Notes under the pieces: generated by a model
Database searches by the model: none
The model's input: only the letters and a program-made list of their open reading frames with translations
Told to the model about the DNA's origin: nothing
Part shown: positions 1 through 64,000 of the stretch, in pieces
How positions within the stretch are numbered: the first letter of the stretch is position 1
Layout: every line of letters starts with the position of its first letter
Made by a program: the position numbers and the translations under genes
Assembly (NCBI GenBank): GCA_900317845.1
Contig: ONII01000007.1
Span: forward strand, 1 to 64,000
Reading direction: 5' to 3'
Length of the DNA stretch: 64,000 nucleotides
From: an uncultured Bacteroidales bacterium
GTDB lineage: Bacteria > Bacteroidota > Bacteroidia > Bacteroidales > UBA932

Positions 1-1
1 A

Positions 2-172
2 CGCCTGGAGGATTATCGGCTGGTCACCCGCACGGTCTACGCGGAAGTCCCGCCAAGGGTCGAGTACAGTTTGACCGAACTGGGAGAATCTTTCCTGCCT
101 GCCTTGAACGGTATTATTGATTGGGCTTTGACAAACAGAGATGCTTTGGCTCCGCATGGCCGCCGCGAATAA
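2..172 (+). CDS. HxlR-family transcriptional regulator, C-terminal end (5' partial)
   Basis: The first 172 bases read openly in one frame and end in TAA. The 56 residues contain VTRTVYAEVPPRVEYSLTEL followed by G..L.P.L..I..WA, the hallmark end of HxlR-type winged-helix regulators: the wing strand R.VY.E.PPRVEY.LT..G and the helix after it. Only the last wing and C-terminal dimerisation helix are in the window; the recognition helix lies upstream. HxlR proteins are small dimeric repressors or activators that often respond to quinones, aldehydes or redox change. The target genes cannot be told from this fragment. Confidence 0.85.
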   Translation, partial: RLEDYRLVTRTVYAEVPPRVEYSLTELGESFLPALNGIIDWALTNRDALAPHGRRE

Positions 173-211
173 CATCAAATAAATTCTCGTTTATCGGTAT
201 AATCTTCCACT

Positions 212-472
212 ATGCGCGACCTCATCATTTACCTCATCGGCATCAACGTTGTGACCTTCTTCATCTACGGCATCGACAAATGGAAGGCCAGGAGAGGGAA
301 GTGGCGCATCCCCGAGGATACCCTTATCTGGCTGGCCATCGCCGACGGCAGCATCGGCGCTCTCCTGGGCATGTACCTCTTCCGCCACAAAACCCAGCAC
401 AAGAAGTTTACTCTCGGCATTCCCGCCATTATTCTTGTGCAGGCCGTCATAGTCTATTTTTTCCTGAAATAA
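212..472 (+). CDS. DUF1294 family small membrane protein
   Basis: An 86-residue protein with a hydrophobic N-terminal segment (about 4-20), the conserved polar stretch YGIDKWKARRGKWRIPE (about 19-35), a second segment (about 38-57), then FRHKTQHKKF and a C-terminal hydrophobic helix (about 69-85). The DK.KA.....RIPE....L...GG..GA..GM...RHKT.K..F pattern is typical of DUF1294 and the length is normal for the family. It should be an inner-membrane protein with three short membrane helices; the biochemical role is unknown. It stands alone between the HxlR gene and a small GTG-start gene. Confidence 0.85.
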   Translation: MRDLIIYLIGINVVTFFIYGIDKWKARRGKWRIPEDTLIWLAIADGSIGALLGMYLFRHKTQHKKFTLGIPAIILVQAVIVYFFLK

Positions 473-500
473 TCCATCACCTCTTTTCCCAGTTAAGCCT

Positions 501-689
501 GTGACACGCATCCAATATACTGGATCCAACTACGATGAGCTCAAAGCCATCCTCGGCGACCGTCTCCTGGCCCCGTATTTCTGCATGGGCTTAACAATGC
601 TGTCTATCCTCACTGATGACGGACCTATCACCGTCAACGAAGCCGACTATGTCGTAATAGGAGATGATGGCCAGATTACAATAGAATAA
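501..689 (+). CDS. Small hypothetical protein, phage-like
   Basis: A 62-residue acidic protein with a GTG start (TRIQYTGSNYDELKAILGDR at its N-terminus). It has the look of small phage/prophage proteins of the form YTG.N..E....LGDR ... L.I.T..G...V...DYVI.G..G, here ending in ITVNEADYVVIGDDGQITIE. No catalytic motif, signal peptide or membrane segment is visible. It lies just upstream of the tRNA array and may belong to the same acquired segment, but no integrase or structural phage gene is present in the window. The function is unknown and the start codon is uncertain. Confidence 0.5.
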   Translation: MTRIQYTGSNYDELKAILGDRLLAPYFCMGLTMLSILTDDGPITVNEADYVVIGDDGQITIE

Positions 690-904
690 TCCGCTCCGAC
701 CAACTGCCCGGCAAGCCGGTCACTCCGTCTCCGCTTGACGGCGCTTGAGACCACTGTGTCGGCAAGCCGCCACAGCCGTCTCACGGTTCCACAGACTCTG
801 CCGCCTGGGCTTCCGGGCTTCGCCCTCCTTTGCCCAGCGTCAGAGACTGTTCCACCGCCGCGCCTAGAGCCCAACGGGCGGAAGAATCCGCCCGCCCGGC
901 TCCC
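690..904. other. Non-coding G+C-rich spacer with a hairpin
   Basis: No frame here has a protein-like composition. An inverted repeat with 8-bp arms CGGGCGGA / TCCGCCCG lies at 875-894 around the loop AGAA. It is not followed by a T-run on the + strand, so it is not a clear intrinsic terminator. The spacer separates the small phage-like gene from the promoter of the tRNA array. Confidence 0.5.
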
Positions 905-930
905 AAAGTCTGCAAGACTTGCAGAGATTT
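905..930 (+). repeat. Promoter-associated palindromic repeat, copy 1
   Basis: A 26-bp stretch is repeated with one mismatch at 2215-2240. It contains the inverted repeat TCTGCAA-GAC-TTGCAGA. In both places the core TGCAAGACTTGCAG starts exactly 41 bp upstream of a TACCTTTG -7 box. The fixed spacing points to a regulator-binding site or upstream promoter element, not a random repeat. Confidence 0.6.
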
Positions 931-951
931 CATAGTGTGAAAACCGCTTTC

Positions 952-959
952 TACCTTTG
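952..959 (+). promoter_or_regulatory. -7 promoter box of the tRNA array
   Basis: TACCTTTG matches the Bacteroidota -7 consensus TAnnTTTG. It lies 17 bp before the first tRNA (977), so a transcript would start around 964-967 and cover the six-tRNA array. The palindromic repeat at 905-930 lies just upstream. Confidence 0.7.
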
Positions 960-976
960 CAGTGCAATTCAGAAAT

Positions 977-1051
977 GCTCCTGTCGTTCAAAGGATAGGA
1001 CGGCGGTCTACGGAACCGCTGATGGAGGTTCGAATCCTCCCGGGAGTACCA
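977..1051 (+). tRNA. tRNA-Arg (anticodon ACG)
   Basis: Acceptor arms GCTCCTG (977-983) and CGGGAGT (1041-1047) pair with G1-U72 and one further G-U wobble. The anticodon stem GCGGT/ACCGC holds the loop CTACGGA, giving anticodon ACG. The T arm is GGAGG-TTCGAAT-CCTCC. The discriminator is A and CCA is encoded. The D arm (GTTC..GGAC) lacks the usual AGCTC and the terminal G1-U72 pair is unusual, which suggests a divergent or phage-type tRNA. First gene of the array. Confidence 0.85.
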
Positions 1052-1056
1052 AGATT

Positions 1057-1129
1057 GGAGCTTTGGCAGACGTGGTGTATGCGTCGGACTGAAAATTCGA
1101 AGAACGTGGTTCAATTCCGCGAGGCTCCG
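1057..1129 (+). tRNA. tRNA-Phe (anticodon GAA), divergent
   Basis: Acceptor GGAGCTT/AGGCTCC closes the molecule. The stem TCGGA/TTCGA carries the loop CTGAAAA, so the anticodon is GAA. The T arm is CGTGG-TTCAATT-CCGCG. The discriminator is G, whereas Phe tRNAs normally have A, and the D stem is only three pairs (GCA/TGC). The sequence continues CA, so CCA is not fully encoded. These departures resemble phage-borne tRNAs. Identity is assigned from the anticodon alone. Confidence 0.75.
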
Positions 1130-1135
1130 CAACAT

Positions 1136-1213
1136 GGTGATTGTAGCTCAGTCGGCAAGAGTGCCTGATTGTGGATCAGGAGGTCGAGGGTTCGAGCCCC
1201 TCCATTCACCCCA
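1136..1213 (+). tRNA. tRNA-His (anticodon GTG)
   Basis: The extra 5' G at 1136 faces C73, as expected for histidine tRNA. The acceptor GTGATTG/CATTCAC has one T-T mismatch. The anticodon stem CCTGA/TCAGG holds TTGTGGA, anticodon GTG. The T arm is GAGGG-TTCGAGC-CCCTC and CCA is encoded. The D arm has a normal AGCTC...G.AAGAG layout. Confidence 0.9.
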
Positions 1214-1214
1214 A

Positions 1215-1286
1215 GGGAATATAGCTCAGTGGTAGAGCAGATGGCTGTTAACCATCGGGGCGTAGGTTCGAGCCCTTCTATTCCCG
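1215..1286 (+). tRNA. tRNA-Asn (anticodon GTT)
   Basis: The acceptor GGGAATA/TATTCCC pairs perfectly. The D arm is AGCTCAGTGGTAGAGC. The anticodon stem GATGG/CCATC holds CTGTTAA, anticodon GTT. The T stem GTAGG/CCTTC has one T-T mismatch. The discriminator is G and the sequence runs on as CA, without a full CCA. It begins one base after the CCA of tRNA-His, so the array must be processed from a common precursor. Confidence 0.9.
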
Positions 1287-1291
1287 CACAT

Positions 1292-1362
1292 AGGAGTATG
1301 GTGCAGCGGCAGCACGGCGGTCTCCAAAACCGCAAACGAGAGTTCGAGTCTTTCTACTCCTG
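1292..1362 (+). tRNA. tRNA-Trp (anticodon CCA)
   Basis: The acceptor AGGAGTA/TACTCCT pairs perfectly. The anticodon stem GCGGT/ACCGC holds CTCCAAA, anticodon CCA. The D arm is GTGCAGCGGCAGCAC, and the T arm is GAGAG-TTCGAGT-CTTTC with a mismatch. The discriminator is G, followed by CA and no full CCA. Confidence 0.9.
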
Positions 1363-1366
1363 CAAT

Positions 1367-1439
1367 GCTCGGGTGGCGAAGTGGTGAACGTATCGGTCTG
1401 CAAAACCGACATTCGAGGGTTCGAATCCCTCTCCGAGCT
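1367..1439 (+). tRNA. tRNA-Cys (anticodon GCA)
   Basis: The acceptor GCTCGGG/TCCGAGC has one G-U pair. The anticodon stem TCGGT/ACCGA holds CTGCAAA, anticodon GCA. The T arm is GAGGG-TTCGAAT-CCCTC. The discriminator T is the normal cysteine identity base. CCA is not encoded. Last gene of the array; a fresh promoter box follows at 1453. Confidence 0.9.
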
Positions 1440-1452
1440 CAAAATTTATTTG

Positions 1453-1460
1453 TATATTTG
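1453..1460 (+). promoter_or_regulatory. -7 promoter box
   Basis: TATATTTG, 14 bp after the last tRNA. A transcript from about 1465 would pass through the structured stretch 1480-1690 before the gene starting at 1695. Confidence 0.6.
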
Positions 1461-1465
1461 CACCC

Positions 1466-1690
1466 GCAAAACCGTTATTGGATATGGCACAGACATTTAT
1501 CTTCTCTACATGTTGGCGACGCTCCCGAGGCTTCGTCGGCTGTGCCATGTCCGAAAATGAAAATCGTCATCAGCAGCGATTTAATTTCCAACATCGCAGC
1601 TAAACCGCACCGGTAGTCCTGCCGTTCTCAGGGCAACAATCCATTTTTAACCGCGCGTAATGCGCATTTCCGTGCCCCTGTGGCACACCT
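1466..1690 (+). ncRNA. Possible structured RNA or long structured leader
   Basis: A 13-bp stem (with one G-U pair) is formed by GGATATGGCACAG (1480-1492) and CTGTGCCATGTCC (1540-1552). It encloses a second helix GGCGACG/CGTCGGC with one mismatch. Further on are an AAATCG/CGATTT pair near 1563-1587, a GCGC hairpin near 1652-1664 and GTGCC-CCTGT-GGCAC at 1672-1686. A 19-codon frame begins at 1558 (MKIVISSDLI...) and could be a leader peptide. The stretch could be an independent small RNA (6S-like size) or the leader of the next gene. I do not recognise a named family. Confidence 0.35.
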
Positions 1691-1694
1691 TACC

Positions 1695-2216
1695 ATGGAC
1701 AAGTTAGTGCTTGATGACGATACAAAAGCCCTCGTCCTCGCGGTCAAAGACCTTTTGAAAGACCTTCGGGCGCGGGGACTCAACGACGACCAGATAGACG
1801 ACCTCGTAAAGAGGGACGGTCCGGGGAGAATCACTCTGGACACAAACGGTATTCTCACGCTACCCGACTACGGTAATGTGAAGATTTACCTGAACCCTAT
1901 GGAGAGAACGCTTTACACCTTGCTCCTGAAGTACGACCGGGGCATCTCTCCTGACGATATATGGATGTACTACGACGAGCTTTGCGACATCTACAAGGCC
2001 CAGACCATCTATGACAACCCCGACCAGATTGAGGCTGCCGTAGATGCCCTTTGCGATGATGACAGAGCCACCCTGCAGACCAACGTCTCCAGAATCAAGC
2101 GGAAGCTGGTGGAGAAGGTTGGCAAGATTGCCGCCGATCAGTACGCTATTGTCAGAGGAAAGGACAACGTTTATAGAATCGCGGTCCCCAGGGACCTGGT
2201 GATTATTTCTGCATAA
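1695..2216 (+). CDS. Hypothetical protein with winged-helix-like C-terminus
   Basis: 173 residues from ATG at 1695; a GTG 15 bases upstream is in frame but lies inside a hairpin. The N-terminal 45 residues hold LLKDLRARGLNDDQIDDLV, similar to the motif in the small gene at 2290. The segment from about residue 70 (NPMERTLYTLLLKYDRGISPDDIW) to the end (TNVSRIKRKL ... YAIVRGKDNVYRI) has the layout of the OmpR-type winged helix: L....LL...G......L, then a recognition helix S.IKRKL, then a hairpin wing R....YRI. It therefore probably binds DNA. No receiver domain is present. The target is unknown; it may act on the palindromic elements near the two local promoters, but that is a guess. Confidence 0.65.
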   Translation: MDKLVLDDDTKALVLAVKDLLKDLRARGLNDDQIDDLVKRDGPGRITLDTNGILTLPDYGNVKIYLNPMERTLYTLLLKYDRGISPDDIWMYYDELCDIYKAQTIYDNPDQIEAAVDALCDDDRATLQTNVSRIKRKLVEKVGKIAADQYAIVRGKDNVYRIAVPRDLVIISA

Positions 2217-2240
2217 AGCCTGCAAGACTTGCAGAGATTT
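2215..2240 (+). repeat. Promoter-associated palindromic repeat, copy 2
   Basis: Second copy of the 26-bp repeat at 905-930 with one mismatch. It begins just before the stop codon of the preceding gene and contains CTGCAA-GAC-TTGCAG. Its core lies 41 bp upstream of the next TACCTTTG box, the same spacing as copy 1. Confidence 0.6.
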
Positions 2241-2261
2241 GAGTATCTTCCAGGCTTACTG

Positions 2262-2269
2262 TACCTTTG
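2262..2269 (+). promoter_or_regulatory. -7 promoter box
   Basis: TACCTTTG downstream of repeat copy 2. It would drive the 50-codon gene at 2290 and read on into the YqeY-like gene. Confidence 0.6.
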
Positions 2270-2289
2270 CATCCGGAAAACGAACCGGA

Positions 2290-2442
2290 ATGCAACTGCC
2301 CCAGCATATCATCGACCTTGTCGGCACCCTCTTCGATCAGGGCCTCGACGACGATACCATCTGTTTTTCAGTCCTCCAGGCTTATAATTCGGCCAAAGAA
2401 TCGTATATTTGTATACCAGAAACAAAAGAACACGTAATATGA
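2290..2442 (+). CDS. Small hypothetical protein with GLxDDxI motif
   Basis: 50 residues from ATG at 2290. An earlier in-frame start would overlap the promoter box and is unlikely. LPQHIIDLVGTLFDQGLDDD resembles the helix DLLKDLRARGLNDDQIDDLV of the gene at 1695, so the two may share an origin or a partner. No other motif is seen. Its last codons overlap the promoter and start of the next gene. It could be non-coding. Confidence 0.4.
   Translation: MQLPQHIIDLVGTLFDQGLDDDTICFSVLQAYNSAKESYICIPETKEHVI
2404..2411 (+). promoter_or_regulatory. -7 promoter box of the YqeY-like gene
   Basis: TATATTTG, 27 bp upstream of the ATG at 2439. Confidence 0.65.
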
Positions 2443-2888
2443 ACCTCGAACAGCAAATCCAGGAAGACATCAAGGCCGCCATGAAGGCCAAAGATACCGT
2501 AGCCATGAACGCCGTACGCGCCATTAAAGGCGAAATCCTTCTCTTCAAGACCAGCGAAGGGGGAGCGAAGGAAGTCACCGACGGCGACATCCTCAAGATG
2601 ATCCAGAAACTCGTGAAGCAGCGCAAGGAAGCCGCCGAGCAGTACGTTGCCGCTGGCCGTCAGGAACTGGCCGACAACGAGCTGGCCGAAGCCGCCGTCA
2701 TGGAGAAATACCTCCCCAAGCAGCTTTCCGAGGCCGAAGTGGAAGCCAAGATAAAGGAAATCATTGCTGAGGTGGGTGCTACCTCCATCAAGGATATGGG
2801 CAAGGTGATGGGCGCCGCCAATAAAGCCCTCGCCGGCCTCTCCGACGGCCGCACCATCTCCACCATCGTCAAGAAACTCCTGAGCTAG
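2439..2888 (+). CDS. GatB/YqeY domain protein (YqeY-like)
   Basis: 149 residues with the family pattern L..QI..DIK.AMKAKD......AVRAIK..I......G at the N-terminus and a helical C-terminal half ending SDGRTISTIVKKLL. It matches free-standing YqeY proteins (about 150 aa), which carry the helical domain found at the end of the GatB subunit of glutamyl-tRNA(Gln) amidotransferase, a domain that contacts the tRNA D-loop/elbow. The role of free-standing YqeY is not settled; a tRNA-related function is likely. The start is fixed by the promoter at 2404 and the conserved MNLEQQIQEDI beginning. A bidirectional terminator follows. Confidence 0.9.
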   Translation: MNLEQQIQEDIKAAMKAKDTVAMNAVRAIKGEILLFKTSEGGAKEVTDGDILKMIQKLVKQRKEAAEQYVAAGRQELADNELAEAAVMEKYLPKQLSEAEVEAKIKEIIAEVGATSIKDMGKVMGAANKALAGLSDGRTISTIVKKLLS

Positions 2889-2924
2889 CCATTGTGTCAC
2901 AAAAACCGTAACAAAACAAAATAA

Positions 2925-2943
2925 GCCGCTGATAATCAGCGGC
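2925..2943. terminator. Bidirectional intrinsic terminator
   Basis: A perfect palindrome with arms GCCGCTGAT and ATCAGCGGC, followed by CTTTTG on the + strand and TTATTTTGTTTTG on the - strand. It lies between the YqeY-like gene and the oppositely oriented tRNA-like gene. Confidence 0.8.
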
Positions 2944-2949
2944 CTTTTG

Positions 2950-3006
2950 TGGAGCATAGGAGAATCGAACTCCTGACCTTTTCTCTACCAACTGAGCTAA
3001 TACCCC
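2950..3006 (-). tRNA. tRNA-Ala-like gene lacking the anticodon arm
   Basis: Reading the minus strand gives acceptor GGGGTAT pairing with ATGCTCC, then TA, a D arm GCTC-AGTTGGTA-GAGA, seven bases AAAGGTC, a complete T arm AGGAG-TTCGATT-CTCCT and discriminator A. The molecule is 57 nt instead of 73. What is missing is the 17-nt anticodon stem-loop; the AGGTC variable loop is retained. Pair 3-70 is G-U, the alanine identity element, and A73 is also right for alanine. CCA is not encoded. A TACCTTTG box 20 bp upstream and a terminator immediately downstream are intact. It could be a pseudogene, an assembly deletion, or a non-decoding tRNA; sequence alone cannot choose. Confidence 0.75.
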
Positions 3007-3026
3007 GTTTTTCCCGTTTGGGATTA

Positions 3027-3034
3027 CAAAGGTA
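3027..3034 (-). promoter_or_regulatory. -7 promoter box of the anticodon-less tRNA
   Basis: TACCTTTG on the minus strand, 20 bp before the tRNA 5' end, with a TTTGCA stretch near the expected -33 position. Confidence 0.65.
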
Positions 3035-3122
3035 AGGACTTTTTTTGAATTTGCAAAAGTTTTTTCAACTTTTTTCAAATAGTTTGTGTCGGATGGGTGT
3101 TGTGGGCTTGGAAGAAAAAGGG

Positions 3123-3130
3123 TATCTTTG
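3123..3130 (+). promoter_or_regulatory. -7 promoter box of the rhodanese/hydrolase gene
   Basis: TATCTTTG, with only five bases between it and the ATG at 3136. The transcript is likely to be leaderless or nearly so. Confidence 0.7.
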
Positions 3131-3135
3131 CAAAT

Positions 3136-4173
3136 ATGAAACAGTTGGTTACAGGCATTATGCTCTTTTCTCTCTTGGGGCTCTTCTCGTGCAAGGGCCA
3201 GAACGTAAATCATATATCCGTAGACGGCTTCGCTGCGGCGCTCACGCCGGAAACACCCGTTTTGGATGTGCGTACGGCGGAGGAGTTCGAGGAAGGCCAC
3301 ATTCGCGGCGCAGAAAACATAGATTGGTTCCAGCCGGACTTTGTGGACAGCGTAAAAGCGGCTTTCGGGAAGGACCGGCCTCTCTATGTGTACTGCCGGA
3401 GCGGCAGGCGTAGCGCCGCAGCTGCAGAAAAACTGGCCAAAGAGGGCTATACCGTTTACAATATGCAGGGTGGCTACCTGGCCTGGACAGAACAGGGCAG
3501 GGAAGTGACCCGCTATGAGGTAGAGCGTTTTACTACGCCCAAGGGTACGCCGGTGGAGATTGTCCTTATCAAACATGCCAGCCTGGAAATCCGTTTCGGC
3601 GGTCTTTCCATCCAGGTGGATCCCGTAGCGGAACTGGGCAAAAAGACCAACTATGCCACGGAGTTCCCCAAGGCCGATTATATCCTGGTAACCCACGAGC
3701 ATTTCGACCATTTTGACCAAGCTGCCATCGGCGCGCTAAAAAAAGAGGAGACCATCCTTGTTACCAATGCCCGTTGTGCCGATATGGCCGGTTGGGGCAG
3801 GGCGCTCTCCAACGGAGACAAGGCCCGCTTTGCTTTTGACATAGAAGCCGTTCCCGCATACAATACCACCGAAGGGCATCTCCAGTTCCATCCCCAGGGA
3901 CGCGACAACGGCTATGTGCTCACCCTGGACGGACTTCGCATTTACATTGCCGGGGACACGGAAGATATTCCGCAAATGGCCGATTTAAAAGACATCGACA
4001 TTGCTTTCCTGCCCTGCAACCAGCCTTATACCATGACGGTAGAGCAATGCGTACATGCCGCACAAATGATTCGGCCCAAAGTACTTATCCCGTATCATTT
4101 TGGCGACACGGACCTTAGCGGCCTCCCGGCGCAACTGCCCGGAATGGACGTACGCCTGCGCTCTCTCCGCTAA
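3136..4173 (+). CDS. Lipoprotein with rhodanese and metallo-beta-lactamase-fold domains
   Basis: 345 residues. The N-terminus is a lipoprotein signal with lipobox LFSC (Cys19), so the mature protein is membrane-anchored outside the cytoplasm. Residues about 28-120 form a rhodanese domain (VLDVRTAEEF, EGHI.GA.NI) with the active-site loop CRSGRRS starting at Cys87. From about residue 140 a UlaG-like metallo-hydrolase follows, with THEHFDHFD supplying metal ligands, then AGDTED and a final HFGDTD. Rhodaneses move sulfane sulfur and this hydrolase fold cleaves esters, lactones or thioesters, so a role in extracytoplasmic sulfur chemistry is possible but unproven. It is a single-gene unit. Confidence 0.85.
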   Translation: MKQLVTGIMLFSLLGLFSCKGQNVNHISVDGFAAALTPETPVLDVRTAEEFEEGHIRGAENIDWFQPDFVDSVKAAFGKDRPLYVYCRSGRRSAAAAEKLAKEGYTVYNMQGGYLAWTEQGREVTRYEVERFTTPKGTPVEIVLIKHASLEIRFGGLSIQVDPVAELGKKTNYATEFPKADYILVTHEHFDHFDQAAIGALKKEETILVTNARCADMAGWGRALSNGDKARFAFDIEAVPAYNTTEGHLQFHPQGRDNGYVLTLDGLRIYIAGDTEDIPQMADLKDIDIAFLPCNQPYTMTVEQCVHAAQMIRPKVLIPYHFGDTDLSGLPAQLPGMDVRLRSLR

Positions 4174-5046
4174 TTACCGGGAGCCCAGATACAGCAGCAC
4201 CATGCTCAGGAATACCAGGACAAGGTCAAAGGCTTTGGCCTTGATATTCTTTTCCTTAAGGAAGAAAGCGCCAATGACAAAGCTCACCAGCACGGAGCCG
4301 CGGCGGATCATGGAAATGACGGAGATGAGGGCATCCGGCTGGCCCAGCGCCTGAAGGTAGCAAAAGTCGGCCGCGCACAGGAAGATGGAGATAAACGGAA
4401 TGCTCCAGCGCCACTGGAAGGGCGTGGTGGATGCCCGGCGGGGTGCCCACACAAAACCCAGCAGGGCACTCATCATCAACAGCTGATAGAGGGTGTACCA
4501 GCTGAGCACCTGCAGGTTGTCCATCCCAAGGCCGCTGGAGGGGGACATCAAGAATTTGTCGTATAGCCCGCTGGCTGCTCCCAGCAGCACCGCAACAATC
4601 AGTGACCAAATCCATTTGTTGTGCCTGAAGTCGATCCCTTCCTTTTTCCCGGACATGCGCATCAGAAAATACGCGACGATAGCCGTGCCCACGCCCAGGC
4701 TTTGCAGGAGGTTCAGCCGCTCGCCGAACAGCAGTACGGCACCCAGCAGCACCAGCACGGGCCGGGTGGCGTTGAGCGGTCCTACAAGGGTGAGCGGCAA
4801 ATGTTTCATGGCATAGTACCCGGCGAGCCAGGAAGAGAGCACAATGACGCTCTTCAGGACAATCCAGCGTTGCACCTCCCAACTGCCAAAGCCCGTCCGG
4901 AACAGAAGGGGAGAGAGTAATAGGGTGGAAACCAGTGTGTTAAAGAACAGCACCGGAATAACGGCGTTATCCCGTAACGCCAGTTTCTTGAAAGAGTCGT
5001 AACAGCCCAGGAAGGCGGCCGACACGAACGAGAGAATCCACCACAT
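4174..5046 (-). CDS. EamA/DMT-type transporter
   Basis: 290 residues with about ten hydrophobic segments arranged as two EamA repeats. The first repeat ends around GAVLLFGERLNLLQSLGVG and the second around IGAFFLKEKNIKAKAFDLVLV, each carrying the typical conserved acidic E near the repeat end. It should be an inner-membrane drug/metabolite-type transporter, substrate unknown. Start at ATG 5046 (WWILSF); an in-frame start nine codons upstream adds only polar residues. Convergent with the preceding lipoprotein gene, whose stop directly abuts its own, and divergent from pdxB. Confidence 0.85.
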   Translation of the reverse strand: MWWILSFVSAAFLGCYDSFKKLALRDNAVIPVLFFNTLVSTLLLSPLLFRTGFGSWEVQRWIVLKSVIVLSSWLAGYYAMKHLPLTLVGPLNATRPVLVLLGAVLLFGERLNLLQSLGVGTAIVAYFLMRMSGKKEGIDFRHNKWIWSLIVAVLLGAASGLYDKFLMSPSSGLGMDNLQVLSWYTLYQLLMMSALLGFVWAPRRASTTPFQWRWSIPFISIFLCAADFCYLQALGQPDALISVISMIRRGSVLVSFVIGAFFLKEKNIKAKAFDLVLVFLSMVLLYLGSR

Positions 5047-5110
5047 AACACTACTGACTAATTGCGGGTGCAAAATTACAAAATTTGAAGGAAATATCTT
5101 AAATAATACC

Positions 5111-5118
5111 TATATTTG
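5111..5118 (+). promoter_or_regulatory. -7 promoter box of the pdxB-citDEF operon
   Basis: TATATTTG, 32 bp before the ATG at 5151. No other clear promoter box is seen until after citF, so this may drive pdxB-DUF4301 and citDEF together. Confidence 0.65.
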
Positions 5119-5150
5119 TATGATTAAGGGCTCAGCTCTTACTAACGCAC

Positions 5151-7685
5151 ATGAAAATAGTAGCAGATACCAATATTCCCTTCTTAAAAGGTGTTTTGGA
5201 ACCCTACGCCCAGGTGGAATACCTGGACGGCCGTTCCATTAACAGAGAGGCCATGCTGGATGCAGACGCCCTCATTATCCGCACCCGTACCAAATGCAAT
5301 GAGGAAACCCTCAAGGGCACCAAGGTGCAAATGATTGCCAGCGCCACCATCGGCACAGACCATATCGACCTTGACTGGTGCGCCCAAAACGGTATCGATG
5401 TGCAAAACGCAGAGGGCTGCAATGCCGGCGGCGTAGCAGACTATGTCTTTTCTGCGCTCTTTGGCGTAGCTTCCCGCCGGGCCATCAAGCTGGCAGGCAA
5501 GGTCATTGGCATCATAGGCGTGGGTAATGTGGGTAAAAAAGTGGAGCAAATGGCCCGTAACCTGGGCTTCGAGGTCCTTCTGAACGACCCTCCCCGTGCC
5601 CGGAAAGAAGGCCCGGAGGGTTTTGTTTCGCTGGATGAGCTGCTGGCCCGGGCCAATGTAGTCACCCTGCACGTTCCGCTGGACGCCACCACGCGCGGCA
5701 TGGCCTCGGAAGACTTCTTTGAGAAAATCCAGCCCGGCACCTTCTTTATCAACGCCTCCCGCGGAGAGGTTGTGGACGAGCGCGCCCTCCTGAGGCACAG
5801 GCCCAAACTGGGACCGCTGGTGCTGGACACCTGGTGCAACGAGCCCACGCCCAATCCCATCCTCATAGACACCTGCGACGTTGCCACGCCGCACATTGCT
5901 GGCTACTCTTACCAGGGCAAGCAAAACGGCACCGCCATGGCCGTACAGGCCGTTGCCCGGCATTTTGGCATCGAACCGCTCTATGACTTCCGCCCGGCCC
6001 TGGAAGACGAATCCCTGCAGCCGGTGGAGATAGATCTGGACGGCAAAACGCAAGGGGAAATAGCCGCCATCCTGCAGTATAATTATCCCATTTTTACGGA
6101 CGATTTCCTCTTCCGCAGCAACCCTTCCAGCTTTGAGCAGCTGCGCAGCGAATACACCTACAGGCAAGAGTTTTATATCAAACCACATAACACTATGTTT
6201 AACCAGAAAGACACCCAACAGATTGAGGAACGCGGCGCCAGCCTGCGTCAGGTCAAACAGCAAGTAGAATACTTCAAAAGCGGTTTCCCGTGGATGAAAA
6301 TCGTCGGTCCCGCCACGCCGGAACGCGGCATCATGGTGCTGGATCCCAAGGCCGTCCAGGATGCCGTCTCCTATTATAAGAAGGCCGATATTAACGGCAA
6401 GAGCAAATTCGTACCCGCCTCCGGTGCCGCCTCCCGCATGTTCAAGGACATGTTCAGCGGCCTTTCTGCCCTGGAAGAAGGAAAAGACCTGGATGCCGAT
6501 GCCCCCGGCGCCAAGCTCGCCGCCCGCATCAAGGACTTCGCATTTTATACGCCGGAGCTCTTCGGAGAGCCCGAGGACAGCGCCGCCTACCGCAAGGCCA
6601 CGTTGAGCAAACTCCTCAAGGAAGAGGGACTGGCCTATGGTTCTAAACCCAAGGGCGTCCTTAAGTTCCACCGGTATCCGCAGGAGGTCCGTACCGCCAT
6701 CGCGGAGCACCTGGTAGAGGCCCAGGAGTACATGCGCAACGCAGACGGCACCTGCAACCTTACCGTCACCATCTCCCCGGAACACCAGGCGCTGTTTGAG
6801 GCCGCCATCGCGGAGATTAAACCCGTATACGAGAAACGCTACGGCGTCAAATACAACATCCGTTTCACCTTCCAGGACAAAGCCACGGATACCATCGCAG
6901 TGGACCCGGACAACAAACCTTTCCGTAAGGCCGATGGCTCCCTGCTCTTCCGTCCCGCCGGTCACGGCGCCCTCATCCACAACCTGAACAAGGTGGAAGA
7001 GGAACTGGTGAGCATCAAGAACATCGACAATGTGGCGCATGAAAAACTCCTGCCCGTTACGGCGGAATACAAGCAGGTGCTCATGGGTGTGGCCCTGGAA
7101 CTGAGGGACAAGATTTTTGACTATCTGCGCAAACTGGACCAGGCCCCTTCCGTGCAGCTGTGCAACGAGATCGAGAACTTCCTGGACAAGAAGCTCTGCG
7201 TGCAAATGCCGCTGGCCCATTCGGAGGAAGACCGCGTGCAAATGCTGCGCGCCAAGCTCAACCGCCCCATCCGCGTGTGCGGCATGGTAAAGAACGAGGG
7301 TGAGCCCGGCGGCGGCCCGTATGTGATCGCCGGCAAGGATGGCTGCACCAGCCTCCAAATCCTGGAAAGCGTGCAAATCAACCGCGCAGACCGCGGTGCC
7401 ATGGAGGCCATGGCCCACGCCACGCACTTCAATCCGGTGGATCTGGTGTGCTGCCTGCGCAATTATAAAGGGGAGAAATTCGACCTCCTTAAGTACGTAG
7501 ACCCGGAAGCCGGCTTCATCAGCTCCAAGAGCTACGAAGGCCGCGAGCTCAAGGCCCTGGAACTGCCTGGTCTGTGGAACGGCGCCATGAGCGAGTGGAA
7601 CACCCTCTTTGTGGAAGTCCCTATTGAAACCTTCAACCCCGTAAAAGTAGTGCTGGACTTACTGAGACCCGCACATCAAGCATAA
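5151..7685 (+). CDS. pdxB: Fusion of 4-phosphoerythronate dehydrogenase (PdxB) and DUF4301
   Basis: 844 residues in one open frame. Residues 1-348 are PdxB: the D-2-hydroxyacid dehydrogenase fold with GVGNVG at 123-128, INASRGEVVDE carrying the catalytic Arg, and ATPHIAGYSYQGK carrying the catalytic His, plus the PdxB-specific C-terminal domain. It oxidises 4-phospho-D-erythronate in pyridoxal phosphate synthesis. At residue 349 (ATG 6195, MFNQKDTQQIEERG) a complete DUF4301 protein of 496 residues begins, of unknown function. The two are normally separate proteins. The junction YRQEFYIKPHNT looks like an untranslated gap now read through: a TAA lies in another frame just before the second ATG, so a small indel could have fused them. 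citD follows after 3 bp. Confidence 0.85.
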   Translation: MKIVADTNIPFLKGVLEPYAQVEYLDGRSINREAMLDADALIIRTRTKCNEETLKGTKVQMIASATIGTDHIDLDWCAQNGIDVQNAEGCNAGGVADYVFSALFGVASRRAIKLAGKVIGIIGVGNVGKKVEQMARNLGFEVLLNDPPRARKEGPEGFVSLDELLARANVVTLHVPLDATTRGMASEDFFEKIQPGTFFINASRGEVVDERALLRHRPKLGPLVLDTWCNEPTPNPILIDTCDVATPHIAGYSYQGKQNGTAMAVQAVARHFGIEPLYDFRPALEDESLQPVEIDLDGKTQGEIAAILQYNYPIFTDDFLFRSNPSSFEQLRSEYTYRQEFYIKPHNTMFNQKDTQQIEERGASLRQVKQQVEYFKSGFPWMKIVGPATPERGIMVLDPKAVQDAVSYYKKADINGKSKFVPASGAASRMFKDMFSGLSALEEGKDLDADAPGAKLAARIKDFAFYTPELFGEPEDSAAYRKATLSKLLKEEGLAYGSKPKGVLKFHRYPQEVRTAIAEHLVEAQEYMRNADGTCNLTVTISPEHQALFEAAIAEIKPVYEKRYGVKYNIRFTFQDKATDTIAVDPDNKPFRKADGSLLFRPAGHGALIHNLNKVEEELVSIKNIDNVAHEKLLPVTAEYKQVLMGVALELRDKIFDYLRKLDQAPSVQLCNEIENFLDKKLCVQMPLAHSEEDRVQMLRAKLNRPIRVCGMVKNEGEPGGGPYVIAGKDGCTSLQILESVQINRADRGAMEAMAHATHFNPVDLVCCLRNYKGEKFDLLKYVDPEAGFISSKSYEGRELKALELPGLWNGAMSEWNTLFVEVPIETFNPVKVVLDLLRPAHQA

Positions 7686-7688
7686 ACT

Positions 7689-7958
7689 ATGAAAGAAGCA
7701 ATTGCTGGAACATTAGAGAGCGGTGACATCATGGTCACCATCGGCCCGGGAGAAGGCTTGCAGGTGGACCTGCAGAGCTCCGTGGCCGCGCAGTTCGGCC
7801 GGCAAATCAAGGCCGTTATTACGCAAACCCTGGAAGGCCTGGGCGTTACAGACGCTCACGTGCAGGCCGTAGATAAAGGAGCGCTGGATTGCACCATCCG
7901 GGCACGCGTTACCGCCGCGGCCGTCCGGGCAACGGGAAAAGACGTATGGAAAGACTAA
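7689..7958 (+). CDS. citD: Citrate lyase acyl carrier subunit (gamma)
   Basis: 89 residues, normal length for CitD. The N-terminus AGTLESGDIMVTIGP contains the conserved serine (Ser11 in LESGD) that receives the phosphoribosyl-dephospho-CoA prosthetic group. The rest has the family pattern SSVAAQFG..I.....TL...GV..A.V...DKGALDCTIRARV. It carries the acetyl/citryl thioester in the citrate lyase complex in the cytoplasm. It begins 3 bp after the PdxB fusion and overlaps citE by 13 bp, indicating translational coupling. Confidence 0.97.
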   Translation: MKEAIAGTLESGDIMVTIGPGEGLQVDLQSSVAAQFGRQIKAVITQTLEGLGVTDAHVQAVDKGALDCTIRARVTAAAVRATGKDVWKD

Positions 7959-8836
7959 GAAGAACCATGATGTTCGTTCCGGGCAACAATCCCGGAATGA
8001 TGGCCGATGCCCACATCTACGGCCCGGACAGCATTATGCTGGACCTGGAAGACTCCGTGACCATGGCGGAGAAAGACGCTGCGCGCCTGCTGGTGCATAA
8101 TGCGCTCAAATCCATCGACTATGGAACTACGGAAATGGTGGTGCGCATTAATCCGCTCAATACACCCTACGGCAAAAAGGACGTGGAAGCCGTGGTGAAG
8201 GCCGGCGTGGACGTCATCCGCATGCCCAAAACGGAAACGGCCGATGAAGTCCGCGAACTGGAAGCAGAGATCCTCAAGGTGGAAACGGAGATTGGACGCG
8301 TAGGGGAGACCAAAATTATGGCCGCCATCGAGAGCGCCCTGGGCATTGTGAATGCCTATGCCATTGCCACGGCGTCGCCCCGGATGATGGGCATTGCCCT
8401 TGGTGCCGAGGACTACAGCGCCAACCTCAAGACCAACCGTACTCCGGGCGGCGCAGAACTCCTGCTGGCCCGCGAGCAAATTGTGGTGGCCGCCCGCGCT
8501 GCCGGCATCTGCTGCTTCGACACCGTATATTCCAACCTGGACGATATGGAAACCTTCCGCAAGGAGGTAGAGCTCATCAAAACACTGGGCTTCGACGGTA
8601 AATCCATCATCAACCCGCGCCAGATTGAGGTGGTGAACAGCGTATTTACACCCACCGAGAAAGAAATCACCAAGGCCCGCGCCGTGGTGGCCGCCATCAA
8701 GGAGGCCCAGGCCAAAGGTTCCGGCGTCATCTCGCTCAATGGGAAAATGGTAGACCGTCCGGTTGTGCTGCGTGCAGAGCGAACCATCGCCCTGGCCGTT
8801 GCCGCCGGCGTAATCGACAAGGAGGAAGTGCTATGA
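7946..8836 (+). CDS. citE: Citrate lyase beta subunit (citryl-CoA lyase)
   Basis: 296 residues of the HpcH/HpaI aldolase superfamily. Visible motifs are R.MMFVPGNNPGMM near the start, DSIMLDLEDSV (metal/CoA site), VVRINPLNTPYG, IAAIESA-type KIMAAIESALGIVNAYAIA, and GIALGAEDYSANL. It cleaves citryl-ACP to oxaloacetate and acetyl-ACP. ATG at 7946 is chosen because it gives the normal N-terminus and lies inside the end of citD; the stop overlaps the citF start by 4 bp. Confidence 0.97.
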   Translation: MERLRRTMMFVPGNNPGMMADAHIYGPDSIMLDLEDSVTMAEKDAARLLVHNALKSIDYGTTEMVVRINPLNTPYGKKDVEAVVKAGVDVIRMPKTETADEVRELEAEILKVETEIGRVGETKIMAAIESALGIVNAYAIATASPRMMGIALGAEDYSANLKTNRTPGGAELLLAREQIVVAARAAGICCFDTVYSNLDDMETFRKEVELIKTLGFDGKSIINPRQIEVVNSVFTPTEKEITKARAVVAAIKEAQAKGSGVISLNGKMVDRPVVLRAERTIALAVAAGVIDKEEVL

Positions 8837-10251
8837 GAAATTCCAAAGTTGTAACGCTGGAAGAGGCCATTCGCCGTTCCGGCCTCAAAGACGGCATGAC
8901 CATCAGCTTCCACCACCATTTCCGTGGCGGCGACAAAGTGGTGAACCTTGTAGTTGACAAACTGGCCCAAATGGGCTTCAAGGACCTCAAACTGGCTGCT
9001 TCCAGCCTCTCGGACGTCCACAAACCGCTCATCGAGCACATCAAAAGCGGGGTTATCACCGGCATTTCCACTTCCGGCCTTCGCGGAGAACTGGCCGATG
9101 CCATCTCCCACGGCCTCCTCAAGGAACCGGTGGTGTTCCGCTCGCATGGCGGCCGCGGCAGTGCCATTGCTAATGGTGAACTCCGGATCGATGTCGCTTT
9201 CCTGGGTGCATCGGCCTCGGATGAACTGGGTAACGCCTGTGGCGTCCCGCGCTCAGAGAATGCCAAAAGCATCTGCGGCTCACTGGGTTACGCCCTTCCG
9301 GATGCCCGCTATGCCAAGCACGTGGTAGTGATTACGGACGACTTGGTGGCCTATCCCAACCTGCCTGCCGGCATTCGCGGCGCAGACGTTGAGTCCGTTG
9401 TGGTTGTGGACAGCGTAGGGGACAGCTCTAAAATATCGGCCGGCGCCATCCGCGACTCCAAGAACCCGCGGGATATCCTGCTTGCCAAACAAGCTGCTAA
9501 GGTGGTGATTAACTCCGGTTACTTCCAGGATGGCTTTAGCATCCAGACCGGCACCGGCGGCGCTTCGCTGGCGGTTGTAAAATATATCCGGGAGGAAATG
9601 CTCAGCCGCGGCATCAAAGCCTCTTTCGCCCTGGGCGGCATCACGGCCCACATGGTAAAGCTCCATGAGGAGGGGCTCATCGGCCGGCTCATCGACGTGC
9701 AGTCCTTTGACAAAGTGGCGGCGGAATCCATCGCCAAGGACCCTTCCCATGTAGAAGTATCGGCCGTGGAGTATGCCTCCGGGCAGCACCTGGGCTCGGC
9801 CACCCATGCGCTGGATATTGTGATTCTAAGCGCCCTGGAGGTAGACACCCAGTTCAATGTGAATGTGCTGGTGGGCTCGGACGGGATTATCCGTGGTGCC
9901 ATTGGCGGTCACCAGGATACGGCGGCAGACAGTGCCCTGAGCATCATCGTGTGCCCGCTTCTTCGCGGCCGCATCCCTTGTGTGGTGCCCAAAGTCACCA
10001 CGCTCATAACGCCCGGAAAGTCCGTGGACGTAGTGGTTACCGAGTACGGTATTGCCGTGAATCCGGCCCGGCCGGAGATTGCCCAAAAGCTCAAGGCTGC
10101 CGGACTGCCGCTGGCAGACATCCGGGACCTGGCGGCCAAGGCCACTTCCATCATTGGCACGCCGGACCCGCTGCCGTTTGGAGACAAAGTAGTAGGGGTG
10201 GTGATGAACCGCGACGGCTCAGTGCTGGATAAAATCTTCAATATTCAATAG
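8833..10251 (+). CDS. citF: Citrate lyase alpha subunit (citrate:ACP transferase)
   Basis: 472 residues. The whole catalytic part is recognisable: LEEAIRRSGLKDGMTISFHH, SSLSDVH, TSGLRGELA, SHGGRG, FQDGFSIQTGTGGASLAV, FALGGITAHMV, LSALEVDTQFNVNVL, IAVNPARPE. It exchanges the acetyl group on CitD for citrate. Compared with the enterobacterial protein (about 510 aa) some 40-50 N-terminal residues are absent; no in-frame alternative upstream start is plausible because the ATG overlaps citE. The lost part lies outside the transferase core. A strong terminator follows. Confidence 0.97.
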   Translation: MRNSKVVTLEEAIRRSGLKDGMTISFHHHFRGGDKVVNLVVDKLAQMGFKDLKLAASSLSDVHKPLIEHIKSGVITGISTSGLRGELADAISHGLLKEPVVFRSHGGRGSAIANGELRIDVAFLGASASDELGNACGVPRSENAKSICGSLGYALPDARYAKHVVVITDDLVAYPNLPAGIRGADVESVVVVDSVGDSSKISAGAIRDSKNPRDILLAKQAAKVVINSGYFQDGFSIQTGTGGASLAVVKYIREEMLSRGIKASFALGGITAHMVKLHEEGLIGRLIDVQSFDKVAAESIAKDPSHVEVSAVEYASGQHLGSATHALDIVILSALEVDTQFNVNVLVGSDGIIRGAIGGHQDTAADSALSIIVCPLLRGRIPCVVPKVTTLITPGKSVDVVVTEYGIAVNPARPEIAQKLKAAGLPLADIRDLAAKATSIIGTPDPLPFGDKVVGVVMNRDGSVLDKIFNIQ

Positions 10252-10255
10252 TTAA

Positions 10256-10281
10256 AAGCCCGGTTGATGCCGGGCTTTTTT
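10256..10281 (+). terminator. Intrinsic terminator after citF
   Basis: Hairpin AAAGCCCGG-TTGAT-GCCGGGCTTTTTT directly after the citF stop. It separates citDEF from the following unit. Confidence 0.9.
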
Positions 10282-10291
10282 AGAATTGTTG

Positions 10292-10299
10292 TATCTTTG
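10292..10299 (+). promoter_or_regulatory. -7 promoter box
   Basis: TATCTTTG, five bases before the ATG at 10305. The transcript is probably leaderless. Confidence 0.7.
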
Positions 10300-10304
10300 T
10301 GCCC

Positions 10305-11228
10305 ATGAAAAAGATAACTGCATTTTTAGCCCTGATATTGCTGGCAGTTCCCATGCTGGCACAGAAGACGTATCAATTTGCCACGCGGGATACGCTGAAT
10401 CTGTATTTGGACGTATATGAACCCACTCCCGGCTCACAAACCACCTTCGAAGGCCACGCCAAACCCACCATCCTGTTTGTGTTTGGCGGTGGCTTCATCA
10501 TGGGAGAGCGTAGCAATGAGTTCCAGCGGGCCTGGTTCACCCAGCTCAACCAGGCTGGCTATGGCGTGGTCTCTATAGACTATCGTCTGGGCATGAAGGG
10601 GTTTAAAGTGGAAAAAGGCTTGTCCGGTGCGCTCAAGTCGTCCGACCAATTTCTCCTGTCGCAGGAGATGGGCGTAGAAGACGTCTGCTCGGCCGTGAAT
10701 TATCTTGCGGAACACAACCTTGGGGTCGATGTCAACAACCTGGTGCTGGCGGGTTCATCGGCAGGCGCTATCATTTCCGTGGCTACGGAGTATCATATTG
10801 CCAATGGCAATGCCCCGAAGCTGCCGGAAGGTTTCAATTTCAAGGGCGTGATGTCTTTTGCCGGCGGCGTTATTTCCACCTCCGGAAAGCCGGAATTCCA
10901 GGCGCAGCCGTGTCCCATCGTCTTTTTCCATGGTACGGAAGACAAAGCCGTCGCGTATGAAAAATATGCCTATTTTGGCCGTGGCATCTGGGGTAGTTCT
11001 TTCTTTGCCAAGCAGTTCGACAAGAAAGGATACCCTCACCTCATTTATCGCTTTGACGGTCGCACGCACGACGTCGCCGGCTACATACTCGCCCTGCTAA
11101 ATCTGGAAATGAACTTCCTGGAACAGGATGTCATGCAGGGCCGCGCCCGCACCGTAGATGCCCTCATCACAGATCCCACCCTCCCGTCCTGGGGCGATAT
11201 GTCCATGGATTCCATTTATCGGAACTAA
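10305..11228 (+). CDS. Secreted alpha/beta-hydrolase (carboxylesterase-like)
   Basis: 307 residues with a cleavable signal peptide (KKITAFLALILLAVPMLAQ). The core has the alpha/beta-hydrolase order: oxyanion-hole region FVFGGGFIMGER, IDYRLG, nucleophile elbow LAGSSAGAIIS (GSSAG), acid region FFHGTEDKAVAY, and HDVAG with a likely catalytic His. It resembles acetyl-xylan-esterase or carboxylesterase-type enzymes of the Bacteroidota periplasm; the substrate is unknown. It sits between citF and citX but need not take part in citrate metabolism. The upstream in-frame GTG at 10299 overlaps the promoter and is rejected. Confidence 0.8.
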   Translation: MKKITAFLALILLAVPMLAQKTYQFATRDTLNLYLDVYEPTPGSQTTFEGHAKPTILFVFGGGFIMGERSNEFQRAWFTQLNQAGYGVVSIDYRLGMKGFKVEKGLSGALKSSDQFLLSQEMGVEDVCSAVNYLAEHNLGVDVNNLVLAGSSAGAIISVATEYHIANGNAPKLPEGFNFKGVMSFAGGVISTSGKPEFQAQPCPIVFFHGTEDKAVAYEKYAYFGRGIWGSSFFAKQFDKKGYPHLIYRFDGRTHDVAGYILALLNLEMNFLEQDVMQGRARTVDALITDPTLPSWGDMSMDSIYRN

Positions 11229-11234
11229 TTCACA

Positions 11235-11996
11235 ATGAAAAAGTTAGTAGTATTAATTCTTGCCCTGCTGCCGCTGGTGGCGGCCATGCCGGTGCAGAAG
11301 GGGCTGCCGGAATCGGCAAAGGGAAAAACCCAATACGAGGTTCATTTTAACCGTGGCGGCATCCATGCCAAAATGGCCACGGCCACCCTTACGCTGGAGG
11401 ATGCCCGCTGGCAGGAGCATCCGGCCTATTTTGCCAATTTTACGGTTCGCGCCGCCAATGTGTTCAAACTCTTCATGCTGGGAGAGTATAAAGTGAACAT
11501 CCTTCTTTCCAAGGAGGATAACCATCCGTACACCTACTCCTTCCCGCACAAGAAAAAGGGCAAGAAACGGCTCCTGGAATTCTTTTACAAGGAGCAGGAA
11601 GTGGAGTCTGTCCTGCAGATAGAGGACGAGCCGGAACCCACGCGTAAGGTATATCCTACGGAAGGACTTCCCATCCTGGACGTGGCCTCTTTTGCCCTTT
11701 ACCTGCGCAGCCTGGATCCTGCTACCATACAGCGTGGTCCCATGCCCGTGAAACTGCTTTTGGCAAGCGTTTGCATACCCGCAGAACTTACTTACCTGGG
11801 GGAGGACAGCAGCTTCTGGCCCGGAGAAGCCGCCTATCATTATCAGGTGAAGATGCAGGGCAGGGGACTGATGGAAAATGGCGCCGGCGACGAAATCCAT
11901 ATCTGGGTGTCCCCCCAGCCTGAGCACGCGCTCCGGGGCCTGCAGGTGATGCTCAAAAAGAGTTCTGTGCTCGCTAAAATGGTTCAGTCCGAATGA
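11235..11996 (+). CDS. DUF3108 domain protein, exported
   Basis: 253 residues with a signal peptide (KKLVVLILALLPLVAAMP). The body has DUF3108 features: Y.V.......A....T......... near the start, F.....ES.......P....K.YPTEGLPILDVASFALYLRSLD in the middle, and IWVSPQPEHALRGLQVML near the end. These proteins probably adopt a lipocalin-like or LolA-like fold in the periplasm; function unknown. It follows the esterase by 6 bp and overlaps citX by 4 bp (ATGA), so all three are one operon. Confidence 0.75.
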   Translation: MKKLVVLILALLPLVAAMPVQKGLPESAKGKTQYEVHFNRGGIHAKMATATLTLEDARWQEHPAYFANFTVRAANVFKLFMLGEYKVNILLSKEDNHPYTYSFPHKKKGKKRLLEFFYKEQEVESVLQIEDEPEPTRKVYPTEGLPILDVASFALYLRSLDPATIQRGPMPVKLLLASVCIPAELTYLGEDSSFWPGEAAYHYQVKMQGRGLMENGAGDEIHIWVSPQPEHALRGLQVMLKKSSVLAKMVQSE

Positions 11997-12490
11997 TTAC
12001 CCTGGAGCAGCTTCTCGCCAGCCGGGATGCCCGGGCGCAGCGTCAGCAGGATTTGCTCGCTGCGTGGCCGGACCATACACTCATTTGTCTTACGGTGCAG
12101 TTTCCCGGACCCGTTAAACGGTCGGCATCGTCCCTTGTGGTGGGGGGCGCCGGCTTGGCGGCCCTCCTGGACACCTTTGGCAGCGTAGTGCGCCATACGC
12201 AGGTGCGGGACCTGGAAACCGGCTACGAGGCCTATCTGCTGGTTCCGCTGCCCGCCGTGCTGGTAAAAAAGACCTGCTGCCATATAGAGGATACGCATCC
12301 CCTGGGCCGATTGATGGATATCGACGTGCTCGCCGCAGGCGGGCATCTGCTGGACCGCAGTTCCGTGGGCCTTGAGCCCCGCCGCTGCCTCCTTTGCGAC
12401 CAGCCCGCCCGTTACTGCATGCGTGCCCATACGCACACGACAGCGGAACTCCTTTGCAAGATTGAACAGATGGTGGCGGATTTTGCTTAA
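11993..12490 (+). CDS. citX: CitX, apo-citrate lyase phosphoribosyl-dephospho-CoA transferase
   Basis: 165 residues. Family marks are LLASRDARAQRQQ near the start, the motif HPLGRLMDIDVLA (nucleotidyl-transfer acidic residues), and RRCLLCDQPARYCMRAHTH near the end with the cysteine pair typical of CitX. It transfers the prosthetic group made by CitG onto the serine of CitD. It overlaps the upstream DUF3108 gene by 4 bp and lies 100 bp upstream of the citC-citG fusion. Confidence 0.95.
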   Translation: MITLEQLLASRDARAQRQQDLLAAWPDHTLICLTVQFPGPVKRSASSLVVGGAGLAALLDTFGSVVRHTQVRDLETGYEAYLLVPLPAVLVKKTCCHIEDTHPLGRLMDIDVLAAGGHLLDRSSVGLEPRRCLLCDQPARYCMRAHTHTTAELLCKIEQMVADFA

Positions 12491-12496
12491 AATCCG

Positions 12497-12512
12497 TAAC
12501 AAATCCTTGTTA
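12497..12512. repeat. Short inverted repeat upstream of citCG
   Basis: TAACAA-ATCC-TTGTTA lies in the 100-bp gap between citX and citCG. It could be an operator. No strong TAnnTTTG box is seen in this gap; TACATTCG at 12530-12537 is the nearest match. Confidence 0.35.
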
Positions 12513-12590
12513 ATTCTCTTATTAATCCGTACATTCGCGTTGTAATTGTTTTACAGGTCAAACCGGGAGTATTGGGAAGCCTGTGGGATA

Positions 12591-14471
12591 ATGGAAGCAT
12601 ACGCATGTAACCCCATACAGGAGATGCCTTTGCGCTCTCCTTTCTTCCGCAGCAAAGTGGAAGGTTTCCTCCAGGCCAACGGCCTTCGGATGGAAACATT
12701 GGATGTATATTATACCCTGCAAAATACAGACGGAGACATTCTGGCAGGCGCAGGCCTCGCCGGGGATGTTATCAAGTGTGTGGCCGTAGCACCGGAAGTA
12801 CGGTCAGAGGGCCTTGTGGCGCCCTTGGTATCCCATATCCTGTCCCAGCATGGCCCCGGCAACCTCAAAGTATTCACCAAACCGGAGAACGAGGCCGTTT
12901 TTGAGAGCCTGGGCTTCCACGCAATTGCCCGTGCCCCACTGGCCATCCTGATGGAAAACGGCAGGGGACTGGAGGCCTATTGCGCCTGTCTGAAAGATAC
13001 GCTCCTGTCATTTCGACCGACCGAAGGGAGCGGAGAAATCTCCTCTTCTGTCGGCGTTGTAGTCATGAATGCCAACCCGTTCACCCTGGGGCACCGATAC
13101 CTGCTGGAGCAGGCGGCGGCCCAGGTAGACCGTCTGGTGGTCATTCCCGTCCGGACATCTTATGCATTCCCGTACACCGAGCGCCTGGCCATGATCAAGG
13201 CCGGGGCTCCTTCCGGAGTAACCGTGGTAGAGGGCAGCGACTACCAAATCTCGGCCGCCACCTTTCCCACCTACTTCCTCAAAGACCTGTCAGAAGCCGC
13301 TGAAACCCAGATGCGGCTGGACCTGGACCTCTTTGCCCGGCACATTGCCCCGGCCCTGGGCGCCACCGTCCGCTTTGTGGGCTCCGAGCCTCAGGACCCG
13401 CTCACGGCCCGCTACAATACCCTCATGCAGGAGCTGCTGCCCCTGAAAGTAGTGGAGATTCCTCGCCTGAAAGCGGAGCCTGGGTCAGAGGAAAATTATT
13501 TTTTGCAAGGCTTTGCAAAAAACCAATTTTCCTCTGACCCAGTAAAGCCCATTAATACATCACATACAGCTGTTATTTCTGCATCTGCCGTACGTACGGC
13601 GCTGGAAGAGGGGAGTTACGCCCGCGCCGCTGCGCTGTGCCCGGAGAGTACACGGCCCTACCTGATGGCTGCCCTGGCGGAGCGCGCCCTGCGCCGGGAA
13701 CTGGATACACCCCTCAAACCCGGGCTGGTGGGTCCGGACAGTAGCGGCGCCCATACGGACATGGACTACGCCCTCATGCAAAAAGCCATTACCGCACTCC
13801 GCCCCTACTGGAGCCGCATGGCCAAGGCCAGTGTGCCGCCGCTGCTGCAAATGATTGGCATCGAGGCAGAGAAAGCCATGAAAAAAGCCACGGGCGGGGT
13901 AAACACCCACCGCGGTGCTATCTTCGCCCTGGGCCTGGCCCTGAATGCTCGTGGAATGGAAGTAACTGTAACAGAGGAAGTTATGCAAAATCGTCTCTGT
14001 AAAATTGCGGGGGTGATTTTGCATAACGGCCTGATAGATAGCGCGTTGCATTTCACGGCACAAGGTGCCCCTGCATCGCAACGCACCCATGGCGAGCAGG
14101 CCGTGAAGCAGTATGGCGTAAAAGGCGCCCGCGAAATGGCCCTGGAAGGCTACAAAGACCTCTGGACCAACTGGCTTCCGTACTATCGTTCCTTGCGGGG
14201 GCAGGCTTCTTCCTGCCCGGAGCAGCAGACCCTTCTCCGCATCATGTCCACCCTGGACGATACTTGCGTCATTCACCGGGTGGGCTATGAAAGGGCACAG
14301 GAGGTAAAGCGGGAGGCTGCTGACGTACTCATGGCCGAAGAAAAATATTTTTCTTCGGCAGGAAACAACCTTCAGGACCTCTGCGTCCGCTATGCCGCTG
14401 AGGGCATTTCGCCAGGCGGAGCAGCGGACATGCTGGCCCTTACTATTCTTATCGACTCATTAACAAACTGA
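12591..14471 (+). CDS. citC-citG: Fused citrate lyase ligase (CitC) and triphosphoribosyl-dephospho-CoA synthase (CitG)
   Basis: 626 residues. Residues 1-125 are the GNAT-like start of CitC (IKCVAVAPEVRSEGLVAPLV). Residues about 150-345 are the adenylyl-transferase half, with VVMNANPFTLGHRYLLEQA holding the HxGH-type site and ISASAVR near its end; CitC acetylates the CitD thiol using ATP. Residues about 355-626 are CitG (TPLKPGLVGPDSSGAHTDMD, THGEQAVKQYGVKGAREMA, DDTCVIHR), which makes the prosthetic-group precursor from dephospho-CoA. Four palindromic insertions lie in frame within the gene (13006-13042, 13480-13542, 13980-14027, 14334-14359). Start at ATG 12591; an upstream TTG adds 15 unrelated residues. 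acn follows after 8 bp. Confidence 0.93.
   Translation: MEAYACNPIQEMPLRSPFFRSKVEGFLQANGLRMETLDVYYTLQNTDGDILAGAGLAGDVIKCVAVAPEVRSEGLVAPLVSHILSQHGPGNLKVFTKPENEAVFESLGFHAIARAPLAILMENGRGLEAYCACLKDTLLSFRPTEGSGEISSSVGVVVMNANPFTLGHRYLLEQAAAQVDRLVVIPVRTSYAFPYTERLAMIKAGAPSGVTVVEGSDYQISAATFPTYFLKDLSEAAETQMRLDLDLFARHIAPALGATVRFVGSEPQDPLTARYNTLMQELLPLKVVEIPRLKAEPGSEENYFLQGFAKNQFSSDPVKPINTSHTAVISASAVRTALEEGSYARAAALCPESTRPYLMAALAERALRRELDTPLKPGLVGPDSSGAHTDMDYALMQKAITALRPYWSRMAKASVPPLLQMIGIEAEKAMKKATGGVNTHRGAIFALGLALNARGMEVTVTEEVMQNRLCKIAGVILHNGLIDSALHFTAQGAPASQRTHGEQAVKQYGVKGAREMALEGYKDLWTNWLPYYRSLRGQASSCPEQQTLLRIMSTLDDTCVIHRVGYERAQEVKREAADVLMAEEKYFSSAGNNLQDLCVRYAAEGISPGGAADMLALTILIDSLTN
13006..13042 (+). 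repeat. Intragenic palindromic element in citCG (TGTCAT...ATCTC type)
   Basis: A 37-bp element beginning TGTCATTTCGACCG and ending GAGAAATCTC. It encodes about SFRPTEGSGEIS in the linker between the GNAT-like and adenylyl-transferase parts of CitC. Its ends match the element at 37814 and the CGTCAT...ATCTC family elsewhere. Confidence 0.65.
13480..13542. repeat. Intragenic 63-bp hairpin in citCG
   Basis: Perfect 18-bp arms CTGGGTCAGAGGAAAATT (13480-13497) and AATTTTCCTCTGACCCAG (13525-13542). Inside is a second palindrome, TTTTTTGCAA/TTGCAAAAAA with loop GGCT. The whole forms about 28 base pairs. It adds 21 in-frame codons between EIPRLK and ISASAVR of CitC, normally a short loop. Confidence 0.8.
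13980..14027. repeat. Intragenic inverted repeat in the citG part
   Basis: Perfect 13-bp arms GTTATGCAAAATC and GATTTTGCATAAC flank a 22-base loop that encodes the conserved KIAG stretch of CitG. The 48-bp length keeps the frame. Confidence 0.7.
14334..14359. repeat. Intragenic 26-bp perfect palindrome in the citG part
   Basis: Arms GCCGAAGAAAAAT and ATTTTTCTTCGGC meet without a loop. It encodes AEEKYFSSA near the C-terminus of CitG. Confidence 0.7.
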
Positions 14472-14479
14472 TAACTATT

Positions 14480-16714
14480 ATGGTAGAACTCACTCCTCAT
14501 GGTGTTTACCTGCTGGACGGAAAAACCGTCGCAGAAAAAGCAGACCTCACCCCGGACCAGGCCCGGGAAAACACCATCACCTATCAAATCCTTCGCGCCC
14601 ATGACGTGAACGGTTCCAAGGGCAAGTCCCTCAAGATCCGCTTCGACGCCATGGTGTCCCACGACATCACCTACGTGGGCATTATCCAGACGGCCCGCGC
14701 CAGCGGCCTGGAGAAGTTCCCGCTGCCGTATGCCATGACCAACTGCCACAACTCCCTGTGCGCCGTGGGCGGCACCATCAACGAGGACGACCACGTGTTC
14801 GGACTCTCTGCAGCCAAGAAGTATGGTGGTATCTATGTCCCTGCCAACCAGGCCGTTATCCACCAGTATGCCCGCGAGGCCCTCACCGCCTGCGGCAACA
14901 TGATCCTGGGCTCGGATTCCCACACGCGCTACGGCTCCCTGGGCAATATGGGTGTGGGCGAAGGCGGCGGCGAACTAGTAAAGCAGCTCCTCAAGAACAC
15001 CTGGGACATCAACGCGCCCGAGGTGGTGCTGGTGTGGCTGGAAGGAAAGCCCAAACGAGGTATTGGCCCGCACGACGTTGCCATCTCCCTGGTTAAAGCC
15101 ACCTTCGAGAGCGGATTTGTAAAGAACAAGGTGCTGGAATTTGCCGGCCCCGGCGTAAAGGAACTGCCCATCGACTTCCGTAACGGAATTGATGTCATGA
15201 CCACCGAAACCACTTGCCTGTCAAGCATTTGGATTACGGACGATGAAGTGAAGAACTACTTCACCATGCACAACCGTCCGGAGGCTTACAAAGAGTTGAA
15301 ACCCGGAAAGGTGGCCTATTACGATGCCATGATCACCCTTGACCTGAGCACGCAGGAGAGCATGATTGCCCTGCCGTACCATCCGTCCAACGCCGTGAGC
15401 ATCCATGAGCTCCAGGCTAACCCGGAGAAGGTGCTCAAAGCCATTGAGGAAGACACCAAAAAGCGTTTTGGCGATAAAGTGCATCCGGACCTCCTGTCCA
15501 AGATCAAGGACGGTAAAGTCCATGCCGACCAGGGCATCATTGCCGGCTGCTCCGGCGGCACCTACGACAACCTGAGCGAGGCCGCCACCATCCTCAAGGG
15601 CAAATCTATCGGCAACGATTACTTTACCATGAGCGCCTATCCCCAGAGCACGCCCGTGTACCTGGCCACCACGCGCAATCACATTGCCGAGGAACTGCTG
15701 GAGGCCGGTGTGGTTATCAAACCCGCCTTCTGCGGGCCGTGCTTCGGCGCCGGCGACGTGCCCTCCAACAACGGGCTCAGCATCCGTCATACCACCCGCA
15801 ACTTCCCCAACCGCGAAGGCTCCAAGCCCGGTCAGGGACAAATCTCCATGGTGGCCCTGATGGACGCCCGTTCCATTGCCGCTACGGCTGCCAACGGCGG
15901 CGTCATCACCGCAGCCACGGACATCGACTATACGGACACCCACAAGCCCTACAGCTTTGACGGCCGCATTTACGAAAAACGCGTGTACAACGGGTTTGGC
16001 AAGGCCGATTTGAGCGAGGAGCTTCGCTACGGTCCCAACATCAAGGACTGGCCCACCATGTATCCCATGGAGGAGAACATGCTCCTGGAGCTCGCTGCGG
16101 TCATCCACGACCCTGTAACCACCACCGACGAGCTCATCCCCTCTGGCGAAACCTCCAGTTACCGTTCCAACCCGCTCAAGCTCAGTGAGTTTGCGCTTTC
16201 CCGCCGCTGCCCGGACTATGTGGGCCTGTCCAAGAACATCCAGGGTCAGGACCTCGAACGCCGCGCCGGAAAGGTGAGCATTCATCTTGCCAAGGCCCTT
16301 GAGGCGGTGGGCGCTTCTGCCGGTAACACCTCCTACGGCTCCTGCGTCTTTGCGAACAAGCCCGGTGACGGCAGTGCCCGCGAGCAGGCCGCTTCCTGCC
16401 AGAAGGTGCTGGGCGGCGACGCCAACATCTGCTACGAGTACGCCACCAAGCGCTACCGTTCCAACTGCATCAACTGGGGTATCGTCCCGTTCACGATTGC
16501 GCCGGAGACTGCCTTTAACTATGAGGTGGGCGACTGCGTGTTCGTGCCGGGCATCCGCCAGGCCATCCTGGACGGCAAGGAAGAGATTGACGCCCAGGTA
16601 ATCACCAAGGGTGGGGTGAAGCCCATCCACCTTTTCTTCCGGAACCTCACCGCCGACGAGCGCCAAATTCTCGCCGACGGCTGCCTGATGAACTATTATA
16701 AAAATCGTAAATAA
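14480..16714 (+). CDS. acn: Aconitate hydratase
   Basis: 744 residues of the mitochondrial-like aconitase type. The three [4Fe-4S] cysteines are visible: Cys357 (GCSGGTYDN) and Cys418/Cys421 (CGPCFGAG). Substrate-binding segments include [20 protein letters not shown] in the first half and [20 protein letters not shown] and [20 protein letters not shown] in the swivel domain. It interconverts citrate and isocitrate in the cytoplasm. It starts 8 bp after citCG and ends 4 bp before icd, so the three genes are one transcription unit. Confidence 0.97.
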
Positions 16715-16718
16715 TATC

Positions 16719-17933
16719 ATGCAAAAAATCAAAATGACAACGCCGCTCGTCGAGATGGACGGCGACGAAATGACCCGAATTCTGTGGAAAATGATCAAGG
16801 ATGAGCTCATCCTGCCTTTCGTGGATCTCAAGACCGAGTACTATGACCTGGGCCTGCCGTACCGCGACAAGACCTCCGACCAGGTGACCATCGACTCTGC
16901 AAATGCCACCAAGAAGTATGGTGTGGCCGTCAAGTGCGCCACCATCACCCCCAACGTGCAGCGCATGAGCGAGTACAACCTGCACCAGATGTGGAAGAGC
17001 CCCAACGGCACCATCCGCGCCATGCTGGACGGTACCGTGTTCCGTACACCCATCACCATCCCCAGCATCCATCCGGCCGTGAAGTTCTGGAAAAAGCCCA
17101 TCACCATTGCCCGTCATGCCTATGGCGACGTGTATCGTGACGTAGAAATCCAGACCACCGAGCCCGGCGTGGCCAAACTGGTGTTCGAAGGCGTTTCCGG
17201 GCAGCGTATTGAGGAAGTGATCCACGAGTTCGCCGGCCCCGGCGTTATCGAAGGCATGCACAACACGGATAAATCCATTGCCAGTTTTGCTCACAGCTGC
17301 TTCAAGTATGCCCTGGACGTGAAGGAAAACCTCTGGTTCGCCACCAAGGACACCATCTCCAAGAAGTACGACGGCCGCTTCAAGGCCATCTTCGAGGAAA
17401 TCTACGAGAAAGAGTACAAGGAGCAGTTCGAGGCCGCCGGCATCGAGTACTTCTACACCCTCATTGACGATGCCGTTGCCCGCGTGATGCGCAGTGAAGG
17501 CGGCTTCATCTGGGCCTGCAAGAACTACGACGGCGACGTGATGTCCGATATGGTGTCCACCGCCTTTGGCTCCCTGGCCATGATGACCTCGGTCCTGGTG
17601 AGCCCGGACGGCAAATACGAGTACGAGGCCGCCCACGGCACCGTTACCCGTCACTATTACAAGTACCTCAAGGGCGAGGAGACTTCCACCAACCCCATGG
17701 CTACCATCTTTGCCTGGAGCGGTGCCTTCCGCAAACGCGGCGAGCTGGACAATCTGCCGGAACTGGTGAACTACGCCAACCAGCTGGAACAGGCCTGCTT
17801 TGACACGCTGAACGAGGGTTTGGAGACCAAGGACCTGGTGAACCTTTCCGAAGGTATTACCCCGAAGGGCCTTACCTCCCTGCAGTTCCTCCAGGAAATC
17901 CGCAAACGGCTGGAAGCCCGTCTTGGCGCTTAA
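16719..17933 (+). CDS. icd: NADP-dependent isocitrate dehydrogenase, eukaryote-like dimeric type
   Basis: 404 residues, starting [20 protein letters not shown] as in the eukaryotic/Bacteroidota IDH class. Other marks: [16 protein letters not shown] (substrate serine loop), [51 protein letters not shown] (metal Asp), [13 protein letters not shown] (NADP site) and [15 protein letters not shown]. It interconverts isocitrate and 2-oxoglutarate plus CO2 with NADP. In this operon it joins 2-oxoglutarate to citrate lyase through aconitase; the direction in the cell is not determined by sequence. Confidence 0.97.
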
Positions 17934-17940
17934 TCCCGTC

Positions 17941-17968
17941 CGTCATTGCCGACCTGATCGGCAATCTC
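17941..17968 (+). repeat. Palindromic element, CGTCAT...ATCTC family
   Basis: CGTCAT-TGCCGAC-CTG-ATCGGCA-ATCTC: same ends as the next element but with a different stem. It lies 8 bp after the icd stop codon. Confidence 0.7.
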
Positions 17969-17977
17969 ATACCCTAT

Positions 17978-18006
17978 CGTCATGCCCGGCTCCGACCGGG
18001 CATCTC
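17978..18006 (+). repeat. Palindromic element, CGTCAT...ATCTC family, probably also the icd terminator
   Basis: 29 bp: CGTC-ATGCCCGG-CTCCG-ACCGGGCAT-CTC. The same 29 bases recur inside the ketosynthase gene at 30439-30467. Here the hairpin is followed by TTTTTT and can stop transcription from the cit-acn-icd operon. Confidence 0.85.
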
Positions 18007-18025
18007 TTTTTTCCGGCAGGAGGGA

Positions 18026-19798
18026 TTACCGGCGAATGAGCTGGTCCAGGCGGGAGAGGCGGGCGGTGATGTACTGCTTCACGGTGTTCACTTCGCCTTC
18101 ATAGCTGCCGGTGGCCTGGAAGTTCTGGTGGACACGCTGGTTCAGGATGGGCCAGCGCAGGAAGTTGAGTTTTTGGGACTCATCCAGCAGGGCGGCGGTT
18201 TCCGTCACGTAGTCGTTCATGGAGGCGAGCTGCGGCTTGGCTTGCTCCCAGAGCTCCAGCAGGCGGGCCTTGGCGTCCGGGTCCTGCTTCACAATCCGGT
18301 TCACCATGTCGCGGACGGAGCCGGAAGCCACGGAACCGGCATTCGCATAAATGTAGTCGTACAGGCTGTTGATGGGGTAGGTGCGCTGGTCGTTCTCGAA
18401 GGCCAGGTCATAGTCCCAGGCGGGGCCGGTGAAGAGTGGACCTTCGGCCCCGTCCTTATACATGTACATGCTCCAGTAGGTGTCCGTGTTTCCGCAGAAT
18501 TCGCCCACAATGAAATTCTGCAGGAAGCTGTCCACGTCCATGTATTTCCGGTATCCGCTCTTGGCCGACTGATAATAGGCGGCGAAGAGGGCGGTTTCCA
18601 TGCGCCCGTAAAAATCCTCGACAAAGGAAATCTGGTCCCACGTAATGACTTCGTCGTCCGGATACTTGATGGTTACCGGCGTGCCTTTGGACGAATAGAA
18701 GTACACGGCCTCGCCGGTAGCATATGCATCAATCTCAATGAGGTAGCCATCCTTGGCCGGCACCCGTTCCTTGCCCACTTCCACCTGGTCGCAGAGCTGG
18801 TAGCAGCCCTGGTATTCACCATTGACAATCACGTCAACGGGTGCGCAGAACGGCGTATAGGCCATCCCCACGCGGCGACTCACTTCAAACGCCAGGATAT
18901 TCCGCATCAGCGTTTTGTCGCCGTAATTGTTGATCAGCGTCCACTTTTTGTCCTTGGCAGGGGAGCCCAACACATGCTGCTTTTCCGCAAACTTCATCTT
19001 GTACGGCTTCTTGGGGAAGTCCCAGCTGGCATTCCCGCGCCCCTTGATCTCGGAGCCGGTGCAGTCCAGCAAGCCTTCGTCGGACAGGATATAAATATTG
19101 GCCGATACATACGTTTCCTTGGACGCGATGGCCTGCGCATTGGCCGTGTTGATGACCACGGTGGGTAGGTTGGTCAGGCGCGGCAGGCGCGTATCGTCCC
19201 CGGCGGCCTTGTAGCCGTAAAATTCCACCTCCGCCACGTTGCAGCGGGCATCGTGCGGGCCCACGTAACGCACATAGCGGAACGCGCGCGAACAATCCAC
19301 ATCCAGATAGGACAGCTTGCCGGAAGTGCCTTTTTCCTTGACGATGGCCAGCGGCAGCGCGTCGCTGAAATCGGCCATGTTGGCACCCTCGAACAGCGCC
19401 AGCGCCACCCGGCTTTCCTGCGTGGAACGCGGTGCGCATCCCACCTTGGTGATGATGTGCGGTTCCCCAAGGTCCAGGCCTACCCACGTGCCGCTGCGGT
19501 CGTAGGATGCAAAAAACGTATCCAATTTGCCGTCAAACGCCATTTCTCGCGTATTTACCAGCACGGAAGAAGAGCCGGAGGAATAATCCACGGACGTTTG
19601 CGTGCCGATAATGGTCCCTTTCAGCAGCCCTTCCACAGGTTCCGGTTCAGGCTCGGGCTCGGGCTCCGGTTCCGGTTCGGGTTCCGGTTTTTCTTGCGGA
19701 GCAGGCTCCGGATCGTTGGGAATGTCTTTTTTGGTACAGGCAGGTACAAGGACGATGGCAACTAGGGCCATCGCTAACAGACGGGAAAAAGATTTCAT
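18026..19798 (-). CDS. CotH-like protein kinase, outer-surface lipoprotein
   Basis: 590 residues. Lipoprotein signal with Cys21 (LVPAC), then a proline-glutamate spacer (residues about 38-54) that likely holds the protein away from the membrane. Residues about 60-200 resemble a discoidin/F5-8 carbohydrate-binding domain (DGKLDTFFASY, WVGLDLGEP). Residues about 205-560 match CotH: IKGRGNASWDFPKKPYKMKF, LINNYGDKTLMRN, YLIEIDAY, NFIVGEFCGNTDTYWSMYMY, AWDYDLAFEN. CotH proteins are atypical secreted protein kinases known from spore coats and bacterial surfaces. The Bacteroidota substrate is unknown; a cell-surface or polysaccharide-linked role is likely. Its ATG overlaps the stop of the gene upstream by one base. 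Confidence 0.88.
   Translation of the reverse strand: MKSFSRLLAMALVAIVLVPACTKKDIPNDPEPAPQEKPEPEPEPEPEPEPEPEPVEGLLKGTIIGTQTSVDYSSGSSSVLVNTREMAFDGKLDTFFASYDRSGTWVGLDLGEPHIITKVGCAPRSTQESRVALALFEGANMADFSDALPLAIVKEKGTSGKLSYLDVDCSRAFRYVRYVGPHDARCNVAEVEFYGYKAAGDDTRLPRLTNLPTVVINTANAQAIASKETYVSANIYILSDEGLLDCTGSEIKGRGNASWDFPKKPYKMKFAEKQHVLGSPAKDKKWTLINNYGDKTLMRNILAFEVSRRVGMAYTPFCAPVDVIVNGEYQGCYQLCDQVEVGKERVPAKDGYLIEIDAYATGEAVYFYSSKGTPVTIKYPDDEVITWDQISFVEDFYGRMETALFAAYYQSAKSGYRKYMDVDSFLQNFIVGEFCGNTDTYWSMYMYKDGAEGPLFTGPAWDYDLAFENDQRTYPINSLYDYIYANAGSVASGSVRDMVNRIVKQDPDAKARLLELWEQAKPQLASMNDYVTETAALLDESQKLNFLRWPILNQRVHQNFQATGSYEGEVNTVKQYITARLSRLDQLIRR
19635..19695. repeat. Simple-sequence tract coding the Pro-Glu spacer
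   Basis: About ten six-base units of GGTTCC/GGCTCG/GGTTCG type encode the PEPEPE run of the CotH-like lipoprotein. Such tracts change length by replication slippage, so spacer length may vary between strains. Confidence 0.7.
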
Positions 19799-20328
19799 TA
19801 ACCTAAGGGGTAGAAGAGAGGTTCATAGCGGCTGTTCCAGCTGCGGTCATAGTGCATGCGGACGGTGCGGGCGCTGGCAAACGCGTTGAAGTTGGCCCAA
19901 GCCTCCAGAAAGAGGACGGCGAAATCGGTCCGATTGTGTAGCGTCAGCGCGAAAAGGGTGTAAACGGCCGTTATATATACGCACGCGCGCTCGCGGTCGT
20001 CCGCCTGGGGCGATGCCGGTTCTGCAAGGGTGAGCCGCTGGGACTGGGCAAAGGCCAGGTCCGCGATGGCATCTGCGAGCAGCGCCTCGCTGGACGGCTT
20101 ATAGAGCTGCACGCAGTAGCGTTCCGCCGCATGTTTTTGGGCCGATGCTTCCGCATCCAGCACGGATAGGGGAGCGGGCAGGGTACTTTGGAAATACGGC
20201 TGCGGCTGCACCTGGCCCTTCAGGAACTGCAGCGCCAGGACACAGTAGTCCCGGACACTGGCCTCGATGACCATTGCGTAGGGCGCTTTTTCGTCTATGC
20301 GCGCAAGTATTTCTGCCGCCTTTGCCAT
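19798..20328 (-). CDS. Hypothetical protein coupled to the CotH-like gene
   Basis: 176 residues, mostly helical, alanine- and leucine-rich; begins AKAAEILARIDEKAPYAMVI and ends YDRSWNSRYEPLFYPLG. No signal peptide or membrane helix is visible, so it is probably cytoplasmic. I do not recognise a family. Its TAA overlaps the ATG of the CotH-like kinase (TAATG), so the two are translationally coupled and likely act together. A minus-strand TATATTTG box lies nine bases upstream of its ATG. Confidence 0.7.
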   Translation of the reverse strand: MAKAAEILARIDEKAPYAMVIEASVRDYCVLALQFLKGQVQPQPYFQSTLPAPLSVLDAEASAQKHAAERYCVQLYKPSSEALLADAIADLAFAQSQRLTLAEPASPQADDRERACVYITAVYTLFALTLHNRTDFAVLFLEAWANFNAFASARTVRMHYDRSWNSRYEPLFYPLG

Positions 20329-20337
20329 ATACGCATC

Positions 20338-20345
20338 AAATATAC
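20338..20345 (-). promoter_or_regulatory. -7 promoter box of the hypothetical/CotH pair
   Basis: TATATTTG on the minus strand, nine bases before the ATG at 20328. Divergent from the box at 20357. Confidence 0.65.
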
Positions 20346-20356
20346 AAAAATTCTAT

Positions 20357-20364
20357 TAAATTTG
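20357..20364 (+). promoter_or_regulatory. -7 promoter box of the D-2-hydroxyacid dehydrogenase
   Basis: TAAATTTG. The 5' leader from here to the ATG at 20403 consists almost wholly of a palindromic element (20368-20396). Confidence 0.6.
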
Positions 20365-20367
20365 TAC

Positions 20368-20396
20368 GAGGATGCCCCATCAAGTCGGGCATGACG
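20368..20396 (-). repeat. Palindromic element in a 5' leader, CGTCAT family (reverse)
   Basis: On the minus strand it reads CGTCATGCCCGACTTGATGG and ends GGGCATCCTC. It fills the leader between promoter and start codon of the dehydrogenase, where its hairpin could lower ribosome access. It also contributes an upstream in-frame ATG at 20391. Confidence 0.7.
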
Positions 20397-20402
20397 CAAA
20401 AT

Positions 20403-21341
20403 ATGAAGATTGTATTTTTAGACGCCATCACCATGGGAGACGCCTCCCTGGAAGAAATGGCCGCCCTGGGGGAGCTGGTCTGTTATCCCAGTTCCACTCC
20501 GGAGGAAGCCCGCGAGCGGGTAAAGGACGCCGATGTTGCCTGCCTGAACAAAGTCATTGTGAACAAGGCGTTTCTGGATGCCGCCCCCAAGCTCAAGCTG
20601 GTGTGCGAGGCCGGAACGGGCATCAACAACATCGATGTCAAACTGTGCGGGGAACGCGGCGTGGCGGTTCGCAACGTAGCGGCCTATTCCACCGATTCCG
20701 TAGCGCAGACCGCCTGGATGCACATCCTGAACCTCTTTGGCCGTGCCTTCCACTACCAGGAATTCGTGCTGAGCGGCGCGTACAGTCAAAATGGTGTTCA
20801 CGTGGACTTTGCGCACCCCTTTACGGAGATTGCCGGAAAAACCCTGGGCATTGTGGGCATGGGAGCCATCGGCCAAAAAGTAGCCTCCATTGGCAAGGCC
20901 TTTGGGATGGACGTCATTTACTTCTCCACCTCCGGCACCGGCCACTGCAAAGACTATCCCTGTGTAGGGCTGGAGGAACTCCTGGAACGCGCAGACGTCA
21001 TTTCCATCCATGCGCCCTACAATGAACGCACGGCAGGGCTCATCGGCTACAAAGAGCTGGCGCAGATGAAGCCCACGGCCATACTGGTGAATACGGGAAG
21101 GGGAGGCATTGCGGTAGAAGAGGACCTGGCCTGTGCCATCGAAGAAGGGCTCATTGCCGGGGCGGCCGTAGATGTGTACGTGAAAGAACCGCTGCCGCTG
21201 GAGCACCCCTACATGCGGGCAGCCAGGCAGTGTCCGGGGCGCCTCTTGCTCTCTCCGCACATGGCCTGGTACTCCCGTGAGGCCAGAACGAGGCTCGCGC
21301 ACGAGATGGCAGAAAATATTCGCACATTTTTCAAAAAATAA
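20403..21341 (+). CDS. D-2-hydroxyacid dehydrogenase (glycerate dehydrogenase-like)
   Basis: 312 residues. NAD-binding fold with GIVGMGAIGQKVASIG, substrate-site Arg region GTGINNIDVKLCGERGVAVRNV, catalytic Arg in LVNTGRGGIAVEE, Glu in DVYVKEPLP, and catalytic His in LLSPHMAWYS. The NVAAYSTDSVAQ motif matches hydroxypyruvate reductase/glycerate dehydrogenase-like members. It is distinct from PdxB at 5151. Substrate is not certain. An in-frame ATG at 20391 is inside a palindromic repeat, so the ATG at 20403 (KIVFLDA) is preferred. Confidence 0.9.
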   Translation: MKIVFLDAITMGDASLEEMAALGELVCYPSSTPEEARERVKDADVACLNKVIVNKAFLDAAPKLKLVCEAGTGINNIDVKLCGERGVAVRNVAAYSTDSVAQTAWMHILNLFGRAFHYQEFVLSGAYSQNGVHVDFAHPFTEIAGKTLGIVGMGAIGQKVASIGKAFGMDVIYFSTSGTGHCKDYPCVGLEELLERADVISIHAPYNERTAGLIGYKELAQMKPTAILVNTGRGGIAVEEDLACAIEEGLIAGAAVDVYVKEPLPLEHPYMRAARQCPGRLLLSPHMAWYSREARTRLAHEMAENIRTFFKK

Positions 21342-21364
21342 TTTGGATATTCAAAAAGAATTCA

Positions 21365-21372
21365 TACCTTTG
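21365..21372 (+). promoter_or_regulatory. -7 promoter box of the ABC transporter operon
   Basis: TACCTTTG, immediately followed by the candidate GntR operator. Confidence 0.7.
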
Positions 21373-21374
21373 CA

Positions 21375-21396
21375 GTGTACTAATGAACTAATACAC
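21375..21396. promoter_or_regulatory. Candidate GntR (YtrA-type) operator
   Basis: Inverted repeat GTGTACTAAT ... ACTAATACAC, two mismatches between arms, with a 2-base centre. It starts two bases after the -7 box and covers the expected transcription start. YtrA-type GntR repressors bind sites of this GTGTA...TACAC kind, and a YtrA-type regulator is encoded in the same operon at 23058, so autoregulation is likely. Confidence 0.7.
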
Positions 21397-21406
21397 ACGC
21401 AAAGCT

Positions 21407-22231
21407 ATGATAAGTATCCAAAATCTTTCGTTCAGTTATGGCTCCAAAGGTGTTCTGAGGAACATTTCCACGGAGCTCAAAGGTGGTAACATTTACGGCC
21501 TGCTAGGGGAGAACGGCGTGGGTAAAACCACCCTCCTTACCCTTCTTTGCGGTTTAAAGAAGCCCGACACCGGCACCATCGAAACCGATGGCCGAGATCC
21601 CTTTGACCGTCAGCCCAGCCTGCTTGCAGAACAGTTCTATCTTCCGGACGAGGTTGCGCCGGTGCACAACCGCGCCAACCAGTTTGGCGTAGAGACCGGA
21701 GCCCTCTGGCCCAAGTATGACCATGGCAAGTTCCTCACCATCCTGAAGGAATTCGAGGTGGACGAGAACCAGCGCATGGACAACATGAGCGCCGGCCAGC
21801 TCAAGAAAACCTGGATTTCCTTCGCCCTCGCATGCAATGTGCGCCATTATTTTATGGACGAGCCCACCAACGGCCTGGACATTCCCTCCAAGTCGCAGTT
21901 CCGCAAAGCCATTACACGTTACACCAATGAGGATGCCTGCGTGGTCATCTCCACCCACCAGGTGCGAGACCTGGAGGAGATTATCGACCCCATCATTATC
22001 CTGGACAAGGAGGATGTACTGGTGAATGCGAGCCTGCAGACCATCAGCGAAAAACTGTTCTTTGACTATGGTACCACCCTCCATCCGGAGGCCCTGTACC
22101 TGGAACATACCCCCAGTGGCGCTATCCAGGTGTATCCCAATACCACCGGCGAGGAATCCAAGGTGAACCTGGAAGCCCTCTTCAATGCCGTGCACGCCCA
22201 CAAAGATGTTGTTAAAGCCTTATTCAAGTAG
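21407..22231 (+). CDS. ABC transporter ATP-binding protein
   Basis: 274 residues. Walker A GLLGENGVGKTTLL, signature MSAGQLKKTW (a variant of LSGGQ), Walker B HYFMDEPTNGLDIPS and switch ISTHQVRDLEE are all present, so it should be an active ATPase. It powers the membrane protein encoded directly downstream. The last 60 residues have no motif. It starts 11 bp after the GntR-type operator; the leader is short. Confidence 0.93.
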   Translation: MISIQNLSFSYGSKGVLRNISTELKGGNIYGLLGENGVGKTTLLTLLCGLKKPDTGTIETDGRDPFDRQPSLLAEQFYLPDEVAPVHNRANQFGVETGALWPKYDHGKFLTILKEFEVDENQRMDNMSAGQLKKTWISFALACNVRHYFMDEPTNGLDIPSKSQFRKAITRYTNEDACVVISTHQVRDLEEIIDPIIILDKEDVLVNASLQTISEKLFFDYGTTLHPEALYLEHTPSGAIQVYPNTTGEESKVNLEALFNAVHAHKDVVKALFK

Positions 22232-22235
22232 CCCT

Positions 22236-23054
22236 ATGACAAACGAAATTTTCCAAGGCCAGCGTTTCTGGACCTATTTCAAATACGATTTCATTCAAAT
22301 GTGGCGCAACCACGTGAAGGCGGCCGTGGGCATTGGTCTGTCCGGTCTCATCGCTTACTTCGTGGTGGTTCTTTTCAACCTTACCTTCAATGGCACCTGG
22401 CAGGGCCCCGGCATTGGGGGGCGCTTCGTGGTGTTCGCCCTGGCAGCAACTGCCCTGGAACTCTACTACACCCGTATCTACGGCTATCTCACGGAAAAAC
22501 GCAAAGGCAGCGCCTGGCTCATGCTGCCTGCTTCCACCTTTGAAAAATGGCTGTCCATGCTCATTATGGCCGCCATTGCCCTTCCGGTGCTGTTCCTCTG
22601 CGCATCGTTCCTGGTAGACAGCATTCTTTGCGCAGTGGATCCTTCCCTGGGCCAGTCCATGCTGGGCGTCATCGGCGGCGGCTGGAAGTCCATGATGGAA
22701 GCCCTTACGGATGTGAATTCCGACTACACGCTTACCCTCAATGTGGCGCCGCTGGGCTGGGCCATGGTGCTGAGCCTCATCGGGAACCTCCTGTATTTCC
22801 TCCTCTGCGGCATCTGCTTCAAACGTAACAAAATTCTGGGTGCCTTTGCCATCGCATTCGGCCTGAGTATCCTTTCTTCCATTATCATGAGCTACTTCAG
22901 TTTTGGATTTGTGACCCAGCTGGATGTGGACGATATGAACATTGCGCAAAGCAACATCAACACCTTCTTCTGGTGGATGAACGCGATTACGGCCCTTTTC
23001 ACCGTTGCCATGGTCGGCGGCATCTTCTGGCGCCTCAAAACCCTCAAGCATTAA
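22236..23054 (+). CDS. ABC transporter membrane protein
   Basis: 272 residues with about six hydrophobic segments (for instance AAVGIGLSGLIAYFVVVLF, FVVFALAATALELYY, WLSMLIMAAIALPVLFLCASF, GWAMVLSLIGNLLYFLLCG, and a C-terminal FWWMNAITALFTVAMVGGIFW). The residues TEKRKGSAWLMLPASTFEKWLS between the second and third segments match ABC-2-type permeases that accompany YtrA-type regulators. Substrate unknown; such systems often deal with cell-envelope stress. The ATG lies 5 bp after the ATPase stop and the gene ends 4 bp before the GntR gene. Confidence 0.85.
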   Translation: MTNEIFQGQRFWTYFKYDFIQMWRNHVKAAVGIGLSGLIAYFVVVLFNLTFNGTWQGPGIGGRFVVFALAATALELYYTRIYGYLTEKRKGSAWLMLPASTFEKWLSMLIMAAIALPVLFLCASFLVDSILCAVDPSLGQSMLGVIGGGWKSMMEALTDVNSDYTLTLNVAPLGWAMVLSLIGNLLYFLLCGICFKRNKILGAFAIAFGLSILSSIIMSYFSFGFVTQLDVDDMNIAQSNINTFFWWMNAITALFTVAMVGGIFWRLKTLKH

Positions 23055-23057
23055 GCC

Positions 23058-23396
23058 ATGGATTTTCACAGTGACAAACCCATCTATCTGCAAATTGCCG
23101 ATACCCTGTGCGAAAGCATCCTCTGCGGCACCTTAAAGGCCGAAGACCGGATTCCTTCCGTTCGCGAATACGGTGCGCAGATAGGCGTAAACCCCAATAC
23201 CGTGATGCGCACGTACGAGAAACTCACGGACGACGGCATCATCTACAACAAGCGCGGGATTGGCTATTTTGTATCGGCCGATGCCCATGAAAAGATCCTG
23301 GAGGCTCAAAAGGCCGATTTCATCTCCAAAGAAGTACCCGCCATCCGTCGCAAGATGGAACTGCTGGGACTGGACGCAAGCATCTTCAAAAACTAA
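23058..23396 (+). CDS. GntR-family transcriptional regulator, YtrA type
   Basis: 112 residues: the usual winged helix (PIYLQIADTLCESILCGTLK, RIPSVREYGAQIGVNPNTVM, RTYEKLTDDGIIYNKRGIGY) followed by a short two-helix dimerisation tail of about 40 residues, which defines the YtrA subgroup. It is the third gene of the ABC operon and probably represses it through the GTGTA...TACAC site at 21375. Confidence 0.95.
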   Translation: MDFHSDKPIYLQIADTLCESILCGTLKAEDRIPSVREYGAQIGVNPNTVMRTYEKLTDDGIIYNKRGIGYFVSADAHEKILEAQKADFISKEVPAIRRKMELLGLDASIFKN

Positions 23397-23403
23397 AAAC
23401 GAT

Positions 23404-24090
23404 ATGAAAAAAGTACTAAGCGCCCTGTGCGCACTCGCCCTCATCAGTTGCACCTGGAACGTGCACATCGGCAATGGCAAAAACGGAAAAACCGTCACCT
23501 GCAAAGGCCCCGTTGTAACCCGGACTTTTGATCTGGCCGATTTTAACGCGATTCTCATCAACGGTCACGCAGACCTGGAATTCACCCAGACCGACGGCAC
23601 TTTTGGCGTAAGCGTAACAGCCAATGAAGAAGTGTTTCAGCACCTGAACTACCGCGTGGAAAACGGTACGCTTATTCTGGAAACCATTGATAAAGTCAAT
23701 ATCCGCGCCGACGAATACGACATCTGTATAAGCGCACCTGCACTCACAAGCATCGAGGTGAACGGCGCTACCGATACCAAGATTGCCGCGCTGAACCAGC
23801 CGGGGAATCTGGAGATGGAGATCAATGGCGCCGGCGACATGGAACTCAAGAATATTACCGTTCCGGAACTCAGCGTAGAGATTAACGGCGCTGCAGACCT
23901 GGAATGCAAAGGGCTGAACGTGGGCAAACTGAGTATAGAGGTAAATGGAGCAGGCGACGTGGAGCTTTCCGGTAAGGCGCAAAGCTGCACCCTGAATGTG
24001 TCCGGCGCAGGGGACATTGATGCCCGCCAGCTGGATTGTGAGGCTATTGAGACCCACAAGGCCGGTCTGGCCTCCATTAAGACTAAGTAG
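23404..24090 (+). CDS. Head-GIN domain (DUF2807) lipoprotein
   Basis: 228 residues. Lipobox LISC gives a lipidated Cys at residue 17. The body is the repeating beta-helix of DUF2807: FDLADFNAILINGHADLEF, then several turns of V.GA.D..... (VNGATDTKIAAL, INGAGDMELKNI, INGAADLECKGL, VNGAGDVELSGKA, SGAGDIDARQL). It should be an exposed periplasmic or surface protein; function unknown. It follows the GntR gene by 7 bp and is likely co-transcribed with the ABC transporter. It overlaps the convergent AraC-type gene by 8 bp. Confidence 0.88.
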   Translation: MKKVLSALCALALISCTWNVHIGNGKNGKTVTCKGPVVTRTFDLADFNAILINGHADLEFTQTDGTFGVSVTANEEVFQHLNYRVENGTLILETIDKVNIRADEYDICISAPALTSIEVNGATDTKIAALNQPGNLEMEINGAGDMELKNITVPELSVEINGAADLECKGLNVGKLSIEVNGAGDVELSGKAQSCTLNVSGAGDIDARQLDCEAIETHKAGLASIKTK

Positions 24091-24520
24091 AATGCTGCGC
24101 GCGCCAGGCTGCCGGGGTGAGGCCCGTCACCGATTTGAATTGATGGGAGAAATTGCCTCTGTCCCGGTAGCCCACGCGCAGCGCAATGTATGAAGCGGGC
24201 GTTTCCGGTTCTGCCAGAAGCAGCTCCTGCGCATCCTGAATGCGCAGCTGCGTACGGAAAGAGCGAAAGTCCTCTCCACGCATGGCGAAATACCTGAAGA
24301 GTGTAGCGGAATCTGTACCGATATGCGCAGCCGACTCCTCGATGGTCCGGTCCGGAAGACGGTAACCTTTACCGTTCACCCAGGTCCGGACCAGTTTTTC
24401 TACCCGTTTTACGGTGTCCGGAAGGAGGGGTGTGGACGCGGAAAAAGAAGGAGCCTGCTCCTTTTTGTTGAACAGGCTCCTGAAGGAATCTTGGAAGAAT
24501 TTCTTACCAGCCCAGGACAT
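24083..24520 (-). CDS. AraC-type helix-turn-helix protein
   Basis: 145 residues. The C-terminal 100 residues carry two helix-turn-helix units of the AraC family: RTIEESAAHIGTDSATLFRYF and ASYIALRVGYRDRGNFSHQF, ending in KSVTGLTPAAWR. The N-terminal part is short and positively charged, with no sensor domain. The ATG at 24520 lies inside the end of the deoxyhypusine-synthase-like gene, so the two are probably co-transcribed. Target unknown. Confidence 0.82.
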   Translation of the reverse strand: MSWAGKKFFQDSFRSLFNKKEQAPSFSASTPLLPDTVKRVEKLVRTWVNGKGYRLPDRTIEESAAHIGTDSATLFRYFAMRGEDFRSFRTQLRIQDAQELLLAEPETPASYIALRVGYRDRGNFSHQFKSVTGLTPAAWRAQHST

Positions 24521-25472
24521 AGGCGAAGATGAGCGGTGCCACAATGGTGGCATCACTTTCCACAATGAACTTGGGCGTATCCGGTGCCAGCTTGCCCCAG
24601 GTGATTTTCTCGTTGGGAACAGCGCCGGAATAAGAACCGTAAGAAGTGGTGGAGTCCGAGATTTGGCAGAAATAGGCCCAGAGGGGAGTGCCTTCCCAGC
24701 CCAGATCCTGCTCCATCATGGGAACGCAGCAGATGGGGAAATCTCCGGCGGTGCCGCCGCCGATCTGGAAGAAGCCGACGCCGGGGGCGTTCTTCTTGTA
24801 CCAGTCCACGAGGAACATCATCACTTCTACGCCCTGGATAACCATGTGCGGGTCATACTCACCGCGAATGACGTGGGCGGTGAAGATGTTGCCGGTGGTG
24901 CAGTCTTCCCAGGCCGGGCAGATGATGGGGATGTTCTTTTCACAGGCGGCCACCACCCAGCTGTCCTTGGGGTCAATCTCATAGTACTGCTTGAGAACGC
25001 CGCTGCGGATCATCTGGTAGATGAACTCGTACGGGAGATATCTCTTGCCTTCTGCCTTGGCCTTGTCCCACACCTCTACCAGGTGTTTTTCCAGGCGGCG
25101 GAAAGCTTCCTCTTCCGGGATGCAGGTATCCGTGACACGGTTGTAGTGGTTGTCCAGCAGTTCCTGCTCCTGTTTGGGGGTGAGGTCGCGGTAGCCGGGC
25201 ACACGGTAATAGTGGCTGTGGGCCACCAGGTTCATGATGTCTTCCTCCAGGTTGTTTGCACTGCAGCAAACGAAGGCGATTTTATCCTGACGGATCATTT
25301 CTGCCAGGGAGAGGCCCAGTTCTGCGGTGGACATGGCACCGGCCATGGCCAGGAACATTTTGCCACCCTTGTTCAGGAGATCTTCATAGGCCTTTGCAGC
25401 GTCTACCAGGGCTGCGGAATTGAAATGACGGTAGTGATGGGTAATGAATTGAGAGATAGGTCCCTTTTCCAT
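24504..25472 (-). CDS. Deoxyhypusine synthase-like protein
   Basis: 322 residues of the DHS fold: FLAMAGAMSTAELGLSLAEMI, CCSANNLEEDI, YDPHMVIQGVEVM, FFQIGGGTAGDFP, and near the end ITWGKLAPDTPK ... FIVESDATIVAPLIFAYVLG. Lys294 in WGK aligns with the lysine that forms the enzyme-imine intermediate in eukaryotic DHS, so the aminobutyl-transfer chemistry from spermidine appears intact. Bacteria lack eIF5A, the normal acceptor, so the product may be a polyamine such as homospermidine or another modified target. A minus-strand TAATTTTG box lies 62 bp upstream. Confidence 0.9.
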   Translation of the reverse strand: MEKGPISQFITHHYRHFNSAALVDAAKAYEDLLNKGGKMFLAMAGAMSTAELGLSLAEMIRQDKIAFVCCSANNLEEDIMNLVAHSHYYRVPGYRDLTPKQEQELLDNHYNRVTDTCIPEEEAFRRLEKHLVEVWDKAKAEGKRYLPYEFIYQMIRSGVLKQYYEIDPKDSWVVAACEKNIPIICPAWEDCTTGNIFTAHVIRGEYDPHMVIQGVEVMMFLVDWYKKNAPGVGFFQIGGGTAGDFPICCVPMMEQDLGWEGTPLWAYFCQISDSTTSYGSYSGAVPNEKITWGKLAPDTPKFIVESDATIVAPLIFAYVLGW

Positions 25473-25534
25473 TTTTTTAATACATTTCCGCAGGGCGAAG
25501 CCAGTCTTTGACTTCCAACCGTGCAGATTATGGG

Positions 25535-25542
25535 CAAAATTA
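25535..25542 (-). promoter_or_regulatory. -7 promoter box of the deoxyhypusine synthase-like gene
   Basis: TAATTTTG on the minus strand; divergent from the box at 25555. Confidence 0.55.
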
Positions 25543-25554
25543 GAAAATTATTAC

Positions 25555-25562
25555 TAAATTTG
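25555..25562 (+). promoter_or_regulatory. -7 promoter box of the aryl-polyene-type cluster
   Basis: TAAATTTG, 28 bp before the first gene of the lipid cluster. The next clear box on this strand is at 29873. Confidence 0.6.
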
Positions 25563-25590
25563 CAAGACGTAAAACCTACCTACCAAGAAG

Positions 25591-26679
25591 ATGCATTTCT
25601 TCCCGAGCATAGAAAAAGCATACACGCAAAATCATTTGGGCGCATGCGAAGCGCAGCGTCTCGCGGAATACATCGCCTTCGGGCCCGTTGTATTCCAGGT
25701 GAGCCGCCTTATGCTCAAGCTGGGAATCCTGGAAATGCTGCGGGAAACGCCTGCTACAACGGCGGAAATCGCCCAAAAGACAGGGCTCAGCATCTATGCC
25801 GCCAAAATCCTGCTGGAAGCATCTCTTTCCATTGGTACGGTCATTATCGACAAGGAGGACAAATTCCATCTCACCAAAACCGGCTGGTTCCTGCTGACGG
25901 ACACAGCCACAAAGGTGAACATGGACTTTAACCAGGACGTCAATTACCTGGGCCTTTTCCACTTGGAAGAATCCCTCAAGGAAGGCCGTCCGGCCGGTCT
26001 GGCGCAATTTGGCTCCTGGCCCACCATTTACGAGGGCCTTGCCTCCCTTCCGGAGCAGGCGCAAAAAAGCTGGTTCGGCTTCGACCATTATTACTCGGAC
26101 AACTCCTTTGAGGATGCCCTCAAGATTGTTTTTTCCTATCAGCCCGGCAAAATCCTGGACGTGGGCGGCAATACCGGCCGCTTTGCCCAGCGCTGCGTTG
26201 CCAAGGACCCTGCCGTGGACGTTACCGTAGCGGATCTTCCCCAGCAAATCGGGCTCATGAAAAAGGCCATTGCCGATAATCCGGAGGCCGGCCGCATCCA
26301 CGGCATAGAGATGAACCTGCTGGATCCGTCCTGCACCTTCCCGCAAGGCCTGCAGCCGGATATCATCTGGATGAGCCAGTTCCTGGACTGCTTCGGCGAG
26401 GAACAAATCGTCTCCATCCTGCGACGGGCCGCCAAGGTGATGGCTCCGCATGCGCGGCTGCTCATCATGGAAACCCTCTGGGACCGCCAGAAGTACGAGA
26501 CAGCCGCCTTCTGTCTCACCCTGACCAGCGTCTATTTTACCGCGCTTGCCAACGGAAATTCAAAAATGTACCATTCGGAGGACCTCGTGCGCCTGGTGGA
26601 TGCCGCCGGACTACAGGTGGAACAGATCCACGACAACCTGGGGCTGGGTCACAGCATTTTGGTATGCAAAATCAAATAA
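25591..26679 (+). CDS. SAM-dependent O-methyltransferase
   Basis: 362 residues of the class I plant-type O-methyltransferase layout: an N-terminal helical dimerisation/winged-helix part (LKLGILEMLRETPATTAEIA), then the SAM fold with GKILDVGGNTGRFAQ, VTVADLPQQIGLM, DIIWMSQFLDCFGEEQIV and LLIMETLWDRQ. In Bacteroidota aryl-polyene/flexirubin clusters such an enzyme decorates the aromatic head group; here it is the first gene. It is followed after 22 bp by an acyl carrier protein. Confidence 0.85.
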   Translation: MHFFPSIEKAYTQNHLGACEAQRLAEYIAFGPVVFQVSRLMLKLGILEMLRETPATTAEIAQKTGLSIYAAKILLEASLSIGTVIIDKEDKFHLTKTGWFLLTDTATKVNMDFNQDVNYLGLFHLEESLKEGRPAGLAQFGSWPTIYEGLASLPEQAQKSWFGFDHYYSDNSFEDALKIVFSYQPGKILDVGGNTGRFAQRCVAKDPAVDVTVADLPQQIGLMKKAIADNPEAGRIHGIEMNLLDPSCTFPQGLQPDIIWMSQFLDCFGEEQIVSILRRAAKVMAPHARLLIMETLWDRQKYETAAFCLTLTSVYFTALANGNSKMYHSEDLVRLVDAAGLQVEQIHDNLGLGHSILVCKIK

Positions 26680-26701
26680 TAACTCTTATATTTAAACAAT
26701 T

Positions 26702-26944
26702 ATGACTATCGACGAAATTTACGAGAAAGTGAACGAATTCCTGGTGGAAGACCTGGAAATTGAAGAAAGCAAAATCAGCGAGGATGCCCGCCTGAAAGAG
26801 GACCTGGGTATCGACTCCCTGGAAGTGGTGGACGTTGTTGTCCTGGTGGAAGAGCAGTTCGGCTTCAAGATGAAACCGGAAGACTTCAAGGAACTCATCA
26901 CCCTGGACGATTTCTGCAAATTCATCGCTGCCCGTATTGGCTAA
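26702..26944 (+). CDS. Acyl carrier protein
   Basis: 80 residues, typical acidic four-helix carrier. LKEDLGIDSLEVVDVVVLVE contains the phosphopantetheine serine, Ser39. It overlaps the acyltransferase start by 8 bp. It carries the growing polyene or aryl starter for the ketosynthases of the cluster and is one of two carriers in the + strand cluster. Confidence 0.96.
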   Translation: MTIDEIYEKVNEFLVEDLEIEESKISEDARLKEDLGIDSLEVVDVVVLVEEQFGFKMKPEDFKELITLDDFCKFIAARIG

Positions 26945-27827
26945 TCAGGAAGGCACGCGTGCGTGGCGTGGCTCCACGGACGGAACCCCGTGGATGCAGC
27001 GGTCGCTGCTGTCCATGGTAAGAGTATGTCCTCTGTGGCTCAGCTACGGAATCATGTCACTGGCCATCCCATTCTATGTACTGTTTGACGGACGGGGCCG
27101 AAGGGCCTCGTACCGTTTTTTCCGCAAAAGAATGGGCTATGGTCCAGTGCATAGTTGTGCATGCGTATTCCGCAACATGTACGGCATGGGGAAGCTGGTC
27201 ATGGACCGCTTCAGCGCCTATGCCGGCAAACGTTTCCGGATGAGTGCGGAGGGCAGGGAACTGTTCGAGAACCTGGCCGCAGAACCCGGCGCATTCATGA
27301 TGCTGGGATCGCATTTGGGACATTTCGAGATGGTGGGCTACATGATGCCGTCCCCCCGTCCCATCAAGGTGCTGGTCTATGCCGGCGAAACGGCCACCGT
27401 CATGCAAAACCGCAGCCGGATGTTCGCCGCCACCCAGATAGAAATGGTTCCGGTCAAGGAAGACCTGTCCCACCTGTTCATCCTGAACAACGCCCTGGCG
27501 GACGGAGAAATCGTCTCCCTCCCGGCCGACCGTCCCTTCGGGTCGCACAAGGTATTCCGCCTCCCTTTTTTAGGAGCCGATGCCAACTTCCCGCAAGGTC
27601 CGTTCATCCTGGCCGCCCAGCGTGAGGTTCCGGTTCTTGTCGCATTTGCGATTAAGGAAAACCGCAGCACCTATCACATCGTGATGCGCAGGCTGGAGAT
27701 CCCCCAGGAGGGGACATCGGCGCAACGGGCAAAAGCATTGGCTGTCAGCTATGTTTCCATCTTGGAGACCATGGCTCGCCGCTATCCGGAACAATGGTAT
27801 AACTTTTTTGATTTTTGGGCCGAATGA
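26937..27827 (+). CDS. Lysophospholipid/lipid A-type acyltransferase
   Basis: 296 residues of the LpxL/HtrB-like family. Marks are the start WRGSTDGTPWMQRSLL typical of aryl-polyene cluster members, the active-site box GSHLGHFEMVGYM (HX4E), VSLPADRPFGSHK and FLGADANFPQGPF. It likely attaches the polyene to a lipid or moves an acyl chain at the inner membrane. The start is probably TTG at 26937, overlapping the carrier protein gene; the next ATG would remove the conserved WRGSTDGTPW segment. Confidence 0.85.
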   Translation: MANQEGTRAWRGSTDGTPWMQRSLLSMVRVCPLWLSYGIMSLAIPFYVLFDGRGRRASYRFFRKRMGYGPVHSCACVFRNMYGMGKLVMDRFSAYAGKRFRMSAEGRELFENLAAEPGAFMMLGSHLGHFEMVGYMMPSPRPIKVLVYAGETATVMQNRSRMFAATQIEMVPVKEDLSHLFILNNALADGEIVSLPADRPFGSHKVFRLPFLGADANFPQGPFILAAQREVPVLVAFAIKENRSTYHIVMRRLEIPQEGTSAQRAKALAVSYVSILETMARRYPEQWYNFFDFWAE

Positions 27828-28255
27828 AACCCTTTAGCGACATTCCCATTGGCGAATTACTGCCCCAACAGCCCCCGTTCCGCTTTGTCGATTCCCTGGA
27901 GGAGTACACGGCGGAACTGGCCCGTATCCGCTTTACGCCGGAGGAAGGAAAGAACCTTCTCATGGAGGACGGCTGCCTGAGTGCTGCCGGGCTCATGGAA
28001 CACATGGCCCAGTGCAGTGCCGTACGGGTAGGGTATTACAACAAATTCATCCTTAAGCTGCCGGTGAAGATTGGCTATATCGGCCAGTTCCGGAAACTGA
28101 AGATTGCGCGTCTCCCCAAGGCAGGGGAAACCCTGGAGACCACCATTTACCTCAAGGAAGAAGTTTATAACATTACCATGGTAGACGCCGAGGTGCGGAT
28201 TGGCGATGAAGTCATTGCCACCGCGTCCCTCAAGAGCGCCGTCAAGGATGACTAA
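27824..28255 (+). CDS. 3-hydroxyacyl-ACP dehydratase-like protein
   Basis: 143 residues of the hotdog fold (FabZ/ApeP-like). It begins PFSDIPIGELLPQQPPFRFVDSL, where the segment LLPQ.PPFR.VD matches the FabZ N-terminus. GLMEHMAQCSAVRVGYYN is the central helix with a catalytic-type Glu/His pair. It probably dehydrates beta-hydroxyacyl chains during polyene extension. The ATG overlaps the acyltransferase stop, and its own stop overlaps the ketosynthase start. Confidence 0.82.
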   Translation: MKPFSDIPIGELLPQQPPFRFVDSLEEYTAELARIRFTPEEGKNLLMEDGCLSAAGLMEHMAQCSAVRVGYYNKFILKLPVKIGYIGQFRKLKIARLPKAGETLETTIYLKEEVYNITMVDAEVRIGDEVIATASLKSAVKDD

Positions 28256-29372
28256 AGTCTTTTGCACAGGATGCGGCGTAGTTACGCCGGTTGGGGACAC
28301 CCCGGAAGCGGTGTTCCTGGCCGTGCGTGCCGGCCGCTCTGCACTGCAGCTTTATCCGGCCCAGCCGGAGCCGTATATGGCTTCGCTCCTGAGTCGGGAA
28401 GGTTTCAATGGGCCATCTTTCTTTGAGCACATTGCCATTGAAGCTGCCCGCAAAGCCGTGGCACAGGCGGGATTGGACCCGTCCGGCCCGCGTGTCGGGA
28501 TGGTGCTTTCCACCATCAAAGGCAATGTGGAACAAATTGACAGCGAGGATGTTTCGCTGGCGGCAGCAGCCACCCGCATAGCTGCCAAATTAGGAGTTAC
28601 CAGCAAGCCAGTAGTAGTGTCCAACGCCTGTATCTCCAGCCTGGCTGCTTTAATACAAGGCATGCGTATGCTCCGCTCCGGTGCGTACGACCACGTCATC
28701 GTAGTGGGGGCGGAAGTGCAGTCCCGTTTCATCGTCACCGGTTTCCAGTCCCTGAAAGCGTTGTCGCTGCAAGCCTGCAAGCCCTTCGATGCGGCCCGGG
28801 ACGGACTGAACCTGGGCGAAGCCGCTGCAGCCATGGTGCTGCGCGCAGAGATGCCCGGTCAAGCCGGGCATGACGGCGTCATGGCCGACACCGATCGGCC
28901 ATCTCTTTGGGAACTGGTCGATGGAGCCGTACGGAACGATGCCAATCACATTTCGGGGCCCTCACGGACCGGCGAGGGCAGTTACAATGCCCTCAAATAC
29001 CTGCTTCCGCTGGTCAATCGGGAGCAACTCGCCTTTGTGAACGTCCATGGCACGGCCACGCGTTACAACGACGAGATGGAAGCCATCGCCCTTGAACGGG
29101 CCGGACTACTGGATGTGCCCGTGAACGCCCTGAAAGGCATTTTCGGCCATACCATGGGCGCTGCCGGCATCCTGGAATCCATTGTGTCGATGCAGGCCTG
29201 CGACGCAGGCATGGTGCTGCCCACCCAAGGCTTTTCGGAGTTAGGAGTGAGCCGCCCGGTGTGGGTATCGGCACAGGAAATGTCTACCCACGGAACGGAA
29301 TTCATCAAACTGCTTTCCGGCTTTGGTGGCGTAAACGGAGCCCTGCTCTTCAGAAAAGGAGGTGCACGATGA
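28248..29372 (+). CDS. Beta-ketoacyl synthase I (aryl-polyene type)
   Basis: 374 residues. The catalytic triad is complete: Cys128 (VVSNACISSLAALIQGM), His267 (VNVHGTATRYND) and His301 (GIFGHTMGAAG). It ends SGFGGVNGALLF, the FGG.N..L loop of condensing enzymes. It condenses malonyl-ACP with the aryl/polyene chain. Two palindromic elements head to head (28848-28905) are translated as about EMPGQAGHDGVMADTDRPS after MVLRA, at a surface turn where related enzymes have only a few residues. The reading frame is intact. Confidence 0.9.
   Translation: MTKVFCTGCGVVTPVGDTPEAVFLAVRAGRSALQLYPAQPEPYMASLLSREGFNGPSFFEHIAIEAARKAVAQAGLDPSGPRVGMVLSTIKGNVEQIDSEDVSLAAAATRIAAKLGVTSKPVVVSNACISSLAALIQGMRMLRSGAYDHVIVVGAEVQSRFIVTGFQSLKALSLQACKPFDAARDGLNLGEAAAAMVLRAEMPGQAGHDGVMADTDRPSLWELVDGAVRNDANHISGPSRTGEGSYNALKYLLPLVNREQLAFVNVHGTATRYNDEMEAIALERAGLLDVPVNALKGIFGHTMGAAGILESIVSMQACDAGMVLPTQGFSELGVSRPVWVSAQEMSTHGTEFIKLLSGFGGVNGALLFRKGGAR
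28848..28875 (-). repeat. Intragenic palindromic element in ketosynthase I, reverse copy
   Basis: GAG-ATGCCCGG-TCAAG-CCGGGCAT-GACG; on the minus strand it reads CGTCATGCCCGG ... GGGCATCTC. One base separates it from the forward copy that follows. Confidence 0.85.
28877..28905 (+). repeat. Intragenic palindromic element in ketosynthase I, forward copy
   Basis: CGTC-ATGGCCGA-CACCGA-TCGGCCAT-CTC. Same ends as the reverse copy with a different stem. The two form a head-to-head pair of 58 bp inside the coding region. Confidence 0.85.
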
Positions 29373-29866
29373 AACACATGAGCATTCCTTCCGGAGCGGA
29401 CCTTGGCGCCCTGTACAGGCAGGTGGCGGGGGACTATCCCAAGTTCTTTAAGATGGATGTCCTGTCCAAACTGGGCTTCCTGCTTACGGAAATGCTGGTG
29501 GCCGATGAAACAGACCGGTTCCAGCCACGCGAGGACCGTGCCGTGCTGGTTTTCAGCCGGGAAGGCTGCGTAGCTAACGACCGCCATTATGCGGCTTCCA
29601 TGGCCGATTTCCCTTCGCCTGCGCTGTTTGTCTATACGCTGCCCAACATCGTCGCCGGCGAGATTGCCATCCGGAACAAGTATGCCGGAGAGACATCGGC
29701 CTATGTGCTGGAAAAATACGACGAGGAACAGTTGTGGGCCCTTGTACGCGAGGATTTTCAGGACCGCTGCACCCAAAGCGCGCTGGTTGCCTGGATCGAT
29801 TGCCCCTCGGATACGGTATGGCAGGCCGATGCCTGGCTGGTAAGCCGGGAAGAGATTCTCAAATGA
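29369..29866 (+). CDS. Ketosynthase-like half protein (no active-site Cys)
   Basis: 166 residues. VLVFSREGCVANDRHYAASM and SPALFVYTLPNIVAGEIAIRNKYAGET resemble the N-terminal half of condensing enzymes, where S.A.F...LPN...G.IAIR..F.GE leads into the active-site strand. Here the strand continues SAYVLEKYDEEQL with no catalytic Cys and the C-terminal half is missing. It is probably a non-catalytic partner or chain-length subunit of a ketosynthase. The ATG overlaps the upstream ketosynthase stop by 4 bp. Confidence 0.65.
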   Translation: MKHMSIPSGADLGALYRQVAGDYPKFFKMDVLSKLGFLLTEMLVADETDRFQPREDRAVLVFSREGCVANDRHYAASMADFPSPALFVYTLPNIVAGEIAIRNKYAGETSAYVLEKYDEEQLWALVREDFQDRCTQSALVAWIDCPSDTVWQADAWLVSREEILK

Positions 29867-29872
29867 TTTTTG

Positions 29873-29880
29873 TATTTTTG
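29873..29880 (+). promoter_or_regulatory. -7 promoter box inside the lipid cluster
   Basis: TATTTTTG, four bases before the ATG of the second carrier protein, so this transcript would be leaderless. Confidence 0.5.
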
Positions 29881-29884
29881 CAAT

Positions 29885-30145
29885 ATGAACGAATTGATTA
29901 ACGAGTTAAAACTGAAGGTGATTGAAGCCCTGAATCTGGAGGGCATGACTCCTGAGGATATCGACGATAACGCTCCGCTCTTCGGGGATCAGGGCCTGGG
30001 CCTGGATTCCATCGACGTGCTGGAACTCATCGTGCTGCTGGAGAAAAACTACGGCATCCGGCTGGCCACGCCGCAGGAAGGCAAGGAAGTCTTCAAGAGC
30101 ATGGCCGTCATGGCCGAATACGTGGCTGCTAACAGAAAGAAATAA
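29885..30145 (+). CDS. Acyl carrier protein
   Basis: 86 residues. GDQGLGLDSIDVLELIVLLE contains the phosphopantetheine serine, Ser42. It differs clearly from the carrier at 26702, so the two probably serve different steps (starter loading and extension, for example). The stop abuts the GTG of the next ketosynthase. The start at 29885 is fixed by the promoter box immediately upstream. Confidence 0.95.
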   Translation: MNELINELKLKVIEALNLEGMTPEDIDDNAPLFGDQGLGLDSIDVLELIVLLEKNYGIRLATPQEGKEVFKSMAVMAEYVAANRKK

Positions 30146-31345
30146 GTGAAAGACGTCATCGTCATAACAGGCGCGGGTGTCGTGAGCGCAATCGGGTGCG
30201 GCAAGGCCGATACCCTGGCAGCGCTGCGCGAAGGCCGTTCCGGAGTGGGACCTGTCCGCTACTTGGCAACCTCACTGAAGGATTATCCGGTAGGGGAGAT
30301 TGCCCTGGGCAATGCGGAAATGGCCGCCCTTTCCGGGGCGCCGGCCACCTGGCCGCGGACCACGCTCATGTCCATCCTGGCCATCCGGGAGGCCCTGAAA
30401 GAGGCCGGCCTGGAGACCCCTGATCAGGTCGGGGGTGACGTCATGCCCGGCTCCGACCGGGCATCTCGTGTCCTCGTATCAGGCACAACGGTGGGAGCCA
30501 TGGACTTGACGGAAAAAATCTACCCGGACTACTCGTCGGACCATAGTTGTGGGGCCTGCACGGACCTGGCAGCCCTGTTCGTGGGCGGATTTGACGATGC
30601 GACAACCTTATCTACCGCGTGTTCTTCTGCCGCCAATGCCATCATCTATGGCGCTAATCTGCTGCGTACGGGCCAATGCCAGTGCGTAGTGGCGGGTGGC
30701 AGCGAGTGCCTGTCCAACTATCACCTGAACGGATTCCACTCCTTGATGATCCTGGACCAGCAGCCTTGCCGTCCTTTCGACGCCAGCCGTGCCGGCCTTA
30801 ACCTGGGAGAGGGTGCCGCCTATCTGGTACTGGAAACCCTGGAAAGTGCTTTGCAGCGCGGTGCCAAACCGCTGGCCATCCTTTCTGGATTCGGGAATGC
30901 CTGTGATGCCTTCCACCAGACTGCATCTTCTGAAAATGGAGAAGGCGCCTATCTGGCAATGACACAGGCACTTAAGCGGGCTGGTCTTCAGCCTGCAGAC
31001 ATCGACTATGTCAATGCGCATGGCACCGGAACGCCCAATAACGACGCGTCCGAGAGCACGGCGCTGCGGCGGGTTTTTGGCGACAACTTGCCTCCGGTAA
31101 GTTCCACCAAGCCTTATACCGGGCACACCACCAGCGCGTCCGGCTCTATTGAGGCTGTATTCTGCCTTCTGGCCTTGCAGCACGGCTTCCTTCCCGCGGA
31201 ACTCAACTGGAGTATGCCGGATCCTGCGTGCATAGTGCCCATTACGTCATGCCCGGCCCCGACCGGGCATCTCAAACACATTCTTACCAATGCATTCGGC
31301 TTTGGTGGAAACGACTCGTCCTTAATTCTGAGTGCCTATGAATAG
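30146..31345 (+). CDS. Beta-ketoacyl synthase II (aryl-polyene type)
   Basis: 399 residues from a GTG start. The triad is complete: Cys159 (STACSSAANAI), His292 (VNAHGTGTPNND) and His327 (YTGHTTSASGS). NAFGFGGNDSSLIL closes the protein. Palindromic elements are translated in two places: 30413-30467 gives about PDQVGGDVMPGSDRAS after EAGLE, and 31245-31273 gives about TSCPAPTGHL before KHILTNAF. Both are surface-loop positions in condensing enzymes. The frame is intact and the flanking conserved motifs are normal. Confidence 0.92.
   Translation: MKDVIVITGAGVVSAIGCGKADTLAALREGRSGVGPVRYLATSLKDYPVGEIALGNAEMAALSGAPATWPRTTLMSILAIREALKEAGLETPDQVGGDVMPGSDRASRVLVSGTTVGAMDLTEKIYPDYSSDHSCGACTDLAALFVGGFDDATTLSTACSSAANAIIYGANLLRTGQCQCVVAGGSECLSNYHLNGFHSLMILDQQPCRPFDASRAGLNLGEGAAYLVLETLESALQRGAKPLAILSGFGNACDAFHQTASSENGEGAYLAMTQALKRAGLQPADIDYVNAHGTGTPNNDASESTALRRVFGDNLPPVSSTKPYTGHTTSASGSIEAVFCLLALQHGFLPAELNWSMPDPACIVPITSCPAPTGHLKHILTNAFGFGGNDSSLILSAYE
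30413..30440 (-). repeat. Intragenic palindromic element in ketosynthase II, reverse copy
   Basis: On the minus strand it reads CGTCACCCCCGACC ... GGGGTCTC. Together with the next element it makes a head-to-head pair sharing the central CG. Confidence 0.75.
30439..30467 (+). repeat. Intragenic palindromic element in ketosynthase II, forward copy
   Basis: Identical over 29 bp to the intergenic element at 17978-18006 (CGTCATGCCCGG ... CCGGGCATCTC). Confidence 0.9.
31245..31273 (+). repeat. Intragenic palindromic element in ketosynthase II, third copy
   Basis: CGTC-ATGCCCGG-CCCCG-ACCGGGCAT-CTC, one base different from the copy at 30439-30467 of the same gene. Confidence 0.9.
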
Positions 31346-31868
31346 GGAAGTGTACATACGCGCCGTTGTGAAGCTGGGCCACGAGGACCCGGACTTCCGC
31401 GAAGTGATTTCCCCGCTGGAGGCACGCCGGATGGGCCGCCTGCTAAAGCGGGCCCTGTGGTGCTCGGCAAAAGCGCTGAAGGAGGCCGGTGTGGCCATGC
31501 CCGACGCCATCATCACAGCAACCGACTATGGTTGCATGGAGAACTCTGAATCTTTCCTGGAAGGCGTCCTGCAGATGAACGACGCCCCCATGCGGCCGGT
31601 CCACTTTATGCAGAGCACGCACAATACCATCAGTTCGGTGATTGCCATCCACCTGGGCTGCCATGGCTATAACGCTACTTATTCCCATACGGGGGCTTCA
31701 CTGAAAAGTGCGCTGAACGACGCCATGATGCAGTTGCAGTTGGGTGATATAGAGACGGCGCTGGTGGGCTGGTACGACGAACGCACACCTCAAATGGACC
31801 TTCACAGGCTACCGGGCGCTGAACGTGCCCTCGCCCTTGTTTTATCGACAAAACCATGTTTAGACTGA
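31338..31868 (+). CDS. Ketosynthase-like half protein (chain-length-factor-like)
   Basis: 176 residues. MQSTHNTISSVIAIHLGCHG and YSHTGASLKSALNDAMMQL correspond to the middle of a condensing enzyme, but the nucleophile position reads SHTGASL and has no Cys. The ketosynthase C-terminal half is absent. It resembles the Ketoacyl-synt_2 type partners found in aryl-polyene clusters. Probably it binds a true ketosynthase and shapes chain length. ATG at 31338 overlaps the ketosynthase II stop by 8 bp; the next gene overlaps its end by 13 bp. Confidence 0.75.
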   Translation: MNREVYIRAVVKLGHEDPDFREVISPLEARRMGRLLKRALWCSAKALKEAGVAMPDAIITATDYGCMENSESFLEGVLQMNDAPMRPVHFMQSTHNTISSVIAIHLGCHGYNATYSHTGASLKSALNDAMMQLQLGDIETALVGWYDERTPQMDLHRLPGAERALALVLSTKPCLD

Positions 31869-32212
31869 TTATTTTATCCATTACGCAGGCCATCCTGATG
31901 TGCAGTGCCCAGTCGCTTTTTAAAGTGGCGGCGGAGCACATGGGCAGTTTCAGCTGGACCTGGGTATTTTTCCGCGACGGCGTCCTTACCAACTGGTGGC
32001 TCATCGCTTCCGGTCTCTGCGGTATCGTAGGTACGCTGGAATGGATGTACATGCTGCGGAGTTTCCCGTTCAGCCAGGTGTATCCGCTGTCTTCGCTCAG
32101 TTTCCTCTTCGGCATGCTCGTGGCAGTGATTTTCTTCCACGAAACCGTGGTCTGGACGCAGTGGATTGGCCTTTTCCTCATTTTGGCCGGTTGCTATTTC
32201 ATTGTTAAATAA
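31856..32212 (+). CDS. Small EamA/EmrE-like membrane protein
   Basis: 118 residues with four hydrophobic segments (LIILSITQAILMCSAQSLF, WWLIASGLCGIVGTLEWMYM, VYPLSSLSFLFGMLVAVIFF, WIGLFLILAGCYFIV). E near HETVVW and the PLSS..F motif match the half-size DMT family (EmrE/ArnE-like). It would act as a dimer in the inner membrane, possibly flipping a lipid-linked intermediate of the cluster. It overlaps neighbours on both sides (13 bp and 1 bp). Confidence 0.82.
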   Translation: MFRLIILSITQAILMCSAQSLFKVAAEHMGSFSWTWVFFRDGVLTNWWLIASGLCGIVGTLEWMYMLRSFPFSQVYPLSSLSFLFGMLVAVIFFHETVVWTQWIGLFLILAGCYFIVK

Positions 32213-32721
32213 TGCGTCGTACGCTCATATCCCTGCTGGCGCTTGTGCTGAGCCTTCCTGCGTTTTCACAGGATCTGCTTACGCGCATCCGGGAGGTGAA
32301 TATGACGCCCACGCTGCAAGCCGCCTGGCACCGGACCTACCATTCGCCCCTGCTGGAACAGCCGCTGGAGTCGGATGGCATGGTCTATATCCAGGAACCT
32401 TCCCGGCTCCGCTGGGAAACCGTTTCGCCCATTTCCAGCATCATCGTCTTCACCGGAGAAGAGGAGCGCAGCCGCTTCCGCATGCCCTCGGAAAAAGACT
32501 TCAGCGCGGAAATTTTAGAAGGGGAGCAATATACTGTGGTTCTTACACCTGTACGGCGTGACTTAAAGCAACTCTTTAAGCAAATTCTGCTCACGGCCGA
32601 TACCACATCCCTGGTACTTTCGCAGGTAATCATCAAAGGCCGGGACGGCGACTGGACTCTCCTGGCATTCAAAGACATCAAGCACAACGTAGCCCTGCCG
32701 GCTACGCTCTTTCAGAAATAG
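32212..32721 (+). CDS. LolA-like outer-membrane lipoprotein carrier protein
   Basis: 169 residues with a signal peptide (RRTLISLLALVLSLPAFSQ). The body shows the LolA pattern: Y.....P.RLRWE...P......F.G, RMP.EKDFSAEI.......V.L.P, LVLSQVIIKGRDGDWTLLAFKDI. LolA-like proteins are constant members of aryl-polyene clusters and probably shuttle the lipid product through the periplasm. The ATG overlaps the upstream stop (TAATG). Confidence 0.85.
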   Translation: MRRTLISLLALVLSLPAFSQDLLTRIREVNMTPTLQAAWHRTYHSPLLEQPLESDGMVYIQEPSRLRWETVSPISSIIVFTGEEERSRFRMPSEKDFSAEILEGEQYTVVLTPVRRDLKQLFKQILLTADTTSLVLSQVIIKGRDGDWTLLAFKDIKHNVALPATLFQK

Positions 32722-32724
32722 CCT

Positions 32725-33051
32725 ATGTTAGAAGGAATCTTATACAACGTTGTCTCACGCGAAGAAGGAGCGGCCACCGTACGCCTCCTTCCGGAAAGCC
32801 CCATTTACAAAGCCCATTTCCCCGGCTATCCCGTCACGCCCGGCGTAACGCTGGTACAGATGGCCCTGGAACTGATGGGCCGTAAACTGGCCGCCGCCAA
32901 AGACATCAAGTTTGTGGTGCCTGTGCTGCCCACAGCAGATGGACCCAAACTCCACTACACCTGGTCCTACAGGGATGAAACCACGGCCGACATTACGCTT
33001 TCCCTGGCCGATGACACCCTCTGCACCAAAATGACCGTCACACTCCAGTAG
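32725..33051 (+). CDS. Hotdog-fold dehydratase/thioesterase (ApeI/FabZ-like)
   Basis: 108 residues. IYKAHFPGYPVTPGVTLVQM is the FabZ/ApeI signature, with the catalytic His in AHFPG and PGV at the helix start. It is shorter than FabZ but normal for ApeI-like dehydratases. It likely removes water from beta-hydroxyacyl intermediates and so builds the conjugated polyene. It ends on the base where the glycosyltransferase GTG begins. Confidence 0.88.
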   Translation: MLEGILYNVVSREEGAATVRLLPESPIYKAHFPGYPVTPGVTLVQMALELMGRKLAAAKDIKFVVPVLPTADGPKLHYTWSYRDETTADITLSLADDTLCTKMTVTLQ

Positions 33052-33755
33052 TGCAAACCGCCCCCGATACCCTGATCCTGATTCCGACGTACAACAACGC
33101 CGGCACGGTGGGGGATGTGGTGCGTCGCGCCCAAGCCACCGGGCTTCCCGTCCTGGTCGTGGACGATGGTTCCACGGACGATACCGCCACGGTTTTGAAG
33201 GACACGGGGGTGATAGTGCTGCGGCACGCACAGAACCGGGGGAAGGGCGGCGCGCTCAAAACCGGCTTCATGCAGGCTCGGGAACTGGGATACAAGTATG
33301 TCATTACCCTGGATGCCGACGGTCAGCATTTCCCGGAGGACGTGCATAAACTGCTGGCTCACAAGGCGCCGCGCACGCTGGTAGTAGGAAGCCGCGCCCA
33401 ACGTGGGAACGACAGCAGCAGCAGTTTCGCCAACAATTTCTCCAATTTCTGGTTCCACCTGTACACGTGGAAAAAGTTGCCGGATACCCAGACCGGCTAT
33501 CGGCTTTACCCGCTGGAAAGCTTGCCCGGCCTGTGGCTCCTGACCGCCCGCTATGAGGCGGAACTGGCCCTGCTGGTGTTCAGTGCCTGGAAAGGGCTTC
33601 AACTGACCCCTGTTCCGGTGCAGGTCAGTTATCCGGAGGACCGTGTCAGCCACTTCCGGCCCCTGAAAGATTTCATGAGAATTACGGCCCTGAATTGTAT
33701 CCTTTTAGTCGTCGCTCTCCTGTACGGCTGGCCCCGCATGTTGATAGGAAAATAA
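33051..33755 (+). CDS. Glycosyltransferase family 2
   Basis: 234 residues from a GTG start. LILIPTYNNAGTVGDVV and VVDDGSTDDTATVL form the nucleotide-sugar site, NRGKGGALKTGF follows, and TLDADGQHFPED holds the DxD-like metal motif; DTQTGYRLYPLE comes near the acceptor region. This is the dolichyl-phosphate-mannose-synthase-like branch of GT2. It is a regular part of aryl-polyene clusters and may add a sugar or phospho-sugar to the product. A hydrophobic helix near the C-terminus (about residues 208-228) suggests membrane association. Confidence 0.92.
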   Translation: MQTAPDTLILIPTYNNAGTVGDVVRRAQATGLPVLVVDDGSTDDTATVLKDTGVIVLRHAQNRGKGGALKTGFMQARELGYKYVITLDADGQHFPEDVHKLLAHKAPRTLVVGSRAQRGNDSSSSFANNFSNFWFHLYTWKKLPDTQTGYRLYPLESLPGLWLLTARYEAELALLVFSAWKGLQLTPVPVQVSYPEDRVSHFRPLKDFMRITALNCILLVVALLYGWPRMLIGK

Positions 33756-33759
33756 ATCC

Positions 33760-33777
33760 TTTTCCTTTTAAGGAAAA
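33760..33777. repeat. Inverted repeat before the MMPL fusion gene
   Basis: TTTTCCTT-TT-AAGGAAAA lies just after the glycosyltransferase stop and near the -33 position of the next promoter. It could be a weak terminator or an operator. Confidence 0.4.
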
Positions 33778-33782
33778 AGCAG

Positions 33783-33790
33783 TATCTTTG
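33783..33790 (+). promoter_or_regulatory. -7 promoter box of the MMPL fusion gene
   Basis: TATCTTTG, seven bases before the TTG start at 33798; probably leaderless. Confidence 0.6.
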
Positions 33791-33797
33791 TAAGTTA

Positions 33798-36700
33798 TTG
33801 AGAACTACTTTGAAGGCATTTATCCTCCATATTTATGACTGGCTGTCGGCACACAGAGCCGTAGCGGCCGTCGTATTGCTGCTGGTGCTCATGCTCAGCG
33901 CTTTCAGTGCCTTCAGACTCACTTTCCAGGAGAACATTACGGATTTTCTTCCCACCAGGGAGCAAGAGAAACTGGCGGAAACCGGCGGAGAAGGCCAGAT
34001 GGCCCTGCTGTTCACCGGCGGCACAGTGGATAACAAACTGGACGCCATGTATGGCTTTGCCGATGCCTGGAATGCAGAACACGCGGATGTCCAGATTACG
34101 CCGGAGGCGGACAATTCCCAGGTGCTGGCGGTCTTCGATTTTCTGAGCGACAACTGGCCCTATTTCCTGGAAGAACAGGACTATGCACGCATGGACTCCC
34201 TGCTGGCCACGCCCGCGTATGTGGCGCAAAAGCTGGAAGAGGACAAACGCTCGCTCTATGGCAGCGCCCTCCTGGCACGGTATATCCGCACGGATCCGCT
34301 GGGGCTGTTTTCGCCTGTCCTTCAGCGCCTGAACCAGGCCAACGCATCGTCCCAAATGATTGAGAACTGCCTGTTTACGGAGGATGGGGAAACCGGAATC
34401 GTCCTGTTCCATTCGCCCTACGGCAGCAGCGAAAGCGGCAAAAATGCGGTGCTTACCGTGGATATCAATGCCACCAAAGCCCGCATCCAGGCACAATATC
34501 CAGAAGTAACCATTACTTCCACCGGCGCTCCGGAAGTGGCGGTGGAGAATGCAGTCCGCATCAAAAAGGACTCCATGCTGGCGCTGGCCGTAGCCTTTCT
34601 CATCATCGCGCTCATCCTCTGGTTCAGCTACAAGCGCTTCTCGGACGTGCTTTGGATTCTTTTGTCGATAGGCGCAGGCGCCTTATTTGCGCTGGGCCTG
34701 ATCGCCCTGTTCAAGAGCAGCGTGAGCCTCATCGTGCTGGGAATCGGCAGCACCATTATCGGCATTGCCGTGAACTATCCGCTGCATTACGTGGATCACC
34801 TGAAATACCAGACCGACAAACGGAAAGCCCTGGCGGAGCAGGTGAATCCGCTGCTGGTGGGCAATATTACCACCGTAGGCGCTTTCCTGAGCCTCCTGCT
34901 CATGAAGGCCGATGCCCTGCATGACTTCGGCTTCATTGCCGCCATGATGCTGGTAGGCACCATTCTCTTTGTGCTGGTGTTCCTCCCGGTGTTTGTGCCT
35001 CAGCGGAAAGAGGAGCCCCGGGACCTGGTGAAACTGGATTTCGACCGGTACCTGCATCCCCGCCAGAATGTCCGCCACAGCGCGTTCCTGGTTTTCCTCC
35101 TGCTTACCGGGTGGTTATGCTGGCAAAGCCGCAAGGTGGAATTCGACGCCAACCTGCACAATATCAATTACATGACGCAGGAGCAGGCGGAAGGCTTTGC
35201 CGTGCTGGAACGCCTTCGTCCACAGATTTCAACGCAGGAACTCTTTGAGGAGGCCTCCCAGAAAGCGGCTATTGCCCGCTGGAATGCGTTCTGGGAGGGG
35301 CACAAGGACTTGCTGCCCACCCTGGAGGAAGAAGGCCTTAAGGCCGGCTTTACCCCGCATGCCTTCCAGCCATTCCGCGATGTACTGGACAAGGACTGGC
35401 AGCCACAGGAACGGAGTTATTTCAAGCCTGTGGACTTTGCGCAGGAAAACACGCTGGTCCAGGGACTGATCCAGGACCTCTCACAGGACTTCGGCACCAT
35501 CGGCCTGCTTTGCTCGCTCATCGTCTTTATCTTCCTGTGGCTCAGTTTCGGCAGCCTGGAGCTCAGCCTGCTGGCCTTCCTGCCGCTGGCAGTGAGCTGG
35601 TTCTGGATTCAGGGCATCATGGGGCTGACCGGCCTGCAATTCAATATCGTCAATATCATCCTTGCCACCTTCATTTTCGGCATGGGGGACGATTACAGCA
35701 TTTTTATCACGGAAGGCCTGCTGTATGAGCGGGCTACCGGCAAAAAGATTCTGCATTCCTACAAGAATGCCGTGGCGCTCAGCGCCCTGATTATGTTTGT
35801 GGGCATCGGTGCGTTGGTGCTGGCCAAACACCCGGCCATGCGCTCGCTGGGCCTTGTGACGGTCATCGGCATGCTCACTGTGGTGGGGATGGCCTATTAT
35901 CTGCCACCGCTTGTTTTCCGCTGGCTCACCACCAAGGACGGAGCCCCGCGCAAAACGCCGCTCACCCTGAGGAATATGCTTCGGACCGCGTTTATCGGCA
36001 TTACCATGGTTCTTTCCATGACGATTCTTACGCTGGTAACCGTCCTCCTGCCCAGCGGCTTGTTCTTCAACCGGCTCATCCGCCGCACCGCGTATCTGGC
36101 TATCCGTCTGATTCCGGGCTGCCGCCATATCCTGAACAATCCTCACGGGGAAGACTTTTCCAAGCCGGCCGTTTATATTTGCAACCACCAGAGTCACCTG
36201 GATGTGCTGGCGCTGATTGCCCTGCAGCCCAAGCTCATTTTCATGACCAACGACTGGGTGTGGAAATTCCCGCTCTATGGTGCGGTCATCCGCAAAGCCG
36301 GCTATTTCCCGGCATCCTGGGGCCTTTCCAGAAACAGCGCACATGTAAAAGAGCTGGTGGCCAAGGGCTATTCCATCGTCATTTTCCCGGAAGGAACCCG
36401 TTCGGAAGACGGCTCCATCCAGCGCTTCCACCGCGGCGCCTTTGCCACCGCCCAGGAACTGGGACTGGATATTCTGCCCCTGTGCATCCACGGCTTCCAC
36501 AACGCCCTTCCCAAGCACGATTTCCTACTGCGGAAATGTCCGCTTTACCTGGAAGTGGGTCGGCGTGTGCAAGTTACGGGCGATGTGGCGGACTTTACCC
36601 GCAAGATGCGCCATATTTACGTGGACTGGTACGCCCGCATCCGCGCTACGCGTGAAACCGCCGCCTGGATGGCACCTTATGTAAAGGAACAATATTTGTA

Positions 36701-36947
36701 CAAAGGACATGATGCCTTGTTGGAATGTCGCCGGGTGCTCCGCAAAGCCCGTTTCGCGCAGATTGACGCGCTGGAAGGGGAGTCGATGGAAATCCGGAAT
36801 GCCGGTTGTGGTGTGGAAGCGCTGCTCATCGCCCTCCGGCATCCCAACATGAAAATTACGGCTTACGAAGCCAATGAAGAAAAATATTTGACGGCCACCC
36901 GTTGTGCCGCTATACCCGCGAACTTACATTATTTAAACAACGTATGA
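33798..36947 (+). CDS. MMPL/RND-type lipid exporter fused to PlsC-type acyltransferase and methyltransferase-like tail
   Basis: 1049 residues. The exporter part (about 1-750) has a membrane helix at 22-42, a periplasmic domain, six helices around 255-400, a second periplasmic domain and six helices around 555-720 with GMGDDYSIFITEG, the MMPL signature. Residues about 770-950 are a 1-acylglycerol-phosphate acyltransferase: NHQSHLD (HX4D) near 795 and FPEGTRSEDG near 864. The last 50 residues (MEIRNAGCGVEALLIALRHP, YEANEEKYLTATRCA) look like the SAM-binding start of a methyltransferase without the rest. It probably exports the aryl-polyene lipid after or during acylation. TTG is the only start between the promoter and the first helix. 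Confidence 0.88.
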   Translation: MRTTLKAFILHIYDWLSAHRAVAAVVLLLVLMLSAFSAFRLTFQENITDFLPTREQEKLAETGGEGQMALLFTGGTVDNKLDAMYGFADAWNAEHADVQITPEADNSQVLAVFDFLSDNWPYFLEEQDYARMDSLLATPAYVAQKLEEDKRSLYGSALLARYIRTDPLGLFSPVLQRLNQANASSQMIENCLFTEDGETGIVLFHSPYGSSESGKNAVLTVDINATKARIQAQYPEVTITSTGAPEVAVENAVRIKKDSMLALAVAFLIIALILWFSYKRFSDVLWILLSIGAGALFALGLIALFKSSVSLIVLGIGSTIIGIAVNYPLHYVDHLKYQTDKRKALAEQVNPLLVGNITTVGAFLSLLLMKADALHDFGFIAAMMLVGTILFVLVFLPVFVPQRKEEPRDLVKLDFDRYLHPRQNVRHSAFLVFLLLTGWLCWQSRKVEFDANLHNINYMTQEQAEGFAVLERLRPQISTQELFEEASQKAAIARWNAFWEGHKDLLPTLEEEGLKAGFTPHAFQPFRDVLDKDWQPQERSYFKPVDFAQENTLVQGLIQDLSQDFGTIGLLCSLIVFIFLWLSFGSLELSLLAFLPLAVSWFWIQGIMGLTGLQFNIVNIILATFIFGMGDDYSIFITEGLLYERATGKKILHSYKNAVALSALIMFVGIGALVLAKHPAMRSLGLVTVIGMLTVVGMAYYLPPLVFRWLTTKDGAPRKTPLTLRNMLRTAFIGITMVLSMTILTLVTVLLPSGLFFNRLIRRTAYLAIRLIPGCRHILNNPHGEDFSKPAVYICNHQSHLDVLALIALQPKLIFMTNDWVWKFPLYGAVIRKAGYFPASWGLSRNSAHVKELVAKGYSIVIFPEGTRSEDGSIQRFHRGAFATAQELGLDILPLCIHGFHNALPKHDFLLRKCPLYLEVGRRVQVTGDVADFTRKMRHIYVDWYARIRATRETAAWMAPYVKEQYLYKGHDALLECRRVLRKARFAQIDALEGESMEIRNAGCGVEALLIALRHPNMKITAYEANEEKYLTATRCAAIPANLHYLNNV

Positions 36948-37813
36948 AAAAGTATGTGCTGATTGGAACGCTGATGCTGCTTACGCTGGCAGCTATGGCG
37001 CAGGAAAAAATTTGGAATGGAACCACGTGCCGGTCCCGGCAGGTCACCCTGAAGGAATATTTGCCGGAAGGGGAGCCCCGTGCCGCCATCATTGTGTGCC
37101 CGGGAGGCAGCTATCACTGGCTGGATTCCGACAATGAGGCAACCATGGTGGCCGAATGGCTGGCATCTGAAGGCTATGCCGCGTATGTACTGCGCTATCG
37201 CACTGCAGGTAAGGTGGAATTCGTTGCCAAGTACCGCAGCGTGCTCCGCGGCCACCGGCATCCGGATATGATTTGCGACTTGCAGCGGGCCATTCAACTC
37301 ATACGGGAACGATTCAACGGCCCGCTCGGACTCATTGGTTTCAGCGCTGGTGGTCACCTGGTGATGACAGCAGCCGAATTCTACGACACCAATTTCCTGG
37401 CCCGTTACGAGATCGAGCCTCAGGTGTCCCTCCGGCCGGACTTCGTGGCTTCCATCTATCCGGTGGTCACGCTGAGCGATGAGCGCTACGTGCACAAGCG
37501 CTCCCGCCTGGGCCTGCTGGGCGAACGCAGCGTAAGGAAACAGGAGCTGCGGGATTCCCTTTCCCTGGAAAAACACGCACACCAGGGCGTTCCTCCTGTG
37601 TTCTTGCTCAATTGCGTGGACGACGATGTCGTAGATTACAACAATTCTGTCCTGCTGGATTCAGCCCTTACTGCCGCTCATGTGCCGCATCACTACATCC
37701 AGTATGAGCACGGCGGCCACGGATTTGGCGCCAACCCGGAGAAAATGCAGGAAGGTACTACGGATGGCTGGCAGGCCGCCTTTATTGAATGGCTGCACGG
37801 CATGTCGTTTTAG
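36944..37813 (+). CDS. Secreted alpha/beta-hydrolase (acetylesterase-like)
   Basis: 289 residues with a signal peptide (KKYVLIGTLMLLTLAAMAQ). VCPGGSYHWLD is the oxyanion-hole region, GLIGFSAGGHLVM the nucleophile elbow (GFSAG), NCVDDDVVDYNNS the acid site and YEHGGHGFG the catalytic His. This matches acetyl-xylan-esterase/BD-FAE-like enzymes of Bacteroidota. The ATG overlaps the MMPL stop (ATGA), so it is co-transcribed; it may trim an acyl or acetyl group from the exported lipid, but a role in polysaccharide digestion is equally possible. Confidence 0.85.
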   Translation: MKKYVLIGTLMLLTLAAMAQEKIWNGTTCRSRQVTLKEYLPEGEPRAAIIVCPGGSYHWLDSDNEATMVAEWLASEGYAAYVLRYRTAGKVEFVAKYRSVLRGHRHPDMICDLQRAIQLIRERFNGPLGLIGFSAGGHLVMTAAEFYDTNFLARYEIEPQVSLRPDFVASIYPVVTLSDERYVHKRSRLGLLGERSVRKQELRDSLSLEKHAHQGVPPVFLLNCVDDDVVDYNNSVLLDSALTAAHVPHHYIQYEHGGHGFGANPEKMQEGTTDGWQAAFIEWLHGMSF

Positions 37814-37842
37814 GAGATACGCTCGCTTCGCTCGGTATGACA
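37814..37842 (-). repeat. Palindromic element, TGTCAT...ATCTC type (reverse)
   Basis: On the minus strand it reads TGTCATACCGAGCGAAGCG and ends CGTATCTC. It lies directly after the esterase stop codon and before the ligase gene. The ends match the intragenic element at 13006 in citCG. Confidence 0.75.
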
Positions 37843-37875
37843 AGAGGAGAAATTGGTTTGACAAGACAGACCGAT

Positions 37876-39174
37876 ATGACAGATATTGAATTCAAGTCTC
37901 CGGAAGAGATCAAGGTATTTCAGGAGGGGCTGCTGCAAGAGGCGCTGCAGTACCTTCAGGGGCATTCGCGCTATTATCAGCGGATGTTTGAGAAATACCA
38001 TATAGACATTGACAAAATCCGGACCATCGAGGACCTGCAGAAGATCCCCTTTACGGAAAAGAAGGATTTGCAGCTTTTTAACGAGGAATTCCTGTGCTGC
38101 CCCAAGGCCAAGGTGGTGGACTATGTGACCACTTCCGGAACACTGGGAGACCCGGTTACCTTTGGCTGCACGGAGAAAGACCTGCAGCGGCTTGCCTATA
38201 ACGAAAAAAAGAGCTTTGCCTGCGCCGGTGTAAAACCCGGGGACATTGTCCAGCTCATGACCACCATTGACAAGCGCTTTATGGCCGGCCTGGCCTATTT
38301 TCTGGGCATCCGGGAGCTGGGCGCCAGCATTATCCGCGTGGGCAACGGCATCCCGGAACTGCAGTGGGACACCATCGAGCGCCTGAAACCGGACACCATC
38401 ATGTGTGTGCCGTCGTTCATCCTGCGGCTGGTGCAGTATGCAGAGGAACACGGGATAGACTACAAGAACAGTTCGGTAAAGCGGATTATCGGCATTGGGG
38501 AGGGCCTGAGGGACCAAAACTTTAACCTGAACCTGCTGGGACGCCGCATCAAGGAGAAATGGGATGTGGAGCTCTTTGCCACGTACAGCTCTACGGAAAT
38601 GGGCGCCACCTTCAGCGAATGCCCGTACGGCTGCGGGGGGCATGTACATCCGGAACTCATCATTGTAGAGATTATCGGCGAGGACAATATGCCCGTACCG
38701 GACGGCGAAGTAGGGGAGATTGTGGTTACTACGCTGGGCGTGGAAGGCATGCCGCTGCTGCGGTTCCGAACCGGCGACATGGCCGCCAAAATCACCGGGC
38801 AGTGCCGGTGCGGCCGCTACAGCTACAGGCTCACGCCGCTGGTGGGGCGCAAGAACAACATGATCAAGCTCAAGGGGACTACGCTGTACCCGCCGGCGGT
38901 GAACGACGTGCTGGACAACACACCCTATGTGGAAAACTACGTGGTGATAGTGCAGGACAGCGACGCCGGCACCGACGATGTCCTGGTGCAACTGGGCCTG
39001 AAATACCAGCCGGAGTTCGACCCTGTGAAAGACCTCAAGGACCGTTTCCGCTCCCGCATTCGCGTGGCACCGCGCATCGAGGTGCTTCCCGCGGCGGAAG
39101 TGGCCGCCATCAACTTCCCGGCCAAATCCCGTAAACCCGTGAAATTCATTGACAAACGTGACAAACACATTTGA
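37876..39174 (+). CDS. Phenylacetate-CoA ligase-like adenylate-forming enzyme
   Basis: 432 residues. DYVTTSGTLGDPVTFGCTEKD is the P-loop-like YTSGTTG region, ATYSSTEMGATFSECPYG the substrate/AMP site, FRTGDMAAKITGQCRCGR the A7 region and PLVGRKNNMIKLKGTTLYP the hinge, all typical of PaaK-like ligases. It probably activates an aryl or acyl acid as adenylate for transfer to CoA or ACP, which would suit starter-unit loading in an aryl-polyene pathway. ATG at 37876 is preferred; upstream in-frame codons run through the palindromic element. It overlaps the following acyltransferase. Confidence 0.88.
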   Translation: MTDIEFKSPEEIKVFQEGLLQEALQYLQGHSRYYQRMFEKYHIDIDKIRTIEDLQKIPFTEKKDLQLFNEEFLCCPKAKVVDYVTTSGTLGDPVTFGCTEKDLQRLAYNEKKSFACAGVKPGDIVQLMTTIDKRFMAGLAYFLGIRELGASIIRVGNGIPELQWDTIERLKPDTIMCVPSFILRLVQYAEEHGIDYKNSSVKRIIGIGEGLRDQNFNLNLLGRRIKEKWDVELFATYSSTEMGATFSECPYGCGGHVHPELIIVEIIGEDNMPVPDGEVGEIVVTTLGVEGMPLLRFRTGDMAAKITGQCRCGRYSYRLTPLVGRKNNMIKLKGTTLYPPAVNDVLDNTPYVENYVVIVQDSDAGTDDVLVQLGLKYQPEFDPVKDLKDRFRSRIRVAPRIEVLPAAEVAAINFPAKSRKPVKFIDKRDKHI

Positions 39175-40276
39175 CGATATCCGCCCGTATCTGGACGAAG
39201 AAATCCCTGCAGCCATGCAGCGGATTGTCTCCCACAAGCACTTTCCCCAGGCCTGCGCACTTCTTTTCCCGGACCTGGAGCAAGCGGAAGTGGCGGAACG
39301 CATGCTCAGTTGCCACACGGTAGATGCGTTCCAATGGCGCATCATGTACGAGCTCATCGGGTCCATTGTCCGCCGGACCACCCAAGGACTCACGGTAAGC
39401 GGACTGGACGCCCTGGACAAGGACAAACGCTATTTGTTCGTGTCCAACCACCGGGACATTATGCTGGACGCCGCCTTCTTGCAAAAGTTGCTCGCCGATG
39501 CCGGCCTTCCTACGTCAGAAATCACCTTCGGGGCCAACCTCATGGATGGGCAGCTGCTGATAGACCTGGGACGCTCCAACAAGATGTTCCGCTTTGTAAG
39601 GCCCACCACGGCAAGCTCTTCCCGGGACTTCCTCATCCAAATCCGGCATGTATCGGCCTATATACGCTATGCCATTTGTCAGAAAGGGGAAAGCATATGG
39701 ATTGCCCAGCGCAATGGCCGCACCAAGGACGGACTGGACATGACCGAACAGGGCGTCATCAACATGTTCTGCCTGAGCGGAGGCGAGGACAGGAGTCAGT
39801 CACTGGGAGAACTGCATATTGTACCCGTTGCCATTTCCTACGAATGGGAGCCCTGCGACAAACTCAAGGCGCTGGAACTCTTTGCCCGGGAAAGCGGAGA
39901 GCCGTATGTTAAAAAGCCCGGGGAGGACCTGAACAGCATCCTTACCGGCATTACCCAGCCCAAAGGAAGGGTGCACCTGGCTGCAGGCAAGCCCATTACC
40001 GAGGAAGAACTGCGCCCGTACAGCATGCTGCCAAACGGGGATTTCAACCGGAAAGCAGCCGGCATGATTGACGAGCGCATCACGTCCTTGTATCGGCTCT
40101 ATCCCAACAATTACATTGCGGCATGGATGCTTAGCGGTAAAAAACTGGGCGACTTTACGCCGGAGCAGCAGCAAACATTTGAAGCGCATGTAGGAAAGCA
40201 GGTGCAAGGCTGCCCGGAAAAAGTGAAGGAAATTCTTCTCAAGATTTACGCAAATCCCGTGCTTCGGAACTTGTAA
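39158..40276 (+). CDS. PlsC-like acyltransferase
   Basis: 372 residues from GTG at 39158 (an in-frame TTG lies three codons earlier). The conserved acyltransferase pieces are LFVSNHRDIMLDAAFLQ, ITFGANLMDGQLLIDLGRSNKMF, SIWIAQRNGRTKDG (the FPEGTRS equivalent) and LHIVPVAISYEWEPCDKLK. The block NHRDIMLD has five residues between His and Asp instead of the usual four. It is a peripheral-membrane lipid acyltransferase of a type often seen in Bacteroidota; acceptor unknown. The start overlaps the end of the ligase gene by 17 bp. Confidence 0.8.
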   Translation: MTNTFDDIRPYLDEEIPAAMQRIVSHKHFPQACALLFPDLEQAEVAERMLSCHTVDAFQWRIMYELIGSIVRRTTQGLTVSGLDALDKDKRYLFVSNHRDIMLDAAFLQKLLADAGLPTSEITFGANLMDGQLLIDLGRSNKMFRFVRPTTASSSRDFLIQIRHVSAYIRYAICQKGESIWIAQRNGRTKDGLDMTEQGVINMFCLSGGEDRSQSLGELHIVPVAISYEWEPCDKLKALELFARESGEPYVKKPGEDLNSILTGITQPKGRVHLAAGKPITEEELRPYSMLPNGDFNRKAAGMIDERITSLYRLYPNNYIAAWMLSGKKLGDFTPEQQQTFEAHVGKQVQGCPEKVKEILLKIYANPVLRNL

Positions 40277-40293
40277 ATTTGGGCGCATTGTAC

Positions 40294-40301
40294 TATCTTT
40301 G
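40294..40301 (+). promoter_or_regulatory. -7 promoter box of the nucleoside kinase gene
   Basis: TATCTTTG, 18 bp before the ATG at 40320. Confidence 0.65.
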
Positions 40302-40319
40302 CGACTAAATTTTCTGCTC

Positions 40320-41975
40320 ATGGTACAGGTATACTGCAAGAACACCCAAGAGACCAAGCGTTTTCCGGAAGGGACGTCCCTTCTGCAAATGCTGTCGGAA
40401 TTTGACTGTCATCGTCCCTATCCCATTGTGTCCGCCAAAGTGAACAATGTGTCCCAGGGGCTCAAGTTCAAGGTCTATCAAAATAAGGACATCGAGTTTA
40501 TAGATGTCCGCGAATCGAGCGGCATGCGTGTGTATTGCCGCTCGCTTTGTTTCTTGCTGTACAAGGCCGCATCGGACATGTTCCCGGGCAGCAAGCTGTA
40601 CATGGAACATCCCATCTCGCACGGCTATTTCTGCCACCTGCGCAAAGCGGACGATACGGAAATATCGGCCCAGGACCTTGTGGTGCTGGAGCGGCGCATG
40701 AAAGAGCTGGTAGAAAAAGACATGCCGTTCCATCGCTACGACGTACAAACGGAGCGTGCCATCAAGGAGTTCCGGAAGGCCGGTTATGAAGACAAAGTGA
40801 AGCTCCTGGAAACCAGCGGCGAGGCCTATACGGACTACTATACGCTGGGAGAAACCTCAGACTACTATTATGGCAAACTGGTGCCGTCCACGGGCTATCT
40901 GAAGGTATGGGGCATTATGCCCTACCACGACGGCCTGCTCCTGCAGCTTCCCTCCCGCGAGGACCCTTCCAAGGTGGCCGATTTTGTGGACCAGCCGCGC
41001 ACATACGAGATTTTCAAGGAAGCCCTGCGCTGGAACATCATCATGGGCCTGGCTACGGTTGGCGACGTGAACGAAGCCTTCCTGCACGGCCGTGCCAGCG
41101 AACTCATCCAGATTGCAGAAGCACTGCAGGAAAAAAAGATTGTCAAGATTGCAGAGGAAATCGACCGCCGGTACCGCAGCGAGCATCCGCTCAAAGTGGT
41201 GCTCATCACCGGTCCGTCGTCATCCGGTAAAACCACCTTCTGCAAGCGCCTGTCGGTCCAGCTCAAGGCCTGTGGCCTCAAACCCATGTCCATGAGCACG
41301 GACGACTATTTCGTGAACCGGGCCGATACCCCCAAGTTCCCGGACGGCAGCTACGATTTTGACAATTTTGACACGGTAGACCATGCCCTCATGGAAAGCC
41401 ACATTATGCAGCTCATTGGCGGGGAAGAAGTCAATGTGCCTGAGTATAACTTTGTTACGGGCCTGAGGGAATACAACGGTAAAAGGCTCAAGCTGGGAGA
41501 AGGGTGCATTCTGCTCATCGAGGGCATCCATGCCCTGAATCCGGACCTTACGTCGGACATTCCGGAAAGCGCCAAATTCAAGATTTTCATCAACACGCTT
41601 ACCGGCGCCAACCTGGACAACCACAACTGGATTCCCACCAGCGACAACCGGCTGCTGCGCCGCATCGTGCGCGACTACAACAAAGGCGCCTATACGGCCC
41701 GTGAATCCATTTCCAACTGGCAGAATGTGCTGGATGCGGAAGAAAAATGGATTTATCCTTTCCAGGAAACGGCGGACGTCATGTTCAACAGCGCCTACCT
41801 CATTGAGTTTGCGGTCATGAAAAACCACGCAGAGCCCATCCTGCGCACGGTTCCGCAAAACTGCGCTGAATACGCAGAAGCCCACCGGCTCCTCAAGTTC
41901 ATCCACTACTTTACCCCCGTCCCGGACAAAGAGATTCCGGCAACGTCGCTCCTCAGGGAGTTTATCGGCGGTTAA
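40320..41975 (+). CDS. Uridine kinase-like nucleoside kinase with TGS/tRNA-SAD-like N-terminus
   Basis: 551 residues. The N-terminal 60 residues (VQVYCKNTQETKRFPEGTSL) form a TGS-like ubiquitin fold, followed to about residue 240 by a threonyl-tRNA-synthetase second-additional-domain-like part (HPISHGYFCHL). The kinase starts near residue 290: VVLITGPSSSGKTTFCKRL is Walker A, MSTDDYFVNR the substrate-binding Asp, and LLIEGIHALNPDLT the Walker B region. This arrangement is standard for the Bacteroidota phosphoribulokinase/uridine kinase family. It phosphorylates uridine or cytidine in salvage, probably. It converges with the ACP gene, overlapping by 4 bp. Confidence 0.92.
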   Translation: MVQVYCKNTQETKRFPEGTSLLQMLSEFDCHRPYPIVSAKVNNVSQGLKFKVYQNKDIEFIDVRESSGMRVYCRSLCFLLYKAASDMFPGSKLYMEHPISHGYFCHLRKADDTEISAQDLVVLERRMKELVEKDMPFHRYDVQTERAIKEFRKAGYEDKVKLLETSGEAYTDYYTLGETSDYYYGKLVPSTGYLKVWGIMPYHDGLLLQLPSREDPSKVADFVDQPRTYEIFKEALRWNIIMGLATVGDVNEAFLHGRASELIQIAEALQEKKIVKIAEEIDRRYRSEHPLKVVLITGPSSSGKTTFCKRLSVQLKACGLKPMSMSTDDYFVNRADTPKFPDGSYDFDNFDTVDHALMESHIMQLIGGEEVNVPEYNFVTGLREYNGKRLKLGEGCILLIEGIHALNPDLTSDIPESAKFKIFINTLTGANLDNHNWIPTSDNRLLRRIVRDYNKGAYTARESISNWQNVLDAEEKWIYPFQETADVMFNSAYLIEFAVMKNHAEPILRTVPQNCAEYAEAHRLLKFIHYFTPVPDKEIPATSLLREFIGG

Positions 41976-42205
41976 AGCTTTACCTGGTTCTGTTCCAGGT
42001 AGCCAACGACATCTGCCACGGTTTCAAACTTGGCCAGGGCATGGTCCGGGATAACAATTCCGTACTGGTCCTCAATGCGCATCAGCAGTTGCAGGATATC
42101 CAGGGAATCGGCCCCGAGGTCCTTCTTGATGAGGCTTTGCGGGGTAATTTTGGCGGGGTCCAGCCGGAGCTGTTTGGCCAGGATGGTTTGTACTTTCTCA
42201 AACAT
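41972..42205 (-). CDS. Acyl carrier protein of the FakA-PlsX operon
   Basis: 77 residues. LIKKDLGADSLDILQLLMRIE holds the phosphopantetheine serine, Ser34. It is the last gene of a minus-strand operon whose other members make acyl-phosphate and acyl-ACP, so it is probably the dedicated acceptor of PlsX. It is separated by 5 bp from plsX. Confidence 0.95.
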   Translation of the reverse strand: MFEKVQTILAKQLRLDPAKITPQSLIKKDLGADSLDILQLLMRIEDQYGIVIPDHALAKFETVADVVGYLEQNQVKL

Positions 42206-42210
42206 AGGGA

Positions 42211-43230
42211 TTAGTCTTCGTAATGTTCGTACTTGGCAATTTCTTGTTCAATTTGAGCGGACAGACGGCTTTTTTCCATGCGGTAGGCCTGCTCAATGCA
42301 TTTTTCCACGGCAACGGCCTTGGAGGAGCCGTGTCCTTTAACCACCACCTTTGAAGTGCCCAGAAGCACGCTTCCGCCGTAATTCTGGTAGTTCATGAAC
42401 GCTTTTTCCTCCTGGAACATGCGCCTCATCAGCAGTGCGCCCAGCTTATAGAGCGTGCGGCTATAGATGTCTTTTTTGAGCTTTTTCAGGAGTTCCAGGG
42501 CTGTGCCTTCAGTGGTCTTTACCAGGACATTGCCACTGAAGCCGTCGGCCACCACCACATCATAGCTGCCGGATAGAAGGTCCCGGCTTTCCATATTGCC
42601 CACAAAATGCACAGAAGGGGTTTCCTGCAGAAGCTTGTATGTCTCCTGGCGGAGTTCATCGCCTTTCTCCGCCTCTTTTCCTACGTTAAGCAGCGCCACG
42701 CGGGGATGCTGTACGCCGTACACATTCTCCAGATACAGGCTGGCCATAATGGCAAACTGCCGTAGGTGAGCCGGGGTGACTTCTACATTGGCCCCACTGT
42801 CGCATACGCCCACAAGGCCCCCGTCCATGGTGGGAAGCAGGGGACAGAAGGCCGGACGGATGACGCCGGGGATGCGGCCCAGACGTACCAGGGCGCCGGT
42901 TACCAGGGCACCGGTGGAGCCGGTGGATACCATGCCGGCAATATCGTCCCGGTCCCTGAGCAGGATGATGGCTTTCATCATGGAGGAGTCCCGCTTGAGG
43001 CGCACGACGTCCGTGGGTTTTTCCTCACAGCCAATCACTTCCGGAGCATGGACAATTTCCAGACGGTTTTTGTCGAAGGATTTCCCTTCCAGCTCCTTTT
43101 GCAGGAGGAGCTTGTCGCCGGTGAGCATTACATGCAGGTCCGGGAAGGTGCGCAGCGCAGCCAAAGCGCCTTCTACAGGTGCCTGCGGGCTGTGGTCGCC
43201 GCCAAAACAATCTACCAGGATTTTAATCAT
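42211..43230 (-). CDS. plsX: Acyl-phosphate:ACP acyltransferase PlsX
   Basis: 339 residues. The start IKILVDCFGGDHSPQAPVEG and the motifs KRDSSMMKAIILLRDRDDIAGMVSTGSTGAL, GALVRLGRIPGVIRPAFCPLLP, CDSGANVEV, LLNVGKEAEKGD and VVADGFSGNVLVKTTEG are those of PlsX. It exchanges acyl groups between ACP and phosphate, which feeds phospholipid synthesis or recovers acyl-phosphate made by fatty-acid kinase. The ATG overlaps the upstream stop by 3 bp. An upstream extension is open but not PlsX-like. Confidence 0.97.
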   Translation of the reverse strand: MIKILVDCFGGDHSPQAPVEGALAALRTFPDLHVMLTGDKLLLQKELEGKSFDKNRLEIVHAPEVIGCEEKPTDVVRLKRDSSMMKAIILLRDRDDIAGMVSTGSTGALVTGALVRLGRIPGVIRPAFCPLLPTMDGGLVGVCDSGANVEVTPAHLRQFAIMASLYLENVYGVQHPRVALLNVGKEAEKGDELRQETYKLLQETPSVHFVGNMESRDLLSGSYDVVVADGFSGNVLVKTTEGTALELLKKLKKDIYSRTLYKLGALLMRRMFQEEKAFMNYQNYGGSVLLGTSKVVVKGHGSSKAVAVEKCIEQAYRMEKSRLSAQIEQEIAKYEHYED

Positions 43231-44354
43231 AGGCTCTTTACATATGCGCGATAGCGCTTGCATTCTACCCGCCGGAAACGGCGCCACTGGTTGAGGATAG
43301 CGTAGTTGTCTTCCAGGTTCAGGTTGGTGTCGGCCCACCGGAGAGAGGCATTGTCCCGGAGCATGCGCATGATGGCCAGCGAAAGAGCGCCCGAGACGCC
43401 GCGGTTCAGGTATTCCGGGTCTACGCCCACCAGACACAAGTCTATCACGTCCGGTTTTCTCAGGCACTGAAGGATGCGAAGGAGGGTTCGGGGCGTCAGG
43501 TGCCCGCGGGTACCTTGCAACGCCCGGTTGAGCGAAGGGATGGACAGGCCAAAGCACACGGGGTGTTCGTTCTCGTCCAGAATCATGGCCGCATATCTGG
43601 GGCTTAGCACCAGGCCAAAGTTATCCAGCACCAGCTGGCGCATGCCCGGCGTGAAGGGAACCGTTCCGTACAGGCCCTCATACGACTTGTCAACAAGGTC
43701 GAAGATGCCTTGGGCGTATTTTTTCAGGAGTTCCTTGCCGCTTTTGGCAGTGCCAAAATGGAGTTTGTAGCGGCGGAAGATAAACTGCACCACCTGATCC
43801 AGCTCTTGCAGGGCCTCCTCGCTTTCCGGCCCGTAAAGCCGGCTGCAGGTCCAGTCTATCTCCTTGCGGAAGCCCAGCTGTTCTACGTGGGCTTTGTAAT
43901 AAGGGAAATTGTAGGTTTGCTCAAAGGTGGAAGGTTCTTCAAAGCCCTCTACCAGCATGCCTTCCCTTTCCAGATCCGAGTAGTTCAGGGGGCCCACCAG
44001 CGTGTCCATGCCCTGTGCCCTGGCCCAGTCTTCCAAGGCCTGGAACAGGGCCCGGGAAACCTCCAGGTCATCGATGGCGTCGAAGCGGGTGAAGCGGCAG
44101 CGTTTTTCCTTGTTTTTAGCGTTGGCATCCTTCTGGATAATGCCCTGGATGCGCCCCACGGGTTTCCCATCCCTATAGGCCAGGAAGAAAACGCTGTCAC
44201 AGGAAGCGTTGTACACGTAGTCTTTCCGGAACATCTTTTTCTCGTCGCTATACAGCGGCGGGATATAATAGGGGTTTCCGCTGTACAAATCCAGCGGAAA
44301 GTTCAGGAACGCCTTCTGCTCCTGCTTGGTGATGACAGTCCGGACCGTGACCAT
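43227..44354 (-). CDS. GNAT-fold acyltransferase-like protein (YghO type)
   Basis: 375 residues. The N-terminal part (FLNFPLDLYSGNPYYIPPLY, FFLAYRDGKPVGRIQGIIQ) and the middle segment GPLNYSDLEREGMLVEGFEE are typical of the large GNAT-related YghO-like family, and the C-terminal half (DVIDLCLVGVDPEYLNRGVS) repeats a GNAT acetyl-CoA-binding pattern V.P...R.G.S.. . The acyl acceptor is unknown. Lying between FakB and PlsX, an acyl-ACP- or acyl-CoA-dependent N-acyltransferase is the likely role. It begins 3 bp after the DegV gene and overlaps plsX. Confidence 0.75.
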   Translation of the reverse strand: MVTVRTVITKQEQKAFLNFPLDLYSGNPYYIPPLYSDEKKMFRKDYVYNASCDSVFFLAYRDGKPVGRIQGIIQKDANAKNKEKRCRFTRFDAIDDLEVSRALFQALEDWARAQGMDTLVGPLNYSDLEREGMLVEGFEEPSTFEQTYNFPYYKAHVEQLGFRKEIDWTCSRLYGPESEEALQELDQVVQFIFRRYKLHFGTAKSGKELLKKYAQGIFDLVDKSYEGLYGTVPFTPGMRQLVLDNFGLVLSPRYAAMILDENEHPVCFGLSIPSLNRALQGTRGHLTPRTLLRILQCLRKPDVIDLCLVGVDPEYLNRGVSGALSLAIMRMLRDNASLRWADTNLNLEDNYAILNQWRRFRRVECKRYRAYVKSL

Positions 44355-44357
44355 GAT

Positions 44358-45224
44358 TTAACGGTGCATCGCGTGGAAACACACGCCTACGCCGTTGGGG
44401 CCGCAGTGGCTGCCGGCGGTGGGGTTCACGTCCACGTACACAATTTGCTGTTTGCCGTATTTTTCTTCTATCATCCGGCCCACCTCATGGGCAATCTCCG
44501 GGGCATCGCTATGGCCGATACAGATGCGGTGGGCGGCAATGTCCTCGCCCAGTTCGCCCACTTTGTCCACCAGGAAATCCAGCGCTTTGGCACGTCCTTT
44601 GGCCGTTCCAATGCTCACCATCTTGCCTTCCTCGCTCATGTAGATGAGGGGGCGTACGCCAATGAGGGTACCCATGGTGGCGGCAAGGCCGCTCACACGG
44701 CCGCTGCGGCGGAAGAATTTAAGGTCATCGGCAAAAAAATACATGGCGAACTTGTCCACTTCCGTGCGGGCCCATTCCAGCACCTGGTCCAGTGTTTTCC
44801 CGGCTTTTACCAGGTCACCCACCTCACGCACAATGGCATAGCTGAGGGTGGTAATGCCTTTGGTGTCTATCTCCTCGAAGCGCGTGCCGGGATATTTTTT
44901 CTTAAGCGTGGCAACGGCCTGGTCCATGGCGTCGAAGGTGTTGGTCATCGCGCGCGAGAAATGCACATACAGGATGTCGTTCCCAGCCACGAAGTCGCGG
45001 ATGAAGTAGTTGATATACTGCTCTTTGGAGATGGCGCTGGTGGTGGGAAGGACGCCTCCGCGAAGGGTGTCGTAGAAGGCGTGCGCATCGAAGCTGTCAA
45101 AATCCACATACGGATACGTGGTTTTTGCGTCGATGCTGTAGGGCATCGAAATGAGCGTATAACCGTACTCGGCCGCCAGAGCGGGCGTCATGTCGGTATC
45201 GGTGTCGGTGTAAATCTTTAACAT
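44358..45224 (-). CDS. DegV family fatty acid-binding protein (FakB-like)
   Basis: 288 residues. LKIYTDTDTDMTPALAAEYG, LPTTSAISKEQYINYF, YVHFSRAMTNTFDAM, FRRSGRVSGLAATMGTLIGVRPLI and IGHSDAPEIAHEV are the DegV/FakB motifs, with the fatty-acid-binding Thr-Ser, the Arg of SGRVSG and the His of GHSD. FakB holds a fatty acid while FakA phosphorylates it. It overlaps the FakA-like gene by 7 bp, strongly supporting a working pair. Confidence 0.92.
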   Translation of the reverse strand: MLKIYTDTDTDMTPALAAEYGYTLISMPYSIDAKTTYPYVDFDSFDAHAFYDTLRGGVLPTTSAISKEQYINYFIRDFVAGNDILYVHFSRAMTNTFDAMDQAVATLKKKYPGTRFEEIDTKGITTLSYAIVREVGDLVKAGKTLDQVLEWARTEVDKFAMYFFADDLKFFRRSGRVSGLAATMGTLIGVRPLIYMSEEGKMVSIGTAKGRAKALDFLVDKVGELGEDIAAHRICIGHSDAPEIAHEVGRMIEEKYGKQQIVYVDVNPTAGSHCGPNGVGVCFHAMHR

Positions 45225-46816
45225 AATACCAGAATATAATCGTAAACGGGTTGTCCGCCATCAAGGAGAATGACCTCCGTACGCGGATAGGTTTTTTCGA
45301 GGGTGCTTTTGAGTTGTGCTGCTTCCGCCGAAGGGACCGGGGCCCCCTGCAGGAGCATGAGGATATCGGCACTGCCGGCGTTTAGCCTGGCGGCCAAATC
45401 CTGTGCCGCTTGTATGCGGCTGGGGTGGGCGGTCAGGATGTCTTTGCCGCTGAAGCCGATATAGTCTCCTTTGTGGGCTTCTGCCGTGTCACGGATGGCT
45501 TGGCAGATGTGGCCGGTGGTAACCGATGCGGCTGCCTCTGCGAGGGACTGAACCAGCTGGTCTGTAGGAAGTTCCGCATCCAGGTTGGCCAGGGAAAAAT
45601 ACCCTTCGCCGAGCGTACGGGTGGGAATGACTTCTACGCGGGCATCTTTGTACAGGCTGGCGGCCTGCCTTGCGGTGAGAAGGATGTTGCCGTTGTTGGG
45701 GAAAACCAGGATGGTGTCTGCCGCGGCCTGGTCAAAGGCTTCCAGGAAGCGTTCTACCGGCGGATTCATGGTTTGACCGCCTTCGATGACCACATCGGCC
45801 CCCATTTCCTTGAAGGTTTCCGTGAGGCCTTTGCCGGCGGCCACGGTAACCGTTCCCAGGGCTTTGCGGCTGCGTTTGAAACGCGTTTCCATGTGGTTCT
45901 CATGGTGCTGAAGGGTCATGTTCTCTACCTTGACGGTGAGAAATTCGCCCCACTCGCGGCACTTGCTGAGCACCGCGCCCGGGTCCTGGGTGTGGATGTG
46001 CACCTTTACGATGCTGCCGTCGCGGAAAAACACCAGGGAATCCCCTTGGGCTAGCAGCCAATCCTTGATGATGCGCTCGTCAAAGGTGTCAGGATTCACT
46101 TTGGCGCGCTGCAGGCGGAGGAGAAACTCCGTGCAGTAACCATACTCCAGGACACTGTCTTCCGTGAAGGCGTTCAAGTCCAGGCCGGGCATGGTGGGGG
46201 CGCCGCTTGCATTACCTACGTCTTCGACCGGGTGTCTCCCTTCCAGCGCCATCCGCATCCCTTCCGCAATACACACAAGGCCTGCGCCGCCGCTGTCCAC
46301 TACGCCGGCTTTTTTGAGCACATCCAACTGCTCCGGCGTGTGTTCCAGGGCCGTTTCCATAGCGGCAATCCACCGGTCCAGATAGGCTTCAAGGGTAGCG
46401 GCGTCCTGTGCGCCCGCAACGCCTTCCCGAAGCACGGTGAGGATGGTGCCTTCCACCGGCTGCGAAACGGCGCGATAGGCTTCATCCACAGCTTGTTGCA
46501 TGGCGCTACAGAAGGTGGGCATATCGGCCTTATCCCTTCCTTTTACGCCTTTGGCGATGCCGGCAAAGATGCGGGAGAGGATAACACCGGAATTGCCGCG
46601 GGCGCCCAGCAGCATGCCACGGGCTACGGAATCGGCCATTTCCGTCAGGCTGGAACCGCAGGCATGGGTGCCGGCCTCTATGGTCATGAACATGTTGTCT
46701 CCTGTGTCTCCGTCCGGGATGGGGAACACATTGAGGTCGTTGATACGCTGGCGGTTCCGGGAAAGGTTGGCGGCACCGCCACAAATCAGGTTCAGGTACA
46801 GTTCTGCGTCCAGCAT
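45218..46816 (-). CDS. fakA: Fatty-acid kinase FakA-like (DhaL/DAK2 domain)
   Basis: 532 residues. The N-terminal DhaL kinase domain (about 1-200) has NDLNVFPIPDGDTGDNM for Mg-ATP, GARGNSGVILSRI and VVDSGGAGL. The middle domain has EYGYCTEFLLRL and HIHTQDPGAVL, and the C-terminal domain (about 320-532) is DegV-like (VTVAAGKGL, GGQTMNPPVERF, VFPNNGNI, TRTLGEGYFSLA). This is the YloV/FakA layout and length. It phosphorylates FakB-bound fatty acid to acyl-phosphate. It starts 4 bp after the MMPL exporter gene. Confidence 0.9.
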   Translation of the reverse strand: MLDAELYLNLICGGAANLSRNRQRINDLNVFPIPDGDTGDNMFMTIEAGTHACGSSLTEMADSVARGMLLGARGNSGVILSRIFAGIAKGVKGRDKADMPTFCSAMQQAVDEAYRAVSQPVEGTILTVLREGVAGAQDAATLEAYLDRWIAAMETALEHTPEQLDVLKKAGVVDSGGAGLVCIAEGMRMALEGRHPVEDVGNASGAPTMPGLDLNAFTEDSVLEYGYCTEFLLRLQRAKVNPDTFDERIIKDWLLAQGDSLVFFRDGSIVKVHIHTQDPGAVLSKCREWGEFLTVKVENMTLQHHENHMETRFKRSRKALGTVTVAAGKGLTETFKEMGADVVIEGGQTMNPPVERFLEAFDQAAADTILVFPNNGNILLTARQAASLYKDARVEVIPTRTLGEGYFSLANLDAELPTDQLVQSLAEAAASVTTGHICQAIRDTAEAHKGDYIGFSGKDILTAHPSRIQAAQDLAARLNAGSADILMLLQGAPVPSAEAAQLKSTLEKTYPRTEVILLDGGQPVYDYILVLC

Positions 46817-46820
46817 AGGT

Positions 46821-49310
46821 CTACTGTTCAGGAATGCGGAATCCGCGACGGAAGAAGCGGTATTTGCACAGCTGACGGAAAATAAACGGTTGCAGGGAAT
46901 AGGTGATCAGGATGGTGGAAGCCATGCCGATGAGCGTGATAAGGCCGATGGAATGGATGGCCGGATGCCGCGCAAAAATGAGCGCGAAGGTTACAATGGC
47001 CAGCACCATGGCACTGTAGAAAATGGCCACTTTGTGGTAGTTGAGCATGGATTTTTCTCCGCGCCGGGCCTCTGCCAGGAGGCCCTCCATCACAAAGATA
47101 CTGTAGTCTACGCCAATGCCGTATATGAAGGTAGAGATGACAATGTTGATGAGGTTGAACTCCAGGTGGAAGATGGCCATGTAGCCTTGCATCACGTACC
47201 AGCTCACGAACATGGGCAGGAAGGCGATAAGGGCAATCCAGAGGTTGCGGAAACTGAACAGCAGCACCAGGAGCACAAAGATACTGGAAATCCAGAGGGT
47301 GGTGTTGAAGTCTTCATGGATGATTTCCACCATGTCGCGGCAGTAGAAGAACGGTTCCAGCACAATCACGTGATTGGCCTCCGTGATGGCATGCCAGACC
47401 CGGTTTTGGTCCTCACGCGGGTAGGAAACCTCCGTGAAGAACATTTGCCGGCCGCTTTCCTGCGACTCATAGAAGTTGGCCAGCAGGCCGGGAGGAACGA
47501 TGCCTTCCTCAATGAGATTGCCGGGTTCGTACTTTTGCCGGAGCAGCGCAAAGAAGGAATCGAACAGATTGGCAGGCAGCTGATAGGCCTTGGCCGATTC
47601 TGTTAAATCTTTGCGAAGCTGGGCTACACGGGCGCGGGTCCAGAACTGTTTCCAGGCTTGGATACGTACCTGCTGGTCCTGCGTGGAACGGAAAACCAGG
47701 CCGGAAATAGGGGAGTAACCCTTGATGACGCCCGCCTGCTGGAGGGAATCCAGGTGTCGGTAAAAGTCTATGTTGTAGGCCATGGCCTTGTCTATGTCTT
47801 GCTCGTCCCAGGCGGCGAAGTAGGCGTGCGCAAAGCCATCGGCATTCTTGGTATTGTAAAGGTCCTGCGCTTCCTTGAGGGTGGCATTGTCGTAGTCCAG
47901 GTTGCCCAGATCGCTGTCGAATTTCACGCGCGGGCTCATCACAACACCAATGATGATCAGGAGAGTAAGGGACCCGATGAACCATTTGTTGCGGTCCCAG
48001 GGGAGGTTGTTGAATTTCTCCACCAGCGGGAAGCCGTGCGTGCGCTTGAAGATAATCTGGTCCTTGTGCAGGAAATGCGGCAGGAACACCAGGGCGAAGA
48101 AGGTGTTGCCAATCAGGGAGAAGGTGGCGAACAGGCCGAAGTCCCTGAGCAGGTCACTTTCCGTAAAGAGCAGGCCCATGAAGGCGCCTACCGTGGTAAC
48201 ACAGCCCATGAACACGGGTGTGCTTTCGTCCCTGAGGAGTTTTTCGGCATCGCCCACGTAGTAGTAGTGGATGAGCACATGCAGGCAGTAGCTGATGGCT
48301 ACGCCCAGCACAATGGCGCTCAGGCCCAGGGCCATCAGGGACATGACGCCGCCCTTGATCCAGTACATGCAGGCCAGGGCAAAGAGGGCGCCGTATATTA
48401 CGGGGACCACTTGCTGCCACACGAAGGAGAAGCGGTGGAAGCTCATGATGATGATAATCAGGATAAGGAGCATGGACAGGCCGATGGTCCAAACCAGATC
48501 ACGCTTGATGGTGCTCGCATTGGACACACTGTCCAGCGGGGTGCCGTGTACCAGCACATGGATATCCGGATTGGCAGCCTCAAAGGTTTTTGCGCTTTGC
48601 TGGACGGCATGGACGAAGCGGGTGCCTGCACCGGAATCCAGGCCGTCGAAGGCCGGGGTCAGGAAGGCCAGGGCAACGGTTTTGTCCGGGCAGAACAGAT
48701 GACCGTCTTCTATGGTGAGACCGCCCATGGAAGAACCGCCTTCCATGATGGAGTTCAGGAGCACGGAACGCAGGTTCAGGGGGTCCATGGCCACCATCTG
48801 GGTGGCTTCGCCGGTTTCATCGTTCTGGATAATCTGGAAGTTTTCCTCCATTTGCTCGTCAATGGCTTCCCGGGTGAGGGCCTGCTCAAAACCCGCATAC
48901 AGGGAAGTATCCATGAAGGAAGGGAGATGCGCCAGCGCAAAATCCATGGCGTCCAGGGCCGTATCCACGTCCAGGGTATAGAAGATACCCGCAATGTAAT
49001 GGGTTTCCTCGTCCTGCTTTTCCAGCATGCCGCAGAATTCCTCCATGGCTTCTCCCAGCCGGGCCGGTTCCACCGGATTCAGGGTGTCCTTGGAAGTGAT
49101 TTGCAGGAACACTTTGTCCTTTAGGCCAATGTCACTGAAAGCCAGTTCATTGTCCGTTGAAGAGCGGGGGAGCAGCTTCACAATGTTTTCCTCATACTCC
49201 AGTTGGAGTCCGTAATAACCGAACAGGAGCGTGGAAGCAATGAGCAGCAGGTACATGAGCACCTTGTGCTTCCGGAAAAAGTGGTATAGCGGCAGGAATA
49301 TCCGATGCAT
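46821..49310 (-). CDS. MMPL/RND-type exporter
   Basis: 829 residues with the HAE3/MMPL layout: a helix at about 18-36, a large periplasmic loop, six helices around 265-410, a second loop and six helices around 655-815. YGIGVDYSIFVMEGLLAEA is the signature in the second bundle. No acyltransferase is attached, unlike the exporter at 33798. It is the first gene of the operon with fatty-acid kinase, GNAT-like protein, PlsX and ACP, so it probably exports a lipid or acylated product, or moves hydrophobic molecules out of the inner membrane. Confidence 0.9.
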   Translation of the reverse strand: MHRIFLPLYHFFRKHKVLMYLLLIASTLLFGYYGLQLEYEENIVKLLPRSSTDNELAFSDIGLKDKVFLQITSKDTLNPVEPARLGEAMEEFCGMLEKQDEETHYIAGIFYTLDVDTALDAMDFALAHLPSFMDTSLYAGFEQALTREAIDEQMEENFQIIQNDETGEATQMVAMDPLNLRSVLLNSIMEGGSSMGGLTIEDGHLFCPDKTVALAFLTPAFDGLDSGAGTRFVHAVQQSAKTFEAANPDIHVLVHGTPLDSVSNASTIKRDLVWTIGLSMLLILIIIIMSFHRFSFVWQQVVPVIYGALFALACMYWIKGGVMSLMALGLSAIVLGVAISYCLHVLIHYYYVGDAEKLLRDESTPVFMGCVTTVGAFMGLLFTESDLLRDFGLFATFSLIGNTFFALVFLPHFLHKDQIIFKRTHGFPLVEKFNNLPWDRNKWFIGSLTLLIIIGVVMSPRVKFDSDLGNLDYDNATLKEAQDLYNTKNADGFAHAYFAAWDEQDIDKAMAYNIDFYRHLDSLQQAGVIKGYSPISGLVFRSTQDQQVRIQAWKQFWTRARVAQLRKDLTESAKAYQLPANLFDSFFALLRQKYEPGNLIEEGIVPPGLLANFYESQESGRQMFFTEVSYPREDQNRVWHAITEANHVIVLEPFFYCRDMVEIIHEDFNTTLWISSIFVLLVLLFSFRNLWIALIAFLPMFVSWYVMQGYMAIFHLEFNLINIVISTFIYGIGVDYSIFVMEGLLAEARRGEKSMLNYHKVAIFYSAMVLAIVTFALIFARHPAIHSIGLITLIGMASTILITYSLQPFIFRQLCKYRFFRRGFRIPEQ

Positions 49311-49334
49311 ATTGTCTACTTTGTGTTAAACACA

Positions 49335-49342
49335 CAAATATA
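49335..49342 (-). promoter_or_regulatory. -7 promoter box of the MMPL-fakA-plsX-acp operon
   Basis: TATATTTG on the minus strand, 24 bp before the ATG at 49310. No other box is seen inside the six-gene operon. Confidence 0.7.
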
Positions 49343-49366
49343 AGGAATATTCCGCAACAAAACAAA

Positions 49367-49383
49367 GTCCCCCTTTGGGGGAC
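49367..49383 (-). terminator. Intrinsic terminator of the helix-hairpin-helix/barrel gene
   Basis: GTCCCCC-AAA-GGGGGAC followed by TTTGTTTTG on the minus strand, 21 bp after the stop of the upstream gene. Confidence 0.85.
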
Positions 49384-49404
49384 CTTCAGCGACGGGGAGG
49401 GGAA

Positions 49405-51045
49405 CTACAGGTCGCAGTGGAGCTGGATGGCAAGGGCGGGGGTGGGCGGGCGCCCTACGCGGACCATCCAGCTGCCGCGGAGGTAGGCTTTGAGCGTGAG
49501 CCGGCGGAAGCGGTGCTTCCAGCCGCCCACCACCGACACCGCCCCGCCGCGGCCGGAGTAGGCCGGGACGGAGAAGTTCCCGGGCGCGTCCCGCTCGTAT
49601 ACGTAGATGCGGTCGTTCCACTGGTCGATCACAAATCCGGTAAGCCGGAGGTATGCACTCCAGGTTCCTTCGTCCTTGTAGCCGCACTCCCAGTAATTCA
49701 GCAAGCCAAACTTCTCACACTGAACCACTTCCAGTCGTGAAACTGCATTCCACGGCCCCATCCCGAACTTCCCGTCCAGGCGGAAGTCGTGCCGCGGACG
49801 TTCGTAGTTCCGGTACCTTTCCGTAAACCGTACATCCAGGGACCAGGCCGATGCCACTTGCCACTGCCACCCTACGTACACCCTTAACTGGAAGCGCGAA
49901 GGCCCCACGGCGGGAATGGGCAGAAGGGCCGCATCTACGGTCAAGGATGCCTGATGCCGGGGCACGCTGCTGCCAAAACCGGAACGCCCGGCCAAACCCA
50001 CCCGCCGTTCGGAGGAAAACGCCCCACCCGTCGCCAGGGCATATTCCCCGTTCTTTTTCCCGGAAAAGCGGGAGGGTAGCACCCGCCCTTGAAAAGCCAG
50101 TTTGATGGGGCCGACAGGACCTCGGAATGCCGCCAGCCCCGCAATCGAACCATTCTTCCAGGCCACTTCTCCGGCGGCATCCCAGCCGCGCCAGTTCCAG
50201 CGGGTATCCACGGAAGCCGTCAGCGAGGCCGGCATTCCAAACGTATAAGAGACCGTCGTCCCCACTTGCCCGTGCCTTCCAAGCCATGCCGCATGCGCAC
50301 CCACCAGCCCGTTTATAGCGCCAAAGGCCGTGGCTTGCCAATGCGTTCCACTATAGGAATAGGCCGCGCCCCGGTGCACCAGCTCCGAGGAATACGACCA
50401 TACCGGCGAAATGCCCGGCGTCCGTCGGATAAACGCATCCACCGTGGATAAACTGCTCATGGAAAAGCCGCTCCAGAACGAGAGCCCCTGCCCGTAACGG
50501 GCGTTGAAATCGCCTACCAGCAGCGTATGCCCCCGGAAACGGGTCTCTCCGTAAAATGTACCATCCTTGCCTCTCCAGGCGCCGCCTGCCCGCCACCAAC
50601 TGCCTGATACCTTGGCTTTTCCGCCAATCGAAGACAGCGTTCCGCGCACCAGGGCCGATGCCCGCACGCGAACCGTATCGGCCACCCCGGGCAAGCGGTC
50701 CGACGCCAGCGACAGGAAGGGGCGCAGCACGGCGACAAGCTCCGCGGAAAAACCATCGACCAACGCCAGCTCTTCCCAAGAGAGAATGTCGCCGGCCGTC
50801 GCGCGGTAGTCGGATAGCGAGGCAATCTGGTATTCTGTCAGGAGCCCGTCGGAGCGGATACGTGCACTGTTAATCCGGATACGCCGGCCCTGTCGGGCTT
50901 CCAGCTGCGAAACCCAATACGCGTCCACTTCTTCATCGGAGGAGGCGCCCGAAAGAAAGCGGGCCGCCCGGAGAACTTCCTCGTCCTGCGCCCATGCCCA
51001 CCAGGCAAAGAGCAGGAAAACAGTCAAACACACAAGCCTTCTCAT
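49405..51045 (-). CDS. Exported helix-hairpin-helix/beta-barrel protein
   Basis: 546 residues with a signal peptide (RRLVCLTVFLLFAWWAWAQ). Residues about 45-125 (INSARIRSDGLLTEYQIASL, SWEELALVDGFSAELVAVLR) form a ComEA-like helix-hairpin-helix region. From about residue 145 the sequence alternates aromatic and polar residues in strand-like stretches (GTFYGETRFRGHTLLVGDFN, WSYSSELVHRGAAYSYSGTH, SLDVRFTERYRNYERPRHDF), as in outer-membrane barrels. Bacteroidota carry such proteins as a conserved family of unknown function. It contains an unusual number of Gly and Trp. Single-gene unit with its own terminator. Confidence 0.78.
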   Translation of the reverse strand: MRRLVCLTVFLLFAWWAWAQDEEVLRAARFLSGASSDEEVDAYWVSQLEARQGRRIRINSARIRSDGLLTEYQIASLSDYRATAGDILSWEELALVDGFSAELVAVLRPFLSLASDRLPGVADTVRVRASALVRGTLSSIGGKAKVSGSWWRAGGAWRGKDGTFYGETRFRGHTLLVGDFNARYGQGLSFWSGFSMSSLSTVDAFIRRTPGISPVWSYSSELVHRGAAYSYSGTHWQATAFGAINGLVGAHAAWLGRHGQVGTTVSYTFGMPASLTASVDTRWNWRGWDAAGEVAWKNGSIAGLAAFRGPVGPIKLAFQGRVLPSRFSGKKNGEYALATGGAFSSERRVGLAGRSGFGSSVPRHQASLTVDAALLPIPAVGPSRFQLRVYVGWQWQVASAWSLDVRFTERYRNYERPRHDFRLDGKFGMGPWNAVSRLEVVQCEKFGLLNYWECGYKDEGTWSAYLRLTGFVIDQWNDRIYVYERDAPGNFSVPAYSGRGGAVSVVGGWKHRFRRLTLKAYLRGSWMVRVGRPPTPALAIQLHCDL

Positions 51046-51132
51046 GCCCACAAGGTACGAAGTCCAGGGCAAAAATAACAGCACCTGTTGATAACTTGTG
51101 TTGTTTCACATGATTTTTTGCTGTTTTTTAAT

Positions 51133-51140
51133 TATATTTG
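51133..51140 (+). promoter_or_regulatory. -7 promoter box of hpt-adk
   Basis: TATATTTG, 19 bp before the ATG at 51160. Confidence 0.7.
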
Positions 51141-51159
51141 TACAATAATACAATTCCAA

Positions 51160-51708
51160 ATGGACAAAATTACCCTTCACGACAAAACTTTCCGTCGCTT
51201 TATTCCCAACGAGGAAATCGAAAAAGCCATCGATTCCGTGGCGGAGCGTCTGAACAAGGACTATGCAAATTGCACGGATGAGGACCCCGCCATTTTCCTG
51301 TGCACCCTGAACGGGGCGGTCATCTTTGCCGCAGAACTGCTTAAACGGCTAACCTTCCCGCTTGTTCTCAAGGCCTGCAAACTCTCGTCCTATGAAGGCA
51401 CCAGTTCCACCGGTGTGGTAAAAACGGAAGTGCCGCTTCCCACCAACCTGGAATGCCGGCGGGTAATCATTGTAGAAGACATTGTGGATACGGGCAACAC
51501 CATCGTTGCCATGACAGAGCAGCTTAAGGAAAAGAAGGCAGAAGACATTCGCGTGTGCACCCTCCTGCTCAAGAAGGAAGTGTACAAGAAAGACGTGAAG
51601 CTGGACTACGTTGCCATAGAAATTCCCAACCGGTTCATCGTGGGCTTCGGCCTGGACTATGACGAACTTGGGCGCAATATCAAGGACATTTACGTTTTAG
51701 ACGACTAA
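51160..51708 (+). CDS. hpt: Hypoxanthine phosphoribosyltransferase
   Basis: 182 residues. VIIVEDIVDTGNTIVAM is the PRPP-binding loop and FLCTLNGAVIFAAELLKRL the substrate/PPi loop; VGFGLDYDELGRNIKDIYVL is the typical C-terminus with the purine-contacting segment. It converts hypoxanthine or guanine plus PRPP to IMP or GMP. The ATG at 51160 agrees with the promoter and normal length; the open frame upstream is leader. It is followed after 4 bp by adenylate kinase, a purine-nucleotide pair common in Bacteroidota. Confidence 0.96.
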   Translation: MDKITLHDKTFRRFIPNEEIEKAIDSVAERLNKDYANCTDEDPAIFLCTLNGAVIFAAELLKRLTFPLVLKACKLSSYEGTSSTGVVKTEVPLPTNLECRRVIIVEDIVDTGNTIVAMTEQLKEKKAEDIRVCTLLLKKEVYKKDVKLDYVAIEIPNRFIVGFGLDYDELGRNIKDIYVLDD

Positions 51709-51712
51709 CCAC

Positions 51713-52285
51713 ATGAAGTATTATGTTCTGTTTGGGCCTCCGGGCGCCGGGAAAGGCACCCAGGCCGGTCAGATGGTAGAACGCTACCACCTGTGCCACC
51801 TATCCACCGGAGAACTCCTGCGCAGTGAAATCGCTGCCGGCACGGAGCTTGGGAAGCAGGCCAAAGCCCTGATCGACGCGGGCAATCTGGTCCCGGACGA
51901 GGTTGTGGAAGGCATGATTGAGGCCAAATTCCGCAGCACCAAAGGGGTCGATGGCTTCCTGCTGGACGGCTTCCCGCGCACCATCGCCCAGGCGGAAGTC
52001 CTGGACCGCATGGTGGCTAAGTCCGGAGAAAGCGTAACCGCCTGTGTGTCGCTCATGATTCCGGACGCCCTCATCCACGAACGCATCGCCCACCGGGCCA
52101 CCATTGAAGGCCGTGCCGATGACGCCCGAGAGGAGATTGTGGAAAACCGCATCAAAACCTACCACGCCAAAACCGAACCGCTCGTTGCCTTTTACAAGGA
52201 GGCCGGCAAGTACCATGAGATTGACGGTGTAGGCAGTATCGAGGAAGTCCGTGAGCGGATTTTCTCCGTGATGGACCGGTTCTAA
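51713..52285 (+). CDS. adk: Adenylate kinase
   Basis: 190 residues, the short form without a zinc LID. FGPPGAGKGTQAGQMVERY is the P-loop, HLSTGELLRSEI the AMP-binding part, FLLDGFPRTIAQAEVL the Walker-B-like DGFPR motif, and DDAREEIVENRIKTYHAKT the catalytic Arg/Asp helix region. It interconverts ATP, ADP and AMP. Co-transcribed with hpt. Confidence 0.98.
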   Translation: MKYYVLFGPPGAGKGTQAGQMVERYHLCHLSTGELLRSEIAAGTELGKQAKALIDAGNLVPDEVVEGMIEAKFRSTKGVDGFLLDGFPRTIAQAEVLDRMVAKSGESVTACVSLMIPDALIHERIAHRATIEGRADDAREEIVENRIKTYHAKTEPLVAFYKEAGKYHEIDGVGSIEEVRERIFSVMDRF

Positions 52286-52307
52286 GCGTTTCCCCTGTCA
52301 CTTCAAA

Positions 52308-52330
52308 GCCCCGTCCCTTCCGGATGGGGC
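52308..52330. terminator. Terminator between adk and mltD (convergent)
   Basis: Stem GCCCC ... GGGGC with inner TCC/GGA pairing (52308-52330), preceded by AAA and followed by TATTTG. It overlaps the mltD stop codon by one base and can serve both convergent units. Confidence 0.65.
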
Positions 52331-53736
52331 TATTTGCGGGAAACTTTGAGTTTCTGGCCCACGGAGAGGCGGTCGTTCTTGAGTTTGTTCCAGTTCATGA
52401 GCTGCTTAACGGTGCAGTGATTGCGGCGGGCGATTTTACCCAGGGTGTCGCCGGACTTCACCTTATAGATTACCCATTGGCCTGTGGAACCGGGACGGGC
52501 AGTGGCCACAGGGCGGCCGGAAACCACGGCCCGGCCATCTTTCACGGCATCCGTGAAGAGTTCCGCCTTGCGGTAGGCGTACACCGAATCCGCCAAATCC
52601 AGGAACGGGGAAGTGTAGTTGAACGGCAGACGCAGGATTTCATCTCCGGAGGCGCCCGGAACAATGTCTTTGTGATACTGCGGATTCAGGTCCCGAAGGT
52701 CGTCCATGGGAATGCCCAGGAGCTCGCTTACCTGCGCAAAATGGAGGTTCCTGTGCACGTGAACCGTGTCCACATAGATGGGCATGGACATGGGCTCTGC
52801 GACCAGCCCGTACTCCGAGGCATAGCGGAAGGCGTACATGGCGCCCACCATGGCCGGCACGTACCCGCGCGTTTCCCGCGGCAGGTACTCGTACACGTCC
52901 CAGAAATCGGTTTTTCCGCCGGCCCGCTTAATGGCTTTGTTCACATTCCCGGAGCCGCAGTTATAGGACGATATGGCCAGCGGCCAGTCCTGGAAAATGC
53001 GGTAGGCGTCCCGCAGATAGCGGGCAGCGGCATCTACCGCCAGTATGGGATCCATGCGCTCATCGACAAAAGAATCGATCCGGAGTCCGTAGCTTTTGGC
53101 GGTACGATACATAAACTGCCACTGGCCCAGAGCGCCCACACGGGACTCTGCCCGCGGATTGAGCGCACTCTCAATCACGGCCAGATACTTCAGTTCTTCC
53201 GGGAGGTCGTAGCGGCGGAAAGTTTCCTCGTAGATGGGCATATAATACTCCGACAGGCCCATCATCTCTCCCATCTTCCGGGGCATCTTCTCCGAATAAA
53301 GAATCATGTAATTCTTTACCGTCTCATTGTAGGGGAGCGTAATGAACGAATTCATGGCCGTCAGCCGCCGCATGAGCACCGAATCCGGGACATCCGTGGT
53401 AAAACGCACGGAATCCATATTGTACTGTTCCCGGGCCGATGAACGGCTCCTGCGGTGCATATACCACTGGCCCAGCAGGGTATCCGTGCTGGAAGTATAG
53501 TCCTCCAGCGCAGCCGCAACCTTGTTCTCGTTTTCTCCGGAAAGTTCTGTCTCGATGGTGGCCCGCTCGGAGGCATCCGTGCGGTACCCCTCCAATTCCG
53601 CTTCCAACTGCTCGATGCGTTGGAGCAGCGCTGCGTTTTCTTTCTGCAGTTGTTTGCGGTTTTTATGGTTCTGTGCACCGGCCCAAAACGGAGAAACCAG
53701 AAGCATAAGTGCCAGAAAGACAAACGTTTTTTTCAT
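52330..53736 (-). CDS. mltD: Membrane-bound lytic murein transglycosylase D-like
   Basis: 468 residues. Signal peptide (KKTFVFLALMLLVSPFWAGAQ), a coiled-coil stretch (RKQLQKENAALLQRIEQLEA), then the SLT domain: LKYLAVIESALNPRAESRVG with the catalytic Glu, GALGQWQFMYRTAKSYGL, ISSYNCGSGNVNKAI. A LysM motif near 340-385 and a clear one at the C-terminus (YKVKSGDTLGKIARRN) bind peptidoglycan. It cleaves glycan strands to 1,6-anhydro muropeptides in the periplasm. It follows DUF5683 and parAB, a gene order common in Bacteroidota. Confidence 0.93.
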   Translation of the reverse strand: MKKTFVFLALMLLVSPFWAGAQNHKNRKQLQKENAALLQRIEQLEAELEGYRTDASERATIETELSGENENKVAAALEDYTSSTDTLLGQWYMHRRSRSSAREQYNMDSVRFTTDVPDSVLMRRLTAMNSFITLPYNETVKNYMILYSEKMPRKMGEMMGLSEYYMPIYEETFRRYDLPEELKYLAVIESALNPRAESRVGALGQWQFMYRTAKSYGLRIDSFVDERMDPILAVDAAARYLRDAYRIFQDWPLAISSYNCGSGNVNKAIKRAGGKTDFWDVYEYLPRETRGYVPAMVGAMYAFRYASEYGLVAEPMSMPIYVDTVHVHRNLHFAQVSELLGIPMDDLRDLNPQYHKDIVPGASGDEILRLPFNYTSPFLDLADSVYAYRKAELFTDAVKDGRAVVSGRPVATARPGSTGQWVIYKVKSGDTLGKIARRNHCTVKQLMNWNKLKNDRLSVGQKLKVSRK

Positions 53737-53741
53737 ACCAA

Positions 53742-54662
53742 CTAAAACTTTATTCCAATTCGCATCCCCACGGCCGGCGTGGACGGGACAGAGAAACTGG
53801 TAGCATAATTAACGGGAATTACAGAGGGCTCTATACGCATGGAAATGTCGTCCGACACCTCAAAATCCTGCATATAGGCAAATACGTTGGCATCGATGAC
53901 CTGCAGCAAATACGAAACGGCGAACGCCAGAATGGAGTAGTCCCGGTACCTGCGATAAACGTCTCTGTAGTATTTGGCATTGTCTCCGGACCAGGGCGGG
54001 GTGTCCGTCACCTGTTTTTCTGTAGAAGTGGCCTGGTTGTGAATCCATTTCCAGCGCTGGTACTGGCGCGAATTGTCTACCCAGAAATGAATGCTGCCGG
54101 CCATCAGGCCCCAGTAGATGGGCACCTTCCAGGCCTCGCCGTTGTAGATTTGTCCCAAACCGGGGAGCAGCAAAGAATACACCGTGGCCTTGGCCGGGTC
54201 CGGCTTTTTGTCGCTCTTGAACATGATGGCTCCGTCCATGAGGGAGCCCCAATAGAACAAGCCCGCCCCGACAAAGGATAAAATACTGTATGTCTGGTAT
54301 TTGCTGTCCTGCGTACTCTTATACAGCTGATTGCAGCGGATGCCGCCGTAAATGCCGGCGCCGATGCCGCCATACACGATGGGCAGCTTCCAGTATTGCC
54401 GGTTGTAAATTTGATTGGAGCCGATAAACACCGCCGAGCCAATGGTGAGCGTTTTGAGCGAAGCCTTGTTCTTGCCGGCGAGCCCGCCAAAGAATTCCTT
54501 GAAACTGAAGAGGGCCGATGAGTCCGTGGTGGCTTTCTGGGTGGTATCCGCATAGGTCTGCGTAAAGGCATCGCGCTTGAATTGGTCGTCCCGGTATTGG
54601 GCGGCCAGCGGCAAGGCGACAAACAGGCTCAGCGCAGTAATGACCAGGCGGTACAGTTTCAT
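53742..54662 (-). CDS. DUF5683 domain protein
   Basis: 306 residues. Signal peptide (KLYRLVITALSLFVALPLAA), then a region with several hydrophobic segments: VYSLLLPGLGQIYNGEAWK is the signature of this family (LPGLGQ.YN...WK.P..), VYGGIGAGIYGGI and ILAFAVSYLLQVIDANVFAY are further segments. Function unknown; probably an envelope protein. It ends 5 bp before mltD and overlaps parB by 4 bp, so it belongs to the parAB operon. Confidence 0.9.
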   Translation of the reverse strand: MKLYRLVITALSLFVALPLAAQYRDDQFKRDAFTQTYADTTQKATTDSSALFSFKEFFGGLAGKNKASLKTLTIGSAVFIGSNQIYNRQYWKLPIVYGGIGAGIYGGIRCNQLYKSTQDSKYQTYSILSFVGAGLFYWGSLMDGAIMFKSDKKPDPAKATVYSLLLPGLGQIYNGEAWKVPIYWGLMAGSIHFWVDNSRQYQRWKWIHNQATSTEKQVTDTPPWSGDNAKYYRDVYRRYRDYSILAFAVSYLLQVIDANVFAYMQDFEVSDDISMRIEPSVIPVNYATSFSVPSTPAVGMRIGIKF

Positions 54663-55594
54663 CGCGGATCCAGCGCTTTTAAGAATTCCTCCGCCTGGGA
54701 GTCCGAGGCAAAACGAATGGTGATGGCGCTCTTGCCATCCTTGCTACGGCGCAGCGAGAGGCTGTTTTCGCCCACATATCGACCCAGGTTTTCCAGGAGC
54801 CGATAATACATCTGCGGCAGTTCCACGGGCTCTGCGGCGGCTTTGGGCGTGGCCGATTTGGTGTTGCCCAGGGACTGGATTTTCTCTTCCAGCTGGCGCA
54901 CGGAAAGACCGTGCTTGACGATGGCGTCGCACAGGGCCTCCTGCAGGGCCGGATTCTCTACGCCCAGCAGCACCTTGGCGTGCCCGACGCTCACCAGGCC
55001 CACTTTGAGGTCATGCTGCACCTTGGCAGGGAGCTTGAGCAGCCGCAGCTGATTGGCCACGGACGCGCGTTTTTTGCCCACACGGTCGGCCATTTGCTCC
55101 TGCGTGAGACGGCATTCCTCCATGAGGCGCTGATAGCTCATGGCCACCTCTATGGGATCCAGGTTTTCCCGCTGGATGTTTTCCACGATGGCCATTTCCA
55201 GCATGCCCTGTTCCGAGGCGTCGCGAATGTACGCGGGAATCATGTCCATGCCGGCCATGATGGAAGCCCGGTAACGGCGTTCACCGCTGATAATCTGATA
55301 TTTGCCGTCTCCTTTGCGCCGAACGGTGATGGGCTGAATGAGCCCGAAGGTACGGATGGAGTCGGCCAGTTCCCGCAGGGCCTCGTTGTCAAAATTCATA
55401 CGGGGCTGGTACGGGTTGGGCTCGATGAGTTCCACGGGGATGCGCAGTACGTCCGAGGTGTCCTTGGGTTTGTCCTCGGCCGTAACCACTTGTTTATTGA
55501 TGTATCCGACAGGCTTTCTGAGTTCTGTAAGGTCTTCTCCGCCCAGAAGGGCGCCCAGGCCTTTTCCCAGGCCAAATTGCTGTTGCTTAGCCAT
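54659..55594 (-). CDS. parB: Chromosome-partitioning protein ParB
   Basis: 311 residues. Start AKQQQFGLGKGLGALLGG, then LIEPNPYQPRMNFDNEAL, ISGERRYRASIMAGMDMIPA (CTP/ParB box), ENIQRENLDPIEVAMSYQRL, a helix-turn-helix RLTQEQMADRVGKKRASVAN and a C-terminal dimerisation part ending SLRRSKDGKSAITIRFASDS. It binds parS sites and spreads on the origin region. It overlaps parA by 8 bp and DUF5683 by 4 bp. Its presence suggests that this window lies near the origin of replication, though no parS was confirmed. Confidence 0.98.
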   Translation of the reverse strand: MAKQQQFGLGKGLGALLGGEDLTELRKPVGYINKQVVTAEDKPKDTSDVLRIPVELIEPNPYQPRMNFDNEALRELADSIRTFGLIQPITVRRKGDGKYQIISGERRYRASIMAGMDMIPAYIRDASEQGMLEMAIVENIQRENLDPIEVAMSYQRLMEECRLTQEQMADRVGKKRASVANQLRLLKLPAKVQHDLKVGLVSVGHAKVLLGVENPALQEALCDAIVKHGLSVRQLEEKIQSLGNTKSATPKAAAEPVELPQMYYRLLENLGRYVGENSLSLRRSKDGKSAITIRFASDSQAEEFLKALDPR

Positions 55595-56366
55595 TATAGT
55601 TCACGTTTTTGTCCAGGACTTCCTTGGCCAGGTTCATGTAGTTGGCCGTACCGTTGTTCATGACATCGTACAGGATGATGGGCTTCCCGTACGAGGGGGC
55701 CTCGCTGAGGCGGATGCTACGGGCGATTACCGTATTGAACACCATATCTTTGAAGTGGTCCCGGAGTTGGGCCACCACCTGGTTGTGCACCTTGGTGCGG
55801 CCGTCGAACATGGTAACCACAAAGCCCTCGATGGCCAGGGACGGGTTGATGCCGTTTTGGACCAGGCGGATGGTCTGGATGAGCTTGGCCAGGCCCTCCA
55901 GCGCAAAGAACTCCGGCTGCACGGGGATAATCACGGAATCTGCCGCCGTAAGGCAGTTCACCGTAATGAGGCCCAGGGAAGGGGAACAGTCTATAATGAT
56001 GAAGTCATAGTTGTCCCGGATGGGCGCCAAGGCCTTTTTAAGCACCGATTCGCGGTCACTCACCTCCAGCAGTTCAATCTCTGCGCCCACCAGATTGATG
56101 TGCGAGGGAATCATGTGCAGCTTGGGCAGTTCCGTCTGGATGAGGGCGTCCTCTGCGCGCAGTTTGCCGATAAGGATCTCATACAGCGTGCGATGGTCGC
56201 TGTTCTCCGGGTCAAAGTTAAGGCCGGAAGTGGTATTGGCTTGAGGGTCTGCGTCGATAACGAGGACGTTCTTCTCCAGAACGGCCAGGGACGCAGCCAG
56301 GTTGATGGCAGTGGTGGTTTTACCCACGCCGCCTTTTTGATTGGCGATGGCGATGATTTTTCCCAT
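55587..56366 (-). CDS. parA: Chromosome-partitioning ATPase ParA/Soj
   Basis: 259 residues. KIIAIANQKGGVGKTTTAIN is the deviant Walker A with signature Lys, VIDADPQANTTSGL the A' motif, YDFIIIDCSPSLGLITVN the Walker B. Normal length for chromosomal Soj/ParA without an N-terminal regulatory domain. It forms dynamic gradients that move ParB-parS complexes. First gene of parA-parB-DUF5683-mltD. Confidence 0.98.
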   Translation of the reverse strand: MGKIIAIANQKGGVGKTTTAINLAASLAVLEKNVLVIDADPQANTTSGLNFDPENSDHRTLYEILIGKLRAEDALIQTELPKLHMIPSHINLVGAEIELLEVSDRESVLKKALAPIRDNYDFIIIDCSPSLGLITVNCLTAADSVIIPVQPEFFALEGLAKLIQTIRLVQNGINPSLAIEGFVVTMFDGRTKVHNQVVAQLRDHFKDMVFNTVIARSIRLSEAPSYGKPIILYDVMNNGTANYMNLAKEVLDKNVNYNG

Positions 56367-56438
56367 ACAGTCAGGTTAAAGGGCATACGGCCCGATAAAT
56401 CAGACAAAATTAGTGATAATTCCTGACACGCGCAAGAA

Positions 56439-56460
56439 ATGTTCCACAAAAAGTTCCACA
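56439..56460. promoter_or_regulatory. Two direct GTTCCACA units upstream of parA
   Basis: TGTTCCACA and GTTCCACA lie 15 bp apart between the divergent parA and priA genes. Each equals half of the parS-like palindrome TGTTCCAC-GTGGAACA, but the other half is missing. They may be weak ParB or regulator contacts; no complete parS is seen. Confidence 0.25.
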
Positions 56461-56505
56461 CCTGAATACCTGCTGCAGGCAGGCGATAAATCGAAAGAAA
56501 AGTTT

Positions 56506-56513
56506 TATCTTTG
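56506..56513 (+). promoter_or_regulatory. -7 promoter box of priA
   Basis: TATCTTTG; the tandem ATG ATG at 56517-56522 begins three bases later, so the mRNA is almost certainly leaderless. Confidence 0.7.
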
Positions 56514-56516
56514 TCA

Positions 56517-58460
56517 ATGATGGACGAGAGCACCTTCATACAGGTCATTCTTCCGCTCAAACTGGAGTGGGAGCCCTACTATCTGGTGGAAACGCCGGTG
56601 GTAGTTGGGAGCCGTGTAAAGGTGGAATTCGCCGGGAAAGACTATACGGCCGTAGTCTCCGCGGTGGGTGTTACGCCCCCGGAACACCTGGTGGACAGAA
56701 TCCTGTATATCAAGGCCATAGAGCGGGAACTGCCGCCCGTTTTTGAACAGGAGATTGCCTTTTGGCGCTCGCTTGCCACGTATTATCTGTGCACCATCGG
56801 AGAAGTGTACAAAGCCGCCCTGCTAAGGGACCGTGTGGCTGCGGAACCGCCCAAGGCGGCATCGGAAGCGGGCAGGGAAGTGCAACTCTCCCGGGAGCAG
56901 GAGCAGGCCGCAGCTGCAGTGCGCGCAGCATTTGGCGCCGGTAAAACGGTGTTGCTGCACGGCGTCACCGGCGCCGGAAAAACGGAACTCTACCTGCAAC
57001 TGGCCCGCGAAACCCTGGCAGAGGGAAAGAGTGTCCTCTTCCTGGTCCCGGAAATTGCCCTTTCCCGGCAGCTGGAGGACCGGGTGACCGCAGTATTCCC
57101 AGACACGCTGGTGTATCACAGCGCAAAAACCTGGCCCCGGCGGGCAGCTGTGACCAAGGCCGTGCTGGAAGCTCCGCAATACCTGGTTCTGGGCACCCGG
57201 TCGGCCCTGTTCCTGCCGCACCGGAACCTGGGGCTCATCATTGTGGACGAGGAACACGACAACTCATTCAAGCAGGATTCCCCGGCCCCGCGTTACCATG
57301 CCCGCGAGAGTGCCATCATGCTCTCCCTGGTGCAGGGAGCGCACGTCATCCTGGGCAGCGCAACCCCGTCTTTAGAGTCTCTATATAACGCTGAAAATGG
57401 CAAGTTTGTAAAGGTGGACCTAAAGCAACGCTTCCATAAAGGCGAAGAAGCGGAAGTGCTCATCGTGGACACCGTGGCGGAGCGCCGGAAAAACGGTATG
57501 ACGGGCAGCCTTTCGCTCAAGCTGCTAAAGGAGCTTTCCCGCACGCTGGACGCCGGCGGGCAGGCCGTACTGCTGCGCTCCCGCCGCTCGTATGCGCCCG
57601 CCGTCCAATGCACCGAATGCGGCACCATTCCCAAGTGTCCGCACTGCAACGTTTCCCTGAGCCTGCACATTCACCCGGAACGCCTGGTGTGCCATTATTG
57701 CGGCCATACAGAGCCCTATACAGGGAAGTGTGACCACTGCGGAGGCGCCCTGCAGCCACTGGGCGCCGGCACCCAGAAAATCGAGGAAGAGCTGCAGGCC
57801 CTTTATCCCCGGGCCCGTATTGCGCGGCTGGACAGCGACGCCACCCAGGCGGAGGCCCGGACCATCCGGCAGTTTGCCAAGGGAGAAATTGACATTCTGG
57901 TTGGCACACAGGTAGTTACAAAGGGCTTTGACTTTGCCGGCGTGTCGCTGGTGGCAGTCATCCAGGCCGACAATATCCTGGGGCAGCAGGACTTCCGGGC
58001 CGACGAACACGCCATCCAGCTCCTGGAACAGTTCCGCGGCCGCAGCGGACGGCGGGGCACCCCCGGCCTTTTTCTCATCCAGACCCGGGAACCGCACCAT
58101 CCCGTCTTCGCCCGCCTGGGAGAACAGGCAGACAACACCGCCCAGCTGCTGGAAGAGCGCAGGCTCTTTGGCTATCCGCCCTATACACGCCTGATCCACC
58201 TGACCCTGAAAGATGCCAACGAGAAGCGCCTGAACTACCTGGCCCGGGAGCTGGCACAAAGCCTGCCACTGCCCTCTGTGGGCCCGTATACACCCACCAT
58301 AGACAAGATTGCAGACCAGTACATCCGGCAAATCCGTATCATGCTGCCGCGCGACAAATTCCTGCAGGAGCGGAAAAGACAGCTGCTGCAGGCCATCAAC
58401 CTGTTTGAAAAAACGCACAAGTATACCGGACACCTGACCATAGACGTTGACCCTATATAA
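56517..58460 (+). CDS. priA: Primosomal replication protein PriA (helicase)
   Basis: 647 residues from the first of two consecutive ATG codons. The N-terminal 110 residues form the DNA 3'-end-binding domain. Helicase motifs: LLHGVTGAGKTELYLQLA (Walker A), LIIVDEEHDNSFKQD (DEEH box), LGSATPSLESL, and later LVGTQVVTKGFDFAGVSLV and EQFRGRSGRRG. Between them, eight cysteines in CTECGTIPKCPHC, CHYCGH and CDHCGG bind two zincs. It reloads the replisome at stalled forks. GH3 follows after one base, so it may be co-transcribed although unrelated. Confidence 0.97.
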   Translation: MMDESTFIQVILPLKLEWEPYYLVETPVVVGSRVKVEFAGKDYTAVVSAVGVTPPEHLVDRILYIKAIERELPPVFEQEIAFWRSLATYYLCTIGEVYKAALLRDRVAAEPPKAASEAGREVQLSREQEQAAAAVRAAFGAGKTVLLHGVTGAGKTELYLQLARETLAEGKSVLFLVPEIALSRQLEDRVTAVFPDTLVYHSAKTWPRRAAVTKAVLEAPQYLVLGTRSALFLPHRNLGLIIVDEEHDNSFKQDSPAPRYHARESAIMLSLVQGAHVILGSATPSLESLYNAENGKFVKVDLKQRFHKGEEAEVLIVDTVAERRKNGMTGSLSLKLLKELSRTLDAGGQAVLLRSRRSYAPAVQCTECGTIPKCPHCNVSLSLHIHPERLVCHYCGHTEPYTGKCDHCGGALQPLGAGTQKIEEELQALYPRARIARLDSDATQAEARTIRQFAKGEIDILVGTQVVTKGFDFAGVSLVAVIQADNILGQQDFRADEHAIQLLEQFRGRSGRRGTPGLFLIQTREPHHPVFARLGEQADNTAQLLEERRLFGYPPYTRLIHLTLKDANEKRLNYLARELAQSLPLPSVGPYTPTIDKIADQYIRQIRIMLPRDKFLQERKRQLLQAINLFEKTHKYTGHLTIDVDPI

Positions 58461-58461
58461 C

Positions 58462-60534
58462 ATGAAAACCATCCAACTTGCCTGCGCCGCCTTGCTCCTT
58501 GCAACGGCCTGCACCCAGACGCCTGAAAAGCGCGCCCAAAAACTGATTGCCCAACTTACCATCGAGGAAAAAGCCTCCCTGATGATGCACGATTCCCAGC
58601 CCGTGGAAGCGCTGGGCATTCCCGCCTACAACTGGTGGAACGAGGCCCTGCACGGCGTGGCCCGCAACGGAAAAGCCACCGTGTTTCCCATGCCCGTTGC
58701 CATGGCGGCTTCTTTTGACGAACCCCTTGTGAATAAGGTGTTTACCGCCGTCAGTGACGAGGCCCGCGTCAAGAATCGCCAGGCGCTGGAGAGCGGCCGG
58801 GTGGGCTGGTACCAGGGCGTCACCTTCTGGACGCCCAACATCAACATTTTCCGGGACCCGCGCTGGGGCCGCGGCATGGAGACCTACGGGGAAGACCCGT
58901 ACCTGACCGGCACCCTGGGCATGGCCGTGGTCCGCGGCCTGCAGGGGCCATCGACCGCAGAAGTCCTCAAAGCGCACGCCTGCGCCAAGCACTTTGCCGT
59001 GCACTCCGGTCCGGAATGGAACCGGCACAGCTATAACGCGGAAGTAAGCGAAAGGGACCTTCGCGAAACCTACCTTCCCGCCTTCAAAGACCTGGTTACC
59101 AAAGCCGATGTACAGGAGGTCATGATTGCCTACAACCGCTTCCGCGGAGAGCCCTGCGGCGCTAGTAACTACCTGGTAAACACCATATTGCGCGGTGAAT
59201 GGGGCTACAAGGAAATTGTCCTTTCCGACTGCTGGGCCATTGCCGATTTTTACGAGGAAGGCCGTCACGGATTCAGCCCGGACGGGCCCCATGCGGCTGC
59301 GGCGGCCGTGCACAACGGCACGGATTTGAACTGCGGCGACACCTATCGTTTTATCCCGGAGGCCGTCCGGCAGGGCTTATTGGACGAGAAAGACGTAGAC
59401 CGCAGCCTGGAGCGCCTGCTTGCCGCCCGCATTCGCCTGGGAGAACTGGACGGGAACGTGGAGCCTTGGGCCTCGCTTCCGGACGAGATCGTGGAAGGGG
59501 AGGAGCACCGTGCGCTGTCGCTGAAGATGGCGCAGGAAAGCATCGTCCTTCTGCAGAACAGGGACGATGTATTGCCGCTGGACCCCAAGGCGCGCATCGC
59601 CCTGGTGGGGCCCAACGCCAACGACCGCGAAATGCTCTGGGGCAATTACAACCCGGTTCCGGAGCATAGCGTCACCCTGCTGGATGCCCTGAAGGAACGC
59701 GTAAAGAACCTGGTCTATTATAAAGGTTGCGAGCTGGTTGGTGACGATATCAGTGCCGAACGCCTGGATGAGTACGATGTCGTGGTGTTCGCCGGCGGCA
59801 TTTCTCCCAAGCTGGAAGGGGAGGAGATGGACGTTCCGCTGCCCGGATTCAAGGGCGGGGACCGCGAGAGCATCGAACTGCCGGAAGTACAGCGTCATCT
59901 GCTGCAGGCCCTGCATTATGCCGGCAAAAAAGTGGTGCTGGTGAATTTCTCCGGCAGTGCCATGGGCCTGGAGCCGGAAACCCAGTCCTGCGACGCCATC
60001 CTGCAGGCCTGGTATCCCGGACAGGAAGGTGGTACGGCCATCGCGAATGTGCTCTTTGGCGACGTAGCGCCTTCCGGGAAATTGCCCGTCACCTTCTATA
60101 AGAACGTGGAGCAACTGCCCGATTTTGAGGACTATGCCATGAAAGGACGCACCTATCGTTTCTTCGAGGGAGAGCCGCTGTTCCCCTTCGGCTTCGGCCT
60201 CAGCTATACCACCTTTGCCTACGGAAAGGCACAGGTAAAAGGAGACCAACTGGTGCTGGAGGTGAGCAACATCGGCCCTGTGGACGCAGATGAAGTGGTG
60301 CAGCTGTACGTGCGCCGTCCCGCCGACACGGACGGCCCCCGGAAAACCCTGAGGGCCTACAAACGCGTGCATGTTCCGTCCGGACAAAGCGTGGAAGTGA
60401 GCCTCCCGCTCACGGAAGAGACCTTCCTGTGGTGGGATGAGGCCCGGCAGCGCATGGTGCCGCAGAAAGGGGAGTGGGAACTGCTGTATGGCGGCAGCTC
60501 CCAGGACCTGGACACGCTCGCCTACACGCGCTAA
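58462..60534 (+). CDS. Glycoside hydrolase family 3 lipoprotein
   Basis: 690 residues. Lipobox ATAC with Cys17. The first domain has AYNWWNEALHGVARNGKATVFP, FWTPNINIFRDPRWGRGMETYGEDPYLTG, KHFAVHSGPEWNRHSYNAEV and the nucleophile Asp256 in IVLSDCWAI. The second domain contains ALVGPNAND, VFAGGISPKLEGEEMDV, and a fibronectin-III-like end (LPFTEE-like LPLTEETFLWWDEA). It is a beta-xylosidase or beta-glucosidase-type enzyme; the HSGPEWNRH motif resembles xylosidase-like members. No SusC/SusD pair is nearby, so it is not in a classical polysaccharide locus. Confidence 0.93.
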   Translation: MKTIQLACAALLLATACTQTPEKRAQKLIAQLTIEEKASLMMHDSQPVEALGIPAYNWWNEALHGVARNGKATVFPMPVAMAASFDEPLVNKVFTAVSDEARVKNRQALESGRVGWYQGVTFWTPNINIFRDPRWGRGMETYGEDPYLTGTLGMAVVRGLQGPSTAEVLKAHACAKHFAVHSGPEWNRHSYNAEVSERDLRETYLPAFKDLVTKADVQEVMIAYNRFRGEPCGASNYLVNTILRGEWGYKEIVLSDCWAIADFYEEGRHGFSPDGPHAAAAAVHNGTDLNCGDTYRFIPEAVRQGLLDEKDVDRSLERLLAARIRLGELDGNVEPWASLPDEIVEGEEHRALSLKMAQESIVLLQNRDDVLPLDPKARIALVGPNANDREMLWGNYNPVPEHSVTLLDALKERVKNLVYYKGCELVGDDISAERLDEYDVVVFAGGISPKLEGEEMDVPLPGFKGGDRESIELPEVQRHLLQALHYAGKKVVLVNFSGSAMGLEPETQSCDAILQAWYPGQEGGTAIANVLFGDVAPSGKLPVTFYKNVEQLPDFEDYAMKGRTYRFFEGEPLFPFGFGLSYTTFAYGKAQVKGDQLVLEVSNIGPVDADEVVQLYVRRPADTDGPRKTLRAYKRVHVPSGQSVEVSLPLTEETFLWWDEARQRMVPQKGEWELLYGGSSQDLDTLAYTR

Positions 60535-60586
60535 AGTTCATTTCCCTGTTTATAAAAAAAGGTGGTTACAGTGCCACCGTTCAATT

Positions 60587-60633
60587 AAAAAGTGTATCTT
60601 TGCGAGGTTATATACCGCAAGATTACACTTTTT
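60587..60633. repeat. Long imperfect palindrome across a promoter
   Basis: AAAAAGTGTATCTT (60587-60600) pairs with AAGATTACACTTTTT (60619-60633), and inside it TGCGAGGT pairs with ACCGCA with small bulges. The -7 box TATCTTTG of the next operon (60595-60602) is in the left arm. As RNA the right half lies in the 5' leader; as DNA the whole could be an operator or a mobile palindromic element. Confidence 0.6.
60595..60602 (+). promoter_or_regulatory. -7 promoter box of the barrel/peptidase operon
   Basis: TATCTTTG, 58 bp before the ATG at 60661, within the palindrome 60587-60633. Confidence 0.65.
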
Positions 60634-60660
60634 AGTTAGTAGTATCTAATTTTAACTTAT

Positions 60661-61332
60661 ATGAGAAACAAAGCTTTTTTGATTGTCGCTGTTCTCATGA
60701 TGCTTCCTGTTGGGCTCCGTGCGCAGTGGAGGGTAGGCGTCATTGAGGGGGCAGTGTACAACATCCATTCGCAGGATGTGCACTACATGACCGACTTCAG
60801 CCTGAACGGCGCTTTCGGCCTTAATTCCGGCATTTCCGGACAGTATTCATTCAACAAATGGCTGGGCGTCCGCGCAGACCTTATCTTCGCACAGAAGAAC
60901 TACAAGATGAGCCGTACGGACCTCAACAACGTAGACTACAACTACCTGAACAACTACCTGCTCCTCCCGGTAATGGCATCGTTCAGTTTTGGCGGAGACA
61001 ATTTCCCGCTGCGCGGTTTTGCCAACCTGGGCTATTATGGCGGTCTCTGGCTCACCAGCCATCGCTTTGGCACCGACTATAACGTCATGAGCGAGAAAAC
61101 CTACGAATTTGCCGGCCCGGTGGCGTTCAATCAGGAAAGAGACAATCGCCTGGACATGGGCCTGGTTGGCGGTGTGGGCATGGAGCTCCGCTGCAACAAG
61201 CACCTGGGCGTTCAGATTGAGGCCCGCTGCTACTACAGCCTTACCAGTCAGGTGAAAGAGTACATGAAGGTGAAAGACTACCGCTACGACACCACCATCG
61301 GCCTGCAAGCCGGCGTTTACTACATCTTTTAA
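60661..61332 (+). CDS. Outer-membrane beta-barrel protein (porin-like)
   Basis: 223 residues. Signal peptide (RNKAFLIVAVLMMLPVGLRAQ), then alternating strands typical of the OmpW/OMP_b-brl family: WRVGVIEGAVYNIHSQDVHY, GISGQYSFNKWLGVRADLIF, YNYLNNYLLLPVMASFSFGG, RGFANLGYYGGLWLTSHRFG, MGLVGGVGMELRCNKHLGVQ, and a terminal strand ending GVYYIF with the C-terminal Phe used by the BAM machinery. An eight-stranded barrel is likely. It is followed after 14 bp by two secreted peptidase genes. Confidence 0.88.
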   Translation: MRNKAFLIVAVLMMLPVGLRAQWRVGVIEGAVYNIHSQDVHYMTDFSLNGAFGLNSGISGQYSFNKWLGVRADLIFAQKNYKMSRTDLNNVDYNYLNNYLLLPVMASFSFGGDNFPLRGFANLGYYGGLWLTSHRFGTDYNVMSEKTYEFAGPVAFNQERDNRLDMGLVGGVGMELRCNKHLGVQIEARCYYSLTSQVKEYMKVKDYRYDTTIGLQAGVYYIF

Positions 61333-61346
61333 TTCGAGAAAGAGCC

Positions 61347-62918
61347 ATGAGAAACTATATCAAAGGAGCAGCCATCGCGACGATGATGGTATTTTCGCTC
61401 GCCTCCTGCCGCAAAGAAAGCGACACCGTCCGCAATTTTTCCTATTTGGATGTCGTAACCTGGGACAAGGCACAGAAGAGCTACGGCGAAAAATTCAAAA
61501 TCCTGTGGGAAGGCCTTAATTCCAACTATGGCATCTGGGATTACGAGAAAGAACTGGGCCTGGACTGGGATGCCGTGTACGACAAATACTATCCCAAGTT
61601 TACGGAACTGGACACCCTTTCCAAGACGGGCAAAGTCACGGACGACAAGCTGAGGGAACTGGTTCAGGAAGTGGTGGACCCGCTGCACGACGGTCATTTG
61701 TTCATAATGGTACAAAACCACATGACGGGCAATTTTATCGCGGTAAGCCCCAACAGTGACCGCAACAAAAAGGAGCGTGAAAAAGACTACAACGAGGCCC
61801 AGGTCGGTGGACAGAATCTTAAGCCCAGTCTGACCTATTATTATAACACTCCGGGCAAACTGAAGGATTTCAAGACGGTAGATGCCACGGCGTCCACCCA
61901 GCTCCTGAGTGTGGTGGATTCCCTCTCCGGCTGGTCCAAACGCATTCTGGATTCAACCTCCAGGAAAACCCTTGTCACGCAAGAAGAACTGATTAGCGAG
62001 TTCGTTGCCAAAACCATGGAAAACGAGATTGACCAGGTGAGAGCCCTCAAGTCGAATGCGCAGATTATCGATGGCATCAACACACTTGCCCTGAAATACG
62101 CCTATCTGAATATTCCCGGCGTGCATGTACTGGACGAGAACCTGATAAAATCAGGCATCGACATGACCTATGCCCTCTTCGAGGGGAACATTGCCTATCT
62201 CCGCTTTGACAGCTTCAGCATTACCCCGTACCTGACCGCTTTCGTCACGGAGAAGAGTAAGCTTCAGCCTTATGCCCAGCAACTTTCCGCCCAGGTTGCC
62301 GAGGTCTGGTATTCCTGGTTCAACGCCATTCAGGAACTGCATAAAACCAAGCAACTGGGCGGTGTCATCATTGATGTTCGCGGCAATGGCGGCGGTATGG
62401 CCAGCGACTATGCCTGCGTTCTGGGTGCCCTGCTGCCTTCCGGTGGCCATCATGCGATGGACACCCGCATGAAAAGAGGCATCGGCCGGTACGACTATTC
62501 TCCGATACTTCCGCAGGTTATGCCCACTTACGAAGGAGCGCATGTAACCGTCACCGAGCCCATCGTCGTCCTCACTAACCTCCATTCCGTGAGCATGTCC
62601 GAGATGACCGCCGTAGGCGCCAAGGTGGTGGACAACGCCAAGGTGGTGGGGACGCGTACCTGGGGCGGCTTGTGCGGCCTTATGGGCAACGACGCCTACA
62701 GCGTCAACTATGCCGGCCATATCGGCGTAGAAGGGGAGACCCCGGTTTATGTTTACTGCCCTTGCGAGGCTTCCTTTACCAAGGATGGCCAACTCTTGGA
62801 GGGCGTTGGCGTTACGCCGGATATCGAGGTGCACCTGGACAAGACCGCCTGGAACAACGGTCTGGGCCCCGACTCCCAGCTGGACAGAGCCATCCAGTAC
62901 ATTACTACCGGTAAATAA
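61347..62918 (+). CDS. S41-family peptidase lipoprotein
   Basis: 523 residues. Lipobox SLASC, lipidated Cys21. The N-terminal half (about 30-270) is a helical Tail-specific-protease-like domain (VQEVVDPLHDGHLFIMVQNH). The peptidase core contains FEGNIAYLRFDSFS, GVIIDVRGNGGGMASDYACV and the nucleophile region VLTNLHSVSMSEMTAVGAKV with Ser416 as likely nucleophile, then VVGTRTWGG and GVGVTPDIEVHLDK. It cleaves proteins or peptides at the cell surface or in the periplasm. Second gene of the barrel/peptidase operon. Confidence 0.92.
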   Translation: MRNYIKGAAIATMMVFSLASCRKESDTVRNFSYLDVVTWDKAQKSYGEKFKILWEGLNSNYGIWDYEKELGLDWDAVYDKYYPKFTELDTLSKTGKVTDDKLRELVQEVVDPLHDGHLFIMVQNHMTGNFIAVSPNSDRNKKEREKDYNEAQVGGQNLKPSLTYYYNTPGKLKDFKTVDATASTQLLSVVDSLSGWSKRILDSTSRKTLVTQEELISEFVAKTMENEIDQVRALKSNAQIIDGINTLALKYAYLNIPGVHVLDENLIKSGIDMTYALFEGNIAYLRFDSFSITPYLTAFVTEKSKLQPYAQQLSAQVAEVWYSWFNAIQELHKTKQLGGVIIDVRGNGGGMASDYACVLGALLPSGGHHAMDTRMKRGIGRYDYSPILPQVMPTYEGAHVTVTEPIVVLTNLHSVSMSEMTAVGAKVVDNAKVVGTRTWGGLCGLMGNDAYSVNYAGHIGVEGETPVYVYCPCEASFTKDGQLLEGVGVTPDIEVHLDKTAWNNGLGPDSQLDRAIQYITTGK

Positions 62919-62937
62919 CACCTAAAGATTGAACAAG

Positions 62938-64000
62938 ATGAAAAAGATATACAGCATTTTCACTTCCGCCCTCGTGCTTCTTGTAGCCCTGCAAGGCTGC
63001 AACAAGACGTATTTGAAGGAAGTTGTCGATGAAAGTAAAAAACAAAACCAGGAAGTGCCGGTAATCGAGGACGATGAAATTACCAAAGTCCTCAGGGGCA
63101 TCAAAGGCGTTTCCAACGTTACCATCAGCCTGGCTGCCCTTCCCCAGGCCCAGACAAAAGCGGAGGGGGTGCCTGCCGGATATGTGAAGCAGTACTTCTT
63201 CTCCTATGCCCAGCCGGTGGACCACAACGACCCCGCCAAGGGTACCTTCTACCAGCGTGTGGCCATGCAGCTGACAGACCTCAAAAATCCCGTGGTTGTG
63301 GGAACTTTGGGATATGCCCTGACTATGACCGGCCAAAATAGTTTCCAGGAAGATCTGGTCACCTTCCTGAATGCCAACTACGTGGAAATCGAGTTCCGTT
63401 ATTTTGGCGATTCCCAGCCGGAAGACATGAACAATGTGAACTTTACCTATCTGTACTCCGAACAGTCGGCCTGCGACATTCACGAAGTGGTAACCATGCT
63501 CAAGGCCAACCTGTTCAAGCAGAACAAGTGGGTAGCTACGGGCGCCAGCAAAGGCGGCATCACCGCCGCCCTGCACGCCTACTACGCCGACCAGAAAGGC
63601 TGGAAGGACTTTGACCTATATGTCCCGTTCTGCGCCCCGTTCCTTGCCGGAACGGCCGATACCCCGCTGGATTCTTCCATGGGAAAATACATCTTCGAAA
63701 GCTGCGGTGCCGGTTATCCCGCCGGTTCCAAAGAGGCCGTAGGCTATGCCAACCTGCGCAAAATCCTGCTGCAGTGCGAGAGCAAACCGGCCCTGCGGGA
63801 CGCCGTGCTATGCCGCTACCACAGTGCCTCCGTGGAACACTACCGGAACATCATGACCCAGTTTAAGGGTGCCACCGAAGCACATATGCTCTCCGGCTTC
63901 TATGTAGACTATATGGAAACCCTGATTGACCGCTTCATTTACACCCCGTTCAGCCAGTGGGCCCAGATGGTTCCCGACCCGGACCCCATCAAAGAGGGTG
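62938..64000 (+). CDS. S37-like tripeptidyl aminopeptidase lipoprotein (3' partial)
   Basis: At least 354 residues; the frame is open to the window end. KKIYSIFTSALVLLVALQGC gives a lipobox ending at Cys21. Visible features are VKQYFFSYAQPVDHNDPAKG, FYQRVAMQLTD, YVEIEFRYFGDSQPEDMNNV, the nucleophile elbow WVATGASKGGITAALHAYY (GASKG) and DLYVPFCAPFLAGT. This is the layout of Streptomyces-type PS-10/S37 and S28-like serine peptidases. The acid and His of the triad lie beyond the window. Third gene of the barrel/peptidase operon, 19 bp after the S41 gene. Confidence 0.85.
   Translation, partial: MKKIYSIFTSALVLLVALQGCNKTYLKEVVDESKKQNQEVPVIEDDEITKVLRGIKGVSNVTISLAALPQAQTKAEGVPAGYVKQYFFSYAQPVDHNDPAKGTFYQRVAMQLTDLKNPVVVGTLGYALTMTGQNSFQEDLVTFLNANYVEIEFRYFGDSQPEDMNNVNFTYLYSEQSACDIHEVVTMLKANLFKQNKWVATGASKGGITAALHAYYADQKGWKDFDLYVPFCAPFLAGTADTPLDSSMGKYIFESCGAGYPAGSKEAVGYANLRKILLQCESKPALRDAVLCRYHSASVEHYRNIMTQFKGATEAHMLSGFYVDYMETLIDRFIYTPFSQWAQMVPDPDPIKEG

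What the first reader, a model, noticed from the sequence alone, without database searches (positions are those of the whole stretch)
17941..37842. Dispersed palindromic repeat family with ends CGTCAT/TGTCAT and ATCTC
At least ten short elements (28-37 bp) share fixed ends but have different stems: 13006, 17941, 17978, 20368(-), 28848(-), 28877, 30413(-), 30439, 31245, 37814(-). Two copies (17978 and 30439) are identical over 29 bp although one is intergenic and one intragenic. Stem sequences vary while pairing is kept, as expected for selected or mobile hairpins. They sit after stop codons (possible terminators), in a 5' leader, and inside genes. This behaviour resembles Rickettsia and Wolbachia palindromic elements.
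Basis: seen in the sequence. Interest (0 to 1): 0.8.

Follow-up and report, generated by a model that had tools for sequence, protein, structure and literature searches.

The report
Palindromic repeats living inside bacterial genes
A Bacteroidales bacterium carries about 160 copies of short DNA palindromes from a known repeat superfamily, and about two thirds of those examined sit inside intact genes without breaking the reading frame, where they come and go between sister species and add short loops to proteins.

Summary
The repeats are real: 39 genome matches against 0 for a reversed control, 149 against 17. There are two classes: A (CGTCAT, 8-bp covarying stem, ATCTC; 95 genome hits) and B (TGTCAT, weaker hairpin; 67 hits). 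They resemble the CGTC-tagged REPs of Di Nocera 2013, which include Rickettsia RPE-4 and RPE-6.

What is unusual is where they live. Class A does not avoid genes: 67 of 84 copies examined are inside called genes, against 83.5% for random 28-mers. Hosts include UvrA, PcrA/UvrD, MurB, RmlA, MnmA, IspG and two ketosynthases in the window.

Against sister genome G005, 15 of 16 internal gene sites differ in length, all by multiples of three. One asymmetric 54-55-bp dimer sits in four unrelated genes. One MurB loop carries different repeat types in different species.

No mobilising enzyme was found; Y1/RAYT-like genes do not flank the repeats, and their number tracks copy number only weakly, not significantly. 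The Rickettsia analogy holds; a terminator role fits one copy.

The parts
13006..13042 (+). class B element (TGTCATTTCGACC...GAAATCTC) inside the citrate-lyase-ligase/CitG fusion ORF 12546-14471
   Evidence: G005 has an extra class B element beside it, +63 bp in frame, ORF open
17941..17968 (+). class A element, intergenic, 8 bp after the end of ORF 16719-17933 (isocitrate/isopropylmalate dehydrogenase family)
17978..18006 (+). class A element, head-to-tail with 17941, followed by T6; the only terminator-like hit in 17600-18400
20368..20396 (-). degenerate class A element at the 5' end of ORF 20372-21025; absent from the G005 site (flanks 85% identical)
   Evidence: (26.4 bits)
28848..28905 (.). 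class A tail-to-tail dimer (28848-28874 minus, 28878-28905 plus) inside ketosynthase ORF 28200-29372, encoding EMPGQAGHDGVMADTDRPS between the N and C ketosynthase domains
   Evidence: 45 bp absent from G005, shorter also in G003 and G016 orthologues
30413..30467 (.). class A tail-to-tail dimer (30413-30439 minus, 30440-30467 plus) abutting as GACGTC, inside ketosynthase ORF 30146-31345, encoding ETPDQVGGDVMPGSDRAS
   Evidence: near-copies in rmlA, uvrA and a GH3-like gene; residues 93-104 have pLDDT below 50 in the model
31245..31273 (+). class A monomer inside the same ketosynthase ORF, near its C-terminus
   Evidence: intact in G003/RUG352, 12-bp deletion in RUG193, absent in RUG253, half deleted in G005
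37814..37842 (-). class B element directly after the stop codon of ORF 36902-37813
   Evidence: the G005 site is a run of N and says nothing
28200..29372 (+). host gene: ketoacyl synthase family protein
30146..31345 (+). host gene: ketoacyl synthase family protein with three elements
12546..14471 (+). host gene: citrate lyase ligase / CitG-type fusion

Best explanation
Class A, and less surely class B, are CGTC/TGTC-tagged REP elements: short non-autonomous hairpins that spread by an unidentified process, often as tail-to-tail dimers (GAGAT...ATGAC-GTCAT...ATCTC), and insert with little regard to gene boundaries. Because they are short, read through without stops in several frames and encode Gly/Pro/Asp-rich peptides, in-frame insertions in surface loops survive, so the genome becomes dotted with REP-encoded protein loops; the hairpins then decay by internal deletions that stay in frame. 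Shown: family, covariation, gene location, in-frame length changes between species, dimer copies at unrelated sites. Inferred: that dimers move as units, that movement copies the element, that an HUH-type or similar single-strand nuclease does it, and that the loops are tolerated rather than useful.
For: Copy number against controls. Covariation over 59 distinct class A copies: 97.7% paired cells, covariation score 0.408 against a shuffled mean of 0.136, 0 of 500 shuffles as high (the alignment is fitted to the model, so it leans that way). Class A is in called genes 67 of 84, as for random 28-mers (83.5%, p=0.38); class B 34 of 69, p=6e-11. Host genes are recognised families. Four of five phmmer alignments to solved structures show the REP peptide as an insertion (MurB, RmlA, MnmA, UvrA) and in the fifth (IspG) it lies in a 49-residue unaligned stretch. 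Sixteen internal gene sites comparable with G005: 15 differ in length, all multiples of three, 1 unchanged. The asymmetric dimer in four unrelated genes, 89-96% identical pairwise with unrelated 12-bp flanks. A G005-only class B dimer at window 7683. MurB loop with model-supported elements of different class in 5 of 29 genomes that cover it. Patchy copy number, 0 to 115, over 37 congeneric genomes.
Against: No insertion with a perfectly restored empty site or target duplication was seen: flanking bases also differ at each site. G005 is the shorter in 12 of the 15 changed sites, which also fits loss. Partial hairpins in G005 show deletion inside elements. Class B hairpins are imperfect. No enzyme was found. 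All genomes compared are draft assemblies.
Confidence: 0.68

Rival explanations
1. The repeats spread and interchange without a transposase: hairpins stall replication and the fork switches template to another copy through the shared feet (GTCAT, ATCTC/GAGAT), copying or swapping elements.
For: Sites where the two genomes keep a shared foot but carry different elements: L184 5773 (two different class B forms sharing ATCTC) and L185 4197 (class A dimer against a class B-like monomer sharing GAGAT). Y1-type genes do not flank the repeats and are absent at E<=0.001 from G058 (99% complete, 29 class A copies).
Against: Does not by itself explain insertion of a whole dimer at sites with no earlier element.
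Confidence: 0.25
2. The copies are old, vertically inherited relics that are only decaying and being lost; no new insertion takes place.
For: Intact, half-deleted and missing states at one site in three sister genomes; G005 usually shorter; Di Nocera 2013 proposes extinction of CGTC families as one option (PMC3733652).
Against: Near-identical asymmetric dimers in four unrelated genes; a G005-only dimer; different classes in the same MurB loop while 24 of 29 genomes have no model-supported element there.
Confidence: 0.17
3. The elements are mainly RNA or DNA signals (terminators, mRNA stabilisers, protein-binding sites) kept by selection at their sites.
For: The 17978 copy is a terminator-like hairpin with T6 between two convergent ORFs; class B is depleted from genes.
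Against: Most class A copies are inside genes and they are rarely conserved between sister genomes.
Confidence: 0.05

Closest known systems
CGTC-tagged REP superfamily (Di Nocera, De Gregorio and Rocco 2013, PMC3733652; parts 1-6 of 8 of the text read)
   Same: Unpaired CGTC or TGTC tag, stem starting with AT, short loop, 3-nt unpaired tail, dispersed, dimers, intragenic copies (including uvrA/uvrB/uvrD-type genes), no flanking transposase; Bacteroidetes are among its reported phyla.
   Different: Tail CTC here rather than mostly CCA; loop 5-6 rather than 4-5; tail-to-tail dimers dominate (29 of 36 pairs) where the paper reports head-to-head as predominant and tail-to-tail as rare; most class A copies are intragenic, where the paper places most REPs between genes.
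Rickettsia palindromic elements (RPE; Ogata 2000 and 2002 recalled and seen only as citations in PMC10969869 and PMC5896051)
   Same: Short palindromes inserted in frame in unrelated protein genes; RPE-4 and RPE-6 are CGTC elements according to PMC3733652.
   Different: Other phylum and other sequences; here 27-58 bp against about 150 bp for the RPEs described in PMC10969869 (passage).
GTAG REPs/REPINs with RAYT (TnpAREP) transposases
   Same: Tagged hairpins, inverted dimers, copy-number variation between relatives.
   Different: Other tag; no RAYT gene flanked by the repeats.
MITEs
   Same: Non-coding, inverted-repeat ends in the dimer form.
   Different: No target-site duplication seen; no parent transposon found (only the Y1 family was searched).

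Membership tests
CGTC-tagged REPs | unpaired CGTC (or TGTC) tag at one end | tested here: met
   C before GTCAT in 71 of 84 class A copies, T in 11, G in 2; T in 68 of 69 class B copies
CGTC-tagged REPs | stem of 8-9 bp with AT in the first two positions | tested here: met
   class A: 8 pairs, 97.7% of cells paired over 59 distinct copies, first pair A-T in 57. Class B has only 5 modelled pairs, so class B membership is less sure
CGTC-tagged REPs | loop of 4-5 nt | tested here: inconclusive
   class A loops are 5 or 6 nt
CGTC-tagged REPs | short unpaired tail, mostly CCA | tested here: inconclusive
   a 3-nt unpaired tail is present but reads CTC; the paper says most, not all, fit CCA
CGTC-tagged REPs | head-to-head dimers predominate (descriptive feature) | tested here: not met
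   29 TT, 4 HT, 3 HH among 36 adjacent pairs
CGTC-tagged REPs | no transposase gene flanked by the elements | tested here: met
   three Y1_Tnp loci; none has an element within 1.5 kb in two loci, one has a class B copy about 0.7 kb away inside another ORF; only PF01797 was searched
Rickettsia palindromic elements | in-frame insertion in unrelated protein-coding genes | tested here: met
Rickettsia palindromic elements | sequence relationship to a named RPE family | not tested
   no RPE sequence was fetched; the link rests on PMC3733652
GTAG REP/REPIN with RAYT | GTAG tag | tested here: not met
   tag is CGTC/TGTC
MITE | target-site duplication | tested here: inconclusive
   none seen at the sites compared, but no exactly restored empty site was available
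Intrinsic terminators | hairpin followed by a T run | tested here: inconclusive
   one hit, the 17978 copy, in 17600-18400; shuffles give 0.9; other copies not scanned

The most novel reading that the evidence does not exclude
CGTC REPs are still spreading in this genus, with the abutting tail-to-tail dimer as the mobile unit and proteins as their main habitat: a self-propagating source of new surface loops in housekeeping enzymes of gut bacteria, moved by machinery that is not a flanking RAYT. By analogy with the GTAG tag, whose last two bases are thought to guide cleavage at CT in TnpAREP (PMC8266576, passages), the tag end TC would predict cleavage at GA, which is what the dimer's outer ends offer.
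Probability: 0.4. Interest if true: 0.82.

Novelty: new variant of a known kind. Interest (0 to 1): 0.62.

Why it matters
REPs are named for being extragenic. Here one class ignores gene boundaries and its copies are part of repair, cell-wall, tRNA and isoprenoid enzymes, with fast in-frame turnover between sister species. That makes an open question from 2013 testable, namely whether CGTC REPs still form and what moves them, and it extends the Rickettsia finding of protein-coding palindromes to gut Bacteroidales. It also bears on annotation: REP-encoded loops mislead alignments and homology-based gene models.

Tried and rejected
Looser first scan in the window: not significant. Rfam: six tRNAs and nothing at the elements. 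RAYT as mobiliser: Y1_Tnp hits and class A copy number over 37 congeneric genomes give Spearman 0.28, p=0.09, and Fisher p=0.15, a weak positive trend that is not significant; G001, G014 and G058 have many copies and no Y1 hit at E<=0.001, though G001 and G014 are only 74% and 70% complete. Looking for a transposase inside dense arrays (only L169 and L170 were read): none among their ORFs by eye, not by profile. The 37814 site looked like a clean empty site in G005 but is an assembly gap of N, so it was dropped. Hydropathy as the reason for frame choice: not supported (used frame most hydrophilic in 23 of 75 against 19.4 expected). Turn-forming residues (Gly, Pro, Asn, Asp, Ser), tried afterwards: used frame is top in 28 of 43 class A clusters against 12.2 expected, 17 of 31 class B against 6.8; post hoc, and ties count in favour. 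Target preference: no motif beyond the tag, apart from weak bias next to the ends. Viral contigs (exact pattern) and plasmids (55-nt dimer): no match. Literature searches for CGTC REPs or coding palindromes in Bacteroidales: no earlier report seen, in an open-licence library only.

Rows left out: alignments A1 and A2, used to build the models, hold hand-picked distinct copies; imperfect class A copies (for example those at C15:15573 and C30:9824) were left out of A1. In the G005 comparison (20 clusters) two clusters with N and two at gene edges (L184 5773, -20; window 20368, -32, neither a multiple of three) were not counted as internal. L184 8055 was labelled intergenic by my gene caller; I counted it as internal because Pfam places it inside prephenate dehydratase. 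At L185 13155 the +3 lies beside the element, not in it. L184 5655 is about 21 codons from the called start. Genome counts are lower bounds, since only the best 125 and 150 candidates were scored.

Full report
What was checked. The ten elements are present at the stated places. A strict palindrome scan gives 7 in the window against 1.3 expected, although a looser one was not significant. In the whole draft genome (G000; 2,408,548 bases, 39 contigs) the main stem pattern occurs 39 times and never reversed, and the pattern GTCAT-14 to 27 bases-ATCTC 149 times against 17 reversed (100 places listed). The nearest named relatives of the window's ketosynthase are rumen and other uncultured Bacteroidales, so the host is taken to be a Bacteroidales bacterium.

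Two classes. Class A is CGTCAT plus an 8-bp stem, a 5-6-nt loop and ATCTC. In the 23 hand-picked distinct copies three of eight pairs change on both sides (these copies were chosen as palindromic). In 132 model matches (59 distinct) 97.7% of cells pair, the covariation score is 0.408 against 0.136 in shuffles, and sliding the partners destroys it. Class B is TGTCAT plus a GAGCGAAGCGAG-like core; its 5 modelled outer pairs covary, but the two window copies fold poorly. Own-genome hits: 95 for class A at E<=0.01 and, counting the listing, 67 for class B at E<=0.01 (92 at E<=1).

Where they are. I held 422 kb around repeat sites (153 distinct elements: 84 A, 69 B). The genes were called by a home-made codon-position model (364 genes, 88% coding), so the figures are approximate. 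Class A: 67 of 84 inside genes; random 28-mers 83.5%; binomial p=0.38. Class B: 34 of 69, p=6e-11. By cluster, 23 of 27 class A groups and 20 of 26 class A singletons are in genes. Host ORFs match known families: UvrA (three sites), PcrA/UvrD, RmlA, RmlD, DsbD, carbamate kinase, RlmN, MnmA, RsmA, IspG, MurB, IleRS, prephenate dehydratase, an alpha-2-macroglobulin-like protein, CysRS, an F0F1 ATP synthase A-like protein, PBP1C and others; 4 of the 30 ORFs scanned with Pfam that were alternatives or unnamed gave no family in each strand reading, so not every ORF is a proven gene.

Protein level. phmmer alignments to solved chains put the REP peptide in insertions of MurB, RmlA (45 unaligned residues), MnmA (EIPGQAGNDGVMAGPDRPSP) and UvrA (EMTGQAGHDVIPGSDRV), and inside a 49-residue unaligned stretch of IspG (best chain read in each). 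For the window's ketosynthase an AlphaFold2 model (mean pLDDT 89.5) has its only stretch below 50 at residues 93-104, inside the dimer-encoded segment, and no secondary structure around the second element. MurB is single-copy in G000. In 29 congeneric MurB genes that cover one surface loop, five carry a model-supported element there (G000 two class B, G003 class A, G024, G021 and G032 class B; E 0.011 or better), and most of the others have a short loop (two further loops look REP-like by peptide only).

Turnover. G005 is 96-98% identical to the window over parts, but only about 82% over 26.7-37.8 kb. Twenty element clusters could be compared. Sixteen are internal to genes and free of N; 15 differ in length, all by multiples of three, and one is unchanged. 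Two at gene edges differ by -20 and -32. Selection on reading frame explains the multiples of three, which in turn shows that the host genes are kept. In 12 of the 15 G005 is shorter. Of 27 indel rows of at least 12 bp without N, I count 19 that involve elements (four of these rows are one insertion). G005 also has elements that G000 lacks: a class B tail-to-tail dimer right after a stop codon at window 7683 (flanks 95%) and an extra class B element at 13005; the citC-citG ORF stays open in G005. At the 31245 site the named assemblies RUG352, RUG193 and RUG253 (92-93% identical) have the element intact, with a 12-bp in-element deletion, and absent.

Unit of spread. Among 36 adjacent pairs 29 are tail-to-tail, seven of them abutting with no spacer. 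The asymmetric dimer GAGACCCCnGATCAGGTCGGGGGTGACGTCATGCCCGG...CCGGGCATCTC occurs in the window ketosynthase, rmlA, uvrA and a GH3-like glycosidase gene at 89-96% pairwise identity with unrelated flanks. I read this as spread of the dimer as a unit; this is inference.

Mechanism. Three divergent Y1_Tnp genes exist in G000; two have no element within the 1.5 kb read, and one has a class B copy about 0.7 kb away. Over 37 genomes copy number and Y1 hits correlate weakly and not significantly; G058 has 29 class A hits and no Y1 hit. This agrees with Di Nocera 2013, who found no transposase beside CGTC REPs (PMC3733652). A single-strand nuclease working in trans, or replication template switching, both remain open; two sites where a shared foot joins different elements favour some switching.

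Literature seen. PMC3733652: outline, parts 1-6 of 8, passages. Passages only: PMC6006769, PMC10969869, PMC2635572, PMC12306157, PMC5896051, PMC8266576. Ogata 2000 and 2002 are recalled and seen only as citations. PMC12306157 still defines REPs as seldom overlapping protein-coding regions.

Judgement. Family: CGTC-tagged REPs for class A (high confidence), probable for class B. What is new is the degree: a gene-dwelling REP population with rapid in-frame turnover and tail-to-tail dimers. Mobility is well supported, but clean insertions and the enzyme are not shown.

Noticed in passing
window 25567-37815: This block, which holds the ketosynthase cluster, is about 82% identical to G005 (or missing, 25567-26673) while both flanks are 96-98% identical: it looks like a recombined segment.
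   Followed up: partly
window 17930-19797: A 1.9-kb segment with a CotH-kinase gene and the two head-to-tail class A elements is absent from the G005 site.
   Followed up: partly
L011-L013: Y1_Tnp-like proteins of 311-328 aa, low-scoring against Pfam Y1_Tnp; they resemble RAYTs with long extra domains and are found in most of the genus.
   Followed up: partly
L169 5918-6053 and 7556-8374: Tandem same-direction arrays of class A elements in G019, around a gene whose product looks like a clostripain-family peptidase (by eye).
   Followed up: partly
L243-L272 (MurB loci): One MurB surface loop is a recurrent site of REP-derived insertions across the genus.
   Followed up: partly
window 977-1440: Cluster of six tRNA genes (Arg, Phe, His, Asn, Trp, Cys).
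   Followed up: no
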